Below are positions 1 through 64,000 of a stretch of DNA of 64,000 nt, piece after piece. Source of the DNA: Arbacia lixula (Eukaryota > Echinodermata > Echinoidea > Arbacioida > Arbaciidae); the NCBI GenBank assembly GCA_963669155.1, contig OZ022588.1:1643247-1707246 (forward strand). The letters are read 5' to 3'. The notes beneath the pieces were generated by a model. The model worked only from the letters and a program-made list of their open reading frames with translations. It was not told where the DNA came from and searched no databases. A program made the position numbers and the translations under genes. Each line of letters starts with the position of its first letter. The stretch's first letter is position 1.

Positions 1-1045
1 TGATCGTTCCTATATTATCATATACATAGATGTTTGGACAGCTAATTTGAGCCAACATGCAAGATTTGTACACGTTAAAAGATCACTGCATGTGTCTAGT
101 AGTCTCTCTTACGTGTTTTTCCTTGTTATTCCCATTTGTTTTTACGTATAACACATAACTATACGTTCTTCCAGTTCAGCAATTCTACTCACGATGTTGA
201 CACATTGATAATCAGTACGGGAAGAAAGAGCTGCTTGCAAATGAGCAAATATGCTATGAACACATTTCCTCATTTGCTCATTTTCAAATAAGCAAATGTG
301 TTCATAGTACTATTAAGATGTAATTGATTAATAAGAATTCTTCCAAGTTATTTACAACATCTTTAGAAAGTAGCGACAGTTAGTTTGGCAACATAATGGG
401 TAAATCACTAGTGCTACCCCAATTTGAATGACTACTCAAACAATCGAACTAGCTATAATATACAAAATCGGACCTTATATATTAACTTGATTTGCTTAGT
501 AAGGTTTCATTATTATGGCTCTCTTGAACGTAAAGCTCAACAACACAGTCTTCATATACATCCAACGTCATTGCCAAAACTACACGATGTCTCACTGACT
601 CTCAAACTAGAACTAATATCACCATGGTGATGAGAACCAACTTCCCCTCTGACTCCCAAAGACCGAGTTGTTCCTCACAGAGGACAGGTTTTCAAAGTTT
701 TCTTTTTTTGTTTTGTTTTTATTAGTAGTAATCTGACGTAACAGAGATCAGAAATATCAATGTGTAATTAATAACCGATAAAGCAATTTCAGAATTAATT
801 ACTGTAGTGATAAAGTATGTCAATATAAAGCATATGAGTTTTGGTCAGCCATCAGTCAGCCTTGTATGCTTGACTTTTTATATCAGATTGAGAGAGTGAG
901 ACAAAATCATTTCTACAAAAATGTTGAGGATTTTAGGTATGATTACTATGTAATAATTTAATGATAAGACCTCCAATGAAATAACACGCCTTACCGCATA
1001 CGTTCAATATCCACATTTACACGAAACGTGGCCATATTAGACCTG
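1..1045. other. Gene-free left edge (downstream of SULT)
   Basis: I see no coding exon here. A palindrome at about 232-312 pairs a GCAAATGAGCAAATATG-like arm with its complement and looks like a small hairpin or MITE remnant. TTTATT at 718-723 is an AATAAA on the minus strand, about 580 bp past the SULT stop, and could serve as its poly(A) signal. Confidence 0.5.
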
Positions 1046-1291
1046 TAGAGCACCGACGTATGACGTCATATGAGCATGTTGTGAAAACAAGTGGTTCTTA
1101 AGTATGTAAGGTAGATCAAGCAGGGATGATCATAGCAGGAACCCTCGTTGGGAGTACCCGACACTAGCCCGCTAGACAATGTCGGAGCAGTAAACCTCTC
1201 TCTTGAGGAATGCAGTTTCGAACCAGAAACCTACATCACACTGGACATGCTGGACATGCTGGACGTGATGACACCGCTCCGGTACTCGATT
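1046..1291. repeat. Inverted-repeat MITE, family B, copy 1
   Basis: About 245 bp with imperfect complementary ends; the left end carries TGACGTCATATGAGCATGTT. The core contains GAGTACCCGACACTAGCCC, shared with copies near 4501, 21606, 35484 and 49361. It starts immediately downstream of the SULT stop codon. No transposase is encoded. Confidence 0.75.
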
Positions 1292-1303
1292 GTGTTATTT
1301 ACA

Positions 1304-1416
1304 TTACGCTTCAAACATCAGGTTTAGACCAGTGCCGCGCGTCCTCTCTTCGTAGATCTGGTCAAAGAGCTCGTTTTGCGCTACGGTGAAATGATTCATC
1401 CAGTCTCCAACTTCCC
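1304..1416 (-). CDS. SULT: SULT exon 7 (C-terminus, stop)
   Basis: Encodes [18 protein letters not shown] and the tail ending LNLMFEA then TAA. It completes the RKGxxGDW PAPS-binding motif begun in exon 6. The acceptor is TTTTTTCTCAG; length 113 bp, phase matched to exon 6. Confidence 0.92.
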
Positions 1417-4400
1417 CTGAGAAAAAAGGAATAATCACAAAAGAAAAGATGGCGAAGAGAAAGTTATCACGGCATGATAACCACGCACACGTTGTGAACG
1501 TACACCATTCGTTGACAATTCGTAAACATCTTGGTGTTGTTCCGAATTTTGTCTGGACGTGAGGCCTATTATAGAAGAAGTTCCCTTAAAGAATATCAGA
1601 ACAACATTTATCTTTAAAAAGGCCTGATTATATAATTGCACTGCGAAACGCATAATACGTTCAACATGTAACATAATGGTACCATCATAAATGTTATGAG
1701 CAATGCAAGTCATTGGTTACAGTTTTCGTAACATGATATTTTAATATTGTAACCTGTAGAATAGTCAATAAGAGATCATAGTACGAGGGGGTTATAAATA
1801 CTTTAAAATCTAACATTTATCTAAGATCATATACTCTCTGAGAAGATTGCGTCGTAAAATGGTGAATCAGAAACACGGTCTTAATAAGCTTATATAATGG
1901 CAATTCGAGCATGTTGGACATTTTGCATCCACATCGCGTACCCATCGGCGTAATGTTGTGTATGCAGGCGAAGGACGGCGTAGGGCACGGCTTAGACACG
2001 GCGTAGACATGGTAGAGTAGCGTAGTGGCTACGCAGTAAAAAAAGTACCAAGTAAAAATTGTCTTGGTTTCGACATCCCACCGGAACAAAACAATCCACA
2101 TAATCCATGGTATCAACGTTACCTTTTCTGAGGAAAGCGTTGAGAAAGTTTCCACTGTCATTGTACCCATTCAGAGAATCTGGGTTGGAAGACGGATCTT
2201 TCTTCATCTCCTTGAAGCTCGAATGGACGATGATGTCATCGATGACTTCTTTGGAGAAGTCCTTTCCAAGGAAGTCACACACTCGTGTAACGCAGCTGCG
2301 AATGTCCTGCGATTTAAAGCGTCAAGGTTAATCGATAATTCTCAAGGATCCACCATACCTCGTTTCTAAATGTTTACGTTTTGCTCCAAAACAGCTTTTT
2401 TGTATCAGGTCTACTCATTATGAGAGACTATGGTGGCAGCAATAAATTCGCATCTACAATTAAGGAGTCGTTATTTACCCTTGCTCTTGATCTACCGTTC
2501 GCGTGCCACATTCAACCACTTACGTTCGCGTATGAATTTTAAAGGGATTATTCATCCTGAAATTAAGTTCGTTTTGATAAAAGCAGAAACATGAACGAAG
2601 CATAATCGTGAAGGTTTGATGTAATACGTCATAGGATAAGGAAGTTACGAATACTTGAAAATTTGATTTTGTTACATCACGTGCGAGGCGCTCTCCGATG
2701 TATTGTGTATTTTTGTTTAAATGTCGATTTTCTCAAGAGGATATGCATTATTTTACCTATGCATCTGATATATTACTCGAAACATAATTTTTCACACAAA
2801 CCTCTATGAAAATAATAATATTCCTTCATCAAAAATAGAAAAAGAATAATTTTTTTAATAATACAGCACATTATGTGAAAACTGCACGTACCATGTGTCC
2901 TCACAAAATCAAAATGTTAAAAGATCATTACTTTCTTATCCTTTGATGGCTTTTCGTCAAACCTTCACCAATATGTCTTGTATGTGTATGATTTTATTAC
3001 AATCAACTTAATTTCAATCAACTTAATGGCCGAACCGACGCAAAATGATATACGAATGGAACTACGAATGAAGAGAGTTATCAAGCCTCCTCTTCAGACT
3101 GTAGGGCATTTTAAACCAAAATACATTTGACAATAAATGGGTCTGGCTGTAGTAGACTAATCATTTTCAATTCCTTATCCGGCTCGCCCAAGGGAAAACG
3201 GCAGATAATGAAAGGATGACTAGTCTTAGGACTACTATACTCTATTTTTGTTTAGTTAGAATTATAATTGTCTGAAAGTCTGGAGGCTGTGCTAAGGGTC
3301 ATTGTGATTGAACCAAGGTTCGCACTGTCACCCTCGCATCACACTCCTCGGAAAATTCTTGGAGTGTAATACTTTTTTTAGATTACTCATACTTTAATTT
3401 CATCGAAATTCATCATAATGGTTTATCATAGAGTCACTGTACGATCATTTTTCGCTTACGGTTGTGAGGCCTATGGTATTGCAATGGAAAGGCAAGGCTG
3501 CCTTGAACAACCCAGCAAAATTAATAATAAATTGAATGCTTCAGAAATAAAATCCTTGATTTTTCAGTCACTGCAATATTCCTGGTAGAAACGATGGGAA
3601 AACGCCCAAATTCTTACGAAAAGAAAATATAAAAAAAAGTATCAATACCATAAAAACAGGACAAGTAATTTATTATTGCACATTCCGACAAGGTGTTGCG
3701 GGTCTTAATGTGGACCTTGTCAGAATTGGGATCCACCCCACAGACCATTGCCAAAGGTGCAATGTGCCAAAAGCAGTCAACCACTACTTAGGGGAGTGTC
3801 TCAATACCATATACTAGTACTATTGTGACAGAACCTCAACAAATAACATCGCTATAACATTTTCGACAGCTAATTGGCTATGATGCGTTACATTTATTCA
3901 TTTATTTTTTCTTACCTGCATAGTTCAACAATAATAAACAATGTGATAGAAACAATGACAGATGAAGTACATTATGACACAAAAAACAAGCTATTAAAGA
4001 AAGGTGCAAAGTATTAAGATATACATATAATTATTTGTACGCAGTGGAACATACAGAGGTATGACAATATAAGCTTACAGCTTGAGTGATTGCCACACCT
4101 TTCTTATAAAAAAAATGCACATAAGATAACACTTGATATGACATGCACTCAAAGCCTAAATAGGACTCAACGCATTCCCATGAATAACAAGGCGAAACAA
4201 AGGTTATTCAGGATGTCAATGCTCATTAACCGTCAGCGTACCATTTGTAGATTATTTTACCACTGATACACACGAATCCTATAGAGAAATAATTGACTTG
4301 ACACACAGAGTGTTAAATATATCAGGCAGATACAAGGCCAATCTGAAGGCATTGCAAATCGAATTGTGCACACATGGTCTCACCCGTTTCATTTCCTCGT

Positions 4401-6968
4401 ATGTCAAAAAGAGGACATTGTCATCATTCCGTCTCTGCCACCAGTGGATCACCTCATCGAACCACGATCCCCGGGGAGCTGTCAGAGTAAGAATTGAGAT
4501 AGTGTACAGAATTGTGACGTCATATGAGCATGTTATCAAGGCAATTGATTCTAAGGTATAGGGGTATATGAGACAGGAGCCACAGGAGGAGTGAGGCAGC
4601 CCCATCGCTATAGGCCCATCGAACTTAGAGCATCGAACTTCTGATCATATCTTCATAGTGAGGACACTCTTTGAGAGTGCCCGCCGCCAGACAGTGTCGG
4701 ACAGGTGAAACTCTCACTTGAGCAATGTCATGCAGAGCCAGCAACCTACATAACAATGAATGTGAAGACATGTACAGAAGTAATGTCTTGTCAACACTTC
4801 GTGTGCTACTTTTGTATTTTTTTTCACCATTATACCTACAGCAGGAACCTGCCGACGAGGTTCTTACGTGAAATGATCAGTGTACATATTCAACATGTTC
4901 AAGAGCAAACAAAAGCTTAGGTATCCTGACGATAATCAGACCATACATTCATGAGAAAACAGTATTATTGTATAAGACTGGTAAAAAAAGCCAATGTGGC
5001 CTATAATTGCCGTATGGTGGGGCAATACGAGTAAATTCAACTGCGTCAAACTGCCAAAATTAATCTTTAAGCATAGTTCTGAATGTAAATGAACTATGTT
5101 GCAAGCTTTTAAACAAATGAGTCCCTATATACCACTCGCTAATCAGAATGTTCTTGACAAAGTTAATAAAAGACAAAATGAATTGCCTTGTGTAACATCT
5201 CCGTCTCCATATAGTTATATTTTTGCGAAACAATATACTCAAATATGTGTTCACCCTGTGAATTAGCTATCATAAATCTGTAACTCGCAAGGTATGTTAT
5301 TTTTCGGGCTACCGATTCCTACTATTTTATTACAAAATATATTCCTTTTAAAAGTACACACACAAATAAATACAGGTAAGTGAGAACAGAAATTCCACTT
5401 ACTCATGTCGTTAATGAAGTGTTCTAAGAACATGTGCCATGAGGGGTAGGTGGGTAGAAGCTTGCGAGTATTACAAAAATGGTAGTAGGAGACTACTACA
5501 TCCTTTGGGTTTCTGGCCACGTAGATTACCTACAGGAGAAAAAGGATTGAAACGGATTGTGATTTTATACACCCATCAAATTCATGTTGCACATATGCGA
5601 GACATTGTGTTGAAGCCCGTACATCTGAGCTGTTATGGCGCGATATTGTTTATATTGGGCGAAGCGTTCGGCGGCATTCATATCGGCCCCACCCTCAATA
5701 TAGGTAAAACATGAATAGTCGCGATCTCACGCACGTGCGATATCAGTAGCAATCGTTGGCATGCTACGGCACATGTACATACAACAGTGGCACGTGCACG
5801 TGTGCGTGAGCATTGCAGCGTTGCCATCCAACTGAACCTTCGTCTAGCTTCGGTCAACTTCGTATAGTCTGATCTTTTATGTTACCAGTCCGACGGGCAC
5901 AGAAAGCGAGCACTGTGTACAGCTCAACAGACCTTTCGCAAAGCCCTATACGCACCTCTACTCCTCATCGATACTACGAGTTGAGCATATTCAACCCTTT
6001 GTGTGTCAGATCATATGCTGCTCTATGGGATTGGTGTGTATTGTGGTAAAAACGTCACATATGGCACTCAAATTGTTTAGTAGACGATAAAGCATGTTAA
6101 AAATGACATTGGAGAGTACGTTAAAAAAAAAGACTTTGAGACAATCGTAGAAGGCGTTGTTTTGCAAGTCCCCAGTTTCAAACTGGATGTCTCTTGCGAC
6201 ACAATCCATGTAGTTCAGAGGTCTCCTTCCTCTGTTAGGGCATGGGAGTCTTATGCAAATAACATCTGATATTACTTGGTCTTTAGCCCTAAAGCAGTGA
6301 CCAGCGAATCTCGTTTGACGATGAGCAACAATGGTAGAGATAGTGGCCTATTTCCATGGATCTCTGGTTTTGTTTTGTGTTTCCTCCAACTAATATTTTG
6401 TACCCTCATGAGTAACCGAGTATATGTCCCATCGAGGCGGTCATGTAGTGCCTTCTTCATGGTCCATGTCATTGAACCATACAGAAGGATGCTCTCGACG
6501 CAGGCCCTACAAAATTCGTTTACTGTCATGTATTCGGTTTTCTTTGTGTTGAGAAACAGACCAACCTTTGCTGAAGCATTCTCTACAGATAAAAGCAAGT
6601 CTTGCGCATTACGAATATGTTTTGCTATTAAGGCAATGTCATCTGCGTAAACAATATCACCTGTACTTATAAATATATATCCCAGCAGACAAAAGAAGAA
6701 AACAGACCACGAGGTGCAGTTAAGGATTACTTCAAGGATGGGTTAAAAGGGGGTTCTAAGAGGCAGGAATTGTACATAGCCATGCCTAAAGGAATTTTAC
6801 TTCACCTTTGCTTTCTTTTTGCCAAGTTGGTCTGGGAGAAGCCGAGCTGGGAGGTGTGTCTTTATGATCCGCGGTGATGCCATATTGTTTGCCATATCGT
6901 ACATTCCGATATCTCTTCCTTCCTGAAAAGTAAACGGATCAACTATTTAAACTTCTCGTCATAAACAG

Positions 6969-7039
<71 letters not shown>

Positions 7040-9343
7040 CATATAAACATGTCTATATATGAATCCGTGTGTGTGTGTGTGTGTTTGTGTGTGACTGTGT
7101 ATGTGTATCTCCATGTTTCCATGTCAGTGTGCGTGCATTTGGTGTATGATGCACTCATTCTTTAAATGAGACTCTACAAAAAAAATTGCATGGACTTTGC
7201 AGGAGCATTTTCGCGAAAAAAAAATTGTAACATATAAAGGTTCCAAATTGTATAATATGATTACTTACGGTAGAAACTACATTGATGGTTTTGGGCCCTT
7301 CATGTGTTTTCCAAGTTGTTCCACAATATTAAGGGGATAGTTCTCCTTGAAATTAAGTTTGTTCCAATAAAACCAGACACATAAAAGAAACATATTAGTA
7401 AAGGTTTCATGAAAATCCGTCAAACGATGAAAAAGTCATGATCTTGTATAGTTTTGATTTTGTGAGGTCACGTGCGCCCGCACGTGCGAGGTATTTATCC
7501 ACAATTGTATTCTTCCATAATTCTATACAATTACTGTGAAAATGTGCATTTTTTTCAAAAAGATATGCATCCAATTACCCGTGATTTGATACATCACTAT
7601 AAATACGTTTTCATACACATAGCTGTATGGAGAAAAAATATTCCGGTGTCAAAAACAGAAAACGTACAATATATGTAATTAAACTGTGCCCAACGTATGA
7701 GAGAGCACCTCGCACATGACATCCTTCGTTTAAAATTTTAAAAGATCATAACTTGTTGTCCTTTGACGGATCTTCGTCAAAACTTCACTTATATGTTTCT
7801 TTGATGTTCTGTTTTTCAAGATGAAGTATTCCTTTAATATGATTTCGTTGTATTTGGCTCTTAACTTTTAGAACATCGGGTCAGCCTTTTAACAAGAATG
7901 TCGCCTTTCTTGCCGCCACTTTTTTAAATATGTAAATTGGTTCTGTTATCTCCTTTTGTGTTACTGCTAAATTATATTTTCATTGCCACGAGGTTATACG
8001 AGTTTCCTCTCGCCACATACCGCTCCTGTTAAGAGATATTCTGGCATTTCAAGAAAGGGCGCCCTCTCAAACACGTTCTTGTTTCTGACGGCCTCCACAT
8101 CGCCATCCGCCATGATGAGAGACACAATCTGCACCATCCACGTAGTTCCTGCGATTAAATGAAGGAAGGTCGTTTATTTCATCTGGAACACTTTCAGTAC
8201 CATTACATTCGTTGTCTGACAGACACACACAAAAAAGTGCATTAGTAACCATGGTAACGAGAAATACGTTTATAACGGAAGTGTTATTTATTGTTTTTAC
8301 TAGGACCAGTATAAGAAATGGGGCGATTAATCGTACGACCAAGGATGTTTGAATTACATGAAGTACCATCAGACCTTTAATCAATGCAGATTCACTGCAC
8401 TCTTCTTCTGGTCACAAAAAAGTGTTTTTCAAAGATGTTGTCTTTGATGCCATGTTCGAAGCCACCGATTTTCTGAATAATTAGGTTATATGGTTACATG
8501 TTACTTGGAAGGTCCATGGTGTCAGCGTGCATTTACCAGCCCATGTCTGTGAATGAATTTGCCAGTACAGATAACCTTACACTGGTCCAGAAGTATGTTT
8601 CGTTTTGGCCTGGACAGGACAAAACAGTCGTGATATGTAATATGTACAATACATTTACTGTATATAGATTCAATCGAGTAATATTGTTTCAATAAGGTAA
8701 AAAATCTCTCAACGTGATTTCAAGCTGCAGTACAAAAGTCTTAATTTCACACTGTTCTGCATCATATTCCATAACAAATTTACTGGAAACGTTACTTTGT
8801 TATTTCGCTTTCATACATGTAACATGAAAAACGTGTCCAATCGCGCCAAATCTAGTATTTTCATCTGAAAAGGTATCACAAGTTGTATGCGCTTGTCCTC
8901 ATTAACCACATAATAAGCACTTCGTGATATTTTTAAGAGTTCATCAGCGAAAGCTGAAATGTAGTCCTGTTTAGGAATATGCATGACCTGTCATATCAGG
9001 TGACGTGACGTAATCGCGTATGCATAGTACTGTTAAGAGCAGCTGCCACCGTGAATATTGAGTGGTGGCTTCAAACCTTGTTAAAATGAATGGATATCCA
9101 TTTCTTTAAACATCCTCGTTACGACTAATCTATCGATCGTACAATATAATAGAATACCCCCCTGACCAATGTCCTTCTTACCCGACTTCAGATAAGTAAC
9201 AATAAAGGTGTCATCATCTCTGACGTCGAAGTCCTTAATAGCGTCCAGAGTCACAGGAGGCGTGGTCACGGGCATGACGATGCCATCGTACTCATAGCAC
9301 ATGTCGGTCACGAAGTCGGGAAGGTCAGAGAAGGATTTGATAA
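1304..9343 (-). CDS. SULT: Cytosolic sulfotransferase (SULT1-like), seven coding exons
   Basis: Cytosolic sulfotransferase, transferring the sulfuryl group of PAPS to phenol, alcohol or amine acceptors. Exons in transcript order: 9343-9182, 8148-8021, 6922-6806, 5529-5403, 4478-4384, 2306-2123, 1416-1304. All junctions have GT/AG ends and phases match throughout, giving about 307 residues plus any upstream start exon (family usually 285-300). The PAPS loop is TYLKSG/TTW, assembled across the first intron; Leu replaces the usual Pro. Also visible are KTHLP with the catalytic His, [16 protein letters not shown] (3'-phosphate Arg and Ser), and [13 protein letters not shown], where Met replaces the common Lys of GDWK. 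The start is uncertain: exon 1 follows a good acceptor, so an initiator ATG may lie upstream, although an in-frame ATG exists at 9452 without splicing and another inside the exon. The substrate cannot be predicted. Confidence 0.92.
2123..2306 (-). CDS. SULT: SULT exon 6
   Basis: Encodes [18 protein letters not shown], then [14 protein letters not shown] and FLRKG. HTSFKEMKKNP and RKG are SULT hallmarks. Acceptor AAATCGCAG, donor G/GTAACG; 184 bp. Confidence 0.93.
2538..3027. repeat. Foldback element, family C, copy 1
   Basis: The left arm (TTAAAGGGATTATTCATCCT...) and right arm (TTATCCTTTGATGGCTTTTC...) are imperfect reverse complements. The same arms occur at 7322-7838, and a half copy lies at 35908-36058. 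Non-coding; it lies in a SULT intron. Confidence 0.65.
3430..3830 (+). mobile_element. Degraded LINE 3' end (RNase H / zinc-knuckle remnant)
   Basis: One frame reads [17 protein letters not shown] followed by [10 protein letters not shown]. This matches the C-terminal Cys/His region of I/R1-type non-LTR retrotransposon proteins (typically RIGIAPTDxCPxC...HxxxxC). Upstream, [11 protein letters not shown] also looks RT-derived. Stops and frameshifts interrupt it, so it is a dead fragment. Confidence 0.6.
4384..4478 (-). CDS. SULT: SULT exon 5
   Basis: Encodes [16 protein letters not shown] and [12 protein letters not shown], matching the family GSWYDHVxxWW and YEDMK segments. Acceptor TCTGACAG, donor CGG/GTGAGA; 95 bp. 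Confidence 0.93.
4501..4760. repeat. Family B MITE, copy 2 (rearranged)
   Basis: Begins with the same TGACGTCATATGAGCATGTT end as copy 1 and retains the GTGCCCG...GACAGTGTCGGAC core, with an extra inserted stretch. It starts about 20 bp from the acceptor of SULT exon 5. Confidence 0.6.
5403..5529 (-). CDS. SULT: SULT exon 4
   Basis: Encodes [20 protein letters not shown], then [16 protein letters not shown]. The Arg of ARNPKD and the Ser of VSYYHF bind the 3'-phosphate of PAPS in the family. Acceptor TTCTCCTGTAG, donor A/GTAAGT; 127 bp. Confidence 0.95.
6120..6680 (-). mobile_element. LINE reverse-transcriptase fragment with YADD
   Basis: The minus strand encodes [20 protein letters not shown], i.e. 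the RT YADD catalytic motif, then [16 protein letters not shown]. After an apparent internal deletion it gives [17 protein letters not shown] and [10 protein letters not shown] frameshift leads to [15 protein letters not shown]. This is the usual order of the CR1/L2-like RT C-terminal half. It lies inside a SULT intron in the same orientation as the gene and is inactive. Confidence 0.8.
6806..6922 (-). CDS. SULT: SULT exon 3
   Basis: Encodes [24 protein letters not shown] carries the catalytic histidine and a PAPS-interacting lysine in the family. Acceptor TTTTCAG, donor AAG/GTGAAG; 117 bp, phase 0 at both ends. Confidence 0.94.
6973..7085. repeat. (TA)n and (GT)n microsatellites
   Basis: Roughly 60 bp of uninterrupted TA dinucleotides, then a (GT) run at 7068-7085. 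Confidence 0.95.
7322..7838. repeat. Foldback element, family C, copy 2 (most complete)
   Basis: The left arm begins TTAAGGGGATAGTTCTCCTT and the right arm ends with its imperfect complement GAAGTATTCCTTTAAT. Both arms carry the GATCATAACTT...CTTTGACGGAT segment in opposite orientation. The loop is AT-rich and non-coding. The TTAA-like ends may be target duplication. Confidence 0.7.
8021..8148 (-). CDS. SULT: SULT exon 2
   Basis: Encodes [20 protein letters not shown] and [13 protein letters not shown]. It completes the KSGTTW PAPS loop begun in exon 1. Acceptor AATCGCAG, donor GCG/GTATGT; 128 bp. Confidence 0.93.
8365..9115. repeat. Dispersed repeat, family G, copy 1
   Basis: Segments such as ATGCAGATTCACTGCACTCT and GGATATCCATTTCTTTAA recur at 10955-11505 (inverted), 17500-17830 and 19290-19790. 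Boundaries are approximate; no coding potential seen. Confidence 0.5.
9182..9343 (-). CDS. SULT: SULT exon 1 (first recognised coding exon)
   Basis: Encodes [18 protein letters not shown], then [17 protein letters not shown]. The donor G/GTAAGA splits the glycine of the PAPS loop. A polypyrimidine tract ending CTTCGCAG precedes it, so a further upstream exon with the ATG is likely but not identified. Confidence 0.85.
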
Positions 9344-9870
9344 CTGCGAAGTGAGAACAAGGGGGAGGAAGAGGGGAAAGGGTGGGGAAAGAAGGCGGCG
9401 AAATGGTAAAGGAGGCGGGAGAGAAGTGCTGACCATTGCTGACGGAGAACATAGGACAGAGTAGCCGGAATAGAAAATAATACGAGAAATTGAAATAGGA
9501 CAGATACGATAATGTTGATGAGGAAATAAAAATACAATTCCTCTATACGGTCTTACATAGCCCCTGCCATACAGAAGGCATCAATTGAATACATCAAATA
9601 TTGGACAATAGATCGCTTTAACATATTACATGTGTGCATCTTGAAGATCATCACACTTTACAAGCCATTGGCTTTCTGGCTTTCTGACACCATGAATTCT
9701 TGAGTAATTAATGTGTAAATATCAGCTTGATTTGAGTTGTATTTCTTGTATTATTTGTCAAATGTGTCAGACTTGTTTGAGTACAAGAAAGTCGACCCAA
9801 AATACTGCTCAAATTTAGCGTTATTTCAATTTAAATATTCCTGATGTATGGGACTTACCCTCCATAGTCT

Positions 9871-10240
9871 TTGACGTGTTGGCAAACTTTCGTATCTGGA
9901 AGAGAGTATTTAAGCAAAACACGACAATTATCGATATGGTTGTTGCAAGTCCCCCAAATCAGAACAAATGTAACCCTAGGTGACCGATCATTCTTTTGTG
10001 CAGCTCCTAGATTGTGGAATAAACTACCTGTAAGCATCAGGAAATCTAAAACATTAGACAGCTTTAAATCAAAGGTGAAAACCTATTTGTTCTAAACATA
10101 GACCTAATCTACCTCTGACTATGATTTAAAATTATTTAGCATTACGTAGTAGAAGTGCATATAAAAGCTCTTGCAGCGCAGTAGAATATATAAATATAGT
10201 TTCTGCGCTCTATAAATGATTTATTTATTTATTATTTATT
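9871..10240 (+). mobile_element. 5'-truncated non-LTR retrotransposon 3' end
   Basis: The ORF at 9871-10095 ends with TLGDRSFFCAAPRLWNKLP and SFKSKVKTYLF then a stop. This matches the conserved C-terminus of CR1/L2-like LINE ORF2 (GxRSFxxAAPxLWNxLP...FKxxLKTxLF). After about 100 bp of 3'UTR comes GCGCTCTATAAATGATTTAT and a TTTATT tail, a typical LINE terminus. The rest of the element is missing. Confidence 0.85.
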
Positions 10241-10954
10241 ATATGGTTATACCAGTGACATGGTAGCCCTGCATGATTACTGTAACGTAAACATTATGGA
10301 GACTGAAGGGAAAAACACTTTCACCCTTTAATTTTTAACATTGGGTTATAAGTCAGAACAGGATAAGATTATTGAGAGTGAGGAAAAAAAGAGGAGTGGT
10401 GAGACCAAATACTAAGATAGAGATAGGAGGAATGGGATCGGAGATAGGAGATGAGAGATAGAAGATGATAGCTAGGAGCTGATATGGGGGTTGAAAAGCT
10501 GAATAGAAAATGCAATTAGAATAGTATAGTATCAGAAATAATGAAACTGATGAATGTGTCCGAGATTTAAATACATGTTAGAAATGCACCAGTTTACTTT
10601 AAATTTAGCGACTTAAAACAATTGAGATCATTTTAGATTGTAGTGGCAGATCATGCGCTGAACTAGATTTCATGTCCTGCCGCTTAGCTTAAAATGGCTA
10701 AACAGTCGTGTAAAAAAATAGTTGCCTCCCGGACAAGCCCCCAAATGTCACAGTCGGTGAAAGCCAGTGATTGCTTATTGGTCCAGTGACAACTTATTGC
10801 ATACACGACCTCAAGCAAAATACAAGATGACACACTGCTTAAAGGAATTAAGTTTAATTCCAGTTTCAAAATTCATATAATGACAGTAGACTTCACAAAA
10901 TGGTAATCGTTAGGCAGTTCTGGGGGAAGCTGTGAATGCATTTCAAAAAATGGC

Positions 10955-11505
10955 TTATTGATATCCATTCCTTTGAACGAGATTTGGTTCCGCCACTCAA
11001 TATTCATGAATGGCAGCTGCTCTAAATACGATGCATACGCGATTGCGTTATGTCCACCTTAATTTTAAAATAGGTCATGTTAATTCTTTTGTCGCGAGCT
11101 ACTTTTAATATAGTAAATAAATACAACCGAATACGACATTTGATACTTTTCGAGATGAAAATACTACCTTTGGCGCGGCTACGTACGTTTATCATAATGT
11201 TCATGTTTCTTGACTGAAAGGAAAATATGTTATAGTGATGTTTTTTTTAGCAATCTTTTTATGAAATATGATGCGGAATAGTGTGAAATCGAGGCTTCAA
11301 GTTTGTATTGCAACTGCATTGTATGTATTTCATGTCACAATTGAGCAGGCATATGGAGTGAAGATATTTACCCAAATTCTTTTGCGCATCCTATTTTGTT
11401 TATTCGTCAAATCCAAGCAAAAAAATAGACAGAAAAATATCTTTGTAAAGCATTCTAATGTGAGTACAGTGTACTCACAGAGTACAGTGCATCTGCATTA
11501 ATTGA
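10955..11505 (-). repeat. Dispersed repeat, family G, inverted copy
   Basis: Carries the complement of the family G landmarks, including GATATCCATTCCTTTGAA at the left and AGTGCATCTGCATTAATT at the right. A separate family G end lies near 11595. Confidence 0.45.
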
Positions 11506-14500
11506 ACGGCTGACGATACTCCATAAACATCCTTGGACGAACACATGCATACAAGACGGACGGACAGTACGTTAAATGGAGTACCACCCCCGTTCTATTA
11601 ATGCAGATTCATTGTACTCTTCTTAATTTCACAAGAGATAATCACTTCTCATGCCCAACATGAGCACCGTTATGCTTAGTGGAATCTATCAGATTTCATA
11701 TGTATGTTTCATCTTCTTTTATTTTGATGTACCAAGTAAACTGTATACCGGATAGAATTATTCGTAGTGCTTAGCTGGTTCAAGTATAAACTTTTAGGAT
11801 GTTTTGAGAGACACGATCAGAGTGTTAAACAATGCTTGTTAAATAGATTTTGTTTGATTGGATTTATAAATTAAGCATGCATGCAGTACCCTAAGCATGA
11901 ATCAAATCCTTGTAAGCCCTGAAAAGAACACGGGTGAAAAGTTTGCGTCTTTCTACATGAAATTTCCAAGCTTTAGTTATAGCTTTGTTAGAAAGAACAA
12001 CGAAAAATATGTCTGATTTTGAGAAGAAGCTTCAAAGATAAAGTGATATTGCATATTTCTAATCTATCAGGTCAAATTATGGCCCTTTCTGTTCAGATAG
12101 GCCTACCATAATCACGCGATCATGGAAAGTAAAAATGTAATGAAGGAAAATTTAGAATGTTATTTGGCAATTAACCTTCATATTAGTTCTTAACAAACAC
12201 AAAATATATTCAAGTTTGGGGGGTAGATCGAACTTGTCACCAGTCATCTGTCACTCTTTGTTTAATTCAAATCAATTTTGTGCCAATTGTTGCCGCCTGT
12301 AACAGTAACGGCCAGATGAAAGCTGTAGATTACGGTTACCTGCGCTATTATACTGTATAGACATACATTACGAAATCCAATGCATCAATACATTGACTAT
12401 AGCTCCCCCTCCAATAAAAAATGAAGAATTCGTAGCATCTACCTCAACGAAGGTATTTTGCAATTTTTACTTACTGGTCCAAGCAATGTATTTCCTCTAT
12501 CGTGTCTTTCCTTCTGCCTACCAGCACCTGCACCTGTCCCGATCAAGAATGATCATTATGACGGATTTCATTCGGCCTTTATGAGGAAGAACAAGTACAG
12601 ATATGTCACTAGATACAGACAATGAAAGATAAATGCTCATAAACCTCCGGTCCGGGAGGGTGATTATTGTATATTATAGTGTATAAACATGATTGTTGGA
12701 ATATTGTTACTGCTTGGTATAATTATGGTTTATGAGCAGATCGTAGTCGTTAAAAAAAGTTCCCACTTTGTCTACATCCATAACCCCCGCAGACATCTGG
12801 CTGTGCATAGCCAGTGGCTGGTATTTTGATCAGTGGACTGACTTAATACAGGTTTAGTACGGATTTAGTACACTGTTTGCGCTAAAGCTCTTTTCAGACT
12901 ACGGGCCAATGAAACTAGCATACACACTTTTTTTTTTTTTTTTTGCATTTGAGCATTGCGATCTTCATGTTTCAGCGCTCGATTCTCATTAAGGTTGCTT
13001 TTGCCATCAAACGTACAAACTGGGTTGAAAACGTTTCATTTACAATGTATAAATGTCATTCATGCTATTAGGATCCTCGACAAAAACTTTGCCAAAATGG
13101 CGCGTTTGAGTAAGTTTCCACTCAAAATGTGTAAGCATTAGGACTATATTTTTGAAAATATGTAGCATTAAAGCAGGCGTGAATTAGCCTAACAGCATAC
13201 TGAAAATTTTAAATGCATATTGTGTTCGTCCAAAATCATATGTGCGGTAAGAATGGCCTCCATTATATATTACAAAATACCTAACTCTTCGATGTCAATT
13301 TCTATCATCATGATCATGTTACCATGGTTACTTGGAATGATTTGTATCAGCACTGCTATCAAGCCCCGCCATAGAAGATATTCCAGGTCAAGATTTCAGT
13401 AGTGAGAAAGATCAAGACAAATTATTTTTAAGATACATGATAAATAATCATATTGAACAGTTTTTGTAATGTTCATAATAATATGCATCGACAGAAGTCA
13501 ACACCCATTTTAATGTCAGGGGACCTTAGCCGTGCAGTAGGCTTACACAGTAAATGACCAGCCTAGATCATTAGATCATCGCCGAATTCTAAAACGAAAA
13601 TGTCAACATTTTCTCTGAATATAATCATGTAATTGGTACAAAGCAGATAACCATGATAACTGTTATCCGCGATTCAGCCGACAAAATAAAGCAAATTGTG
13701 CATCTGTAGAAACGTTGCAATAGACGAAATAAACGAACAACCAGACATTTAATTTTCAAATTTAATTCCAAGTTCCATTGTTACGGTTGTTGTGAGAGAA
13801 ATGTGCATGCCTTGATAGAGAGTGCAAGGTTGGTGTGAACGTGGGTCGAGAACACACCCACTAGGGATGAAATTTTACACGGCTGCCTCCCCCCCCCCCC
13901 CTCTCCACCCAACCCCTCTCACATGTCTGCATGTACTATGATGTGGCCTCTTCTTAGGGCCTTGCACATGACATGAAGTGCCAAGAAGCTTCAAGAGTGG
14001 ATTATACACGACAATAAGAAACTGCTAAATTTGCTCAATGTAATTTAATGCGTATCTGTTTCATGCACAGCGCACCAAAAACGCCTGATATTCATCTAGA
14101 AAGAAACGCATTAAAATAAGTGCAAGCTATGAAGTTACTGGGTGTCTATATTAATTTGTTGACAGTCTGACCCATTTACAAAAGTCATAAAACTCGGCAG
14201 GAATCAGCACTTTACCCTAATGATAACGTGTATGAAATGTTTACGTTTGAAACCAAGCTAGCGGCAGTAGTCTACATTTACATTGAACGCATGCCATGTG
14301 GTGCGGATCATAGCGCACAACGGTCTTCGGTCTCTCGATGACCAGCCCTAAACCTCCTCAAAATTTCACTTAAACTCAGTTCCGAGATATATTATTGAGA
14401 GGGTAGTTCCGATACAGCATCTTCTTCCATTTTCCATGGTTTTTACCAAATTTTTTTTTTTTGACCTGTAGAAGGGACACCCTGTCTTTAAAGTGATCTC

Positions 14501-14558
14501 AAATGGACAAGGCAGCCATGATACTGATATGGTCAGACGAGCAAGAATGGGGCTGCAT

Positions 14559-14907
14559 AATAAGCCATTTCGTAATTGCAATTTGCGCATGGGCAGATTA
14601 TTAATTTTAGTAAATGACCTCAGGTCAATTCCCAAACTCACAGAGTAAAAATGGGAATTCATTAGATAGTCGACCACATTTCAATCTATTATCATGCAAA
14701 AATAGCAACAACCATGTAGCTCTGAGAAGGTAGTGAAAGAACATTAGACCATGTGCATCTGTTTCTATTGTTGTTCCGGGCACACTGTAAAATGTCTTTA
14801 CATCCATCATCCAACACAACTTCATGACAAACAATCCCAGTGAGCAGTCTAGTAGTATTTATTCAGTGCATTGTCCGACCATGGTGTAATTACGAAATGG
14901 TCTATTA
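14559..14907. repeat. Inverted-repeat element, family F, copy 1
   Basis: The left end AATAAGCCATTTCGTAATTG is complementary to the right end GTAATTACGAAATGGTCTAT. The interior closely matches 20266-20609 (shared GTTGTTCCGGGCACACTGTA). Non-autonomous, about 350 bp. Confidence 0.8.
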
Positions 14908-15384
14908 TATTTCGTCTCCTGGGGTCGTTCAAACCACCCAATACGACATGCAAACAATTCACTAAATCGCACGACTGGCACATTTTTGTATTAATCCTTT
15001 CTTTGCAAGACAAAGTGATCCCCTATAGGGTTTGGATACATCAATGGTGACAAAATACACACTTGGCACCTTAAGAGTTAATGGACATGCCTTGATTTTA
15101 ATGATAAAGCCAGAGCACCTGCCTGTCTGGGATAAAGTGAATCGGAGAAGGAAAAATTTAAATACGATTCGGCCGTCGTGCTGTACGGGCAAAGATGATA
15201 TGAATTTAAAACAGAATATGTCAAAATTGAGGAGGGAAACTTATCATATTGATCGAAACAATCTAATCTACGGGATTTTGAATGAAATACTGGAAACTAT
15301 CGCAAATCCGAGACCTTCTACTGACGCGGCGATTTGTTGAACTGATGTCTCACTCTGTGATTTGCCCGGAATAAAATGACGCGC

Positions 15385-15690
15385 GTCCTGAGGGGTATTT
15401 CATCAATATTTTTCGTCTGACAAGTTGTCTTTATCCTACAGTTACCATAGTAACAGTCAGATGCTAGTGCCTCTCAGCCAATGAAAGCCGAGGATTTCAC
15501 TGAAATTGTCAGCACTGACTATTTATACACTGACTATTATGTATACACTATTGTGTATTATATACATATGTATACACTATTACGTATTTTTTATACACTG
15601 ACTATTTAGTCAGTGCTGACATTTTTCATACACCCAGTTTCACTGAAATTGTCAGTACTGACAACTTTCATGAATTGCCCTGCTGATCTA
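15385..15690. repeat. Palindromic element with internal TATACACTGACTATT repeats
   Basis: ACTGAAATTGTCAG occurs twice in the same orientation, with the complementary GTCAGTGCTGACA between. The ends (GGGGTATTTCATCAATATTT and TTTCATGAATTGCCCTG) are roughly complementary and related to family D. Confidence 0.5.
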
Positions 15691-15770
15691 AATTTATTCC
15701 GCACAGCAATCTGGCCAGTGCGCCCTCTAGTGACGTAATATAAGCTCTAGGATGCCCCTTCTCGAGCCAC

Positions 15771-16295
15771 CTATAAATAGGTCCTATTATGTAGCTTTAT
15801 GATCTATACACAGAGTTTAGCCAACTCGGTTTCAATAGGTATCAACATGCCGCATATTATTTCTTTATCGGCTTGCCTAGCAAAGCAACAATTGCATCTT
15901 GCATATTGAAACCGAGTTGCCAAACTCTGTGTGCAGATGGCTCTGCGAAACTGCTAAACAGAAAGACCAGGGAAGTGTAAGAACTGGAGTCAGCACGAAG
16001 AATAATATATTCCTACACCAGTTGCGTTCAATGATAGCAAAATAGACTATTTTACGCGTTTGGCTGTTTGATCCAGGGAGACCATTGCCAGACGGGAAAG
16101 ACAAATTTGGAGTGCATTTTGAGAAATTGTTTATATTTTGTATGCGCAGAAGATTTCAGAGCCATTTCATGTACTAAAGTGCATGTGCAGTAGTAGTACG
16201 TCTTATATTGATACGATACTGTGATTTTCAAATTATATTTTTCATTCATTTTTGTAATAAATGGAGATTAAACTGTAAAAAAAAAAAAAAAAAAA
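15771..16295 (+). other. TATA-box to poly(A) segment, possible retrocopy or non-coding transcript
   Basis: A consensus TATA box, CTATAAATAG, sits at about 15771. At the other end an AATAAA (about 16255) is followed about 20 bp later by 19 genomic adenines. No ORF longer than a few dozen residues lies between. A 30-bp imperfect inverted repeat around CCAACTCGGTTTCAATA (15818-15930) could form a hairpin. The encoded A-tail favours retroposition; the origin is unknown. Confidence 0.4.
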
Positions 16296-16627
16296 CATGT
16301 CTGGGAAATGCCTCCATGTCGCACATGTGTCAATTATATTTCCTTAGAAACATACTGTTAATCGTTTATTGAGTGTTCACTTTCCTCGGATACAACCTCA
16401 ATTTCGTGTTCGGAGGTGTCCGAAAGAGTTAAGGACCAAATTTAATGTCATCAAAATTTCCCTTCGCTCACCGCCAAATGAATTTACATTGTGAGCATCA
16501 ATATCAGCTATGAACTCCAGCCAGCGAAGGCGGAATGGTTGACATATTTCTCAATATATATGTTATTTTACAAAGAAATGTTAGACATACACCCAGTAGA
16601 AACGACAACGTGCTCCATCCTAAGTAC

Positions 16628-17221
16628 TAGGTGTTGAAAAGAAAAGTGACACTTTTGAGAAATTCAGTTTCAACTCAAATCAAGCTGAAATTGAAACATC
16701 AAACTGTCAAGTGATGTCAATATTTTAGAGACATGTTCTGTGATATTTTATTGACTACTTTTCTTGTAATAATCCTTGGAATATTTAATGACATTTTTAC
16801 TTATGGAAAAAATTTGGACCTCAAAATTTGTGTGTATGAGATAATTTATTCAGAACACCACTGTAACCATCGTGTAGCACACCTGTTAATACAGTAGCAA
16901 CTTCCATCACTACGTCATTAATAATGCATGATGTTTCTAGCAGAAAAAAAGATGCGAGTTGGCATGTGTGATGCACAATTACCATTGTTGTGTTCTGCAT
17001 CAATTACCTCACACACACAGATTTTCAGATCCAAATTTGTCAAAAATTGAAAATTTCATTAAATATTCCATAGATTATAGTAAAAAAAGAAATCGATGAA
17101 TTGTCACAAAACATGTCTCTAAAAAAATGGACATGACTTGACTTTATGATGTGTCAATTTCAGCTTGGGTGAGTTGAAACCGATTTTTAATATTTTTTTT
17201 AAAAGTGTTTTCAAACACCTA
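16628..17221. repeat. Foldback element, family A, copy 1 (near complete)
   Basis: About 590 bp with long imperfect inverted arms. The left begins TAGGTGTTGAAAAG and the right ends TTTTCAAACACCTA. Paired arms include ACTTTTCTTGTAATAATCC and its degenerate complement. Other copies lie at 18826, 19905, 21330, 28405 and 60079. Confidence 0.8.
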
Positions 17222-17499
17222 CACTGAATTCCATCACCCATAAGGGATTGTGTATACTCTCCTTCAAGGCACAAAATTTATTTTATTTTTGATCCAAAGT
17301 TCGATTCCTCCGACTCTCTTGATGAATTTTGCCTGGATTTGATGCCTAAGCATTATTTTGATGCACAGAAGATTTGGGGGATATATACACACCTTGAATG
17401 CTTGCGCAGTTGGAAATGTCGTATTCACAATGTATTTGTAAAGGTTTGATGTAGGAATGTTGTTACGCCCTGGTTTGCTTATTAGAAAACTACTCAAAT

Positions 17500-17830
17500 C
17501 CTTACTACAAGGCATTTCATTTTGGGTAACATCAGAAGCGTCCTCATTCCAACCCAGACTAGTATTTCATCTATTATAGAAGAATATTAAGTGTTGTATT
17601 CGCTCATCTTCATGGACTACATTTACCAACAGAATATGAAAAAGGCTACCAGCTCATCAGCGAAAATCGAATATGCATGACATATTGTAAACAGGTAAAA
17701 TCAAGATGTGCACTACGTCATTGCGTATGCATTGTATTATTGAGAGCAGCTGTCGGTCATGAATTATACGTTGTGGCATCAAACCTAGTTTAAACGGATG
17801 GACATCCATTTCTTTAACCCTCTTTGAGCC
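17500..17830. repeat. Dispersed repeat, family G, partial copy
   Basis: Shares CTCATCAGCGAAA, ATATGCATGAC, GAGAGCAGCTG and GGACATCCATTTCTTTAA with 8940-9110 in the same order. Confidence 0.6.
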
Positions 17831-18278
17831 AGATAAATTCTTGCTTCATTTGAATTATGAATGAATTACTTGTGGAAAAGAAAGTCAAATGTGACACTCA
17901 AAGGGCTAAACATCACTGTTATAACATTGGCATATGTGCTGCAATATAAGTAAGCCGGACTTTGTCTCTCCAGGCGGCGCCCGCTACATTACAATCTGTG
18001 CGGAAATGGTTCTAATCAGTTCAATGCCAAAGAGCTTAAGTTGGGACTGGTATCTTATATCGAGACGTGCCTTGAAGCTCACTTTCTGATGTGAAGCTGC
18101 GCTGCGAAAGCTGATAGCTATCCCATTGGGGAGTGGCATTCTGCGAACTGTTCTCCGACCCGCTTACGTACACGTGACATTCTAAACCGCCACTGCCGGC
18201 GTAATCCTTAACGCCATTTCGACTAGTTTGTCGACGCATTTTTTTTAAGAGCAAGCATCGCTGTCGTCGAGGAAGACA

Positions 18279-18428
18279 ATGACGTCGAAAGTGATCACAG
18301 AAGCATATGGGAAGAAATTGCTGGTGAAGTCGTTGCCGACACATGTAGGAGAGTTGCGTGTGGTGACGGTTAATGCAGAAACTGATTGGGAGGAGACCGT
18401 GAAGGAGCACAGCTGGCTCCGGGAAGAG
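18279..18428 (+). CDS. ACLY-like: ACLY-like exon 1 (start codon)
   Basis: Residues 1-50. MTSKVITEAYGKKLL parallels the human start MSAKAISEQTGKELL, which fixes the initiator; an A at -3 gives an acceptable context. It ends HSWLREE before donor GAG/GTATAG. Confidence 0.9.
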
Positions 18429-21400
18429 GTATAGTATCCAAGTAATGTGTTTGTCAAGCCCTTACTATTTCCCCCTTCCCTGATCCCCCTACCCCCCCCC
18501 CCCCCCATCTCTCTCTCTCTCTCTCTCTTTCAATCTCTCCCTCTCTCTCTACCCATCTCCCTCTCTCTTTCCGCCTCCTTTACGTACTTCTTTGATATCC
18601 CCCTGCAAATTTTTTTTCTCTATATACAAGGCTAACCAAAAATGAATTTATATATTTTCTCTCTGAGACTCCGCCACTCTCTCTGTTTGTTGTTCCACGC
18701 TTTGACTAATTTCCTATCTCTCCTATCTCCTAACATTTTCAGGAAAGTAAAAAAAAAAATTATCCTTGATCACTTTTAGGCACTTACCATAAACTATGTT
18801 TATAATCATAGTGTCCCTGTCTGCGCATGATTATTAGATAATTGATTCAGAACACAACAATGGCCATTGTGTATCGCACCTGTTTATTCACTAATAACAG
18901 CCATCACAGTGTCATTAATAATGCATGATGCTTCTGGCAGAAAAGAAGTTGCGGGTTGGCATGCGTGATGCACAAAGACGTTGTGTTCTGAATTAATTGT
19001 CTGATACACACATATTTTCATATTCAAATTTTTCCAAAAGTGAAAATCTCACAATCATTGCAAGGATTATTACTAAAACAACTGTCTCTAAAGAAGTGAC
19101 ATCCCTTGACTTAAAGATGTGTCAATTCCAACTTGAAACTGATTTTTATTCATTTTTTCAAACATTTCAACAAAAATTAACACCTCGTATAATTGTCGCG
19201 TGACATGAAAAATGCATGTTCACATCTCTGGATGTGTAATAGTGTATGCGTCACAAACCAAAGGTATTCAAAGAAACATAGTTCCATCAGCCGTTGTATT
19301 GATGCAGATTTATTTTACTGGCCTGTGGCTATGAGTCTTAAAAAAGTTGTGCATATGTTTCTTCTTTCACCCCACGTTCCATTCCGACGACTCTGTAGAT
19401 TTTTTTTTCTTTGGATATGACGCATAAACAAAAAAAAAATATGCGTATCTTTTTTTAATGCAACCACCCCATACGCTTTCGCAATCGTAAAAATAGAATA
19501 CATAACGTGCATCTATAAAGGTTTAATAGAGAAATGTTGTTACAATGAATGAAACAGGCTCTAAACCAGATTTCATATTGCAATGGGAAAGCTTTTATTT
19601 CACAATGTTCCGCATTATATTCCATTAACAATTGCTCATACCATTATATTGTCCTTTAAAATTGGCAACATGAAAGACGTGCCCAGCCGCGACCAAGCTG
19701 TTTCGTCTGTCTCGCAAAGTATTAAATTACTACATTACATCTACAAGCACTACATGAAAACTACCAGTTAGTCTACGAAAATTCAATATATTTCAATCTA
19801 AAACTAGGTGTGTATCAGCAAAACAATTCAGAACGCAACAATGGCTATTGTGCATCATGCATGTCAACTCACGACTTCTTTTCTGTCGGATGCATCATGC
19901 ATACTGAAATACTGTGATACTACGCGATTATGAGATAATTGATTCAGAACACAACAATGACCATTGTGTATTACATCTGTTAATCTACTAGTAACAGCAA
20001 ATCACAGTGTCATTAATAATGCATGATGCTTCTGGAAGAAAAGAAGTTGCGGGTTGACATGTGTGGTGCACAATGACCAATATTGTGGTCTGACTTGATT
20101 AATTATCCAAATATATCCAAAAGTTAAAATCTCATTAAATATTCCAAGGATTATAACAAGAAAATTAGTCAATGAAAAGTCACAAAACCTGTCTTTATAA
20201 AAATTGGCATCCCTTGGCCTTATGATGTGTAATTTTCAGCTTCATGTAAATTGAAAGTGATTTGTAATAAGCCATTTCGTAATTGCAATTGCGCATGAGC
20301 AGATTATTGCTTTTAGTAAATGACCTCAGGTCAATTTCCAAACTCACAGAGTAAAATGGGAATTCATTAGATAGTCGACCACATTTCAGTCTATTATCAT
20401 GCAAATATGGCAACAGCTATTCAGCTCTGAGAAGGTCGTGAAGGAACATTCCACCATGTGCATCTTCTATTGTTGTTCCGGGCACACTGTAATATGTCTT
20501 TACATCCAACACAACTTCATGATAAACAATCCCAGTCAGCAGTCTCGTAGTCTCAGGGCAGTCTCAGGGCATTGTCCGACCGTAGTGTAATTACGAAATG
20601 GTCTATTATTTTTCAAAAGTGTCAAAGTTATCAAAGGTGGAGTATCCACCTACAGACCTAAAATACAAAGTTATCTGAATGCCAAAAATGCTGGTGAAGA
20701 ACTTCCTTGCAAGAAAGGATGTCTAAGATGTACATAAATTATGGTGGAATTATATTTGCAATTGACGCGTTCTTTGGTGCATTCATTTGTTAATCTAACG
20801 GCTGAAGATATTCCATTTGTAAAATCAAATATACCGGTGAATGTCCTGAGGGTATATAAATAGATCGGTTTGCTCAACTACCTATGGCCCTCAAGGTTCC
20901 TCATGAAAAAGGAGACGATTCACCAAGGAGCATCGTTGTATAGTTCCCCGTCAATGTGCAACGTTTACACAATTCAGCCCGCAAAAATTGAGGTTTATCC
21001 AAACGGAAATGAACATGTAAAACATATTCTTATTGTACAACGTTCATATAATAAAAACAAAAATATCAGATTCTTTTGAACTTGACCTGTCTGTGACTGT
21101 ATTTGGTAATAAGTAAATACACGCAGGAAACATGGAAGGACGCTATAATAAGAATCGTGTTATGTTTTCTTTCAGGACTAGGACTTCAAACATCAGGTTG
21201 TTACTCTTTCGAACGACCTTGGGTATCAGTTTCATAGAATCATCAAATTGTTTAGGAAAATACGAGTCACCTAAATACGAGCTGTGTATGCCCTGCTGGT
21301 AGAAGACTCTCAATAAACAATATATTGATATGTACTGGCAGTGTAAGAAAAACTGTTAACACTTTAAGAAAATAATTAAAAGCAAGTTATAATTCAAATC

Positions 21401-22350
21401 AAGCTGAAATTGACACAACATATAGTCAACGGATGTCATTTTTTTAGAAGCAGGTTTTGTGACATTTCATCAATTACCTGTCTTGTAAAACTCCTGCGGA
21501 CATTTTCTGGTGTTTTACTGGTGGACAAATTTGGCTCTGAAAATGTGTGTGTATCAGATAATTAGTTTAGAATACAACAATGGCCACTGTGCATCACACA
21601 TTCGCATCATGTATGAGCATGTTACCAAGGCAATTGGCTCTATACAAACTCACTCCACCGAGGGGTTTAGCGGTCCGATATTGTCTATCGGCCTAGTGTC
21701 CGGCATTCCTTATCACAGTCCTAGTTGTGATCACCGCTGCTTGCTCTACCCGTATTGTTTAGAACCAATTGCATTGACAATAATGCTCAAATGACGTCAC
21801 ACTTCGGTACTCTATTAATAAGACTTTGTGTGTCACGTGTGCACAATGCACATATATCCCATTGAGCATCATTTCATCTGTCTCGTTTCAATTTACGTTC
21901 ATATTTGTGTTATAATGCTGTTTTACTTCGTTTATTTATTTCGTTATTTCGTTGCATGCTTGCAATTGGTCAATTTCTGTTTTGTGTCCGAAGCCCCGAT
22001 GAAGACCTGTAAAATGGTCGAAAGCTTGGCCGATTAAAGGTTGTGAACACACTAGTTACGTCCAGCCGCGTCCTTCTCCTGCAGTCTCAACTATAATTCA
22101 TGATGCGGCACCCATCACGTACGTGGCCGAGGCACCTTCACGCTATATATGTATATGTATATATATAAATATATATATACAGTGAAACCTGTCTATAGTG
22201 GCCCAGGGAAACAAAAATTGTTGCCTTTATAGACAGGTGGCTGCTACAGCCAAGTTCTTTAACACATGATGTCTCTCCGGGGGAATTATTTTAGTGGCCA
22301 CTATAGACAGGTTGGCTGCTATAGACAGGTGGCCACTAAGACGGGTTTGA

Positions 22351-22391
<41 letters not shown>

Positions 22392-25300
22392 TATACCATC
22401 ATATTGAACGCTTTAATCTTTCATACCAACACGCAATGACATAATTCTCCACCCCCCCCCCCCCCCGCCCCCACCCCCATCATTTCCTGTTCTGATAGAG
22501 TCTAGTAGTGAAGCCGGATCAAGGTATCAAGCGGCGGGGGAAGCTCGGGCTGCTCATCCTGGACGTCGACCTCGAGACAGCCAGGAAATGGATTGGGCAA
22601 AAACTCCAAGAAGATATACTGGTATTTATCCATCTATGTTACATAAATTGGTGATGAACCATGTATAGGGCTATATCGAGTGGGTCTCGATGTAGTTACG
22701 TGTTTAGATACACAATACCAGCACTTATCAAGATGTACGGAGTTGTTTTACATTCTTCAACGTGACGCAGCGATTTGATGGGTTATGACAAGTTAAAGGG
22801 TGACTAAATTAGAAAAATAAGTTCCCACTACTATATGTAGAATTATTCACCAAAAACGAATTTCACATTTTTTTGCCGTAATAAAGTCTGATTAAGACGA
22901 AAATTTGAAAAAAAAAAAAAAAAACGCACGCCTCCAGTGACGTCAGAGAAGTAGTAGCGCGTTATTGCATTCACCTCTATCTTGTCATTCATATTCAATG
23001 AATGGAATACACTTTGAATCTATTAGTTGTTGCTTCTCTGACAAACCTAGGACAAGCTTTGGGGTTCCCATCGGTAATGTATTGTTTGAACGGCGTAAAT
23101 AAAATATTTATTCACGCCGTTGGCATTTATGGCATTTTGACTTCTCTGATGTCACTGGAGGCGTGCGTTTTTTGTTTTTTTAAATTTTCGTCAAAATGAG
23201 ACTTTGTTGCGGCAAACGGGTGCGAAAATCGTTTTCAGTGGATAATAAGCCAGTTCGTAATTACAATTTGCGCATGAGCAGATGAAGGTCATAGTGACCA
23301 AACCAGCTTGTTGGTTTTTAAATCACTGAGATAAGCATCATCATTAATAAGTTATTTTAGAATATGCTTGTTATCCAATTTATAAAAGAACACCAAGGTG
23401 TTCAATCATGGGGTATTTGACAACAGGCCAAACGACAACAATTAGTTTACAATAAACAGTGTAATAGAAGCTTTCCCAATTGTTCACAGACCGTAGCCTA
23501 CTATTCTTGTCACCTGTTTTGAGATGGTTCCTTTATTAGAGGTTGAATATCGCAAATTGCTATGTCGGGTAAGCACATTACGTAACATCTCCTTTTGAAA
23601 TGATATATTAATCAACTGCTTATCCTAATGACAAAGGGAAAGGTCATAGTGACCAAACTTGCTCCAGAGCTAACTACGAACTGGAGTGTATTTTACATAG
23701 ATTAGTAGGAGCTTATTTCTCTAATTTAGTAACCCTTTAATATCTCGTGCGCCTCAATGTAAGTGTAGGAATGCCAGTGTATACAAAGTACCAGCACTAA
23801 TCACGTTGTACAAACTAGTTTAAACAACACGTTAAAAGCCGACCAAACCCGGCATGCGTAACTATTAAAGGCTGTGATTGTTTTGGTGATGTCTGCCATC
23901 GAACAAAATAACGCTCCTCGTAGATGGATCTTGACTCATTTTTTCATCAATGATTGATTTATCATTGCAATATGCAGAATAATTACAACCCCATGCAATA
24001 CTTTTATTTGAAGAGTAAAAGTTTCAACATTGCGATTAACAAATTACATCATTACGTCTCCGGATGAAAGTGACGTAGCGTTGCGCTGCGAAATACTTTA
24101 AAATGAGACAGTTTGTTGCAGCGATTGCCGTCTTCTTCCAGAAAAACGGGTGTTTCTTACTTTCTTTCAATCATTTCGTTTCCGTTTTCTCCTTTGTGTT
24201 TTGACAGGGAAACAATACTAAATAAAGAGTGCTGCAAATAGGCTTTCCAACGATACCCAATCTAACAAACAAACGTCAATCCTTGTCTACTTTTTAGTCC
24301 TGTAGACGGTCCCATGGGTTGTGTACATGTTCATATGTGCAAGTTTTTTTATGACATCTTTTTCCAGAAGAATATTGAAGAAATTTTCCTTTTGTTGCCA
24401 CCTTTGCAACCATGACCAATCTTTTGTATTTGCATAATTAGCATAATTTGGTAACTTGAATATATTAGTATTGAGTTAAGTGCTCAATTCAACTAATGAG
24501 GGCGAAAATGAAACACAACACCACTTTTCTTGAGTATTATGTCGAAAATGTATACAGGAGTATTAAGCGCATAATCATGGACATTCAAATATGCGTTGTG
24601 CGCTATTCACAAACGTTTAATCATCATTATCATTAGTAATATGAGAAAATTTACCGGAACAGTGTGTAACGAGATTGATGATTTATACCTGGCCAAGACT
24701 AGGCGAATACTCCAGGGGCACTCATTGATATTCGTCAACATCTCAAGATCGATTTTAACACGTCTTTCCAATCAAACGTACAACGAAACACCGTGAAATT
24801 TACCCTGTAGATTTATGAATGTACCCGTTTATTCAACCACCCAGGTCGACGGACTTCACGGCAGATTGCGAACGTTTATTATCGAGCCTTTCGTTAAACA
24901 CGATCCGAACGCAGATGAACATTACCTATCTCTCTACTCTGAACTGGCTGGTGACGTCATTCTGTTCTACCCACACGGAGGGGTCGATGTGGGGGACGTC
25001 GAAAACAAGGTGAGTAGTTCTGACAAGGGTAGACTAGTTACTAGGCTGAGGGGAGCATAGTCACAACTGAGTCTTTTAACAACTGTGTCTGGTAATACAG
25101 ACTAGACCCCCTAATCCCTCTGACTGCCCTGGATCCTCTTTTCCAGCTGGCGAGGAAGAGGACCCATGGCGCGATTTTTTTTTACCTTTCCACGAACGCG
25201 TCAGATCGGTTTATTTTATTCCCCAAAGCGACTTGAGTAGCACTGCCGCCCCAAGGAAAAACGCAGTAGCTACATTTTGCACAAGTTGAGATATTGAGTA

Positions 25301-28300
25301 TTTAGCATGTTTTTGATTAAAGGTCCCCTGTCATCAAAATGTATGTTGACTTCTGTTGAAGCAACTTAACATGTATATAACAAAATCACTAACTGTTAAA
25401 TGGAAATATGTGTCCTACATTTTAAAATAATTTTCTACCTCCACCTGCCCACAAGAGCATCACATGTCTTCACACAATACTATCTAGCAACCTTACATGT
25501 GGGAATAATCATTTCCTTATGTCAGAAATGTGCTAGCTATGTGATGCTATTATAAGCACTTGCAGGTAGTCATTGCAATTTTTAGTTTGTGCATAAATTA
25601 TGTCTATTATCCTGCTAATTTCTACCTTTGATGATGTCATAGGGGGAATCTTGAGTTGGAGGATATTTTGGAGGCGGTGCTTATCAGTGCTGAGAAAAAA
25701 TATAGAAAAATTATTTTAAAATATAGGACACATATTTCCATTGAACAGTTAGTGATTTTCTTATATACATATTAAGTTGCATCAACAGAAGTCAACATAT
25801 ATTTTGATGACAGGGGCCCTTTAATTATTGCGAATACTTCTATCCTAAAATACAGGCTTTAAGACTGCTCGTGCGAAGTCAAGATCGTATCAGCGAAAAT
25901 GACATACAGGACGCCCTCCTTCGTGGAATTGCAACCGAGAAGAAAGGGTAAGCAGTAAACTTGATTTAAAAGAGAGGAAATTAAGGGGACCAGTATACTA
26001 GTTGACCTACCACGAATGGGCATCGGGTTGTATGCTCACGTTTGTTGATGCATATAACTATGTAGCTCGATGTGGATTTCGGAAAGCCATTTCAGACATA
26101 TTATTGAGCGAAGTAATTTGTTGTTTTACATTCCCTATAATTATGTTTCATTACGTTGAATTAACTTTTACATTGACTTTGATTTATCATACAATTATAA
26201 AAACCACGCAGTATCATTATATTTAATATTTTAGTATGTTAATCATACAAAATGCAACATCTTTTTGTATGAATTATTAATCAAATTGTAATACGAACTC
26301 ATTTGAATTTGATTATAAATTAATTTGTATAGAAAGTTAATAATCTATATACAATTCATGTATGAGTCTATTTCTCTTTATTTATTTTTATTTCGACAGG
26401 TTTGTAATCAAATGCGAGTCGGGTTCGACTAGCACATCTGACTCCATATTACCATTAGTTATAAATCATCTCTGACAGTTTTTGTTTAAATGTTATATAT
26501 TGCGACATGTGTGTTAAGTATTCATGTATCCATGTTATGCAAATTGTCAATAGAAATGTCTTGTTAAGTAGTTCCATACATTCTTGTCAATGATGATGAT
26601 GCTGGTGGTAATAAAACAATCAATCAACGTCGATTACAGAATCACTAACTGTTCATTAAAAATATATATCATATTCATAACTCCTCCATTTCCCTTGCCA
26701 GTTTTTGTTGACCCCCGTGCTTATGTTATCCTCATATATGTTGTGTCCCATCATATGACGATAATGTTTCTCTGTTCAATCTCGTTCATGACAAGCGTAT
26801 TCTTATCTGCTCAAAGGAGCCCTTGTCTTGCTTCAATTATTAGTAAATTCATGACACATCCAAGATATAAATTTATGCATATTAAAAAGTCGATACTATG
26901 CGAATATTTCCAGAAGTGTTTCAAAATAAGCTTTGTTCATTTGTATGTCCGTGTTTAATCTGCTTCAATCTAAGGTAAAATGAATGATTTCAAATGAAAC
27001 AAATCGGTTATGAAGGATATTAAATGTATTTATTTCTTGATTGCTTATTTCCTCACATGTATCTTGTTTCTTCCTATATACACGCAGCAAATTGGCGAGT
27101 TTCATTTTGGATCTTCTTAAGGTATACCAGGATATGCACTTTACTCTTCTAGAGATTAACCCACTCGGTACGTAATCAGTGATGTGTTAATTTTGATGGG
27201 TTTCGCTTGATTAAAGTGAACATTGTTTGATCAATTACCACAAATGCTGCAAGCGTAGACTTAATGCCAGCCACTCCCTCAACGCATGTGTATGCAGGGT
27301 AAGACTAGCGCTTTGATGTACTGGTCTATTAAAAGAAGAAAAGTTTGAAACATTATTTTGTCTTTTTTATTTTTGCTACTGCGTCTTTGATGCATTTCGG
27401 CACAAGTTAAATACACTGCGGCTCAAAGGAATTGGCATGGGGAAAGGGAAAGGGAAGGAGCCTCAGTTTTAAACCAATGTATATGTTGTCCAGTTCAGCA
27501 TGAACCACGATGCTTTAGCCTAAAAAGCATCATGTTTCATACGGAACTGGACAAAGTGTGCCGCGGTTTAAAACGGAGGCTCCTTCCCTTTTTTCCCTTT
27601 CCCTTTCCCTATGGCAATTCCTTTGAGCTGTAGTGTACACAAATCCCATAGAGCAGCATTTCACTTGGCACGTAGAAGGTTAATGACTCAATGACTAGTA
27701 TTTGCGCATGTAAATTGACTTGCGTCAAAGTCGTCATCACCATCAATAATGCTCTATAATAATAGTACATATATACAGGCCGGCTTGATGTGAAATTAGA
27801 CAGCAACAAACAAGTTCAAAGTCCACATTGAGGCCGCTATAAAGCATCGTATAAAGCTCTTCGTCTGGTAACATGGTAACATGTACCCCAGTCTCTAGAT
27901 GGTCCATTTATTTACAAAATGATTGACCAGCCGGAGCCTTTTCGTTTACAAATTTAGTTATTGTCCTTCAAAATATGAATTAGGAATATTAATCAATGTA
28001 TCTACGTATTACTTTAAATGTTTTTCAATTGCGTGTGTATAATATGAGCTGCGGAACACACATCCCAAATCGAAGTGTCCTTTCGTCCTTTCTCTCCAAA
28101 TTTATTCCAAAAGTTTAATGTGTTGGATTGTTAACAAAATTAAATAGCTCGCAAAACGCTGTTAAATACATCTCGAATTTAAATAATCAGTGAAACAACA
28201 CAAAATTTCGGTTTGCAGTTGTTCTGGACAAGGTCTACCCGCTGGATTTGGCCGCCATCTTGGACACCAAAGCTACACCCATGTGTAAGGACCTCTGGGG

Positions 28301-30921
28301 TCAAGTAGAGTTTCCGGTTCCGTTTGGCCGACTACCATGTGAAGAGGTGAGGATTTTGTCTATGACAGGTCTCGACGGACACGCAAATTAAATGATTTGA
28401 ACCTACACACAAACTTTTAACACTTTGGGGGAAAATGAAGAATAAGTTACAATTTGAATGAAAATAAAATGTACGATGTCATATTTTTGGCAAGCCGATT
28501 TAATTACATTTCATTATTTAATTTTTCGCAACATTCAATTGTCATCTTTGTAATAATCTTGGAATATTTAATGAGATTTTCACTTTTGGACACATTTGGA
28601 GCTAACAATTTGTGTGTATGTGATGATTAATTAAAAACATAACAATGTCACTATGCACCACAAATATCAAGCCAAAAGGTCTTCTGTGTCAGAACCATCA
28701 TTTATTATGAAGCTGTTTTGATATCTTTCGTTTGTTTGTTTTTTCCCGTAACTTTTACAGGAATTATTCATCGCAAAGCTGGAACATGGCACTCCGGCTA
28801 ATGTGAAGCTCACAGTGTTGAACAGAGAAGCTCGAATCTGGCCTGCCATCAGCGGTGGTGGTATTTCCCTGTTGCTGGGGTAAGTAGCGACCGGATTATT
28901 TTACGAGTATTAGTTTATTTTCATATCATAAACCTGATAAATATTCCATTGAATGATATGAAGGTCTATAAAAGTATGGCATTCTCCAGTTCAACTACTG
29001 AAGGCTACTTAGATCGTTAATGTGTATGAATAGTGTCGGCACTTTACGACATGTTTGTCTTTGTTTTTATCTTGCAGAGATACCGCTCGGCAACTCGATT
29101 GTTCCCACGAGATAGGCTGCTATGCTCAATTCTCTGGCCCGTTAAACCCAACGCAGATGTACGGCTTCACCAAGACAGTGCTCGAGTTGATGCTTGCGAG
29201 CAAGAACCCGGATGGGAAAGTATTGGTGACCGGCAGTCAGGCTATTGACGTCACAACGCTCTTAGCCAATAGAGAAGGACCTGGCGTGGTAGGTCTCTTC
29301 CACAAATGAATTTGCTTTGCTTTGCTTTGTTCACACTGTTAGGTGTGTACAGGGCCCCAGCTTACAATCACTTCGTCTTTGAGGTCCACATCATGACGAT
29401 ATTTAAAAAGAAAAAGCAATTACAACAACAAAAAAACAACAAACAAACAAACGCAATCACAATTCTATCGTCTTTATCGTTACTGACAGTGAGTTCCAAT
29501 ATGTTTACCCTTCAAAGTAAGAATTATTTACATAAATGTTTAACGGCATTTTGTAAAATACGTTTAGGACTCATATGTCTTATGAAATATTTTATTTATG
29601 ATATCATATATCTTGCTACTAGGTTAAAGGCTTAATAATATGCAGGTAAGTGCATTGTAACAAATATGGTTTCGTCTCTTTTATGGTGTCGAATCGATTT
29701 AAACTATTTACGTTTTGTTATGAGCGTTTTTGTCATGAAAGTGTTATTATGACAGTCGAAGATGTTCTCGTCTGATTATAAACGATTATTTACACAAACA
29801 TATGAGCCATTCTACGTAAATGTCACGCGAGTCACACATATTCCATGTAACACAATTCGCAAACAAGGGTCTAGGTCAAAACTGAGAATATATTTGAGCT
29901 GAATCCATTACTCGATCAAGTAAATCAATCATGTATACCCTGACATGTGACTCGTACGACACAGCATGAGTGACTCGTATGACACTTATATGGAATGGCC
30001 CATATTATTGTTGTGAGTACACATCGACCATTTTTTCCCCCAGTCTTCTCTTCTATTCATCATATTTGCCCCTTCTCCTCCCCTTTCTCATCTTCTTCAC
30101 CCTTCTCTCCCCGTTCTCAGGGCATGATGAAGGCATTAGACGAGTACAAGGAGCGCTTGATCGAGCACAAGGCATCCATCTATATTAGGACAACGGTCGG
30201 GATTGTCGGAGCAGACAACCAGAGACTTCCCGACTCCCTCTCCCTCGCAAAGTTTGGTACGATAGCATGCCTACCACACAATCACCCATTTCCCATTTTT
30301 CTCTAAGAACGGGCGGGCTATGTGGTTGAGTTGAGGCCATCGCAGACGACACGATTCGGTCAGTCGTACGACTCTGCGACTGGCTGAATCGCAGCATCCT
30401 GTCATTGGATTTGTGCAAGAAAGTGACGTCACATGTCCTGTCGTAGGCCCTTACGACTGCAAAATTGTAGCAAATCGTGTTGTCTGCGATGGTCTTCAAT
30501 GGTTGCTTATCCTAGGTACTAGGCTATGAGGTGCATGGGCACAACCCAGTTTGCCAGCAACTACGTCTGGTAACACAGACTACGCCCTAATGACGTCATA
30601 GCTCCTCTGGCTTCTTCCCTTTTCCCGTATCATGCACACCCGTCTTAATACCTGAAAGGATAGCTTTATTGCATGGTTCAACTAACTATAATCAGTATCC
30701 GAATCCCCATAGTGTGCATGTGTGTGTGCGAGAGAGAGAGAGCGAGAGAGAGAGAGAGGGGGGGGTGAGAGAGAGAGGGGGTGAGAGGGAGACAGGCAGG
30801 CAGAGAGAGGGAGAGATAGAGAGAGGGGGAGATAGAGAGAGAGAGGGGGGGTGAGAGGGAGATGGGGTGAGAGGGAGACAGGCAGGCAGAGAGGGGGAGA
30901 GATAGAGAGAGAGAGAGAGTG

Positions 30922-30970
<49 letters not shown>

Positions 30971-33900
30971 AGGAATGGAGGTGGGGGAGACGATGTGGGG
31001 GTGCCGGCACAAATGGCGTCATTACTGGGCTTCCGCCATCAAAGTTTTACGATATGTTTGGATACCAGCAACAATTTTGGACACGGTCAATTGCGTTCGA
31101 TTCTGAAAAAGAAATCGACGCCATTACTACATGCGTGAACCCATTCCTATTCATTCCTAGCCTATGTGCTTATTACTCTTCGCAATGCCTTTGGAACATT
31201 AGATATGTTAATGCTTCATTAATAGTACGAGGAAAGTTCAGTCAAAGTTGTGATTATCACAATGTAAGTCTTTTGGGGGGTTTCGACAGTCTGGGTGCCA
31301 CATAATTATGTACGTACTAAGGGTGCACAAACATAATATAACACAAACCTAAGAACTACAGCCACACACAAAAAAAAAAACGTGTTGATTATGACGATCG
31401 TTGTGAGTTATGTTTCCAATATTCCAATTCACATTAAATATGATATTCATCGTTATAGTAAGATTAACGATTCAACAAGATTCAAAATGCAGTAATAGCA
31501 CACTCGGTGATAAAGAGTAAGAAACCCGGTCTTTGTTATGACAAAGTACAGTTGAGGCCAGAAGTTTACATACACCAAGGAAATTCAAAGAAAAGTTGAC
31601 ACTTACCATACATCATAAAATTTACTCTAATAAAATATTTGTGCTATCATGACGTATCTAATATCGAACAAATGGATATGTCATGCAGCTTCAACACATT
31701 GCTTTGTCATTGGGAGCTGAAAACATTTAAGTGTCATTCTTCCCCCCAAAAAAAAAAATAATAATAATAATAATAGTTTAGACAAATCAAAAATAAAAGC
31801 TCAACTAAAACATTTCATGTTTGTGCTAGTTGCTTCTCAACACAAACATTCCAGATTACACTTTTTTGTTCAGTGGTGACATCATGTATATTATCATGAT
31901 AGAAAATGTAATATGAATCATAGATTTGAGATTTATATATATATATGAAAACGATGTTTGAAATATAATAACAAACAATAGAATACATCTTGCACGAATA
32001 TAACTTTTTTCTTCAAAGAGAATTCCACCTGAAATATAATTTAATCCCAATGGCATTCCAATCATGTGGAAGAGCTTAATGCGTTCTTTCATTTGATACC
32101 AAATCCGTCATGGTAGTATGTATATTTCTGAAGACATAGTAAATTTTACGATGTTTGGCAAGCGAACACATTTCACTGCATTCCATGGGTGTATGTAAAC
32201 TTATGGTCTTAACTCTATATCATTTTTGCTTTTAATTACATTAATATTACATCTTTTTTTTAATTAGGAATACCCGTCTATGTCTTCGGAGGAGAGGTTC
32301 CCATAAAAGACATCATCGGCTATGCGCTAGGACGAGAACAGATCATGCATGACGTGAACAGGCCTCGCGTTTATCAGGTAAGAACTACAGCCCTACAAAA
32401 GATCGCGACATCTTCATTATGACGGTCATTGTGAAAAAAAAAAATCACAAAATTACCATTCAAATTGAATATAATATTCATGGTGATAATATGACGATGA
32501 TGGTAGTGGTTAAAATGTGGAGGGGATAGGGGACAGGGCGAGGACAGAAGAGTTTGTTTTCAAAACATTTTCAAAAAAAATATACAGGTGCCACTTTTTG
32601 TTTAAACCATTGTTGAAATAGCTTCTTTAATGTCGATTTGTTTTTCAAATCGAAATCAAGCTTCAACTATTTTAGAATTGAGCTCTTAACTGACCGAACC
32701 TTCGAAGGTTATGCTCTGATAATACATACAGACTGTTCCCATACAAAATATATCTTACCAACGATAAAACAATTTCAACAATATAACAATTTCTTTGTCC
32801 AAAGTCTCAAGCAACTGCTTAGTTTATTCAAACTAATCAGTGCTCTGTCTTTTAAAGAGTTGCGATTGATCTGAATCGATCGCAAGTCCAGTTATCTATC
32901 TCTAATATAGAGGGTTATGATTGATATTAATCGGAAGTCAAGTTACGATCAATCACATTTCTTCTAAGTTCATATAAGAAATGTTAAAGATGTGTGAAAC
33001 ATTGATATTGTGTTTTTATTGTACTCCGAAGAAACAAGCGGAGAGGCACACATCTCGTTCGGCCAATGGAACCAATGGAACTAATGGGACTAATGGAACC
33101 AATGGAACTCGAAATGGTTATCAAAACGGCAACGGCACAACACAACAAAACGGCAACATCAGAAGGAGTCTGAATCCTGACGATATCTTCAATCCTACGA
33201 CGAGGGTACAATAAAGTCCTTTCTCTTAGTTTCTTCTCCGATTGATTATTCTCCTCAAGTTCTTTTCCTCACGTACTGCTTTCTTCTTCTTTTTGATCTT
33301 CTTTGTGGCTTGCTCGTTTGCCCTTCCATTTCAAATGTCTTCTCCTTCTTCCTTTTCCTTACAAAATTGTGTGTTTCTCTCTCCCTCTTTTTTCTCTACT
33401 TTTCCTTCTTCATCATTACATCTTTTCTTTTCTTATCCTTTTTCTAATCCATATTCTTCACGTTCATCTTCCACGTCTCCTTATACCTTTTCTCATTTAT
33501 TTCGATTGCTTTTTCTTCTCCTTCTCTTTCACCTTCTCCTTCTTTTTTTTTGCTGTCTTCTTTTCTTTCTTCATGCTCTTCACCCCTGTTCCTTTTATTT
33601 GATCCGACTACTTTTGTTCTTCTGCTTTCACCCAATCCTTGACACACATGCCAGGCGGTCGCAGTCGGAATGTTCCCCGTCGCCATCCGTAACATCGTCG
33701 GCTTCGACTACGTGTGTTCGCGAGAAACGCCCTCTATCGCTGCCATCGTCAGACCAAACAGGTTAGTGCTTTGGTCTGTGCTCCATGTCCAATGCATATA
33801 AAAAGAAAATGAAGGACTAAATGAGAATGCAAAATTGAGTACGTTTAAAAGATTGAAAGAATCTAGTATTTCTGTGATAATTAATTAGTCGTAAAGCTGC

Positions 33901-36900
33901 TTTGAGGAGAGAAACACGAATATATTTTCTGCAAAAGAAAACTTATTTTTGCTCATTGCGATTTACGAAGTAACTGGTGTGAAGAAACACAAATAGGTTG
34001 TTACAAAAGAAAGCGTAGTTTTGCTCATTTTGATAAACGTAGTTTGTGTATTTAATGTACACGCGAACTCAACCGTAGAGTACGTCGCTATGGACCAAAT
34101 AGAGCTGCCGTCACAGGTTCATGATAAGGGTTATGCTACAATGTTTGGTTTTAAAGAAAAAAAAGAGTATTTCCTCTTGTTACGTATGATTTCTCACAAG
34201 CTGTTTAAAATCGATTTAGCTGATTTTTCTCTGTTCCTTCATTCTATCACTTGTTCTTCATTTTTGCACTTAGTAAACACAAATTTCGTAGATAAGTGTT
34301 TGGTACTAAGAGAGATAATAAGTCAATTCATATCGGGATGGCATTGCCCTTCAGGGGTTCTTACTTGAAGCGCTGGTCTTTACTTTGATATCTTTCACTT
34401 CAGTGAAGACGGCGAAGAAACGTATCCATGGGGTGAAGACACCATAGCCATTCCTGGTAAGTTCCTTCGATATGTTTTTACAGCTGCATCCTTAGTTCTT
34501 TCATTTTTAGTCATTTTCGAAACGCACCCTGTACATTGTCAATTGCTAATATTCTAAAGATATACACCACAGGCCTTTACTAGCCAATGGATATATTAAA
34601 GACATCCAGTCTTTGAATTATCAGCAAATGTAACATTGTTAATTCCTTTTCCTAGTACCCTGTTTTTCTCAAAGTCCAAAGGAGGTAAAGTTAACCGCAA
34701 AATCAAACAACATCCTGCCTCAATGGTTGTTTTTTCATTGTGTAGCGTTCTAATTATTGAAAATAAATGCAACAATATTGTCTTTCTTTTTTGGCTTTGA
34801 GCATTATAAAGTTAATTTCCTCAAGAAAAATGTATATTTCTTTGCAAATAAGAAGTGTTTTGAGGATGTTTCCCTTATCTGCGCTAGCATAACGTGAATT
34901 TTAGTATGTTCCTTATCAATACCTGAGAACTTGAAAAAAAGGGTAAGTGTTTACGATTATTTTTCTTTCTTTATGCCTAGTTTCCGCAATTACATTCATG
35001 CACCGATTGAAATAGTAAAGTAATTCATTCCGCATTTGAGGACAGCGCACCTCGTAAATTCGTAACTGATGGCACGACATTGGGAACTAGGCATTTTACT
35101 TGTTGTTGAGAGATAGTAAGAAAGGATACGTTGTGTGACGAACTTAGTTTTGTACCAGGCTCCCGTCAATCTTCAAAAAGAACAAATTCGGGGAGGAGGT
35201 TCCCTCCGGGAAAGACCTCAGGGTATTATGATATACATATGTCTTCGTGCGTTTCATATGCAGTTTACGGGAGCCTGGCTGACGCACTCAGTCGTCATCA
35301 TGACGTCACGGTGGTACTCAACCAGGCGATCGGTCCAGCAGGGTTCAAGTGCGCCCTCTACGCTCTCAATCAACCACAGGTAGGACTCGTGGTTTATCCA
35401 CTGAGAGATCAGTGGGTTTATCGCTGAGTGCCGTCATTCCATAATAAACGTCATTAATGTACTTATGCTCAGGCAATGCACAATAGAGAACCGAAGTGTG
35501 ACGTTATTCGAGCATTATCGTCAAGACAACTGGTTCTAAACTATGCGGGTAGAGCAAGCAGCGGTGATCACAGCGGGGACTCCAATGTTCGGAGTGCCCG
35601 ACACTAACCGGCTACACAATATTGGACCGGTAAACCTCTCACTGAAGTGATTTTGTTTAGAGCCAGTTGTCTTGACAACATACTCATATGACGACACCAC
35701 TCTGATTCTCCATTAAGCATGAATATCCAAATTCCATTTGATTTTTATTCATTATATCTTCGTTCTACGCCATGAGTATTATCCGCTTAATTATAAATCA
35801 CCATCGATTAGCTTGCAGTAGCACGTTTTCGATTCACGACAGTACATTTAACATGTTCAAGATGACAAAGATTTTAACCGACCTGCATACACACATCGAC
35901 CTGATTCTAAAGGGGCCGTTCACCATGAAGTTAAGTTTTTATAAAAGTAGAATCATGACAGAAAGAAAAGTGAATGTTTGACGAAAATCCGTCAAAGGAT
36001 AAGAAAGTTATGATCTTCTCTTGTGATTTTGTGTCGTCACGTGCGATGTGCCCTCACATTATGTGGTGTGCTGTATGATTCAATAAATTGCTCTTTTTTT
36101 GTTTTTCTTTTTTTTTCCTCCTGCTCCTCCCCCTCTTCCTCCTTCTTCTCCTCCTCAAAGGTTCGTTGCATACTGATGATGGTGGGCCACATCAGTGAGA
36201 GGCAGTCACGTGACCTCATTCAGCTGGCCAAAGACAGACAGGTTCTGATGATCGGGCCCTCTTCGGTGAGAAAAAGTCTAGAACAGTCTCGATTATGGTC
36301 TTAGTTCCCAAATTATGCTTAGTTTTATCATTGTTGTCAATGGGCATCAAGGAGTAGGCCTATCGTAGAAAACAACCATGAAAACATAAGTTAGTAATGA
36401 TAATGATAATGAAGTTTCATTTCATTTCATTTATTTATTTAGCCAGTAGAAAACAACAAAAATACAACATATTTACATCAATAAAGCAATGTTATAGACC
36501 CCTAAGAAGCAAATCTGCTTATGAGCGAGGCCCTTTACATAACAAAATACACGTATAATCATAATGAATACAATTATAAGTATCATAATTTCGATTCTTA
36601 TCATGCATACTAGAATTATTGATTCATTACGTATGCACTTTACAATGTAGATATTTAGTAGATGTATATGTATAGGTAATGTACTGTCAAAACTCGTTTA
36701 TGAGCGCGCGGGTGTTTTCCTAACAGGGGAAGTGTGAAAGTGCATTGCGTGATATTTTGTTCTGCGTCAGCAGTATTTGCCATGAGATGAAATCCCTGAA
36801 TATCGATCTCAAAACAATATAGAAGTATTAACAAGTTATTCATTGCCATTTTCCTCAGTTTAAGCATGGCTTGCAAGTCAACCTCCTCAAACCCGGATCA

Positions 36901-39900
36901 TTCCGATGCAACCTGTTCGGCGACATTGGTGGGCCGCTACTAGATTTGGTCGAGTTGAAACTGTACCGCCAGGGCAGCGTGGTTTATCTTGCACGGTCGG
37001 GCGGTCTCTCAACAGAACTTTGCGTCTCCATTGCCCGGAACTCAGACGGAATCTACATGGGCATCGCCCTCGGTGGTGGACGGTAATGAAATAGGATCTC
37101 AGCCCGTCGTGATAATGTAACACTATTTGTTAAGGCCTGACTAGCGACCTACAGATTTTTTTTTTTTTTTAATTCTTAATGAACAAAAAAACTGAGACCA
37201 TAACATCGGACAACGTATAACAAAAAAATGTTTATGATCAACAAAAGGAACAGAAAAGTTTCAAAAACGTTTACCCTGGTGAACACAAGCATGGGGAGAG
37301 AGATAAAAACAGATGAAAGAAAGAATACTGTGAATACTGTTCAGTGATATCACCACGACTATTAACTACAGCTAGCAGTTATTTCCGTGCTATGTTCTCC
37401 GAACTTTTATCCCGATTTTTACCAGTGGACTAATCGTCGCTCGTCACAATTAACTCTTTATACGTCATGTATGCGTTTTGTCACCAGGGGGGGGGGGGGG
37501 GGGGGGGGCGGGGGGGTTTTCACCAAACTGTTCGTAAGCTAGAAACGATTTTACGCACAACTGGTGACCCTTTCTCGTGACGCTAAATGAGATAATTGTT
37601 CCTACTTTGTTCCTGTTTTAACATAGGTGGGAGCTAAGTTCCAATAATCGTAATTAAATTTGACAGGTCATAAATTTTCCATTCAGAATTTTAATCTATC
37701 AATATCAGATTTAATCTATCAAGATCAAATTCAGCTGATGGGAATCAAAATCATTCAGAATCTGATTTAGCACAAGAGAGTCGTGCGTAATGTCGTAATG
37801 TCAAAACGTTCTTCTTGCCTTTCATATCCATCATGCCTAGATACACCGGATCCGGATTCATGGACCACATCAATCATCTCCATGACAACCCGTCCGTCAA
37901 GTGTTTCATCCTCATTGGGGAGGTGAGTCCAGGGGTTCCTGGGCGCCGTCTTATAATTATAGAGATGCGATTGATCTGACTCAATCGCAAATCCAATCTT
38001 TTGTCTCTAATTTACAAAGTTACGATTGATATCAATACTATTGCAAGTCAAATCGCGACAATCGCAAGTGTTAATAAGACGGGGCTCAGGGTATGTAATG
38101 CAAAGATTGATGGTAATGTGGCATGCGTTCCATACGTTAACTTCGTGTATCTCGGAGTGAGTTCTTTGTTAATACCTCTATATCAGATCAAAGTTATATC
38201 ACCTCCAATGGAAAGTAAACCCTTTGATACGTTGACTTGAACAAAACAAAACGTTTGAGAAAAATCCAACATGTCATAAAGCAGCTCGTTAGGTTTTTTG
38301 TCTTCATCTTATCGCTAGGACTGTAAATAGGCTTTTTAAGTAAGTAAGTGATGATCTGGGAATTGTTTACTTTTTTACCCATGGTTCACAAAAACGATGA
38401 AAATTTAATAAAGTTTGTCATTTCGGACCAAGTGAGTCGCTCATGAATGTTAGTGATCATGGGTCCGTGCTAGTTCTCAAGACATTACCGAGTCTACACT
38501 AGTCTTCAAAGGTTACTGGGGTAAACATACCATACATTACTGTTGCACCTAAAACATGTGGTTTTTCTTAAGAGCTTATTCCACTTCAATCATATAATTT
38601 TTAAAAACAATTTGTACTGCTTTAAAAAAGTATTAATCCATTTTCATTTGACATTTACAAAAATAGGACAAGAAGACAATTCTACAAGATAATTCTGGTG
38701 GTTTTCTTGATTCTATAGGTTGGCGGTCTCGAGGAGTATGAGGTGTGTGAAGCGCTCAAGAAAGGTCACATATCCAAGCCTCTTATCGCCTTCTGCATCG
38801 GTACCTGCACGGAGCTGTACAAACAAGATGTAACCATCACTTTTCCTTGTGTTATTCGTTATTAATACACCATTTTGGTAATGTACTCGCACCTTTTCCT
38901 CAAACTGCGGAGTAACGCGTTATTACATTCACCTGTATTTCGTGATTTAGTTGCAATGGGTGGTTCGCACCACGACTCCCATTAGTTCTTACTTCTCGGC
39001 AAAGATAACATGAATAAATGACTAAATAAATTACTGAACAATGAAAGAATGATGAAAAGATGAAATACTGAAGAATCGATTGATTTTTTTATGAATTGAT
39101 TAACAAATGTTTGGTTTAATTCATAAATTACTGGATCACTTCATCACAAAATTAATAAAATAAAGCATTAACTAATTAATCTATCAAGAATCAATAGATG
39201 AACGGTAAATTATTGATCAATGAAAGGATAAATAAATAATCAATACATACATACATTGATAGATCATGATAAAATAAATTCGTCGCACATAGTACATCAA
39301 TGGCTCGATACAACTCCACCAAGATGTTCTTAGGCTAAGAACGATTTTTCTCACCACTGGTAACCCTTTCTTGTGCTAAATCGGATGCTCAATAATTTTG
39401 ATTCCCATCAGCTTTAAGTTGAAATCTGATCTTAATCAATCAAAATTCTTGTTGTTAACAAGTTTACTATTTTGTAAAATTTGATGAGGATTGTTAGAAA
39501 TTAGCTCCCACTATGTTAAAACAGGAGCACATTGGGTTATCTGAATTAGCACATGAAAGGATCACCAGTCGTGTGTAAAGTCGCACTTAGCTTAAGAACA
39601 GCTTGGTGAAACACCTCGGCCCTGAACGCATTTCAACCCATTTCGTCCCCGTGCAGCCTGCCTACTTCGGTCACACTGGAGGCGGTACAGACAGCGAACG
39701 AGAGGGTGCCGTGGTAAAGAATAACGCTTTGGCCGCAGCGGGCGCTATTGTTCCAGAAACCTTCGACTCTATGGCTGTCAAGCTCGCGTAAGTTCATTTT
39801 AGAATGTGTGTTAGGGGGGGGGGGGGGGGGTCGGGTCTATTAAAAGTATGCGTTTCTTATTTCGAAAAAAAACAACATTTTAAAGTATGCATTGATTGAT

Positions 39901-40617
39901 TTTGGTTTACTTTAATGTCGATGGAAATCGTACTTGGAGCATATTGCCTTTTATTATTTTCCTGTCAAAATAAATGAGAAATATATGATCAAAATCAAAA
40001 TAGGAGAGACCGGTCGTCCTCAAAGAAGATCGTCACTCTCACAAATATTACGCCTGCCGCCTGACGTTGCGACATAACGTCCTAAGCGATCACAAAACCG
40101 AAGAACACTACCTGTTAAAAAAAAACTTTTGATCAATAACTTTTTTTTTCAACTTGTATGATATTTAAACACTGTAAGGGATGTTGATGGACGTCAGAAT
40201 TTGGGGATGCAATTGATACAAAAACCGTGAATTGATATGCCTGCAAAAAAAAAAATCTTTGAATGTTTAGTTGGTTTGTGTACGTCACTTATCTGATTCA
40301 AACATTGCAATACCTATTGGTTTATTGGCCAGATTCATAAAATACATTACCATACAATAACAACATACAATACATTAGCAATAACATTAGCAATAACAAC
40401 ATACAATACATTAGCATACAGTAACAACATACAATACAAACACAGAACAAAAAAGAAATCTTAAAGAATTATTTTGTATTTTTATTTTGACGTGTGTTAC
40501 AGGGAGGTATACGACCAGCTCAGTGTGGAGGGTAAACTCGCACCCATTCACGAACCTGAGGTACCAAGCATACCCCTCAACATGAACGCAGAGAGACGCC
40601 CACCCGTGCTCAGCTAG
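18279..40617 (+). CDS. ACLY-like: ATP-citrate lyase-like protein lacking the citryl-CoA lyase domain (20 exons, 843 aa)
   Basis: Exons: 18279-18428, 22499-22621, 24845-25009, 25856-25947, 27088-27167, 28219-28346, 28761-28879, 29078-29288, 30121-30256, 32268-32377, 33032-33205, 33655-33761, 34404-34456, 35264-35379, 36161-36265, 36859-37082, 37841-37922, 38719-38829, 39657-39787, 40503-40617. All junctions are GT/AG, phases match, and the total is 2532 bp. It tracks human ACLY (1101 aa) through the ATP-grasp, citrate-binding, CoA-binding and phosphohistidine domains. It stops where the citrate synthase-like domain (about human 836-1101) would begin. Retained: IKRRGK, IIEPFV, LDLAA, GEVGG and FGHTGG (His768). 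Changed: human Glu599 to Gly597, Arg379 to Thr380, Asn346 to Asp343. Such a protein could make an acyl-phosphate or acyl-CoA but could not cleave citryl-CoA by itself. ACLY tetramerises through the missing domain, so its assembly should differ. It could be an acid-thiol ligase for another substrate or a pseudo-enzyme. Confidence 0.92.
18490..18560. repeat. C-run and CT microsatellite
   Basis: A run of about 16 C is followed by (CT)n and CTCTCC variants, just inside intron 1. Confidence 0.95.
18826..19195. repeat. Foldback element, family A, partial copy
   Basis: Shares GATAATTGATTCAGAACACA and TCATTAATAATGCATGATGC with the other family A copies. The left arm is truncated. Confidence 0.7.
19290..19790. 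repeat. Dispersed repeat, family G, partial copy
   Basis: Contains GATGCAGATTTATT and the AATGTTCCGCATTATATTCC segment also found near 8750. Confidence 0.5.
19905..20645. repeat. Family A foldback interrupted by a family F element
   Basis: Family A sequence runs to about 20265. It is interrupted by a complete family F copy (20266-20609), then resumes with TTTTTCAAAAGTGTCAAAG. This is direct evidence that F inserted into A. Confidence 0.75.
20266..20609. repeat. Inverted-repeat element, family F, copy 2 (nested)
   Basis: Ends AATAAGCCATTTCGTAATTG and GTAATTACGAAATGGTCTAT. The interior is very similar to copy 1 at 14559-14907, suggesting recent activity. Confidence 0.85.
21330..21605. repeat. 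Family A foldback, left half, truncated by a family B copy
   Basis: The left arm runs from CTGTTAACACTTTAAG to GCACACA-like sequence and breaks at about 21605, where a family B end starts. Confidence 0.65.
21606..21819. repeat. Family B MITE, copy 3
   Basis: Starts with TATGAGCATGTTACCAAGGC and ends TGACGTCACACTTCGGTACT. The core AGTGTCCGGCATTCC is in inverted orientation relative to copy 1. Confidence 0.7.
22180..22353. mobile_element. TA-flanked MITE (mariner/Tc1 type)
   Basis: A 174-bp element. The left end is CAGTGAAACCTGTCTATAGT and the right end is its complement (...GACGGGTTTGACTG), with TA on both sides inside a (TA)n microsatellite. Internal GTCTATAGTGGCC motifs are repeated in both orientations. 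No ORF. Confidence 0.8.
22499..22621 (+). CDS. ACLY-like: ACLY-like exon 2 (ATP-grasp start)
   Basis: Residues 51-91. SLVVKPDQGIKRRGKLGLL parallels human LVVKPDQLIKRRGKLGLV; the Lys and RRG contact ATP in ACLY. The acceptor is the first of two nearby AGs (GATAG/AGT), chosen because it keeps the frame. Donor CTG/GTATTT. Confidence 0.9.
22793..23741. repeat. Long inverted-repeat element carrying a nested insertion
   Basis: The outer ends TTAAAGGGTGACTAAATTAG and CTAATTTAGTAACCCTTTAA are complementary. The inner arms ACGCACGCCTCCAGTGACGT and GATGTCACTGGAGGCGTGCG also pair. The right arm is interrupted at about 23248-23692 by a family F-like element. Confidence 0.75.
23248..23692. repeat. Family F-related element nested in another repeat
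   Basis: The left end AATAAGCCAGTTCGTAATTA matches family F. The interior differs and carries AAGGTCATAGTGACCAAAC twice, near each end. Confidence 0.6.
24845..25009 (+). CDS. ACLY-like: ACLY-like exon 3 (ATP-grasp)
   Basis: Residues 92-146. RTFIIEPFVKHD carries the ATP-grasp Glu (human Glu118), followed by YPHGGVDVGDVENK, matching human HHEGGVDVGDVDAK. Acceptor CACCCAG, donor AAG/GTGAGT. Confidence 0.93.
25317..25833. repeat. Foldback element, family E
   Basis: The left arm TTAAAGGTCCCCTGTCATCA is complementary to the right arm GATGACAGGGGCCCTTTAA. Arms of about 130 bp include CACTAACTGTTAAATGGAAA and its complement. A fragment of the same family lies at about 13493-13530. Intronic. Confidence 0.85.
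25856..25947 (+). CDS. ACLY-like: ACLY-like exon 4
   Basis: Residues 147-177. ALRLLVRSQDRISENDIQDA corresponds to the human KLLVGVDEKLNPEDIKKHL helix region and is divergent. Acceptor AATACAG, donor GG/GTAAGC. Confidence 0.85.
27088..27167 (+). CDS. ACLY-like: ACLY-like exon 5
   Basis: Residues 177-203. KLASFILDLLKVYQDMHFTL then LEINPL; the EINPL motif is diagnostic of the ACLY / succinyl-CoA synthetase beta family. Acceptor CACGCAG, donor G/GTACGT. Confidence 0.92.
27414..27635. mobile_element. 222-bp MITE with TA target duplication
   Basis: Terminal inverted repeats CACTGCGGCTCAAAGGAATT and AATTCCTTTGAGCTGTAGTG are flanked by TA. Inner arms GGGAAGGAGCCTC / GAGGCTCCTTCCC and GTCCAGTTC / GAACTGGAC also pair. 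Tc1/mariner-like and non-autonomous. Confidence 0.85.
28219..28346 (+). CDS. ACLY-like: ACLY-like exon 6
   Basis: Residues 204-246. PLDLAAILDTKAT matches human VLDLAAKVDATA with the metal/ATP Asp (human Asp216). VEFPVPFGRL matches IEFPPPFGRE. Acceptor GTTTGCAG, donor GAG/GTGAGG. Confidence 0.93.
28405..28665. repeat. Family A foldback, left-arm fragment
   Basis: Shares GTAATAATCTTGGAATATTT and ATTTGTGTGTATG with the other family A copies; it ends about 95 bp before exon 7. Confidence 0.65.
28761..28879 (+). CDS. ACLY-like: ACLY-like exon 7
   Basis: Residues 247-286. VKLTVLNREARIWPAISGGG matches human [20 protein letters not shown], the end of the ATP-grasp domain. Acceptor TTTTACAG, donor GG/GTAAGT. 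Confidence 0.93.
29078..29288 (+). CDS. ACLY-like: ACLY-like exon 8 (citrate-site half)
   Basis: Residues 286-356. CYAQFSGPL keeps the Ser-Gly equivalent to human Gly309. NPDGKVLVTGSQAIDVTT aligns without gaps to HPDGKILIIGGSIANFT, so human Asn346 is Asp343 and Thr348 is kept (Thr345). Acceptor TCTTGCAG, donor GTG/GTAGGT. Confidence 0.92.
30121..30256 (+). CDS. ACLY-like: ACLY-like exon 9 (Arg379 position altered)
   Basis: Residues 357-401. DEYKERLIEHKASIYIRTT corresponds to human RDYQGPLKEHEVTIFVRRG. Tyr364 is conserved (Tyr365), but the second Arg (human Arg379, a citrate contact) is Thr380. The following loop is longer than in human. Acceptor CGTTCTCAG, donor G/GTACGA. Confidence 0.92.
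30333..30503. repeat. Palindromic MITE in intron 9
   Basis: About 170 bp. The ends TTGAGGCCATCGCAGACGAC and TTGTCTGCGATGGTCTTCAA are complementary, as are inner GACTG/CAGTC-type arms. No ORF. Confidence 0.8.
30728..30968. repeat. Purine-rich GA/GGGA microsatellite
   Basis: About 240 bp of GAGA, GGGGA and GACAGGCAGG units, with an internal approximate duplication of GTGAGAGGGAGACAGGCAGG. Apparent long ORFs here are low complexity and not genes. Confidence 0.95.
31549..32215. mobile_element. Non-autonomous Tc1 / Sleeping Beauty-like element in intron 9
   Basis: The left end AGTTGAGGCCAGAAGTTTAC followed by ATACACC strongly resembles the Tc1-like Sleeping Beauty terminal repeat. The right end GGTGTATGTAAACTTATGGT followed by CTTAACTC is its complement. 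TA flanks both sides (31547-31548 and 32216-32217). The 667-bp interior has no transposase ORF. Confidence 0.88.
32268..32377 (+). CDS. ACLY-like: ACLY-like exon 10
   Basis: Residues 402-438. GIPVYVFGGEVPIKDIIGYA then LGRE matches human [22 protein letters not shown], the end of the citrate-binding half. Acceptor TTTTTTTAATTAG lies only about 50 bp after the Tc1-like element. Donor CAG/GTAAGA. Confidence 0.92.
32850..32968. repeat. Small palindromic repeat, family H, copy 1
   Basis: Contains GAGTTGCGATTGATCTGAAT and partial complements. Related copies lie at 37958-38090 and 48945-49090. Confidence 0.6.
33032..33205 (+). CDS. ACLY-like: ACLY-like exon 11 (Asn-Gly-Thr linker)
   Basis: Residues 439-496, the disordered linker between the two halves of the synthetase. 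It contains five in-frame NGT units coded by a 9-bp minisatellite (AATGGAACC variants), then NGNGTT and QQNGNIRRSLNPDD. The human linker here carries regulatory phosphoserines, which are not preserved; IRRSL is a possible basophilic-kinase site (inference). The acceptor CCGAAG is weak, so the exon start is less certain. Donor AGG/GTACAA. Confidence 0.78.
33655..33761 (+). CDS. ACLY-like: ACLY-like exon 12
   Basis: Residues 497-532. NIVGFDYVCSRETPSIAAIV matches human [20 protein letters not shown], the start of the CoA-binding half. Acceptor CATGCCAG, donor AG/GTTAGT. A CT/TTC-rich tract precedes it in the intron. Confidence 0.94.
34404..34456 (+). CDS. ACLY-like: ACLY-like exon 13 (53-bp small exon)
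   Basis: Residues 532-549. SEDGEETYPWGEDTIAIP corresponds to human KQKFYWGHKEILIP. Acceptor TTCACTTCAG, donor G/GTAAGT. Confidence 0.9.
35264..35379 (+). CDS. ACLY-like: ACLY-like exon 14
   Basis: Residues 550-588. VYGSLADALSRHHDVTVVLN corresponds to human [20 protein letters not shown]. The acceptor CATATGCAG was chosen over the in-frame sequence further upstream because it gives a gapless IPV junction. Donor CAG/GTAGGA. Confidence 0.9.
35484..35715. repeat. Family B MITE, copy 4 (best preserved)
   Basis: 232 bp. The left TAGAGAACCGAAGTGTGACG and right CACCACTCTGATTCTCCATTA ends are complementary. The inner GTCAAGACAACTGGTTCTAA pairs with TTAGAGCCAGTTGTCTTGAC. Confidence 0.85.
35908..36058. 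repeat. Family C foldback, single arm
   Basis: AAAGGGGCCGTTCACC-type start, then ATCCGTCAAAGGATAAGAAA and GTCACGTGCGA as in the other family C left arms. The partner arm is missing. It ends about 100 bp before exon 15. Confidence 0.65.
36161..36265 (+). CDS. ACLY-like: ACLY-like exon 15 (catalytic Glu599 replaced by Gly)
   Basis: Residues 589-623. VRCILMMVGHISERQSRDLI aligns without gaps to human [20 protein letters not shown], anchored by the following MIGP/IIGP. Human Glu599, the catalytic glutamate also conserved in succinyl-CoA synthetase alpha (TEGIP), is Gly597, followed by His598. Acceptor CTCAAAG after a C/T tract; donor TCG/GTGAGA. Confidence 0.93.
36400..36660. repeat. Probable LINE/SINE 3' tail (minus orientation)
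   Basis: TTTCATTTCATTTATTTATTTAG followed by AT-rich sequence with GAGCGAGGCCCTTTACATAA resembles the 3' end of a retroposon. No RT coding is visible. Confidence 0.35.
36859..37082 (+). CDS. ACLY-like: ACLY-like exon 16 (RSGG nucleotide/CoA region)
   Basis: Residues 624-698. GSFRCNLFGDIGGPLLD, then YRQGSVVYLARSGGLSTEL and GIYMGIALGGGR, parallel human GCFKIGNTGGMLDN, YRPGSVAYVSRSGGMSNEL and GVYEGVAIGGDR. About five extra residues follow the IGP motif. Acceptor TTCCTCAG, donor CG/GTAATG. Confidence 0.94.
37488..37517. repeat. G-run (G-quadruplex potential)
   Basis: About 22 consecutive G, then C and seven more G, in intron 16. Confidence 0.9.
37518..37810. repeat. Inverted-repeat element, family I, copy 1
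   Basis: The left end TTTTCACCAAACTGTTCGTA then CGCACAACTGGTGACCC, and a right part with GAGTCGTGCGTAATGTCG, match the copy at 39306-39614. The right end is degraded. Confidence 0.6.
37841..37922 (+). CDS. ACLY-like: ACLY-like exon 17
   Basis: Residues 698-725. RYTGSGFMDHINHLHDNPSV then FILIGE; Glu725 is the equivalent of the conserved GEIGG glutamate (human Glu718). Acceptor CATGCCTAG, donor GAG/GTGAGT. Confidence 0.93.
37958..38090. repeat. Family H palindromic repeat, copy 2
   Basis: GATGCGATTGATCTGACTCA with partial complements; similar to 32850-32968 and 48945-49090. Confidence 0.6.
38719..38829 (+). CDS. ACLY-like: ACLY-like exon 18
   Basis: Residues 726-762. VGGLEEYEVCEALKKGHISK then FCIGTC parallels human [20 protein letters not shown] and WCIGTC. 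Acceptor TTCTATAG, donor GAT/GTAACC. Confidence 0.92.
39306..39614. repeat. Inverted-repeat element, family I, copy 2
   Basis: The left CACCAAGATGTTCTTAGGCT and right TTAGCTTAAGAACAGCTTGG ends are complementary, with inner ACCACTGGTAACC / GGATCACCAGT arms. It ends about 40 bp before the exon 19 acceptor. Confidence 0.8.
39657..39787 (+). CDS. ACLY-like: ACLY-like exon 19 (phosphohistidine)
   Basis: Residues 763-806. YFGHTGGGTDSE carries His768, equivalent to human His760 in FGHAGA, which carries the phosphoryl group. VVKNNALAAAGAIVPETFD matches the human CoA-region VAKNQALKEAGVFVPRSFD. Acceptor CCCGTGCAG, donor GC/GTAAGT. Confidence 0.94.
39788..40502. other. Intron 19
   Basis: Contains a G-run at 39816-39830 and degenerate tandem repeats of AACATACAATACATTAGC at about 40350-40440. 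No extra exon is seen. Confidence 0.6.
40503..40617 (+). CDS. ACLY-like: ACLY-like exon 20 (premature domain end)
   Basis: Residues 806-843. EVYDQLSVEGKLAPIHEPEV parallels human SVYEDLVANGVIVPAQEV. The exon then reads PSIPLNMNAERRPPVLS and stops at TAG (40615-40617). The human linker at the same place continues into the citrate synthase-like domain. GAG/GTACCA at 40560/40561 is a possible alternative donor in phase 0. Confidence 0.92.
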
Positions 40618-41600
40618 GACTTGAACGTCCCACCTTCATTAAGTTCACCCGAGATGCGAGAACATTCTCGGCTCACATGGAACAAGCAACGCATGTCCAC
40701 TATAACTAAGAATAATATCATATTTACAAATGGAGCTGTACAATGTTTTATAAAGCGAGGACAGAATCGCAGTGTAATATTAATTATGCATTATTTATTT
40801 GGATTAAATGGTATCTTCGGGTACATATACATAATTCGTATAATAACTTGAATATGTAACATTTAAAAATATCTTCATATCTTTGTTAGATATGTGAGTC
40901 CTCTATTTTGTTTCTATTGTAATTTAATCTACAAGAACAATGTCAAATGTTGTCGAAATTTGGGAAGTAGAATGAAATAAACGTATTAAGGAAATAAAAA
41001 GGGGAAATTGAATTTACAAACATGAAATAGAGGAGAAAACAAAAAGTTACAAGGAACGATCTGTTAATTTTCGTCATGTTTCTGATTTGAGTCATTGCAA
41101 GATGGAATTATTTAAACACTCTGGATACTGATACATGTATTATTGTTTTTATTCACAACAACATATTTTTGTATAACAATAGGAGCACTGAAAAATTACT
41201 CCCCAAATTATCTAAGATATCTGAGTATAGATGTGTGAATACGCGTTCCAATTATGGACCTATAGTGCTAGTCAAATTTGGTCCTTATAGTAAGCATATT
41301 TGGCCAAATACAAGTTTCAACATCTGTGCTGACTAGATAAAAAGATGAATATTGAATACGTTGTCATTATGATATAAAGTATACAAATTATTTTATATTC
41401 TGCGAGCATCAATTGACCAATCGCGTTCCTAGAATACTTATGAATATTCATAGAATGGATATAAATTTGTTTATACTATCTCTACAATGATATATTTACA
41501 TGTATATAAATGATTATACTACTTGTTTAAGACAAGTATTGAAGACGAAGACTTACTATGAACATGATGAATAAAGCGTATTGTGACCACAGTTGAGGTG
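40618..41600 (+). other. ACLY-like: Probable 3' UTR of the ACLY-like gene
   Basis: AT-rich and non-coding. AATAAA occurs at 40976-40981, 40993-40998 and 41570-41575. Confidence 0.55.
40976..40998 (+). promoter_or_regulatory. ACLY-like: Candidate polyadenylation signals
   Basis: Two AATAAA hexamers about 17 bp apart, roughly 360 bp after the stop codon; a third lies at 41570. Confidence 0.5.
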
Positions 41601-42236
41601 CCAAATGTCGCTTGGCGCTGGCAATGAAAAGTCATAAGTTTTACATTAAAGATTTATAAATTTCTTTAAAAAAACACCCAAAAAACAAAGTTTAAGTAAA
41701 GTATTCAGTTTAAAAACTAAAGAGCATGAGTATGTTTTCAGAATTTCTCCTGCTTACAGTTTAATGACAACTTTTGTTCTTCTTCAAATTCTCTTCCCAC
41801 TTAGATTTAACAGATCTCGAAATCTTGTAAATTCCTAAGTTTCATCTACACTGTAAGATGTATATCAATATTGAAAGAATATTATACAAATATATGGTAA
41901 TGATTTTATCACATGTTCGTTGATTATCTATTTCGGTATGTGGGTATTATTCCATATTTTGAATGGAATGTCAGCTATTAAAGGACTGAATATCGTGTTA
42001 TTATTCAGTGTATATCAATAACGAGGCTCAAATTCCTTTGCCTTTGTATTTCCTAGTTAGTGCTGTTTGTATACCTGTGTGTGTTTGCAAAGTGATCACG
42101 TGGTACTCACAATGCTGCCACCACAACCACATACTGCAGTGGCTCTTTAAAAGAGGGCTAGATGAGTTTTTCTTTCAATTTCTCCTTCTCACCCCCTCCT
42201 CTATCTTTCTCCCTCCCGCCTCTCTTTTCCCTTTTA

Positions 42237-42237
<1 letters not shown>

Positions 42238-42286
<49 letters not shown>
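42238..42286. repeat. (CT)n microsatellite
   Basis: About 45 bp of near-perfect CT dinucleotides. Confidence 0.95.
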
Positions 42287-42289
<3 letters not shown>

Positions 42290-42782
42290 CTCTACAGTGA
42301 CATAGAAAATGACACGTCCATGAAAATATTTTATGTAATCTTTCCTAAACCATTTTAATTATATACATGTATTTACAAATCTCTGTACAATCATTACGCG
42401 CGATGTTGCATAAAATCCAAACATTATCTAAGATAATTTCAGAAATTTAATAACATAACGCACATCAGTTGCTTGTAACAATATTGACATTAAAAACACG
42501 AAATGATCACAGCCTTTGCCCAACGTATGCTCAATTACCGTCAAAAAAAGTAACGCCATAGTGTATACGTGTAGCACCTCTATGCAATAATATTCACCGA
42601 TTGCCTTATTCTCAATAACACGCGTGAAACCAACCATGCTACCGATCAATACTAAAACTATCGTATTCAAAGGTTTCAAATTATGGCACACCAATATAAA
42701 AACGAGGATAATATGAATCTACGATCGTGAACAAATAATGATAAATAATAATAACGCACGAACAAGACTAGTATTTTCTCCA

Positions 42783-42942
42783 GGGTCCCGTTTCATAAAA
42801 CTTACCATTAACGATACTCTGATATAAATGGTAACTATCATGGCAACATCGCTCAAAAGCCTATCAAATTCAAGGTTTCCATAGAAGTTGCCATCGATAG
42901 CAAAGTCACCATCAATGGTAAGGTTTGCAACAGGGCCCAGGT
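42783..42942. repeat. Palindromic MITE, family D, copy 1
   Basis: About 160 bp. The ends GGGTCCCGTTTCATAAAACT and GGTTTGCAACAGGGCCC are complementary in part, as are inner ACCATTAACG/CACCATCAATGG arms. A second full copy lies at 54779-54940 and a partial one at 53993-54100. Confidence 0.75.
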
Positions 42943-45083
42943 TATTTGACATTTCAAATCCTTACTCTGCTTTCCCCCTTGTAGAATAAATCACAAAAGG
43001 GTCTGTTTAAAGTAGACTATCTGCTTCCCTTCTGCTCAGTACCGGGGAAAGAGAGGAATTAGTTTTATAATCACCAGACCCGAACTTATACTATAAAGTT
43101 TGGATTATAAATGGCTGAAATCCTGAAAAGTAGGTTAAGACGAGAGAGTTAGCTCTCTACAACATCCGACATGATCATGATAATGCTGTCATATTGCGCA
43201 CTTATAATGCTGCTTACACGTGTATCGGATCTTAAGATCAACGCTAAACATAGAACCCTGTAACTCCCGGTATCCCATGTTTAGACTGAAAAACTGCCGA
43301 TGAAATGTTCAGCAAGGGTCAGGGTGGGACAAGGATATATTTCCAGCGCGAGTTTGATTCAGACAATCCTCTAAACTTGGGAAATTCTCCATTTGTATCC
43401 ATCGAGATATTCCTAAAAATACACCAGGCTACTTATCTAATAAAACTTTAACAAATGCCTTCCACTGTAGTGAAGAAACAACCTTCCCCAAATGTAATGA
43501 TATCCATGGGCTATTGAGCTACAGTATCTGCCGCTTTGATGATGGAGTCCGCTTGCGTTGGATTTGCTTGAGGTTCGAAAGCTCTTTCACACCGAACTTG
43601 TGAAAAGTGGTTGACCGGAAGCGGAAATTGGGCTGCACTTTTCACCAACCAAACGCACCTGCCTGTCCCCAGGTCGTCGGATGAGTCTACTTCAACCGTC
43701 CATGTCATTATCATCTTTTCAGGGGTGAAAATTTCACTTTTCATCGTGGATTTTGTTTTTATTCCACTTTTCAGTTATTCTGTATTGTATGGTTTGCAGA
43801 GTACTCAAGTCTTCATGAGCCAGAAATAATTTATATCTACAATTTGTTTGTACTGAACGCATATATGGTAAATAATGCAATAGTGGTTCTTAAATAGGAA
43901 TAAACGAAATAGCACAATGAGCGTTAATATCAGGCCATGTGACGTTATTAAAGATTCATTTTTAATCATTTTTTTTTAAGTATGTTGTTTGAAATGTATG
44001 CTCGAAATTGTTCGGAGGAAAACAAGCACTAGCATGAGTTGATGAGAAAAGAGAAAAGTTCCGAACTATTTTTATCGCCATCGATATTGTTGTTTATTTT
44101 TCTGCCGTTCCTAGGCGGATAAAGCTCTTGTCGTCTGCCAAATTAGGCTTGTCCCTCGAGCCTCTCTGAGCATGGTTAGCTTACAGTTAAATCCTGTCTG
44201 ATTTTAGAACGGGCAGGAAGACGCACAAATCACACCGCGGGTTCCAAAATAGACCAGCTAGACTCATAGAGACGCGGGTCGGGGCGGGGAGGGGGTGGGG
44301 TGTAGGAGATGAGGAGAAGGAGATAGAGCGGGGGAGGCATAAAAAGTGTTCGCACTTCAACGTCAGCGTAGTCTTCTTGTTGATACTGTGTTAGGATATT
44401 AAAATATTAAGGTTATGCAAATGAATGATTCATGTCAATATGGGCCGTATCCGTAAGGCGAATTTTACTGTATTTCTAGGTGTCTTTAAAATGTTAATCC
44501 CGATTTACATTGACGTAAAACGGCGTGTAATTTGATCCCTTCATCGGCACGTCACAGACGAGAAATTAATTAATTCCCGCATTAGGAAATACTGGGTTAA
44601 GTTCACGGCTCTCACGGCAAAAAAAGAGAAGGCGTCGTTTGGTGATTTCGCGGGGGAAGAGTTCTTTTTCCGGCTCCGAAAAGGTCGCAATCCACGCGTA
44701 CGCCATGCCTCTCACACACTCACTCATCAATCGAGAGAAGAGGGCAGGTTGCACATCATGTATGACGTATCTGGCAAATCTGGGAGGGGTGCCCGGGGCA
44801 GGTGCCCCCAGCATTCGACTGTAAAATGTCAAGTCCTCGTGCAAAACATGCTGGTGTGGGAGAGAAAGATGAGGTGGTATGAGGGAGAGAGAGTGGAAAG
44901 AAGGGATTAATATGGGAAGAAGGAGAACACATTGAACATTTTGAAGGAAAAAATACGAGAATATGAGGAGAAGAAAGGGGGGTGGAAGAAAACAACAAGA
45001 TGTAAAAAAAAAACGAGAAAAGGGACGGGATAACACAAAGAAAGGACACCAGAGTGAAAGTTTAGGGAAATGATACGGAGAGA

Positions 45084-45087
<4 letters not shown>

Positions 45088-45149
<62 letters not shown>

Positions 45150-45151
45150 GA
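45088..45151. repeat. (GA)n microsatellite
   Basis: About 64 bp of near-perfect GA dinucleotides. Confidence 0.95.
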
Positions 45152-45170
45152 GAACATTCTAAAGAGACCA

Positions 45171-45284
45171 GGAGCCATATTCATGAAACCTTACACAGCC
45201 TAGTTAGTTGCTCAAGTGCATTCAGCTACATGTATTTTTAGTAACGAACTATGCTAGTAAGGTTTCATGAATATGGCCCCAGAG
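45171..45284. repeat. Palindromic MITE (about 114 bp)
   Basis: The left GAGCCATATTCATGAAACCT and right AGGTTTCATGAATATGGCCC ends are near-perfect complements. The inner TTAGTTGCTCAA region pairs weakly with TAGTAACGAACTA. Confidence 0.85.
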
Positions 45285-46063
45285 GAATAGAACTACATGT
45301 ACAACAAAAAACAAATGGAGACAAAGAAATGACAGACAGCGGGAGTGGTTGAAGTCAATATAGAAAGGTATTCCCAACGAGACATTCCCATGAATTGATA
45401 TGAAAAGGAAAAACCTGACTTCATATTAACCCTTCCATTACCATTGGCACGCAATATCTATATCAACTCGGTTGATTTGACATAATATCTATCTTGGTGG
45501 TGTGACTGAGAGTGAATTCTTTCTTTGACCGTACCTCACCTACTCTATTCCTCGAACCGTCTCCGGTCGGTTGTCCTTCCTTGGGTCTCTCTCGTGAAAC
45601 GCCATTAACGGCTCTTCCCGTTTCTCCTCACGTGTGTCACGTGGGAGATCGAATGTGTGATAACGCGCGAACCGCATAAGGTCACCTCCAAGCAAAGCTG
45701 CGTCTGAAATTGAGCGCAACTTAAAGGAGCTATCGTGCAGTTAAGAACCACGAAATAAATAAAATCTACAAGAGCTCATTTTGATCATGTTGATGGAGAA
45801 AACTCCACAAAATCAAGAAAATGGTTGGATGGGCTGCCATCAATAAAAAAAACCCGGCAAAATAAATACAGAAATCCGAACTACGTCGATATTCCGCCCG
45901 TAGAAACGGTTCCCACTTTCGAATACGCATGTACACTAGCGGGCTCGCCTACATAATGAGATGATCTATGTCAAGTATTTCTACGTCAGACGATATGACA
46001 GACTAAGTTTCATGGTATAAAGAATACGTTGATTAAATATTATAAGAAGGAGTGAAGGAAAGA

Positions 46064-46112
<49 letters not shown>
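46064..46112. repeat. (GA)n microsatellite
   Basis: About 48 bp of GA dinucleotides. Confidence 0.95.
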
Positions 46113-46115
<3 letters not shown>

Positions 46116-47194
46116 CAACACTTTTCACCTCTTTAATCACTTTGTTATTATTCTCAACATGATAACAGCTTTGGGGACGACAACATTTTTCGTACCACGT
46201 CATGCAGGATATCAACACAAAAATACAAAATAACAAGTTTCATCAATGATTCATACATCCCTGGTATTATCTAGTATTGTTGATGACTGAATAAGGTTAA
46301 GTTTTAACGCTTTCTTAAAATAGTAATTCGAGTTCAGATTTATTTATTTTGGTAAAAAGGAAATTCCAAATCAGGGCTGAACTGCCTAATAGAATTATGT
46401 GTAAGTGCGGTCTTGGGATAAACTAAATACAGATTTTGTCGATTTCCTAGTTCGATATGGATGAACTTGAACTGTTGACTGAAATGTGCTAGGAAACATT
46501 AGGGGTAAAAAGTTCGAATTGAGGCATTTTTATTAAAGAAAACCACATGTTATTCGTGTGGTGCTGGTAATACTTGATGCCTAATAGAATGCAAAGTACG
46601 TGTTTCAACTAGCAAACCATAACTGCCACATATCATAATTAAATACGGTTATCGTTTTGAAGATTATATTTGCAGTAAAAAAACACATTTATTTCCTTTG
46701 TACATGACGCATACATTTGTTTACACATTTCAAACAATATTGAATCAATATAATCATTTTAACAACTGTCGTAACATTTTTGACGGATCGTGATGAACAA
46801 AATAATTATAACATTGATATCCACATGTATCGACAAGAGTTCTAAAAAGCAAAACATTTGTTCGTGTTAGCGCGCCACATGATTGGAAAATGAAAAAGTA
46901 AATGTAAGTATACAAATGCGTTTCGTTAACAACATTTTTTTAAAATCTAAGTATTTATTAAAGTGAATCATCAAAAATCACAATATTTACAAAAGATTTG
47001 CAAGATTAAAACAAAAAGTGGATCGTACAAAAATAAAAAGGCAGTGTAAAAGCAATAAAGAGCAGAAAAATAAAACATGAAAAACTATCACGGAAGAGAC
47101 TCAGAGAAGGGATAGAGACCAACTTTCGAGCCGAGGGAGAAGAAGAAAAAGGAAAGACACAAGGAGTAAGAGAGGACAAGCAGCTGAAGGACTG

Positions 47195-47197
<3 letters not shown>

Positions 47198-47239
<42 letters not shown>
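47198..47239. repeat. C-run and (CT)n microsatellite
   Basis: A C-run followed by about 36 bp of CT. Confidence 0.95.
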
Positions 47240-47241
<2 letters not shown>

Positions 47242-47856
47242 GTTTCTTTAACAACTGAAAAAGGTATTATCACTCTAAAATATGATAATATAAACACAGT
47301 AACAGCTTAAAAAAATCATATTTACACACTTGAACATAAGGCCTAGGCCTATGCCTATGTCTGTAACGGCCATCCCGATTGCTCGTATGGTGCCACAAGT
47401 ATGACAGGGACATTTTTAAAAACATCAATCATGGCATAACCGTCTCAACATGATGCTGGGATCCCACCTTTAATAAACCTCTAGCACGACCGAAAACCAG
47501 CAACAAACCCAAAATAGAAGCATGTTGGTGGTATCACAGTCACGTGTAGCCCCATCACCGGCCGATTTCGAAGTAGAATTTCGGACTGTGCAGTGCAGGC
47601 TGTTCTCTGTTTTCTCCAGAGAGCAACAATTCTGACTTTTCATGGTTTTTCAATATCCTATCTCGCGCTGTACAGTCACTGGACACGATAGTCTCGCATT
47701 CAGACCTAGGACTTCTTTACTCCCCCTGCTGATATGCAACGTATTACAACGCTGATATACAACGCTGGTATACAACGCTGATATACAACGTAAACAGAGT
47801 GTGACACCATTGTGTTCAAACCTCACTGGAAAGAACACTGGATTACGATATGCATT

Positions 47857-48115
47857 TATGAATGAATGAATGAATGAATGAATGGGTATCTTAATGAATC
47901 TTGATTAGAACTTCAGTTAAACATATCAATGAATATGTAAATTAATGCAACGATGACAAAATACTGAATATTTTTAAGTTGAATAAATGAATACATTTAT
48001 AACACATGAATGGATCGATGAATGAATGAAAGCATTGATGAATACACATTAGTTGAATGATTCAATGATTAATTTCCGAATGTTTTTAACCAAATAAACA
48101 AAAATACTTATGTAA
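47857..48115. repeat. Degenerate GAAT tetranucleotide tract
   Basis: A clean block of about six GAAT/ATGA units at 47857-47885 is followed by scattered GAATGAAT and TGAATA units. Confidence 0.7.
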
Positions 48116-48570
48116 ATGAAGGACATTTCAAACAGAATTCTGTTTGTTTTCAGTGGGCATCAACATATATAGTTACTTACTTACGCAAAACACAATACAG
48201 ACCATGTTACATCATTAAAGATAAAATCTAAGTACAAATATACATAATTCTGTTTCCAGCCTGATAAGACTTATCTGCCCTACTCTGACAAAGGGAAGCA
48301 ACTAACAAAGGAGACTTTTCTTGTAAATGAGCAAAATGTGTCTTTCACTTGCATTGGCATCAGTACAATACCACATCATGTTAGATTGAATATCTCACAG
48401 CAAGATTAATATTTTTTGTCCAGACTTCGGCCTTTGTAGGAATGCTGGGTACAATCTAAGAATACTAATAACCCAGATTTGAGTGATTTGTCACTTGCTT
48501 CCTTTTGTCAGAGGAGGGCAGTCATGCTCAAAAAGTTTTCTTCAACTTCATAATAGTGGAGATCAGGGTT

Positions 48571-48753
48571 ACAGTTCGATATTCCGAAGGTTCGTTTATT
48601 CCGAAGGTTCATTATTCCGAAGGTTAATCATTCAGAAACACGTAAATTGCCTAAACCTCGATGCTCGTTAGTCCGAAAAAGAAAAAGGGTTCGTTCATCC
48701 GAGCATTTGTCGCGTAACGTTCGGAATAACGAACCTTCGGAATAACGAGTGCT
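48571..48753. repeat. MITE built from TTATTCCGAAGGTTCG motifs
   Basis: The left end carries three tandem ATTCCGAAGGTTCRTT units; the right end carries two complementary AACGAACCTTCGGAATAACG units. About 180 bp, no ORF. Confidence 0.8.
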
Positions 48754-48944
48754 TCCTCAGATCAGTACCCATACAGTAGGAGACATACCTTTGGAATATG
48801 ATATTGAATAAAAAGCCTATGAAATGCATATTTAATATACCTATAATCTAATATACACACAGTCATATGCAGATATCCATTTGGTTATACAAAATATGAA
48901 AGACAACATTTACATGATAAATAAGCACATTGAACGGCAACTCT

Positions 48945-49090
48945 AGATCTGTCATCTAAAGATTTGCGATTGATTGCAACTTGACTTATGATTGATATAA
49001 GTTGTAAATATGTACATTAGTGATAGGTTCATCCTTGCTTGGACTTGCGATCGATTCAGCTCAATCGTAACTCTTTTTAAGACAGGGCGC
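48945..49090. repeat. Family H palindromic repeat, copy 3
   Basis: GATTTGCGATTGATTGCAAC and GACTTGCGATCGATTCAGCT flank a TGATATAAGTTG centre. Confidence 0.6.
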
Positions 49091-49360
49091 TGAATGCTTA
49101 TGTGGGCTGGCCTCATCTCAAGGCTGCAAAGCGCAAAGCTATCTGCACTCATGTTCTGCAAACACATACAACTCAAGTCTGGATGGTCGCTTACAATGTA
49201 AATAAACTCGACGTAATTATAGTTCCGATTGTACATTAACTTGCATCAAGCATCAAAGGCATGTCATTGAATACCAATAGTACATTAAACAGTGTAAGCT
49301 ATTTGTACGTTATTTATTGCAATACACAAGATAACAAGCTTTCTCCTTCCCTCTTTTTTA

Positions 49361-49590
49361 TAGAGTAGGAACATGTGCCGTCATATGGGCATGCTGTCAA
49401 TACAAATAGTTCTAACTATGAGGATAAGGCGAACATCAGTGATCATAGCGGGGACTCTCGTTGGGAGTGCCCGACACTATCCCGCGAGACGCTGTCGGAC
49501 CAGTGATAGTCTCGCCTGAGTGAGGTCGTTTAGAACAGGAAGCCGGCGTCACAATGGATATGACGACATCACTTTGGTACTCTTTTGTTA
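49361..49590. repeat. Family B MITE, copy 5
   Basis: Core GGGAGTGCCCGACACTATCC with ends CGTCATATGGGCATGCTGTC and ATGACGACATCACTTTGGTA. Confidence 0.8.
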
Positions 49591-49782
49591 GAAGAATGTA
49601 TATGGAGTTATGTATAGTCTGTGTGTCCAGCCCCAGTTGTGATGTAGTGTAGAAGAGAGAACCATTCCACAGCTTAGAACCTAGGTGCTTGTCTAACAGT
49701 GACTGCGACGGAAAGAAAATGATGTTCTGTTTTATCTTTCATGCCATCTTCCCCTTGATCTTGATCTTGGCTTTGAACTTGG

Positions 49783-49857
49783 ACTTGGTCTTGGTCTTGG
49801 TCTTGGTCTTGGTCTTGGTCTTGGTCTTGGTCTTGGTCTTGGTCTTGGTCTTGGTCT
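49783..49857. repeat. (CTTGGT)n hexanucleotide array
   Basis: About 12 tandem near-perfect copies of CTTGGT. The minus strand would read Arg-Pro repeats, but no gene context supports coding. Confidence 0.95.
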
Positions 49858-49989
49858 GGGGCTGAGGAAGAAACATACCAGATCTGTTGAAGAGAGGATG
49901 AGAATGGAAAGACAGGAATTGATCACTACACCACTAATAAGCTAGCCACGTGGTCTTGTAACAAAAGGAGAGGGGAACAATGGTGGATA

Positions 49990-50070
49990 TACAAAAAGGA
50001 AAGGAGAGAGAGAGGAAAAGATAGAGAGAGAGAGGGAGAGAGTGAGAAAGAGAGAGAAAGAAAGAGTGAA

Positions 50071-50101
<31 letters not shown>

Positions 50102-50130
50102 GTAAGAGAGAGTGAGAGAGAGAGAGATTT
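49990..50130. repeat. (GA)n-rich microsatellite
   Basis: About 140 bp of GAGAGA with GAAAGA interruptions. Confidence 0.9.
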
Positions 50131-50544
50131 GGGAAGAGACACAAAAGGGGGAGAGATAGAAGGAGGAATAAGAGGTGCAATGGATAGAAGATGGTGAAAC
50201 AGATGGAAAGAGGACGGGCAGAAGAGAAGAAAGGAAAGAATGGCATTACTATTAAAATTCCAAGTACCTATCCCTACACTTTTTATAACCAAAATCTTTG
50301 GAAATAAATGGTCAGGTTTTGAGCACCACCCTTTGCAACAGACACTCACGGGATTAACTCTTTTTTTGTGTGTGTGTAGCACGTTAATCAATTCACAAGT
50401 TAAACACACGAATTCCATAAAACTACATTTTTCAGACACAGAAAAAGTCAAAATAAGCTGCCGTTTCTACAATAGCCAAGTCCCGGCCGACACGAAGGAA
50501 CACACAATGTTCCAACGGCTTGCCAATTATTGATTGGCTTTCCA

Positions 50545-51012
50545 TTAAAGGAATTTCGACCCGGAGCTCAAGAGGGCGCTGTTGGATGACGTCACAATCA
50601 TCGCCATCTTAGTTCCGAAGTTTGACGAGTAACGCTGTCAATCAAACTGGTAGATTGCGGATATGCGTTGCTTGCCCTTTCACGTACGTTGTGAGCGCTA
50701 GCCGAGCGAGCTATGCCAGTACACGTTTGTGCATACCGTAAACGGCGTAATGTACATGTACGTAAGTTACTAGCTGGAAGTACCGTATGCAAGTGGGCGG
50801 AGCCAGCAGGGAACAGCCGCCGAATCATGAGCCGAACTGTATTTCGGCATACCTAGATTGAGAATCGACATTCTTCGGGCATTCGGAACATGGCATTTGC
50901 GTAACCGGTGAAATTATCGAATAACATTGCCGTCATTGGACAACACGTACTGTCCGCTCATGCGCTTACATGGAATAACGCCCTCTTGAGCGCCGGGTCT
51001 GATTCCCTTTAA
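50545..51012. mobile_element. TTAA-flanked non-autonomous element (468 bp)
   Basis: Terminal inverted repeats TTAAAGGAATTTCGACCCGG and GTCTGATTCCCTTTAA, with inner CTCAAGAGGGCGCT / ACGCCCTCTTGAGCGCC. TTAA at both ends suggests piggyBac-type target duplication. The interior is GC-richer than its surroundings and has no transposase. Confidence 0.75.
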
Positions 51013-51782
51013 CACCTAATCTGTTCTGAAGATAGAGCTATATCCTCTCTTCGAGGAAGACTTGTTTCAAGCACAGTCCTTTGGATATTGTTATCAAAAC
51101 AATTATCGGAGATTGGCACATCACTGAGGTGATAATAGTTTCTTTAAGTGCGAGAGACAGGCAGAAGTAGAGTAGATACCGGGGTTGTGATTGGACAGAA
51201 CGCTTATCGCATGAATTACAACTTGTAGTGTAAAGGCGTCTAGCACGTGGTTATTTCCTGCCTGATAATGCTGTCCCATTAGCTTCAAAGGGTGATTAAG
51301 TTCGCTATGGGTATATGGTCGTAGTGTATTTGTGATTGCGAAAGACACAGTTTGCCATATTTACTGTAATGTAGGTACATGTACTACACGTGGATTTTAT
51401 CTTGAAATCCCCAACCGAATCAGCCATAATAAATTTACATGTTTTTCCACAATTGAATCAAGTTCACTTAAATCATACATTCATTTCTACCGATGATCAC
51501 CAGCTGTCATTGTAGTGTTGTATACTTAAGTCAACCTCTGAGTTAATTACAATCATGATTATATATGAGTCAGGGCTGATTTCTTCTTATTGTACTTCCT
51601 GATTCTTATTTTACTACCATGACTATAATCACGAAATCAAAACAATGTTTTTTTCCAGACGATTAAAGTCACAGTAAGCAGGTTAACACTTTCTTTTTTC
51701 ACATTTAGATAGTAAACATTCCTCCTCATGCGACTGACTGTACTACAGTATACTAACAGGATTTGTGAGACGTCATGTTTAT

Positions 51783-51920
51783 TTCTCTCTCTTTCTCACA
51801 CAAACACTCACACACACGCTCTCTCTCTCCCTAACTCTCTCTCCCTTCCTCTCTCTTTCTCTCTTTCTCACACAAACACATACACACACACACTCTCTCT
51901 TTCACTTTCTCTCTCTCCCT

Positions 51921-51961
<41 letters not shown>

Positions 51962-51978
51962 TCTCTCTCTCTCTCCTT
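51783..51978. repeat. CT / CACA microsatellite complex
   Basis: Two similar blocks of TTTCTCACACAAACAC followed by (CT)n, then a long (CT)n run. Confidence 0.95.
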
Positions 51979-52324
51979 CTGTGTCCCTATAAACATGATG
52001 AAAAAAAAACCTGAAACAAATCCCTCTCCAAATTATCTGGAGAACACACGCTGCTTATGATGTCATCACAATGACCCAGTTGCGAACATAACACGTTGGC
52101 TGCTGTCCTCTCTGATCAGAAGCTTAATTTTGTTCGAGACTGTCAAATGACAAAGTTGACATGCGACGGCATAATGTACATGTAACGCTAGACGAGTGAC
52201 AGACACGCTGATCAGATCACTTTTTATCAGTCGGTAAGTTTCGCCTTAGCTGTATATTATATTCCTCATTTCATAATAGAAGTATTTCTCAAACGAGTAT
52301 GATTAAAGGAGATTGTAGCTCTCA

Positions 52325-52700
52325 AGAGAGCCCGTTGGAACACCTTGTTGATCTAATGGTGAGAGTTGTAGACTTTTGCTAAAGATCCTGGGTCCGAATC
52401 TCGTGTATATCACTTGAGACTAAGTGCTTTACTAATTCTTGTCCCTTTCAATTCATGGCGTGTTTCACTTAGAGGTAAGAGGGCTCTTAAGTTTAAAAAG
52501 ATTTAGGAAGGCAATCTAGTCATTACTCCACTGCGTCAATCATATCGATAGCGCATCAACATTGCGTGCTTATGCGCCAATGACAAGGTCCGAACCTTGT
52601 GTACGTATCATTTGTGACTAGGTGTTTTGCTCATCCGTGTCCATTTTAACCTATGGCGTGTTTTTCACTTAGAGTGAAGAGGGCTTTTAAGTCTTGAATT
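52325..52700 (+). repeat. tRNA-related SINE-like repeats
   Basis: TGATCTAATGGTGAGAG resembles a pol III A box and GGGTCCGAATCTCG a B box, about 45 bp apart. The following block (GGCGTGTTTCACTTAGAG) recurs near 52655 after a second GGTCCGAACCTTG, suggesting two degraded tandem copies. Confidence 0.5.
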
Positions 52701-52870
52701 GCGTCAACCAGACCAATAGCGCATCACAATCTAGTCTTATTTATGCGCCATTGACGCATGTGATAAACACAAATCCCATAGAGCAATATGTTGTCTCATA
52801 CACACACGGGTCAATCACATTCCTCTTCATACCTTGCATAATAATCCGACGAGGATTCAATCCGTTTTCT

Positions 52871-53104
52871 TTACAAGAGTCCTTTCGGCAGCGTGCCGAT
52901 GTCGTAGAGTTGATTAAGCGTCTGCGCAAGCTCCGTGACCTTGTCGATAATCTGCTTCCGGTCGCGCTGGATGAGGCGCTGTCCGCAGCGCTGCAGGAAT
53001 TTGTCCGGGTGCCAGATGAGCTGCTGGGCCTTGATGAAGCGGCGCAGCTCCTGCTTGTTGGTCACGTCCACGTCGCACAGCAGCACCTTGATCATGCTCT
53101 CAAC
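52871..53104 (-). CDS. NFKBIL1: NFKBIL1 last exon (WHPDKF motif, stop)
   Basis: Starts VESMIKVLLCDVDVTNKQEL after acceptor TTTTTGTCAG and ends LYDIGTLPKGLL then TAA. GC content and codon usage are clearly higher than in the flanks. Confidence 0.94.
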   Translation of the reverse strand, partial: VESMIKVLLCDVDVTNKQELRRFIKAQQLIWHPDKFLQRCGQRLIQRDRKQIIDKVTELAQTLNQLYDIGTLPKGLL

Positions 53105-56048
53105 CTGACAAAAATAAATACAGAATAATTAATGAATTAATGTATTACCAAAGCAGTTAACTACCATATTAGTTTATTACCAAAACAGTACAATTTACAA
53201 ATCATCACGTAAATCACAATATGAATTACAAGGATCAAGCAGGAGCATATGCTAACCCATGTTCGCCCCTGGTTGAATTATACTGAGTAAAAAAAAGTGA
53301 CAAGATGATTTCGTGAGTAAATTTGGCTTTGATGAGTGTTATGATGAATCAAAGTGGCATTACAGTATCATTTAGTTTATCATACTGTTAAGATCAAACG
53401 TAAAAAAAACGACATGATTAATCATCTGAAAGAAAGAGAGAAAGAAAGATAATGTAATTCTGTTTAGATCTTGAAAATAGTCCAATGCAAATTGGAAGAA
53501 AATCCAAACAGAGTTTGAACAAAGGTAATCTAGAAATAAAATACACTTTCGTACAAATATTGAATTGTTTCATGGACCAAATGACATGGCAAACGGGCCA
53601 TTTCCCTTTCACCCCAAGATGTAAGTTAATGAAATTGTTCATGCTTGAAAATGGTTTATTATGTAGTACTTTCATTGTTGTTTCATACTTTCGTTAATTA
53701 AAACAAAATGATTTGTATAACTACAGAGCTCTCTGGAAAAGCAGGCCCTTGTGCTTAGAATGAGACTACCCTGTAAATGGATGAATAAATAAAATAATGA
53801 ATGTAACTGTACCTTTCCAGAGCTGCAGGGCCATGGGATATCACGGTACCGTAGAATATCGTTGGCCATCTCATGGAAGACCTTTTCGCAATGCTTCAGG
53901 TACGAGTGCTTCTGCTTTAGCGTCTTCTGTCTTTCCCGCTCAAGACGCCGGACCTAAAAAGGGGAAGGGTCGAAAAAAGAAAGTGTTGCGTCGTAACTAC
54001 CATAGTAACATTGCCTGACAGCCAATGAAATTAAAGGTTTCCGTAGAAACTGAAAATTGGTAGCAAAATTACCATCGATAGTAAGTTTTATGCATCAGGG
54101 ACTTGTTCTGCATGCCTTGCATGTGTTGCGAGGGGAAATATGCGAAAGTGGCGAACAAAGAGTTAAGAATTATATCTTCAGGTACGATTACTTCCTGAAA
54201 CGCTTATTATCATGGCCCTGTTGCATAAAGTTAAAAAGAATGGTCTTTCTCAATGGATTCAATTATACACGCCAAACAGGTCATTTTGTTCTAAAATCAA
54301 ATGTTTTTAATCGTTAAAAGAGTACAAACAAAATACTTTAATGATCGTTCCTTGTCATGCTCTGCCCCACGTATGTAGAATTTCTGGCCAGCCTCCATCC
54401 GTTCCATAAGTAATATAACTTCGTTATAGGACAAAGTCAAAAACTCATCTAATGAAAAAGACGTACTTAACCTTGTTTCTCTAATTTTTCATTAGTTCCT
54501 TACATCATGTTTCATTATTTAATTTTGCTGTTGTCTTATATTGTTCAAGTGATGTAAAGCGCTTTGATCCGCATTTCGTATGTAAAGCGGTTTATAAATA
54601 TAAGTTATTATTATTAATATTTAGAAGGAAGTGCTGCGTTTGTGACTCCCGTTCTGCCAGAGTGCAGTTCTGCTCTGTATGCCTTGCATGTATTGTTAGT
54701 GCAAACATGCGAAAGTGGCGGATAAAGACTTAAGAATTCTATCTTCATATATACTTACTTCCTGAAAGGCTTACCATCACGGCCCTGTTGCATAACCTTT
54801 ACCATCAATGTTAACCTCGTTTTCAGAGGCATCTCCTATGGAAACCTTGAATTTGATTGGCTGTGGAGCGGTGTTACCATGGTAGTTACCATTGATGTCA
54901 GAGTTACCACTAATTATATTGTTTTATGCAACGGGGCCCATTACTTAACACTTGGTGTACCACATCAAATGCTATTCTTTGAGATATGTGTGTATTACTT
55001 GTGTAAATATGCAGCAGTGGGGAAAAAAGAGTGCCAAAGAAAAAGTGCCAACAAACTGGCTAGCCGTCTCCGGATTATACCATGCAAACTGCAATCATAC
55101 TGCAACTGCATCTTGATAAGCAATCTACCATTTTCTTCATAAAATGCAAATGTTAGGCTCATCTTTCAAACAATATGTTACTATTGGTAACCCCAAAACT
55201 TGTCCGACGTCTTTCCGACTAGCAAAAACTAATAGGTTCGGAGTCCATTTCATCCACTGAAACTAATCACTAGATTCAGTGAATGTAATAATGTGTTTCT
55301 TTGCAGTAAAGGGGGACAGTTGTGAATAAATTACTAAAACGGCATCGATATGAAACATCGATATGTCCAAAGACATTACCCATTGACGAACATTGTACAT
55401 CATATTGCTTTGAAAAAAACTCCAAAGTCATTGCTCAGAAAAGGTCATAGGTGTGTGGAAATGTCATTACGAAATGTGGTTATTAGCCCTTTAAGAATTG
55501 TTAGGCTCAGATATGATGGGTGTTGAAAGGTTTGACATCCTTGATCTTTCAGGATTCAGAGTTAGGGAAACCCTGGTATATTATCCGAGTAATATGATGC
55601 GTGATTCAAGTCATTTAAAGGATGCGTTGTGTTAGCATAATATCGTTGATGTCCTTGTTGTTGAACGTTATCATGGTTACACTCTTTAAAAAAAAACGTT
55701 GTTGACATATTATGTCAACAATGTTTATTCTACTGAAATTTAGCCACTTATGAGAATTAAGGCCTCGTTCCAAATTCTAAACACTATATCAAAACAAAAA
55801 CTACACAAAATACATGCTTAGTATAGAACCCTAGTGTTTTAATGTTACGCTCTTTCTGCTTTACCCTCAATGCATCAGCGTCTACCTGATCCTTCTTTGG
55901 AAACAATGCCCGTTGGGAAACAATGCCGGTTTCGGACACTCTCGTGTTATTTCGGATCCCTTCGGACCCCATAAATGCGCGCTCATTAGTTTCTTCGAGT
56001 TATTCTCCAGATGACGGACAGAGCACACTGCCCGAAACGTCGAGACTG

Positions 56049-56082
<34 letters not shown>

Positions 56083-56936
56083 AGATTTTGAAAGAAACCT
56101 ATAGTAAGTTGCAAAACTTACTCTGACTTTCTACACTTTTCTCGTTTTTTTTCTTTCTTTTCTCGTTATAATTACTTTGTGACTAGTTCACAACTCTCAA
56201 TCACCACACAGACACCCACCCTCTTCTTCTACCTCTATTTCATTCTATTTATGTTTGGTTTGAAACACCGAGAAGTAAAGCTTAAAATATTAAAAATTCA
56301 CCTTTCCTCTTTTTTCACTTTTTCACTTTCCTTTCCTTTATTCACCTCATAAGTGGGTCAATTATTCGAAATAATATAACCAAATACCGAAAGTTTTACT
56401 TTTTTCTAAAAAGTATTTATTAATGCCCGTCTTGCTTTCTTTCTTTTTTTCATCAACTCATCAATTTCATCGCTTAGAAAGAATAAAACAAACAGTCCTT
56501 TCCAGTATTACCCCCCTGCCCCGCCTCTTATCAGTCCTCCATGTGACAGATACCAACAGTCCTTTTTAAGACTACCACAAAGAATCAATCACCACTTCCA
56601 CAAAGAATCGAATCCCTCCCTTTCTCACATGGTGTACCGTACATTTCTAGTGTAATCCTATATCAGTGCGATAATTTTGCAATTTAGCTAGATGCTGTGT
56701 ATAGATAGTTCTGGTTACCTTCTGTCGCTGCATCTGGACCTCCTGTTTCCTCCATTGCGACTCCTGCTTCTCCTCTTCAGAGGGCGCCACGTGCTCCCTG
56801 TGGATGCGGATGTTGTGGACCTTGGGCGGGGGGTGCGGCTGGTACTTCTTCTCCTCCTCCTGGTGCTTCCGCCGGAACTCCTGCGCGATGCGGTTGGCCC
56901 AGGCGTCGAAGGACTCGCAGTCCTGCCCCGCGTAGT
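52871..56936 (-). CDS. NFKBIL1: NFKBIL1 (NF-kappa-B inhibitor-like protein 1), last three exons; 5' part not visible
   Basis: Exons in transcript order are 56936-56719, 53953-53813 and 53104-52871, with matching phases and GT/AG junctions. The first gives ESFDAWANRIAQEFRRKHQE (human ESFSAWSDRLAREHAQ) and a charged coiled-coil segment. The second ends with ILRYRDIPWPC (human WRFGDVPWPC). The third has LRRFIKAQQLIWHPDKFLQR (human LRRYLRVQQVRWHPDRFLQR) and ends at a TAA. The HPD core is J-domain-like. The N-terminal ankyrin repeats of this nuclear protein are not encoded in the next 7 kb and probably lie beyond the right edge. In vertebrates the gene is linked to NF-kB restraint and mRNA processing. 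Confidence 0.93.
53813..53953 (-). CDS. NFKBIL1: NFKBIL1 middle exon (DIPWPC motif)
   Basis: 47 residues, VRRLERERQKTLKQKHSYLK through DILRYRDIPWPCSSGK. Acceptor CTTTTTAG, donor AAG/GTACAG; phase 0 on both sides. Confidence 0.94.
53954..56718. other. NFKBIL1 intron with family D MITEs and a SINE/LINE tail
   Basis: Holds partial family D elements near 53993-54100 and 54213-54240, and a full copy at 54779-54940. A retroposon 3' end (GTAAAGCGCTTTGATCC then AAATATAAGTTATTATTATT) lies at 54530-54640, and a (CT)n run at 56053-56080. Confidence 0.65.
54779..54940. repeat. Palindromic MITE, family D, copy 2
   Basis: The ends GGCCCTGTTGCATAACCTTT and TATGCAACGGGGCCC are complementary; inner GGTAACTACCATGG-type arms pair. 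Confidence 0.8.
56719..56936 (-). CDS. NFKBIL1: NFKBIL1 exon (ESFDAW segment)
   Basis: 72 codons after a split codon. DYAGQDCESFDAWANRIAQE is followed by a Pro/Lys-rich stretch and WRKQEVQMQRQK. Acceptor TTGACCTTCAG, donor AAG/GTAACC. The GC-rich exon stands out from its AT-rich surroundings. Confidence 0.92.
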
Positions 56937-57626
56937 CTGAAGGTCAAGGGTCAAGGATGAAACGACGATGAAACACAAGCAATTGTATGGCCTTGTGGCA
57001 TAGCTAGAGATGAATACGGAGTTAAATCATATTTGTGAATTTCCTGCGGTTCAAGGAAACCAACGGAAGTTCAAGTTGTGTCTCGGCCGCAACACCGCGT
57101 GACCTACCCGGGTGCGCCTTCTGGCTGTCCATTCAAGCAAAAAAAAAACAAAAAAAAAAAACGAATTTACGTGTCTCGCTCATAAAAGGTATTTACATGA
57201 CATAGCGAAAAATATACTGAGGTAAGACGTCACGCCATATCCATTTTCGTCCAAGATAGAAGGATTTTTAGTTGCATGACAAACTTTCGGCTAATCCAAC
57301 AGGAGTTCGACAATTGTAAGAGCTAGGATTTGATATTTGATTATGTTGTTCGCATTAAGCCAGAAGGACTAAACGATGGCAGTGGGTTATTGTTTAAGAT
57401 ATATAGTTTAAGATGTCAGTTATCTTTAAGAAATGATTTGTTTCATAGTACTAATGACAGCCTTTTTGTAAGAGTTGTAATACTGAAGGAACAATCAGTG
57501 CTCCACTGATAATCATTCGAGTGGAACGAGAGGGATGTATTGATGCGAATACAAATAAGTTACAGATATTGAGATATTGTCTGTATCTTCGGTTCACGTT
57601 TCAATATGTTCAAAATGACCCTGACC

Positions 57627-57750
57627 CCCCCCCCCCCCCCCCCTTCTGCATTACATATTTATCACTCTCGCTTTCTTTCTCCCCCCCCCCCTTCTCTGTC
57701 TCTCTCTGTCTCTCTCTGTCTCTCTCTCTCACTCTCTCTCTCTCTCTCTG
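57627..57750. repeat. C-runs and (CT)n microsatellite
   Basis: C18, C10, then CTCTGT and CT repeats. Confidence 0.95.
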
Positions 57751-58776
57751 CCTCTCATTCTATATACATGTCCATATATCCCCCTGTATATACGTAATAT
57801 CTAGCATTCTTCATTTAGCATTTGTGCAATAGACATACAGCAAAGTGTATTTGTGGGGGGGGGGGGTTTTGTTCACTGAGTGACTCAGATTTGTTTGTAC
57901 CCATAATACCGAAGGAAAACCGCATTCGACAGCTTATCACTTGCCTACAGATTAGTACATAACAGACAAGATGGATGTTGCAAACATGACATGACATGTT
58001 GGTGTTCTACTGACATGAGTGGTGATGATTCACCTGTTGACCTTTTGACTAGACATGATGACACGAACAATTTCGATACGTCCATCACCTCGCATAATGT
58101 TGTTTTCCCCATGGGGATTTTTAAAAACAAAATATTTATGTATTTCATTGAGCAAGCATAGCTCATTATCATTATCGCAATAATTGGCCATACTGGGAAA
58201 TTAAATTGTCCACTTTAACTCCACGATACTCATTACAATGCACGATGTTGTTTTGATAAAAAGGGGGAAAACCCCGTTAATATAATGACGACATCTGTCT
58301 GTGTCCGCCTTTTAGTCGGACAAACATTCATTTACTTCTAAAGACAACTTTCATCGGCTTGTATCGAGCGAGGAAGCGGCGAGTTACTACTTAATCGCTT
58401 AAAGAGGATTGCGGTAATCACCCGTCGTCCCTTTCCCTTGTTGATCTCTTTTTAAATGAGCCCCTCCCTTTACCCCCACAACATTAATCGACCCCTAAGC
58501 AGATCGTGGTCGTCTGTGATTAGCTTGATCCGCGAAGACGGGCTAATGATGATGCTTAAAGTGTTTTGAAAACTCCCTTCATCCCACTGATGTATTTTTG
58601 CACGAGTAAGACACGTTCATAGTACATCCCAGACGTACGTGTAAGAGGTGCTAATGCACTTTAGTATCCCACATATATATTGCACGCAATGGGAACACTA
58701 CAATATACCGATTGTCGTCGGCAGAAACTGACCTAGAAATCACAAATTGGACAAATTCAAAGGCGAAAAAGTTGTC

Positions 58777-58850
58777 TAGGGTTAGGGCCAGGGTTAGGTT
58801 TATAACTCGGTTTAGGTTAGGGTTAGGGTAAGGGTTAGTTTTAGGGTTAA
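58777..58850. repeat. Degenerate interstitial telomeric repeat (TTAGGG)n
   Basis: About nine TAGGGT/TTAGGG-type units in 74 bp, including GGTTAGGGTTAGGGTAAGGG, with interruptions. Confidence 0.85.
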
Positions 58851-59148
58851 AATTCATTAGCGCCCTTGTATGATACATTGTGATAGCAAATTATCTGGAA
58901 CACATGGGTTAAACTGCAATGAGTCTGTATGATATGATTTTGTAGGATTATTATTTCGTATGACTGTTAATACCTGGTTAATACCGTTTGTATGTTTAGT
59001 AGACTAGACTACTGGGATGAACTACGAGGGGTCGACATGTCTCACCCTTTTTACTATGTAAGCTTTCTGTCCACTCAACTGGTTGGATGGTATACAGTAT
59101 ATAGTTTGATTTGTACTTCATCCACGTTTCTTTTTTCTCGAAATAACG

Positions 59149-59955
59149 GAAACTAAAATAAGTAGATGGGGCCGTTGAGACAAGGTCTGTTAATTGCCCC
59201 ATTTTCCCTTCATCTAGTCTCCGTCTCCGGGGATTGCCCGAAGGCATAACAAAAATGAGCAATATTGCTTGTGCTACCTTTATGCTTGAATCCGTTTTGC
59301 TTTTATGTCTACAAAAAATAATATTCCAGCATACGGATAACAAACAGAATTGTTTCTTGTTATTATGCTTGTATCCTATACTCCTACGTGCAAGAGGAAA
59401 ATTACCTTGCTGTTTCTTCGTCTCAGAACTCATACTGTCTACGATAACCATGGTTTACACCTGACATGTCTTCTATCTCTTCTACTAGCACGACCACGAC
59501 GAAAGAAACTAAATTGAGTAGATGAGGCCGTTGAGACAAGGGCTGTTAATTGCCACATTTTCCCTACATCTATCGTTTCCGTCTCCGGGGATTACCCGAA
59601 GTCATAACAAAAATGAGCAGTACTGCTTGTGCAATCTTTATGCTTGAATCCGTTTTGATTTTATGTCTACAAATATTCCAGCATACGGATAACAAACAGA
59701 ATTGTTTCTTGTTATTAGGCTTGTATCCTATACTCCTACGTGCAAGAGGAAAATTACCTTGCTGTTTCTTCGTCTAACATGTCTAAGAACTCATACTGCC
59801 TACGCTAACCATGGTTTACACCTGACATGTCTTGTACCTCTAGCACGACCATGACGATGGAAACTAAATTTAGTCGATGGGGCCATTAAGACAAGGGTTG
59901 TTAATTGCCCCCTTTTCCCTACATCTATCGCTTCCGTCTTCACACGGGGAATTCG
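59149..59955. repeat. Tandem duplication, about 355-bp unit, 2.3 copies
   Basis: Unit 1 (59149-59504) and unit 2 (59505-59859) are highly similar throughout, e.g. GACAAGGGCTGTTAATTGCC and CTACGTGCAAGAGGAAAATT. A third partial unit follows from 59860. The minus strand of unit 1 has a 151-codon frame that fits no known family. Confidence 0.9.
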
Positions 59956-60078
59956 GTGATAAACAGGACATAAATAGTTTGATGGAAAAACAGCATACGA
60001 CTTTGGGATCAACAAATAACAAGGTGGGACCCTGAGGTAACGCTGTATCCATGCGGGGTGCAGAGACGATGCTGTACT

Positions 60079-60618
60079 CGGTGTTAAAAAAAACTTTTGA
60101 TACTTTATTTTTAAAAAAAAATCAACTGAAATTGACACATCATAAGATTAATGGATGTCAATTTTTTGTGACATTTCATCGATTACTTTTCTTGTAATAA
60201 TCCTTAGAATATTTAATGAGATTTTAATTTTTGGACAAATTTGAACCTCAAAATGTGTGTGTATGAGATCATTCAGAACACAACACAACGCTGTGTATCA
60301 CACCTGTTCATTCACTAGAAACTATGCATCTGACAGAAAAGAAGTTGCTGGTTGGAAAAAAAATGACTATTGATGTGTTCTGAATTAATTATTTGATACA
60401 CACACATTTTCAGTTCCACGTTTGTCCAAACGTGAAATCTCATTGAATGTTATAAGGATTATTACAAGAAAAGTAATCGACGAAACGTCACAAAACATGT
60501 CTTTAAAAAGAAATTACGTCCCGTAACTTTATGATGTTTCAAATTTAGCTTCATGTGAGTTCAAACTGATTTTAAATTATTTTTCAAAAGTGTCAAAAGG
60601 TGTTTTTTAACACCTATA
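60079..60618. repeat. Foldback element, family A, near-complete copy
   Basis: The left CGGTGTTAAAAAAAACTTTT and right TTTTTTAACACCTATAG ends are complementary. The arms carry ACTTTTCTTGTAATAATCC and its complement, as in 16628-17221. Confidence 0.8.
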
Positions 60619-60863
60619 GTACAACACTACGGTTTTGCTGTAAATGATTCATTGTGTGTAATGCATGGGCCAGTCACAACATTGAAAACGACCAGACAAA
60701 CATCAACACACAACTTCGAAATTACGAATCATGACAAATCGTCTCGGGCAAATTGTACGAATGATGACATCACACCGGCAGTGTATCAATGTGTAGTTCA
60801 TGAACCTAATAATGGGTGAGTTGATGATCGAGTTAAGCACGGATAAAGGGACGAAACCTGTGC

Positions 60864-60867
<4 letters not shown>

Positions 60868-60900
<33 letters not shown>
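60868..60900. repeat. (CT)n microsatellite
   Basis: About 32 bp of CT dinucleotides. Confidence 0.95.
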
Positions 60901-60901
<1 letters not shown>

Positions 60902-61370
60902 CTCTGTCTGTCTGTCTTTCTGACTCTCTATCCATCATATGTTCCTTCGTTCTTCCTCGGTCACTTCTTCCTTCTTTCCTTTCTTCAGTTTTCCCCGTTT
61001 TTTTCTTCCCCTTGTTGAATTATTTCGCCCTAATTGTTACCGTTTTCCTCACCTTTTTAAACATTCAGAAAACCATTTTGTCGCATAGCGGAGGGAGCGT
61101 TAGTACGATATCATTATCATAAATACAGGGCAGGAAAAGGGGAAACATAATCATTTGCGTAAAACTAAAATATTATATATATGTCTTGAACTGCATGAAG
61201 TTAAGAAATGATGAAGAGTCTACTCTAAGACGGTTTCACTTCTATAGTTTGCAGAGACCAAAAACACAGCCTGAAATATCTATGTCCCTCGTCTCCACGA
61301 AACTGGAAAGGGATGGCGCGTGAGGGGGATGCTGCAACCTAAGCACCCCCCCCCCTTCTTTCCATCTAAA

Positions 61371-61373
61371 CAC

Positions 61374-61417
<44 letters not shown>
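61371..61417. repeat. (AC)n microsatellite
   Basis: About 45 bp of near-perfect AC dinucleotides. Confidence 0.95.
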
Positions 61418-61880
61418 CAATTCCCACCCCGACTCCCAAGCAACCAGCTGCAGCGGAAAGGAGCGGATATTAATAATTATTCCACCTGTTTCGAGTAATT
61501 AGAACCAAGAACATGCATTTCATTTTGGTTCACGCATTCGCCGTGTTCGCACTTGATGATGATGTTCTGCCCATGGGCCTGCTATGTTCTACACACGCTT
61601 CATGTATGTGTCACTGATATTACAGACGGAGCAGGGATGTGTTCATTATATCTGCCTCTCAGTTCCTGCAGTGTTGTGCTAGCGTATTACTGGCATGATG
61701 TTCGTAAGTCGTCTTAAATGGCCGCCTTTCAAACATCCATCATTTGGCGGAGGGGGTTGTTTTGTTTAGCTTTGTGTTGGAAAGGGGAGAGGAGTGGAGA
61801 GTTTATATTTTCATACAGCCAAATTCACGTGCGCTCCTTCATCAACGCGATATCCATTATTCCTAGGCAAATACAAAGCT

Positions 61881-61916
<36 letters not shown>
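61881..61916. repeat. (CT)n microsatellite
   Basis: About 36 bp of CT dinucleotides. Confidence 0.95.
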
Positions 61917-61919
<3 letters not shown>

Positions 61920-63153
61920 TTTGGTGTTTATAACTTGTAAGAAAAATGTCTCTATAGTGTGTGATCAGAAGATAATACTATAAGTACCTCCTTCAAAATG
62001 AGTCGATGAGTTATCACATGTTCGCTTCGTGGGCTGTATCACGTGATACGTGACACGTGACCACCAATCAACATATCCTCCATACACGCGACAAGTTACA
62101 AATTATTGCTCAACTAGCTGTTGATTCGTTATCTCCAGATGGGAAGAAAATCTGACAAGAAGGGCAATATTTTGGCAAACATTGCTTCATTCTTCCGCAG
62201 CGCTTGCCAGCTAGACGAGAGACGTGCCACAAATCATGCAATTTATTCACACCCACGGATCGTATCTGAAGCGATAATGGGTATCGAAATACTGCGATTT
62301 CTATTCTCAATTGTCAAGCAGCTGATATAACTCCGCTTAATTTCTTAAATACATGTATGTGTTTACAAGTTCATATTTGAGAGTTACATCATCAACGATA
62401 CAGTCCAGATCTCAATGAAGCTCCATATGGTTTGCATAAGCCCATGAACTATCTGTCGACTGGACCGTTCCTAACTCTTACAGTGCAAGACAGCATTATC
62501 TCTGGACAGGTCAAAACTTTTATGATTTTATGAACTCTACTCGAGGAAAGGGCATATTTATAAACTAGACTTACGAATTGACTGTCAACAATGAGACAAC
62601 TGTGAATGAGGAGACTTATTTATGCTACTTTTATGATAATATGTACATTTTAAATTCCGCATTTTATGGCAGCATATTCATCCACTCATACACATGATAC
62701 ATGTCATATGAATCATTACTCCTAAAAACTTCTACAGTCGATGAAATTCTCTTCTACTTGTATTACCATTTCCTTTATTATACTTTCTTAAATTCACGAC
62801 AATCTTCCCGATGATGCTGATGACGACACAAGATCGTAGGACCGTCTGCAATCCGATTGGGTTGCCATGACATTGGAAGGTCTGAGCGGAAACCATGTCG
62901 GAAGCTGTTGATTATTCGCTAAAGGGTTTGAGACAGTGCATGGGGCTGGGTGCTGTCGTGTAAAGGAGGGACTGCAAACAGCCTGTTGCAATTAAATGTA
63001 CCCCTCCCCCTTCCCCAGCTCCTCTCTGCAATAAACAAACATTGTTTGGGGGCAGATCTGGGTTTATGTTATCTAAAGAAGAAAATTTTGCTCGTAAAAC
63101 TTCAACAATGTTGACAAATAACCGCCCCAGTGTCATGCTGAATTCCCACCTAC

Positions 63154-63245
63154 GTTCGCAAACCGGTCTGGGCCGCTTCTGACTCTGAAAGTGTACCCGG
63201 TCGTCCTCGGAGGCATTTCTTCGAACTGTTTCCGCAGATCACCTC
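63154..63245 (-). CDS. Possible unassigned coding exon
   Basis: A 92-bp segment with acceptor CATTTTAG and donor AAC/GTAGGT, encoding 30 codons that include KQFEEMPPRTTGYTFRVRSG. GC content is above the flanks. It ends in phase 0, so it cannot splice directly to the NFKBIL1 exon at 56936, which needs phase 1. A second frame is also open. I do not recognise the product. Confidence 0.3.
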
Positions 63246-64000
63246 CTAAAATGGTTTGGATGTTCGTGTACTAGTATTAGCGAGCTTTCGTTTTGAGGAC
63301 GGACAGGCTCGAGAACGGTAATCCGAGCGTTTCTCGTCGTTCTAACCCCGGGGGAGTATTACACTGTAGCACCCGACGAAAGATCCTTGAACAATGCTAT
63401 GTCGTAAGTTTGTAAAGACATGAAAGATGAGCTTTAACATCACTCTATCATTATCATGAACACGCCAAGGATGATACGCAATCTGTCCTAAGGGCACGTG
63501 GGATGTTGCTGGGTGGAAGACAAGAAACTTAAGCTAAAGAAAATCGTGTTAACTGCATGGCACGCAATAACAGATTTAAAGTAACGCATCCATCTTACAT
63601 ACGACACCACATTCTCTAAGACATTGCATAAACCTCATCTACAAAATCAAGGTTCAGTTGATATAACAAAATATCTCATGAAAATCGAAATAATACATCG
63701 CTATCCGCCAAACTTTCTTTAAAAGAATGTCTAATTTTGTCAATTCATACACATTTAAGAAATATGATTTGAATAAAAAATCAATTAATTTTGATAACAT
63801 GTACCATTTTATTTTTCTTGTATTTCTCTCTACTTTATTTCCCCTTTCTAGTGCTAGTTATGTTTAAGTATCTTGAATTCTACGTTATATATACATTGTA
63901 ACTGGCCCCATGGAAGACCAGCGGTAACATTATAGTTACTGCTGAAAATGGTCAACCAGTCGTAAATTAAACCCCATTGTATACGTTTGAATTTTATGTG

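Follow-up and report, generated by a model that had tools for sequence, protein, structure and literature searches.

How a sea urchin comes to carry a gene that has the synthetase half of ATP-citrate lyase (ACLY) and stops before the lyase half, and what the protein made from it could do, are the questions raised by a locus of Arbacia lixula that lies within an analysed stretch of 64,000 nucleotides, here called the window. The gene occupies positions 18279-40617 and was rebuilt from 20 exons, with introns that are GT-AG in 19 of 19 cases and a frame that stays open throughout the 843 residues to a TAG stop at 40615-40617. This model agrees with the initial annotation, which had described 20 in-phase exons, 843 residues collinear with human ACLY and then a TAG. 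The exons and the polyadenylation signals that follow them are these:

18279..18428, plus strand: exon 1, with the start ATG at 18279
22499..22621, plus strand: exon 2, ATP-grasp (KPDQ..RRGKLG)
24845..25009, plus strand: exon 3, ATP-grasp (EPF)
25856..25947, plus strand: exon 4
27088..27167, plus strand: exon 5, LEINPL, Mg-site Asn retained
28219..28346, plus strand: exon 6, Mg-site Asp retained
28761..28879, plus strand: exon 7, beginning of the citrate-binding-like domain
29078..29288, plus strand: exon 8, Asp codon 29247-29249 at the place of human ACLY Asn346
30121..30256, plus strand: exon 9, Thr codon 30190-30192 at the place of human ACLY Arg379
32268..32377, plus strand: exon 10
33032..33205, plus strand: exon 11, variable linker that contains Asn-Gly-Thr repeats and is 9 bases shorter in the gene's second copy
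33655..33761, plus strand: exon 12
34404..34456, plus strand: exon 13, forming with exon 14 the equivalent of one 169-base ACLY exon
35264..35379, plus strand: exon 14, Pro at the place of human ACLY Arg576
36161..36265, plus strand: exon 15, Gly codon 36185-36187 at the place of human ACLY Glu599
36859..37082, plus strand: exon 16, CoA-ligase domain with family-specific inserts (FKHGLQ; 3 residues)
37841..37922, plus strand: exon 17
38719..38829, plus strand: exon 18
39657..39787, plus strand: exon 19, phospho-histidine (human His760) codon 39672-39674 retained
40503..40617, plus strand: exon 20, terminal, read through the site of the ACLY splice donor as far as RRPPVLS, followed by TAG
40976..40998, plus strand: two AATAAA polyadenylation signals (starts 40976 and 40993), about 360-380 bases after the TAG

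The product aligns collinearly with ACLY's synthetase half (ASH) and belongs to the ASH superdomain by sequence; against PDB sequences its top matches were human ACLY, over query residues 1-835 (E 1.4e-180). Pfam found Citrate_synth_N, Citrate_bind and Ligase_CoA above their cut-offs on the 843 residues and no citrate-synthase domain, so the lyase half (CSH) that belongs to an ATP-citrate lyase is missing from it. The initial annotation had seen no exon for the C-terminal domain within 12 kb, a claim borne out over a much wider span, as neither the window nor the sequence downstream to C13:1860000, about 176 kb past the stop and with one 200-N gap inside, yielded a CSH exon. In tblastn searches with the CSH half of a starfish ACLY, C13:1705001-1800000 gave no match at E 1, and the window and C13:1800001-1860000 gave matches at chance level only (E of at least 0.53). 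A query with the CSH half of the animal's own ACLY gave no match at E 0.1 in the window or in either of these two intervals. As a positive control, a full-length starfish ACLY query recovered the CSH exons of the complete ACLY gene of the same animal, to residue 1091 of 1093.

The place where the reading frame ends suggests how the lyase half was lost. Where the exon ending ...NWA stops in the ACLY of the same animal, the donor AG|GTAAGT follows; the aligned bases in the short gene are AG|ACGCCC, and six codons are translated past the donor place before the TAG. Since the ACLY donor is absent and the stop lies six codons beyond it, the truncation looks like the loss of one splice donor plus read-through. 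An old duplicate of animal ACLY would have lost the donor after the exon that closes the synthetase half, its mRNA would then end inside the former next intron, and the protein would stop at the ASH/CSH boundary.

The genome was searched for a full-length ACLY, as the initial annotation had proposed, and one is present on another scaffold, C14. Of eight candidates scored in a Pfam search for Citrate_bind across the 607-Mb genome, five were matches. Three of these are exons of the C14 gene, the fourth is in the window and the fifth belongs to a second copy of the short gene, 153.6 kb downstream. The corresponding citrate-synthase search of the genome pointed to one place and missed known CSH exons of ACLY, so that it has no bearing on stand-alone CSH genes. 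In the C14 gene, the intron at about 13261336-13262551, between exons 5 and 6, seems to be GC-AG (CTTG|GCAAGT).

The second, diverged copy of the short gene lies at C13:1815403-1837656, within a copy of the window about 151-156 kb downstream, and has all 20 exons intact, encoding 840 residues. Comparison of the two copies of the gene gives a dN of 0.0070 and a dS of 0.0751 (dN/dS about 0.09), which indicates that amino-acid changes have been held back. The two are separated by a 200-N scaffold gap (C13:1754517-1754716) and sit in a longer matching stretch of 30 aligned blocks of more than 600 bases at 87.6-97.5% identity, covering the window and slightly beyond; further out there are short matches only. 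The second copy may be the other haplotype, retained by the assembly, or a recent tandem or segmental duplicate.

A search with the 843-residue query found 985 proteins, and among the best 120 were six short proteins of the same family at 43-73% identity (ranks 1-4, 10 and 14), representing five genes from five species plus a second Apostichopus model (P0014) in which the family residues are present. The orthologue of Lytechinus pictus has 825 residues (73% identity) and that of Diadema antillarum 824 (65%); those of Strongylocentrotus purpuratus (680 residues, 73%) and Apostichopus japonicus (648 residues, 49%) are missing the N-terminus, and that of Holothuria leucospilota (P0010) has 680 residues at 45% identity. 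The sea cucumber members as a group are at 45-51% identity, with incomplete gene models. Full-length ACLYs among the same best 120 reach 38-41% identity to the short protein, and L. pictus and A. japonicus each carry a full-length ACLY as well. In the alignment, the window protein and those of L. pictus, D. antillarum, S. purpuratus and A. japonicus all stop no more than 1-2 residues from one shared column, with related tails (RRPPVLS in the four sea urchins, RPPAVL in A. japonicus, in the same columns), and the Holothuria model stops short of that shared end. The P0010 sequence leaves the family pattern after GGGR, which suggests a model error or a broken gene in H. leucospilota.

A pseudogene, or a gene-model artefact of a full-length gene, could be suspected from the missing lyase domain and from the early stop of the annotated Holothuria protein, and is scarcely credible when set against two intact copies with a dN/dS of 0.09, orthologues that share one end point and a CSH exon not found downstream. 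Neither relaxed constraint nor a broken frame was seen in the short gene, and the pseudogene and missed-exon readings were rejected on the intact copies, the shared ends and the searches for CSH exons. The initial annotation had called the gene a paralogue and not a pseudogene; its intact frames, the intact second copy, the dN/dS ratio and the orthologues with the same end support the view, drawn from sequence comparison, that it is a truncated ACLY paralogue.

The distribution of the family was followed with a profile of five members. Among the best 120 of its 1220 matches there is no member from animals other than sea urchins and sea cucumbers, and no further species; four members appear in this set and P0004, itself a row of the profile, is absent, so that members can be missed. 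For the starfish Patiria miniata a full-length ACLY only was among the matches listed, and an absence of the short family from starfish is weakly suggested. Five further proteins were considered as members and rejected. P0008 (822 residues), P0033, P0133 and P0152 are without a recognised citrate-synthase domain, although the last three (920-945 residues) still extend into CSH, and P0121 was checked for its unusually high score; all five keep N346, R379, R576, E599 and D690 and, judged by these residues, are cut or alternative ACLYs outside the short family. P0008, from a 3822-base contig, stops directly after PPTVPMDY, at that same ASH/CSH boundary and with the canonical residues complete; its contig may be cut, or it may be a copy left unspliced or a further form with ASH only. 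No literature on a short ACLY-like family was found among the open-access PMC papers listed. The passage on ACLY in PMC6037860 concerns a CSH peptide, and because the peptide lies in CSH it belongs to normal ACLY and not to the short gene.

The introns of the short gene point to its descent from an animal ACLY. The script found 14 of the 19 to agree in position and phase with introns of the animal's own ACLY, and four more were matched by eye: those at columns 204, 402 and 624 once a GC-AG intron and adjacent indels are allowed, and that at column 439 by a same-phase counterpart within an unalignable linker. One extra intron, at column 550 (34457-35263), is not in the animal's own ACLY and cuts its 169-base exon into 53 and 116 bases. 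In the tree the short clade is a firm split (100/100) within which the window gene groups with the sea urchins, and the long branch of the clade leaves its root place unsettled. By AU tests, on groups chosen after the first tree had been inspected, a clade of the short proteins with all four echinoderm ACLYs was not rejected (p 0.105), nor was one with echinoderm and hemichordate ACLYs (0.217), and one with only the sea urchin and sea cucumber ACLYs was rejected (0.00975). A duplicate would have been retained in sea urchins and sea cucumbers, diverging most strongly in its citrate-binding and CoA-binding regions.

Six short proteins were compared with 20 ACLYs, residue by residue in human ACLY numbering. 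In ACLY crystal structures G309, N346, T348 and R379 bind citrate, and R576 is linked to CoA; functional roles are also ascribed to K58, R66, E108 (ATP-grasp), E201 and E718. The ATP-grasp residues K58, R66, G67 and E108 are kept in the four short proteins (of six) that reach them, E201, N203, D216, G309 and R378 in all six, and E718 and the phospho-histidine His760 in all five that reach them. By contrast, the changes N346D, R379T/S, R576P, E599G and D690G are found in 6/6 short proteins, with the human-type residue in 20/20 ACLYs, and so the Asn346, Arg379 and catalytic Glu599 expected of an ATP-citrate lyase are not there. F347 is V in five short proteins and F in one, and T348 is T in four and V in two. 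The docking passages of PMC9504748 give N346 and T348 as contacts of herbacetin and have R379 reaching another inhibitor through water bridges. In PMC10115795, E599 is catalytic, F347 moves and R576A is among the mutants made.

Among the 360 columns that do not vary across 13 ACLYs, the short family has the ACLY residue throughout in 143 and a different residue, again without variation, in 47. In the comparison with the animal's own ACLY, identity is lowest in the citrate-binding (37%) and CoA-binding-like (34%) blocks and higher in the ATP-grasp (47%) and CoA-ligase (50%) blocks. Citrate_bind scores fall from 297-302 bits in four ACLYs to 96-114 in five short proteins, Citrate_synth_N scores from 317-329 in the ACLYs to 260-281 in three complete short proteins, and CoA_binding (PF02629) was recognised in none of five short proteins versus three of four ACLYs. 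The 6-residue insert starts where exon 16 starts. In an AlphaFold model of the L. pictus short protein (mean pLDDT 82) the ASH fold is retained.

The initial interpretation survives in part: the truncated paralogue that is not a pseudogene stands, and a reversion to a stand-alone synthetase for citrate is not supported, the citrate- and CoA-side residues being replaced in all six orthologues. Such an enzyme, like that of Hydrogenobacter, would make citryl-CoA for cleavage elsewhere, and the match of the model's fold to 6hxq (rank 42) and the retention of Gly309 and Arg378 in six of six and Thr348 in four of six would suit it. The exchanges N346D, R379T/S, E599G and R576P and the inserts adjoining the pocket do not, and human ASH on its own does not bind CoA (PMC10115795), which together make it quite improbable. 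Replacement of N346, R379, R576, E599 and D690 thus disfavours a citryl-CoA synthetase and argues for an acid-activating enzyme with another substrate, or for a regulator.

Between these two, the kept ATP site and phospho-histidine give preference to a new acid substrate. The reading put forward here, at a probability of roughly one half, is that an old duplicate with a lost donor would have been retained as an ATP-using activator of a non-citrate acid. The short protein would still phosphorylate its histidine with ATP, the phosphorylated protein would then activate a carboxylic acid, probably one other than citrate, and it would act free-standing, outside the CSH-built tetramer and with C-C cleavage gone.

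The thioester step may have been lost, given that E599, R576 and D690 are replaced, CSH is absent and PF02629 is not recognised; what is left would then be a pseudoenzyme, or else an enzyme that uses another acceptor. A dead regulator that senses ATP or a metabolite, or that binds or competes with full-length ACLY, is a tentative alternative: the three replacements recur in 6/6 orthologues, the CSH is missing and the CoA_binding domain is unrecognised, yet no orthologue that extends over the ATP-grasp residues, E718 or the phospho-histidine has lost them. Moreover, it is the CSH that makes the tetramer (PMC10115795), so the short protein would be without that way of joining ACLY. Loss of E599, R576, D690, PF02629 and CSH beside a kept ATP/phospho-histidine side would also suit an enzyme in which some other nucleophile takes the acyl-phosphate, CoA-independent and forming an acyl-phosphate or an amide; the Ligase_CoA domain is still over its cut-off, and this reading is unlikely. 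It is with similar doubt that the whole may be drawn as a half-ACLY enzyme, arisen by splice-site loss, that would pass a non-citrate acid via the phospho-histidine to a non-CoA acceptor.

Set beside known systems, the short protein with its gene resembles the ASH superdomain of animal ACLY in its collinearity, its intron positions (18 of 19; 14 by script and four by eye), its ATP-grasp and phospho-histidine sites and its predicted fold, and differs from ACLY in having no CSH, in the five replaced residues (N346, R379, R576, E599, D690), in its family-specific inserts and in an identity of about 40%. The engineered truncated human ACLYs (PDB 3mwd and 3pff) come close, 3pff (human residues 1-818) having nearly the same end and a TM of 0.82/0.92 with the L. 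pictus model; the short gene is natural, however, and altered on the citrate and CoA side. The citryl-CoA synthetase of Hydrogenobacter (6hxq) is likewise a synthetase without a lyase, of the same fold superfamily, but is built from separate subunits, whereas the short gene encodes a single chain, has the exon structure of animal ACLY and has its citrate residues replaced. Succinyl-CoA synthetase, which also has a phospho-histidine, is of the same superfamily, although the sequence of the short protein is far closer to ACLY.

The short gene is therefore a natural counterpart of the truncated ACLY of crystallography, retained in two echinoderm classes. The share of the ASH half in the ACLY reaction, and the purpose of CSH, are disputed (PMC10115795), and a natural ASH-only protein that is also without E599 offers a ready comparison. 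It suggests that the loss of one splice donor can split a fused enzyme and, as far as sequence can indicate, would point to an unassigned acid-activating reaction in echinoderms.

No functional link to the ACLY-like gene was found among its neighbours in the window, which are the following:

1992-2321 and 4279-4644, minus strand: exons belonging to a sulfotransferase gene that lies upstream of the ACLY-like one, Sulfotransfer_1 above cut-off
6272-6742, minus strand: a reverse transcriptase piece (RVT_1, E 2.8e-06, just below cut-off), likely a retroelement remnant
56647-56943, minus strand: an exon-like frame of a charged protein, with no Pfam family above cut-off, which we take to resemble NFKBIL1
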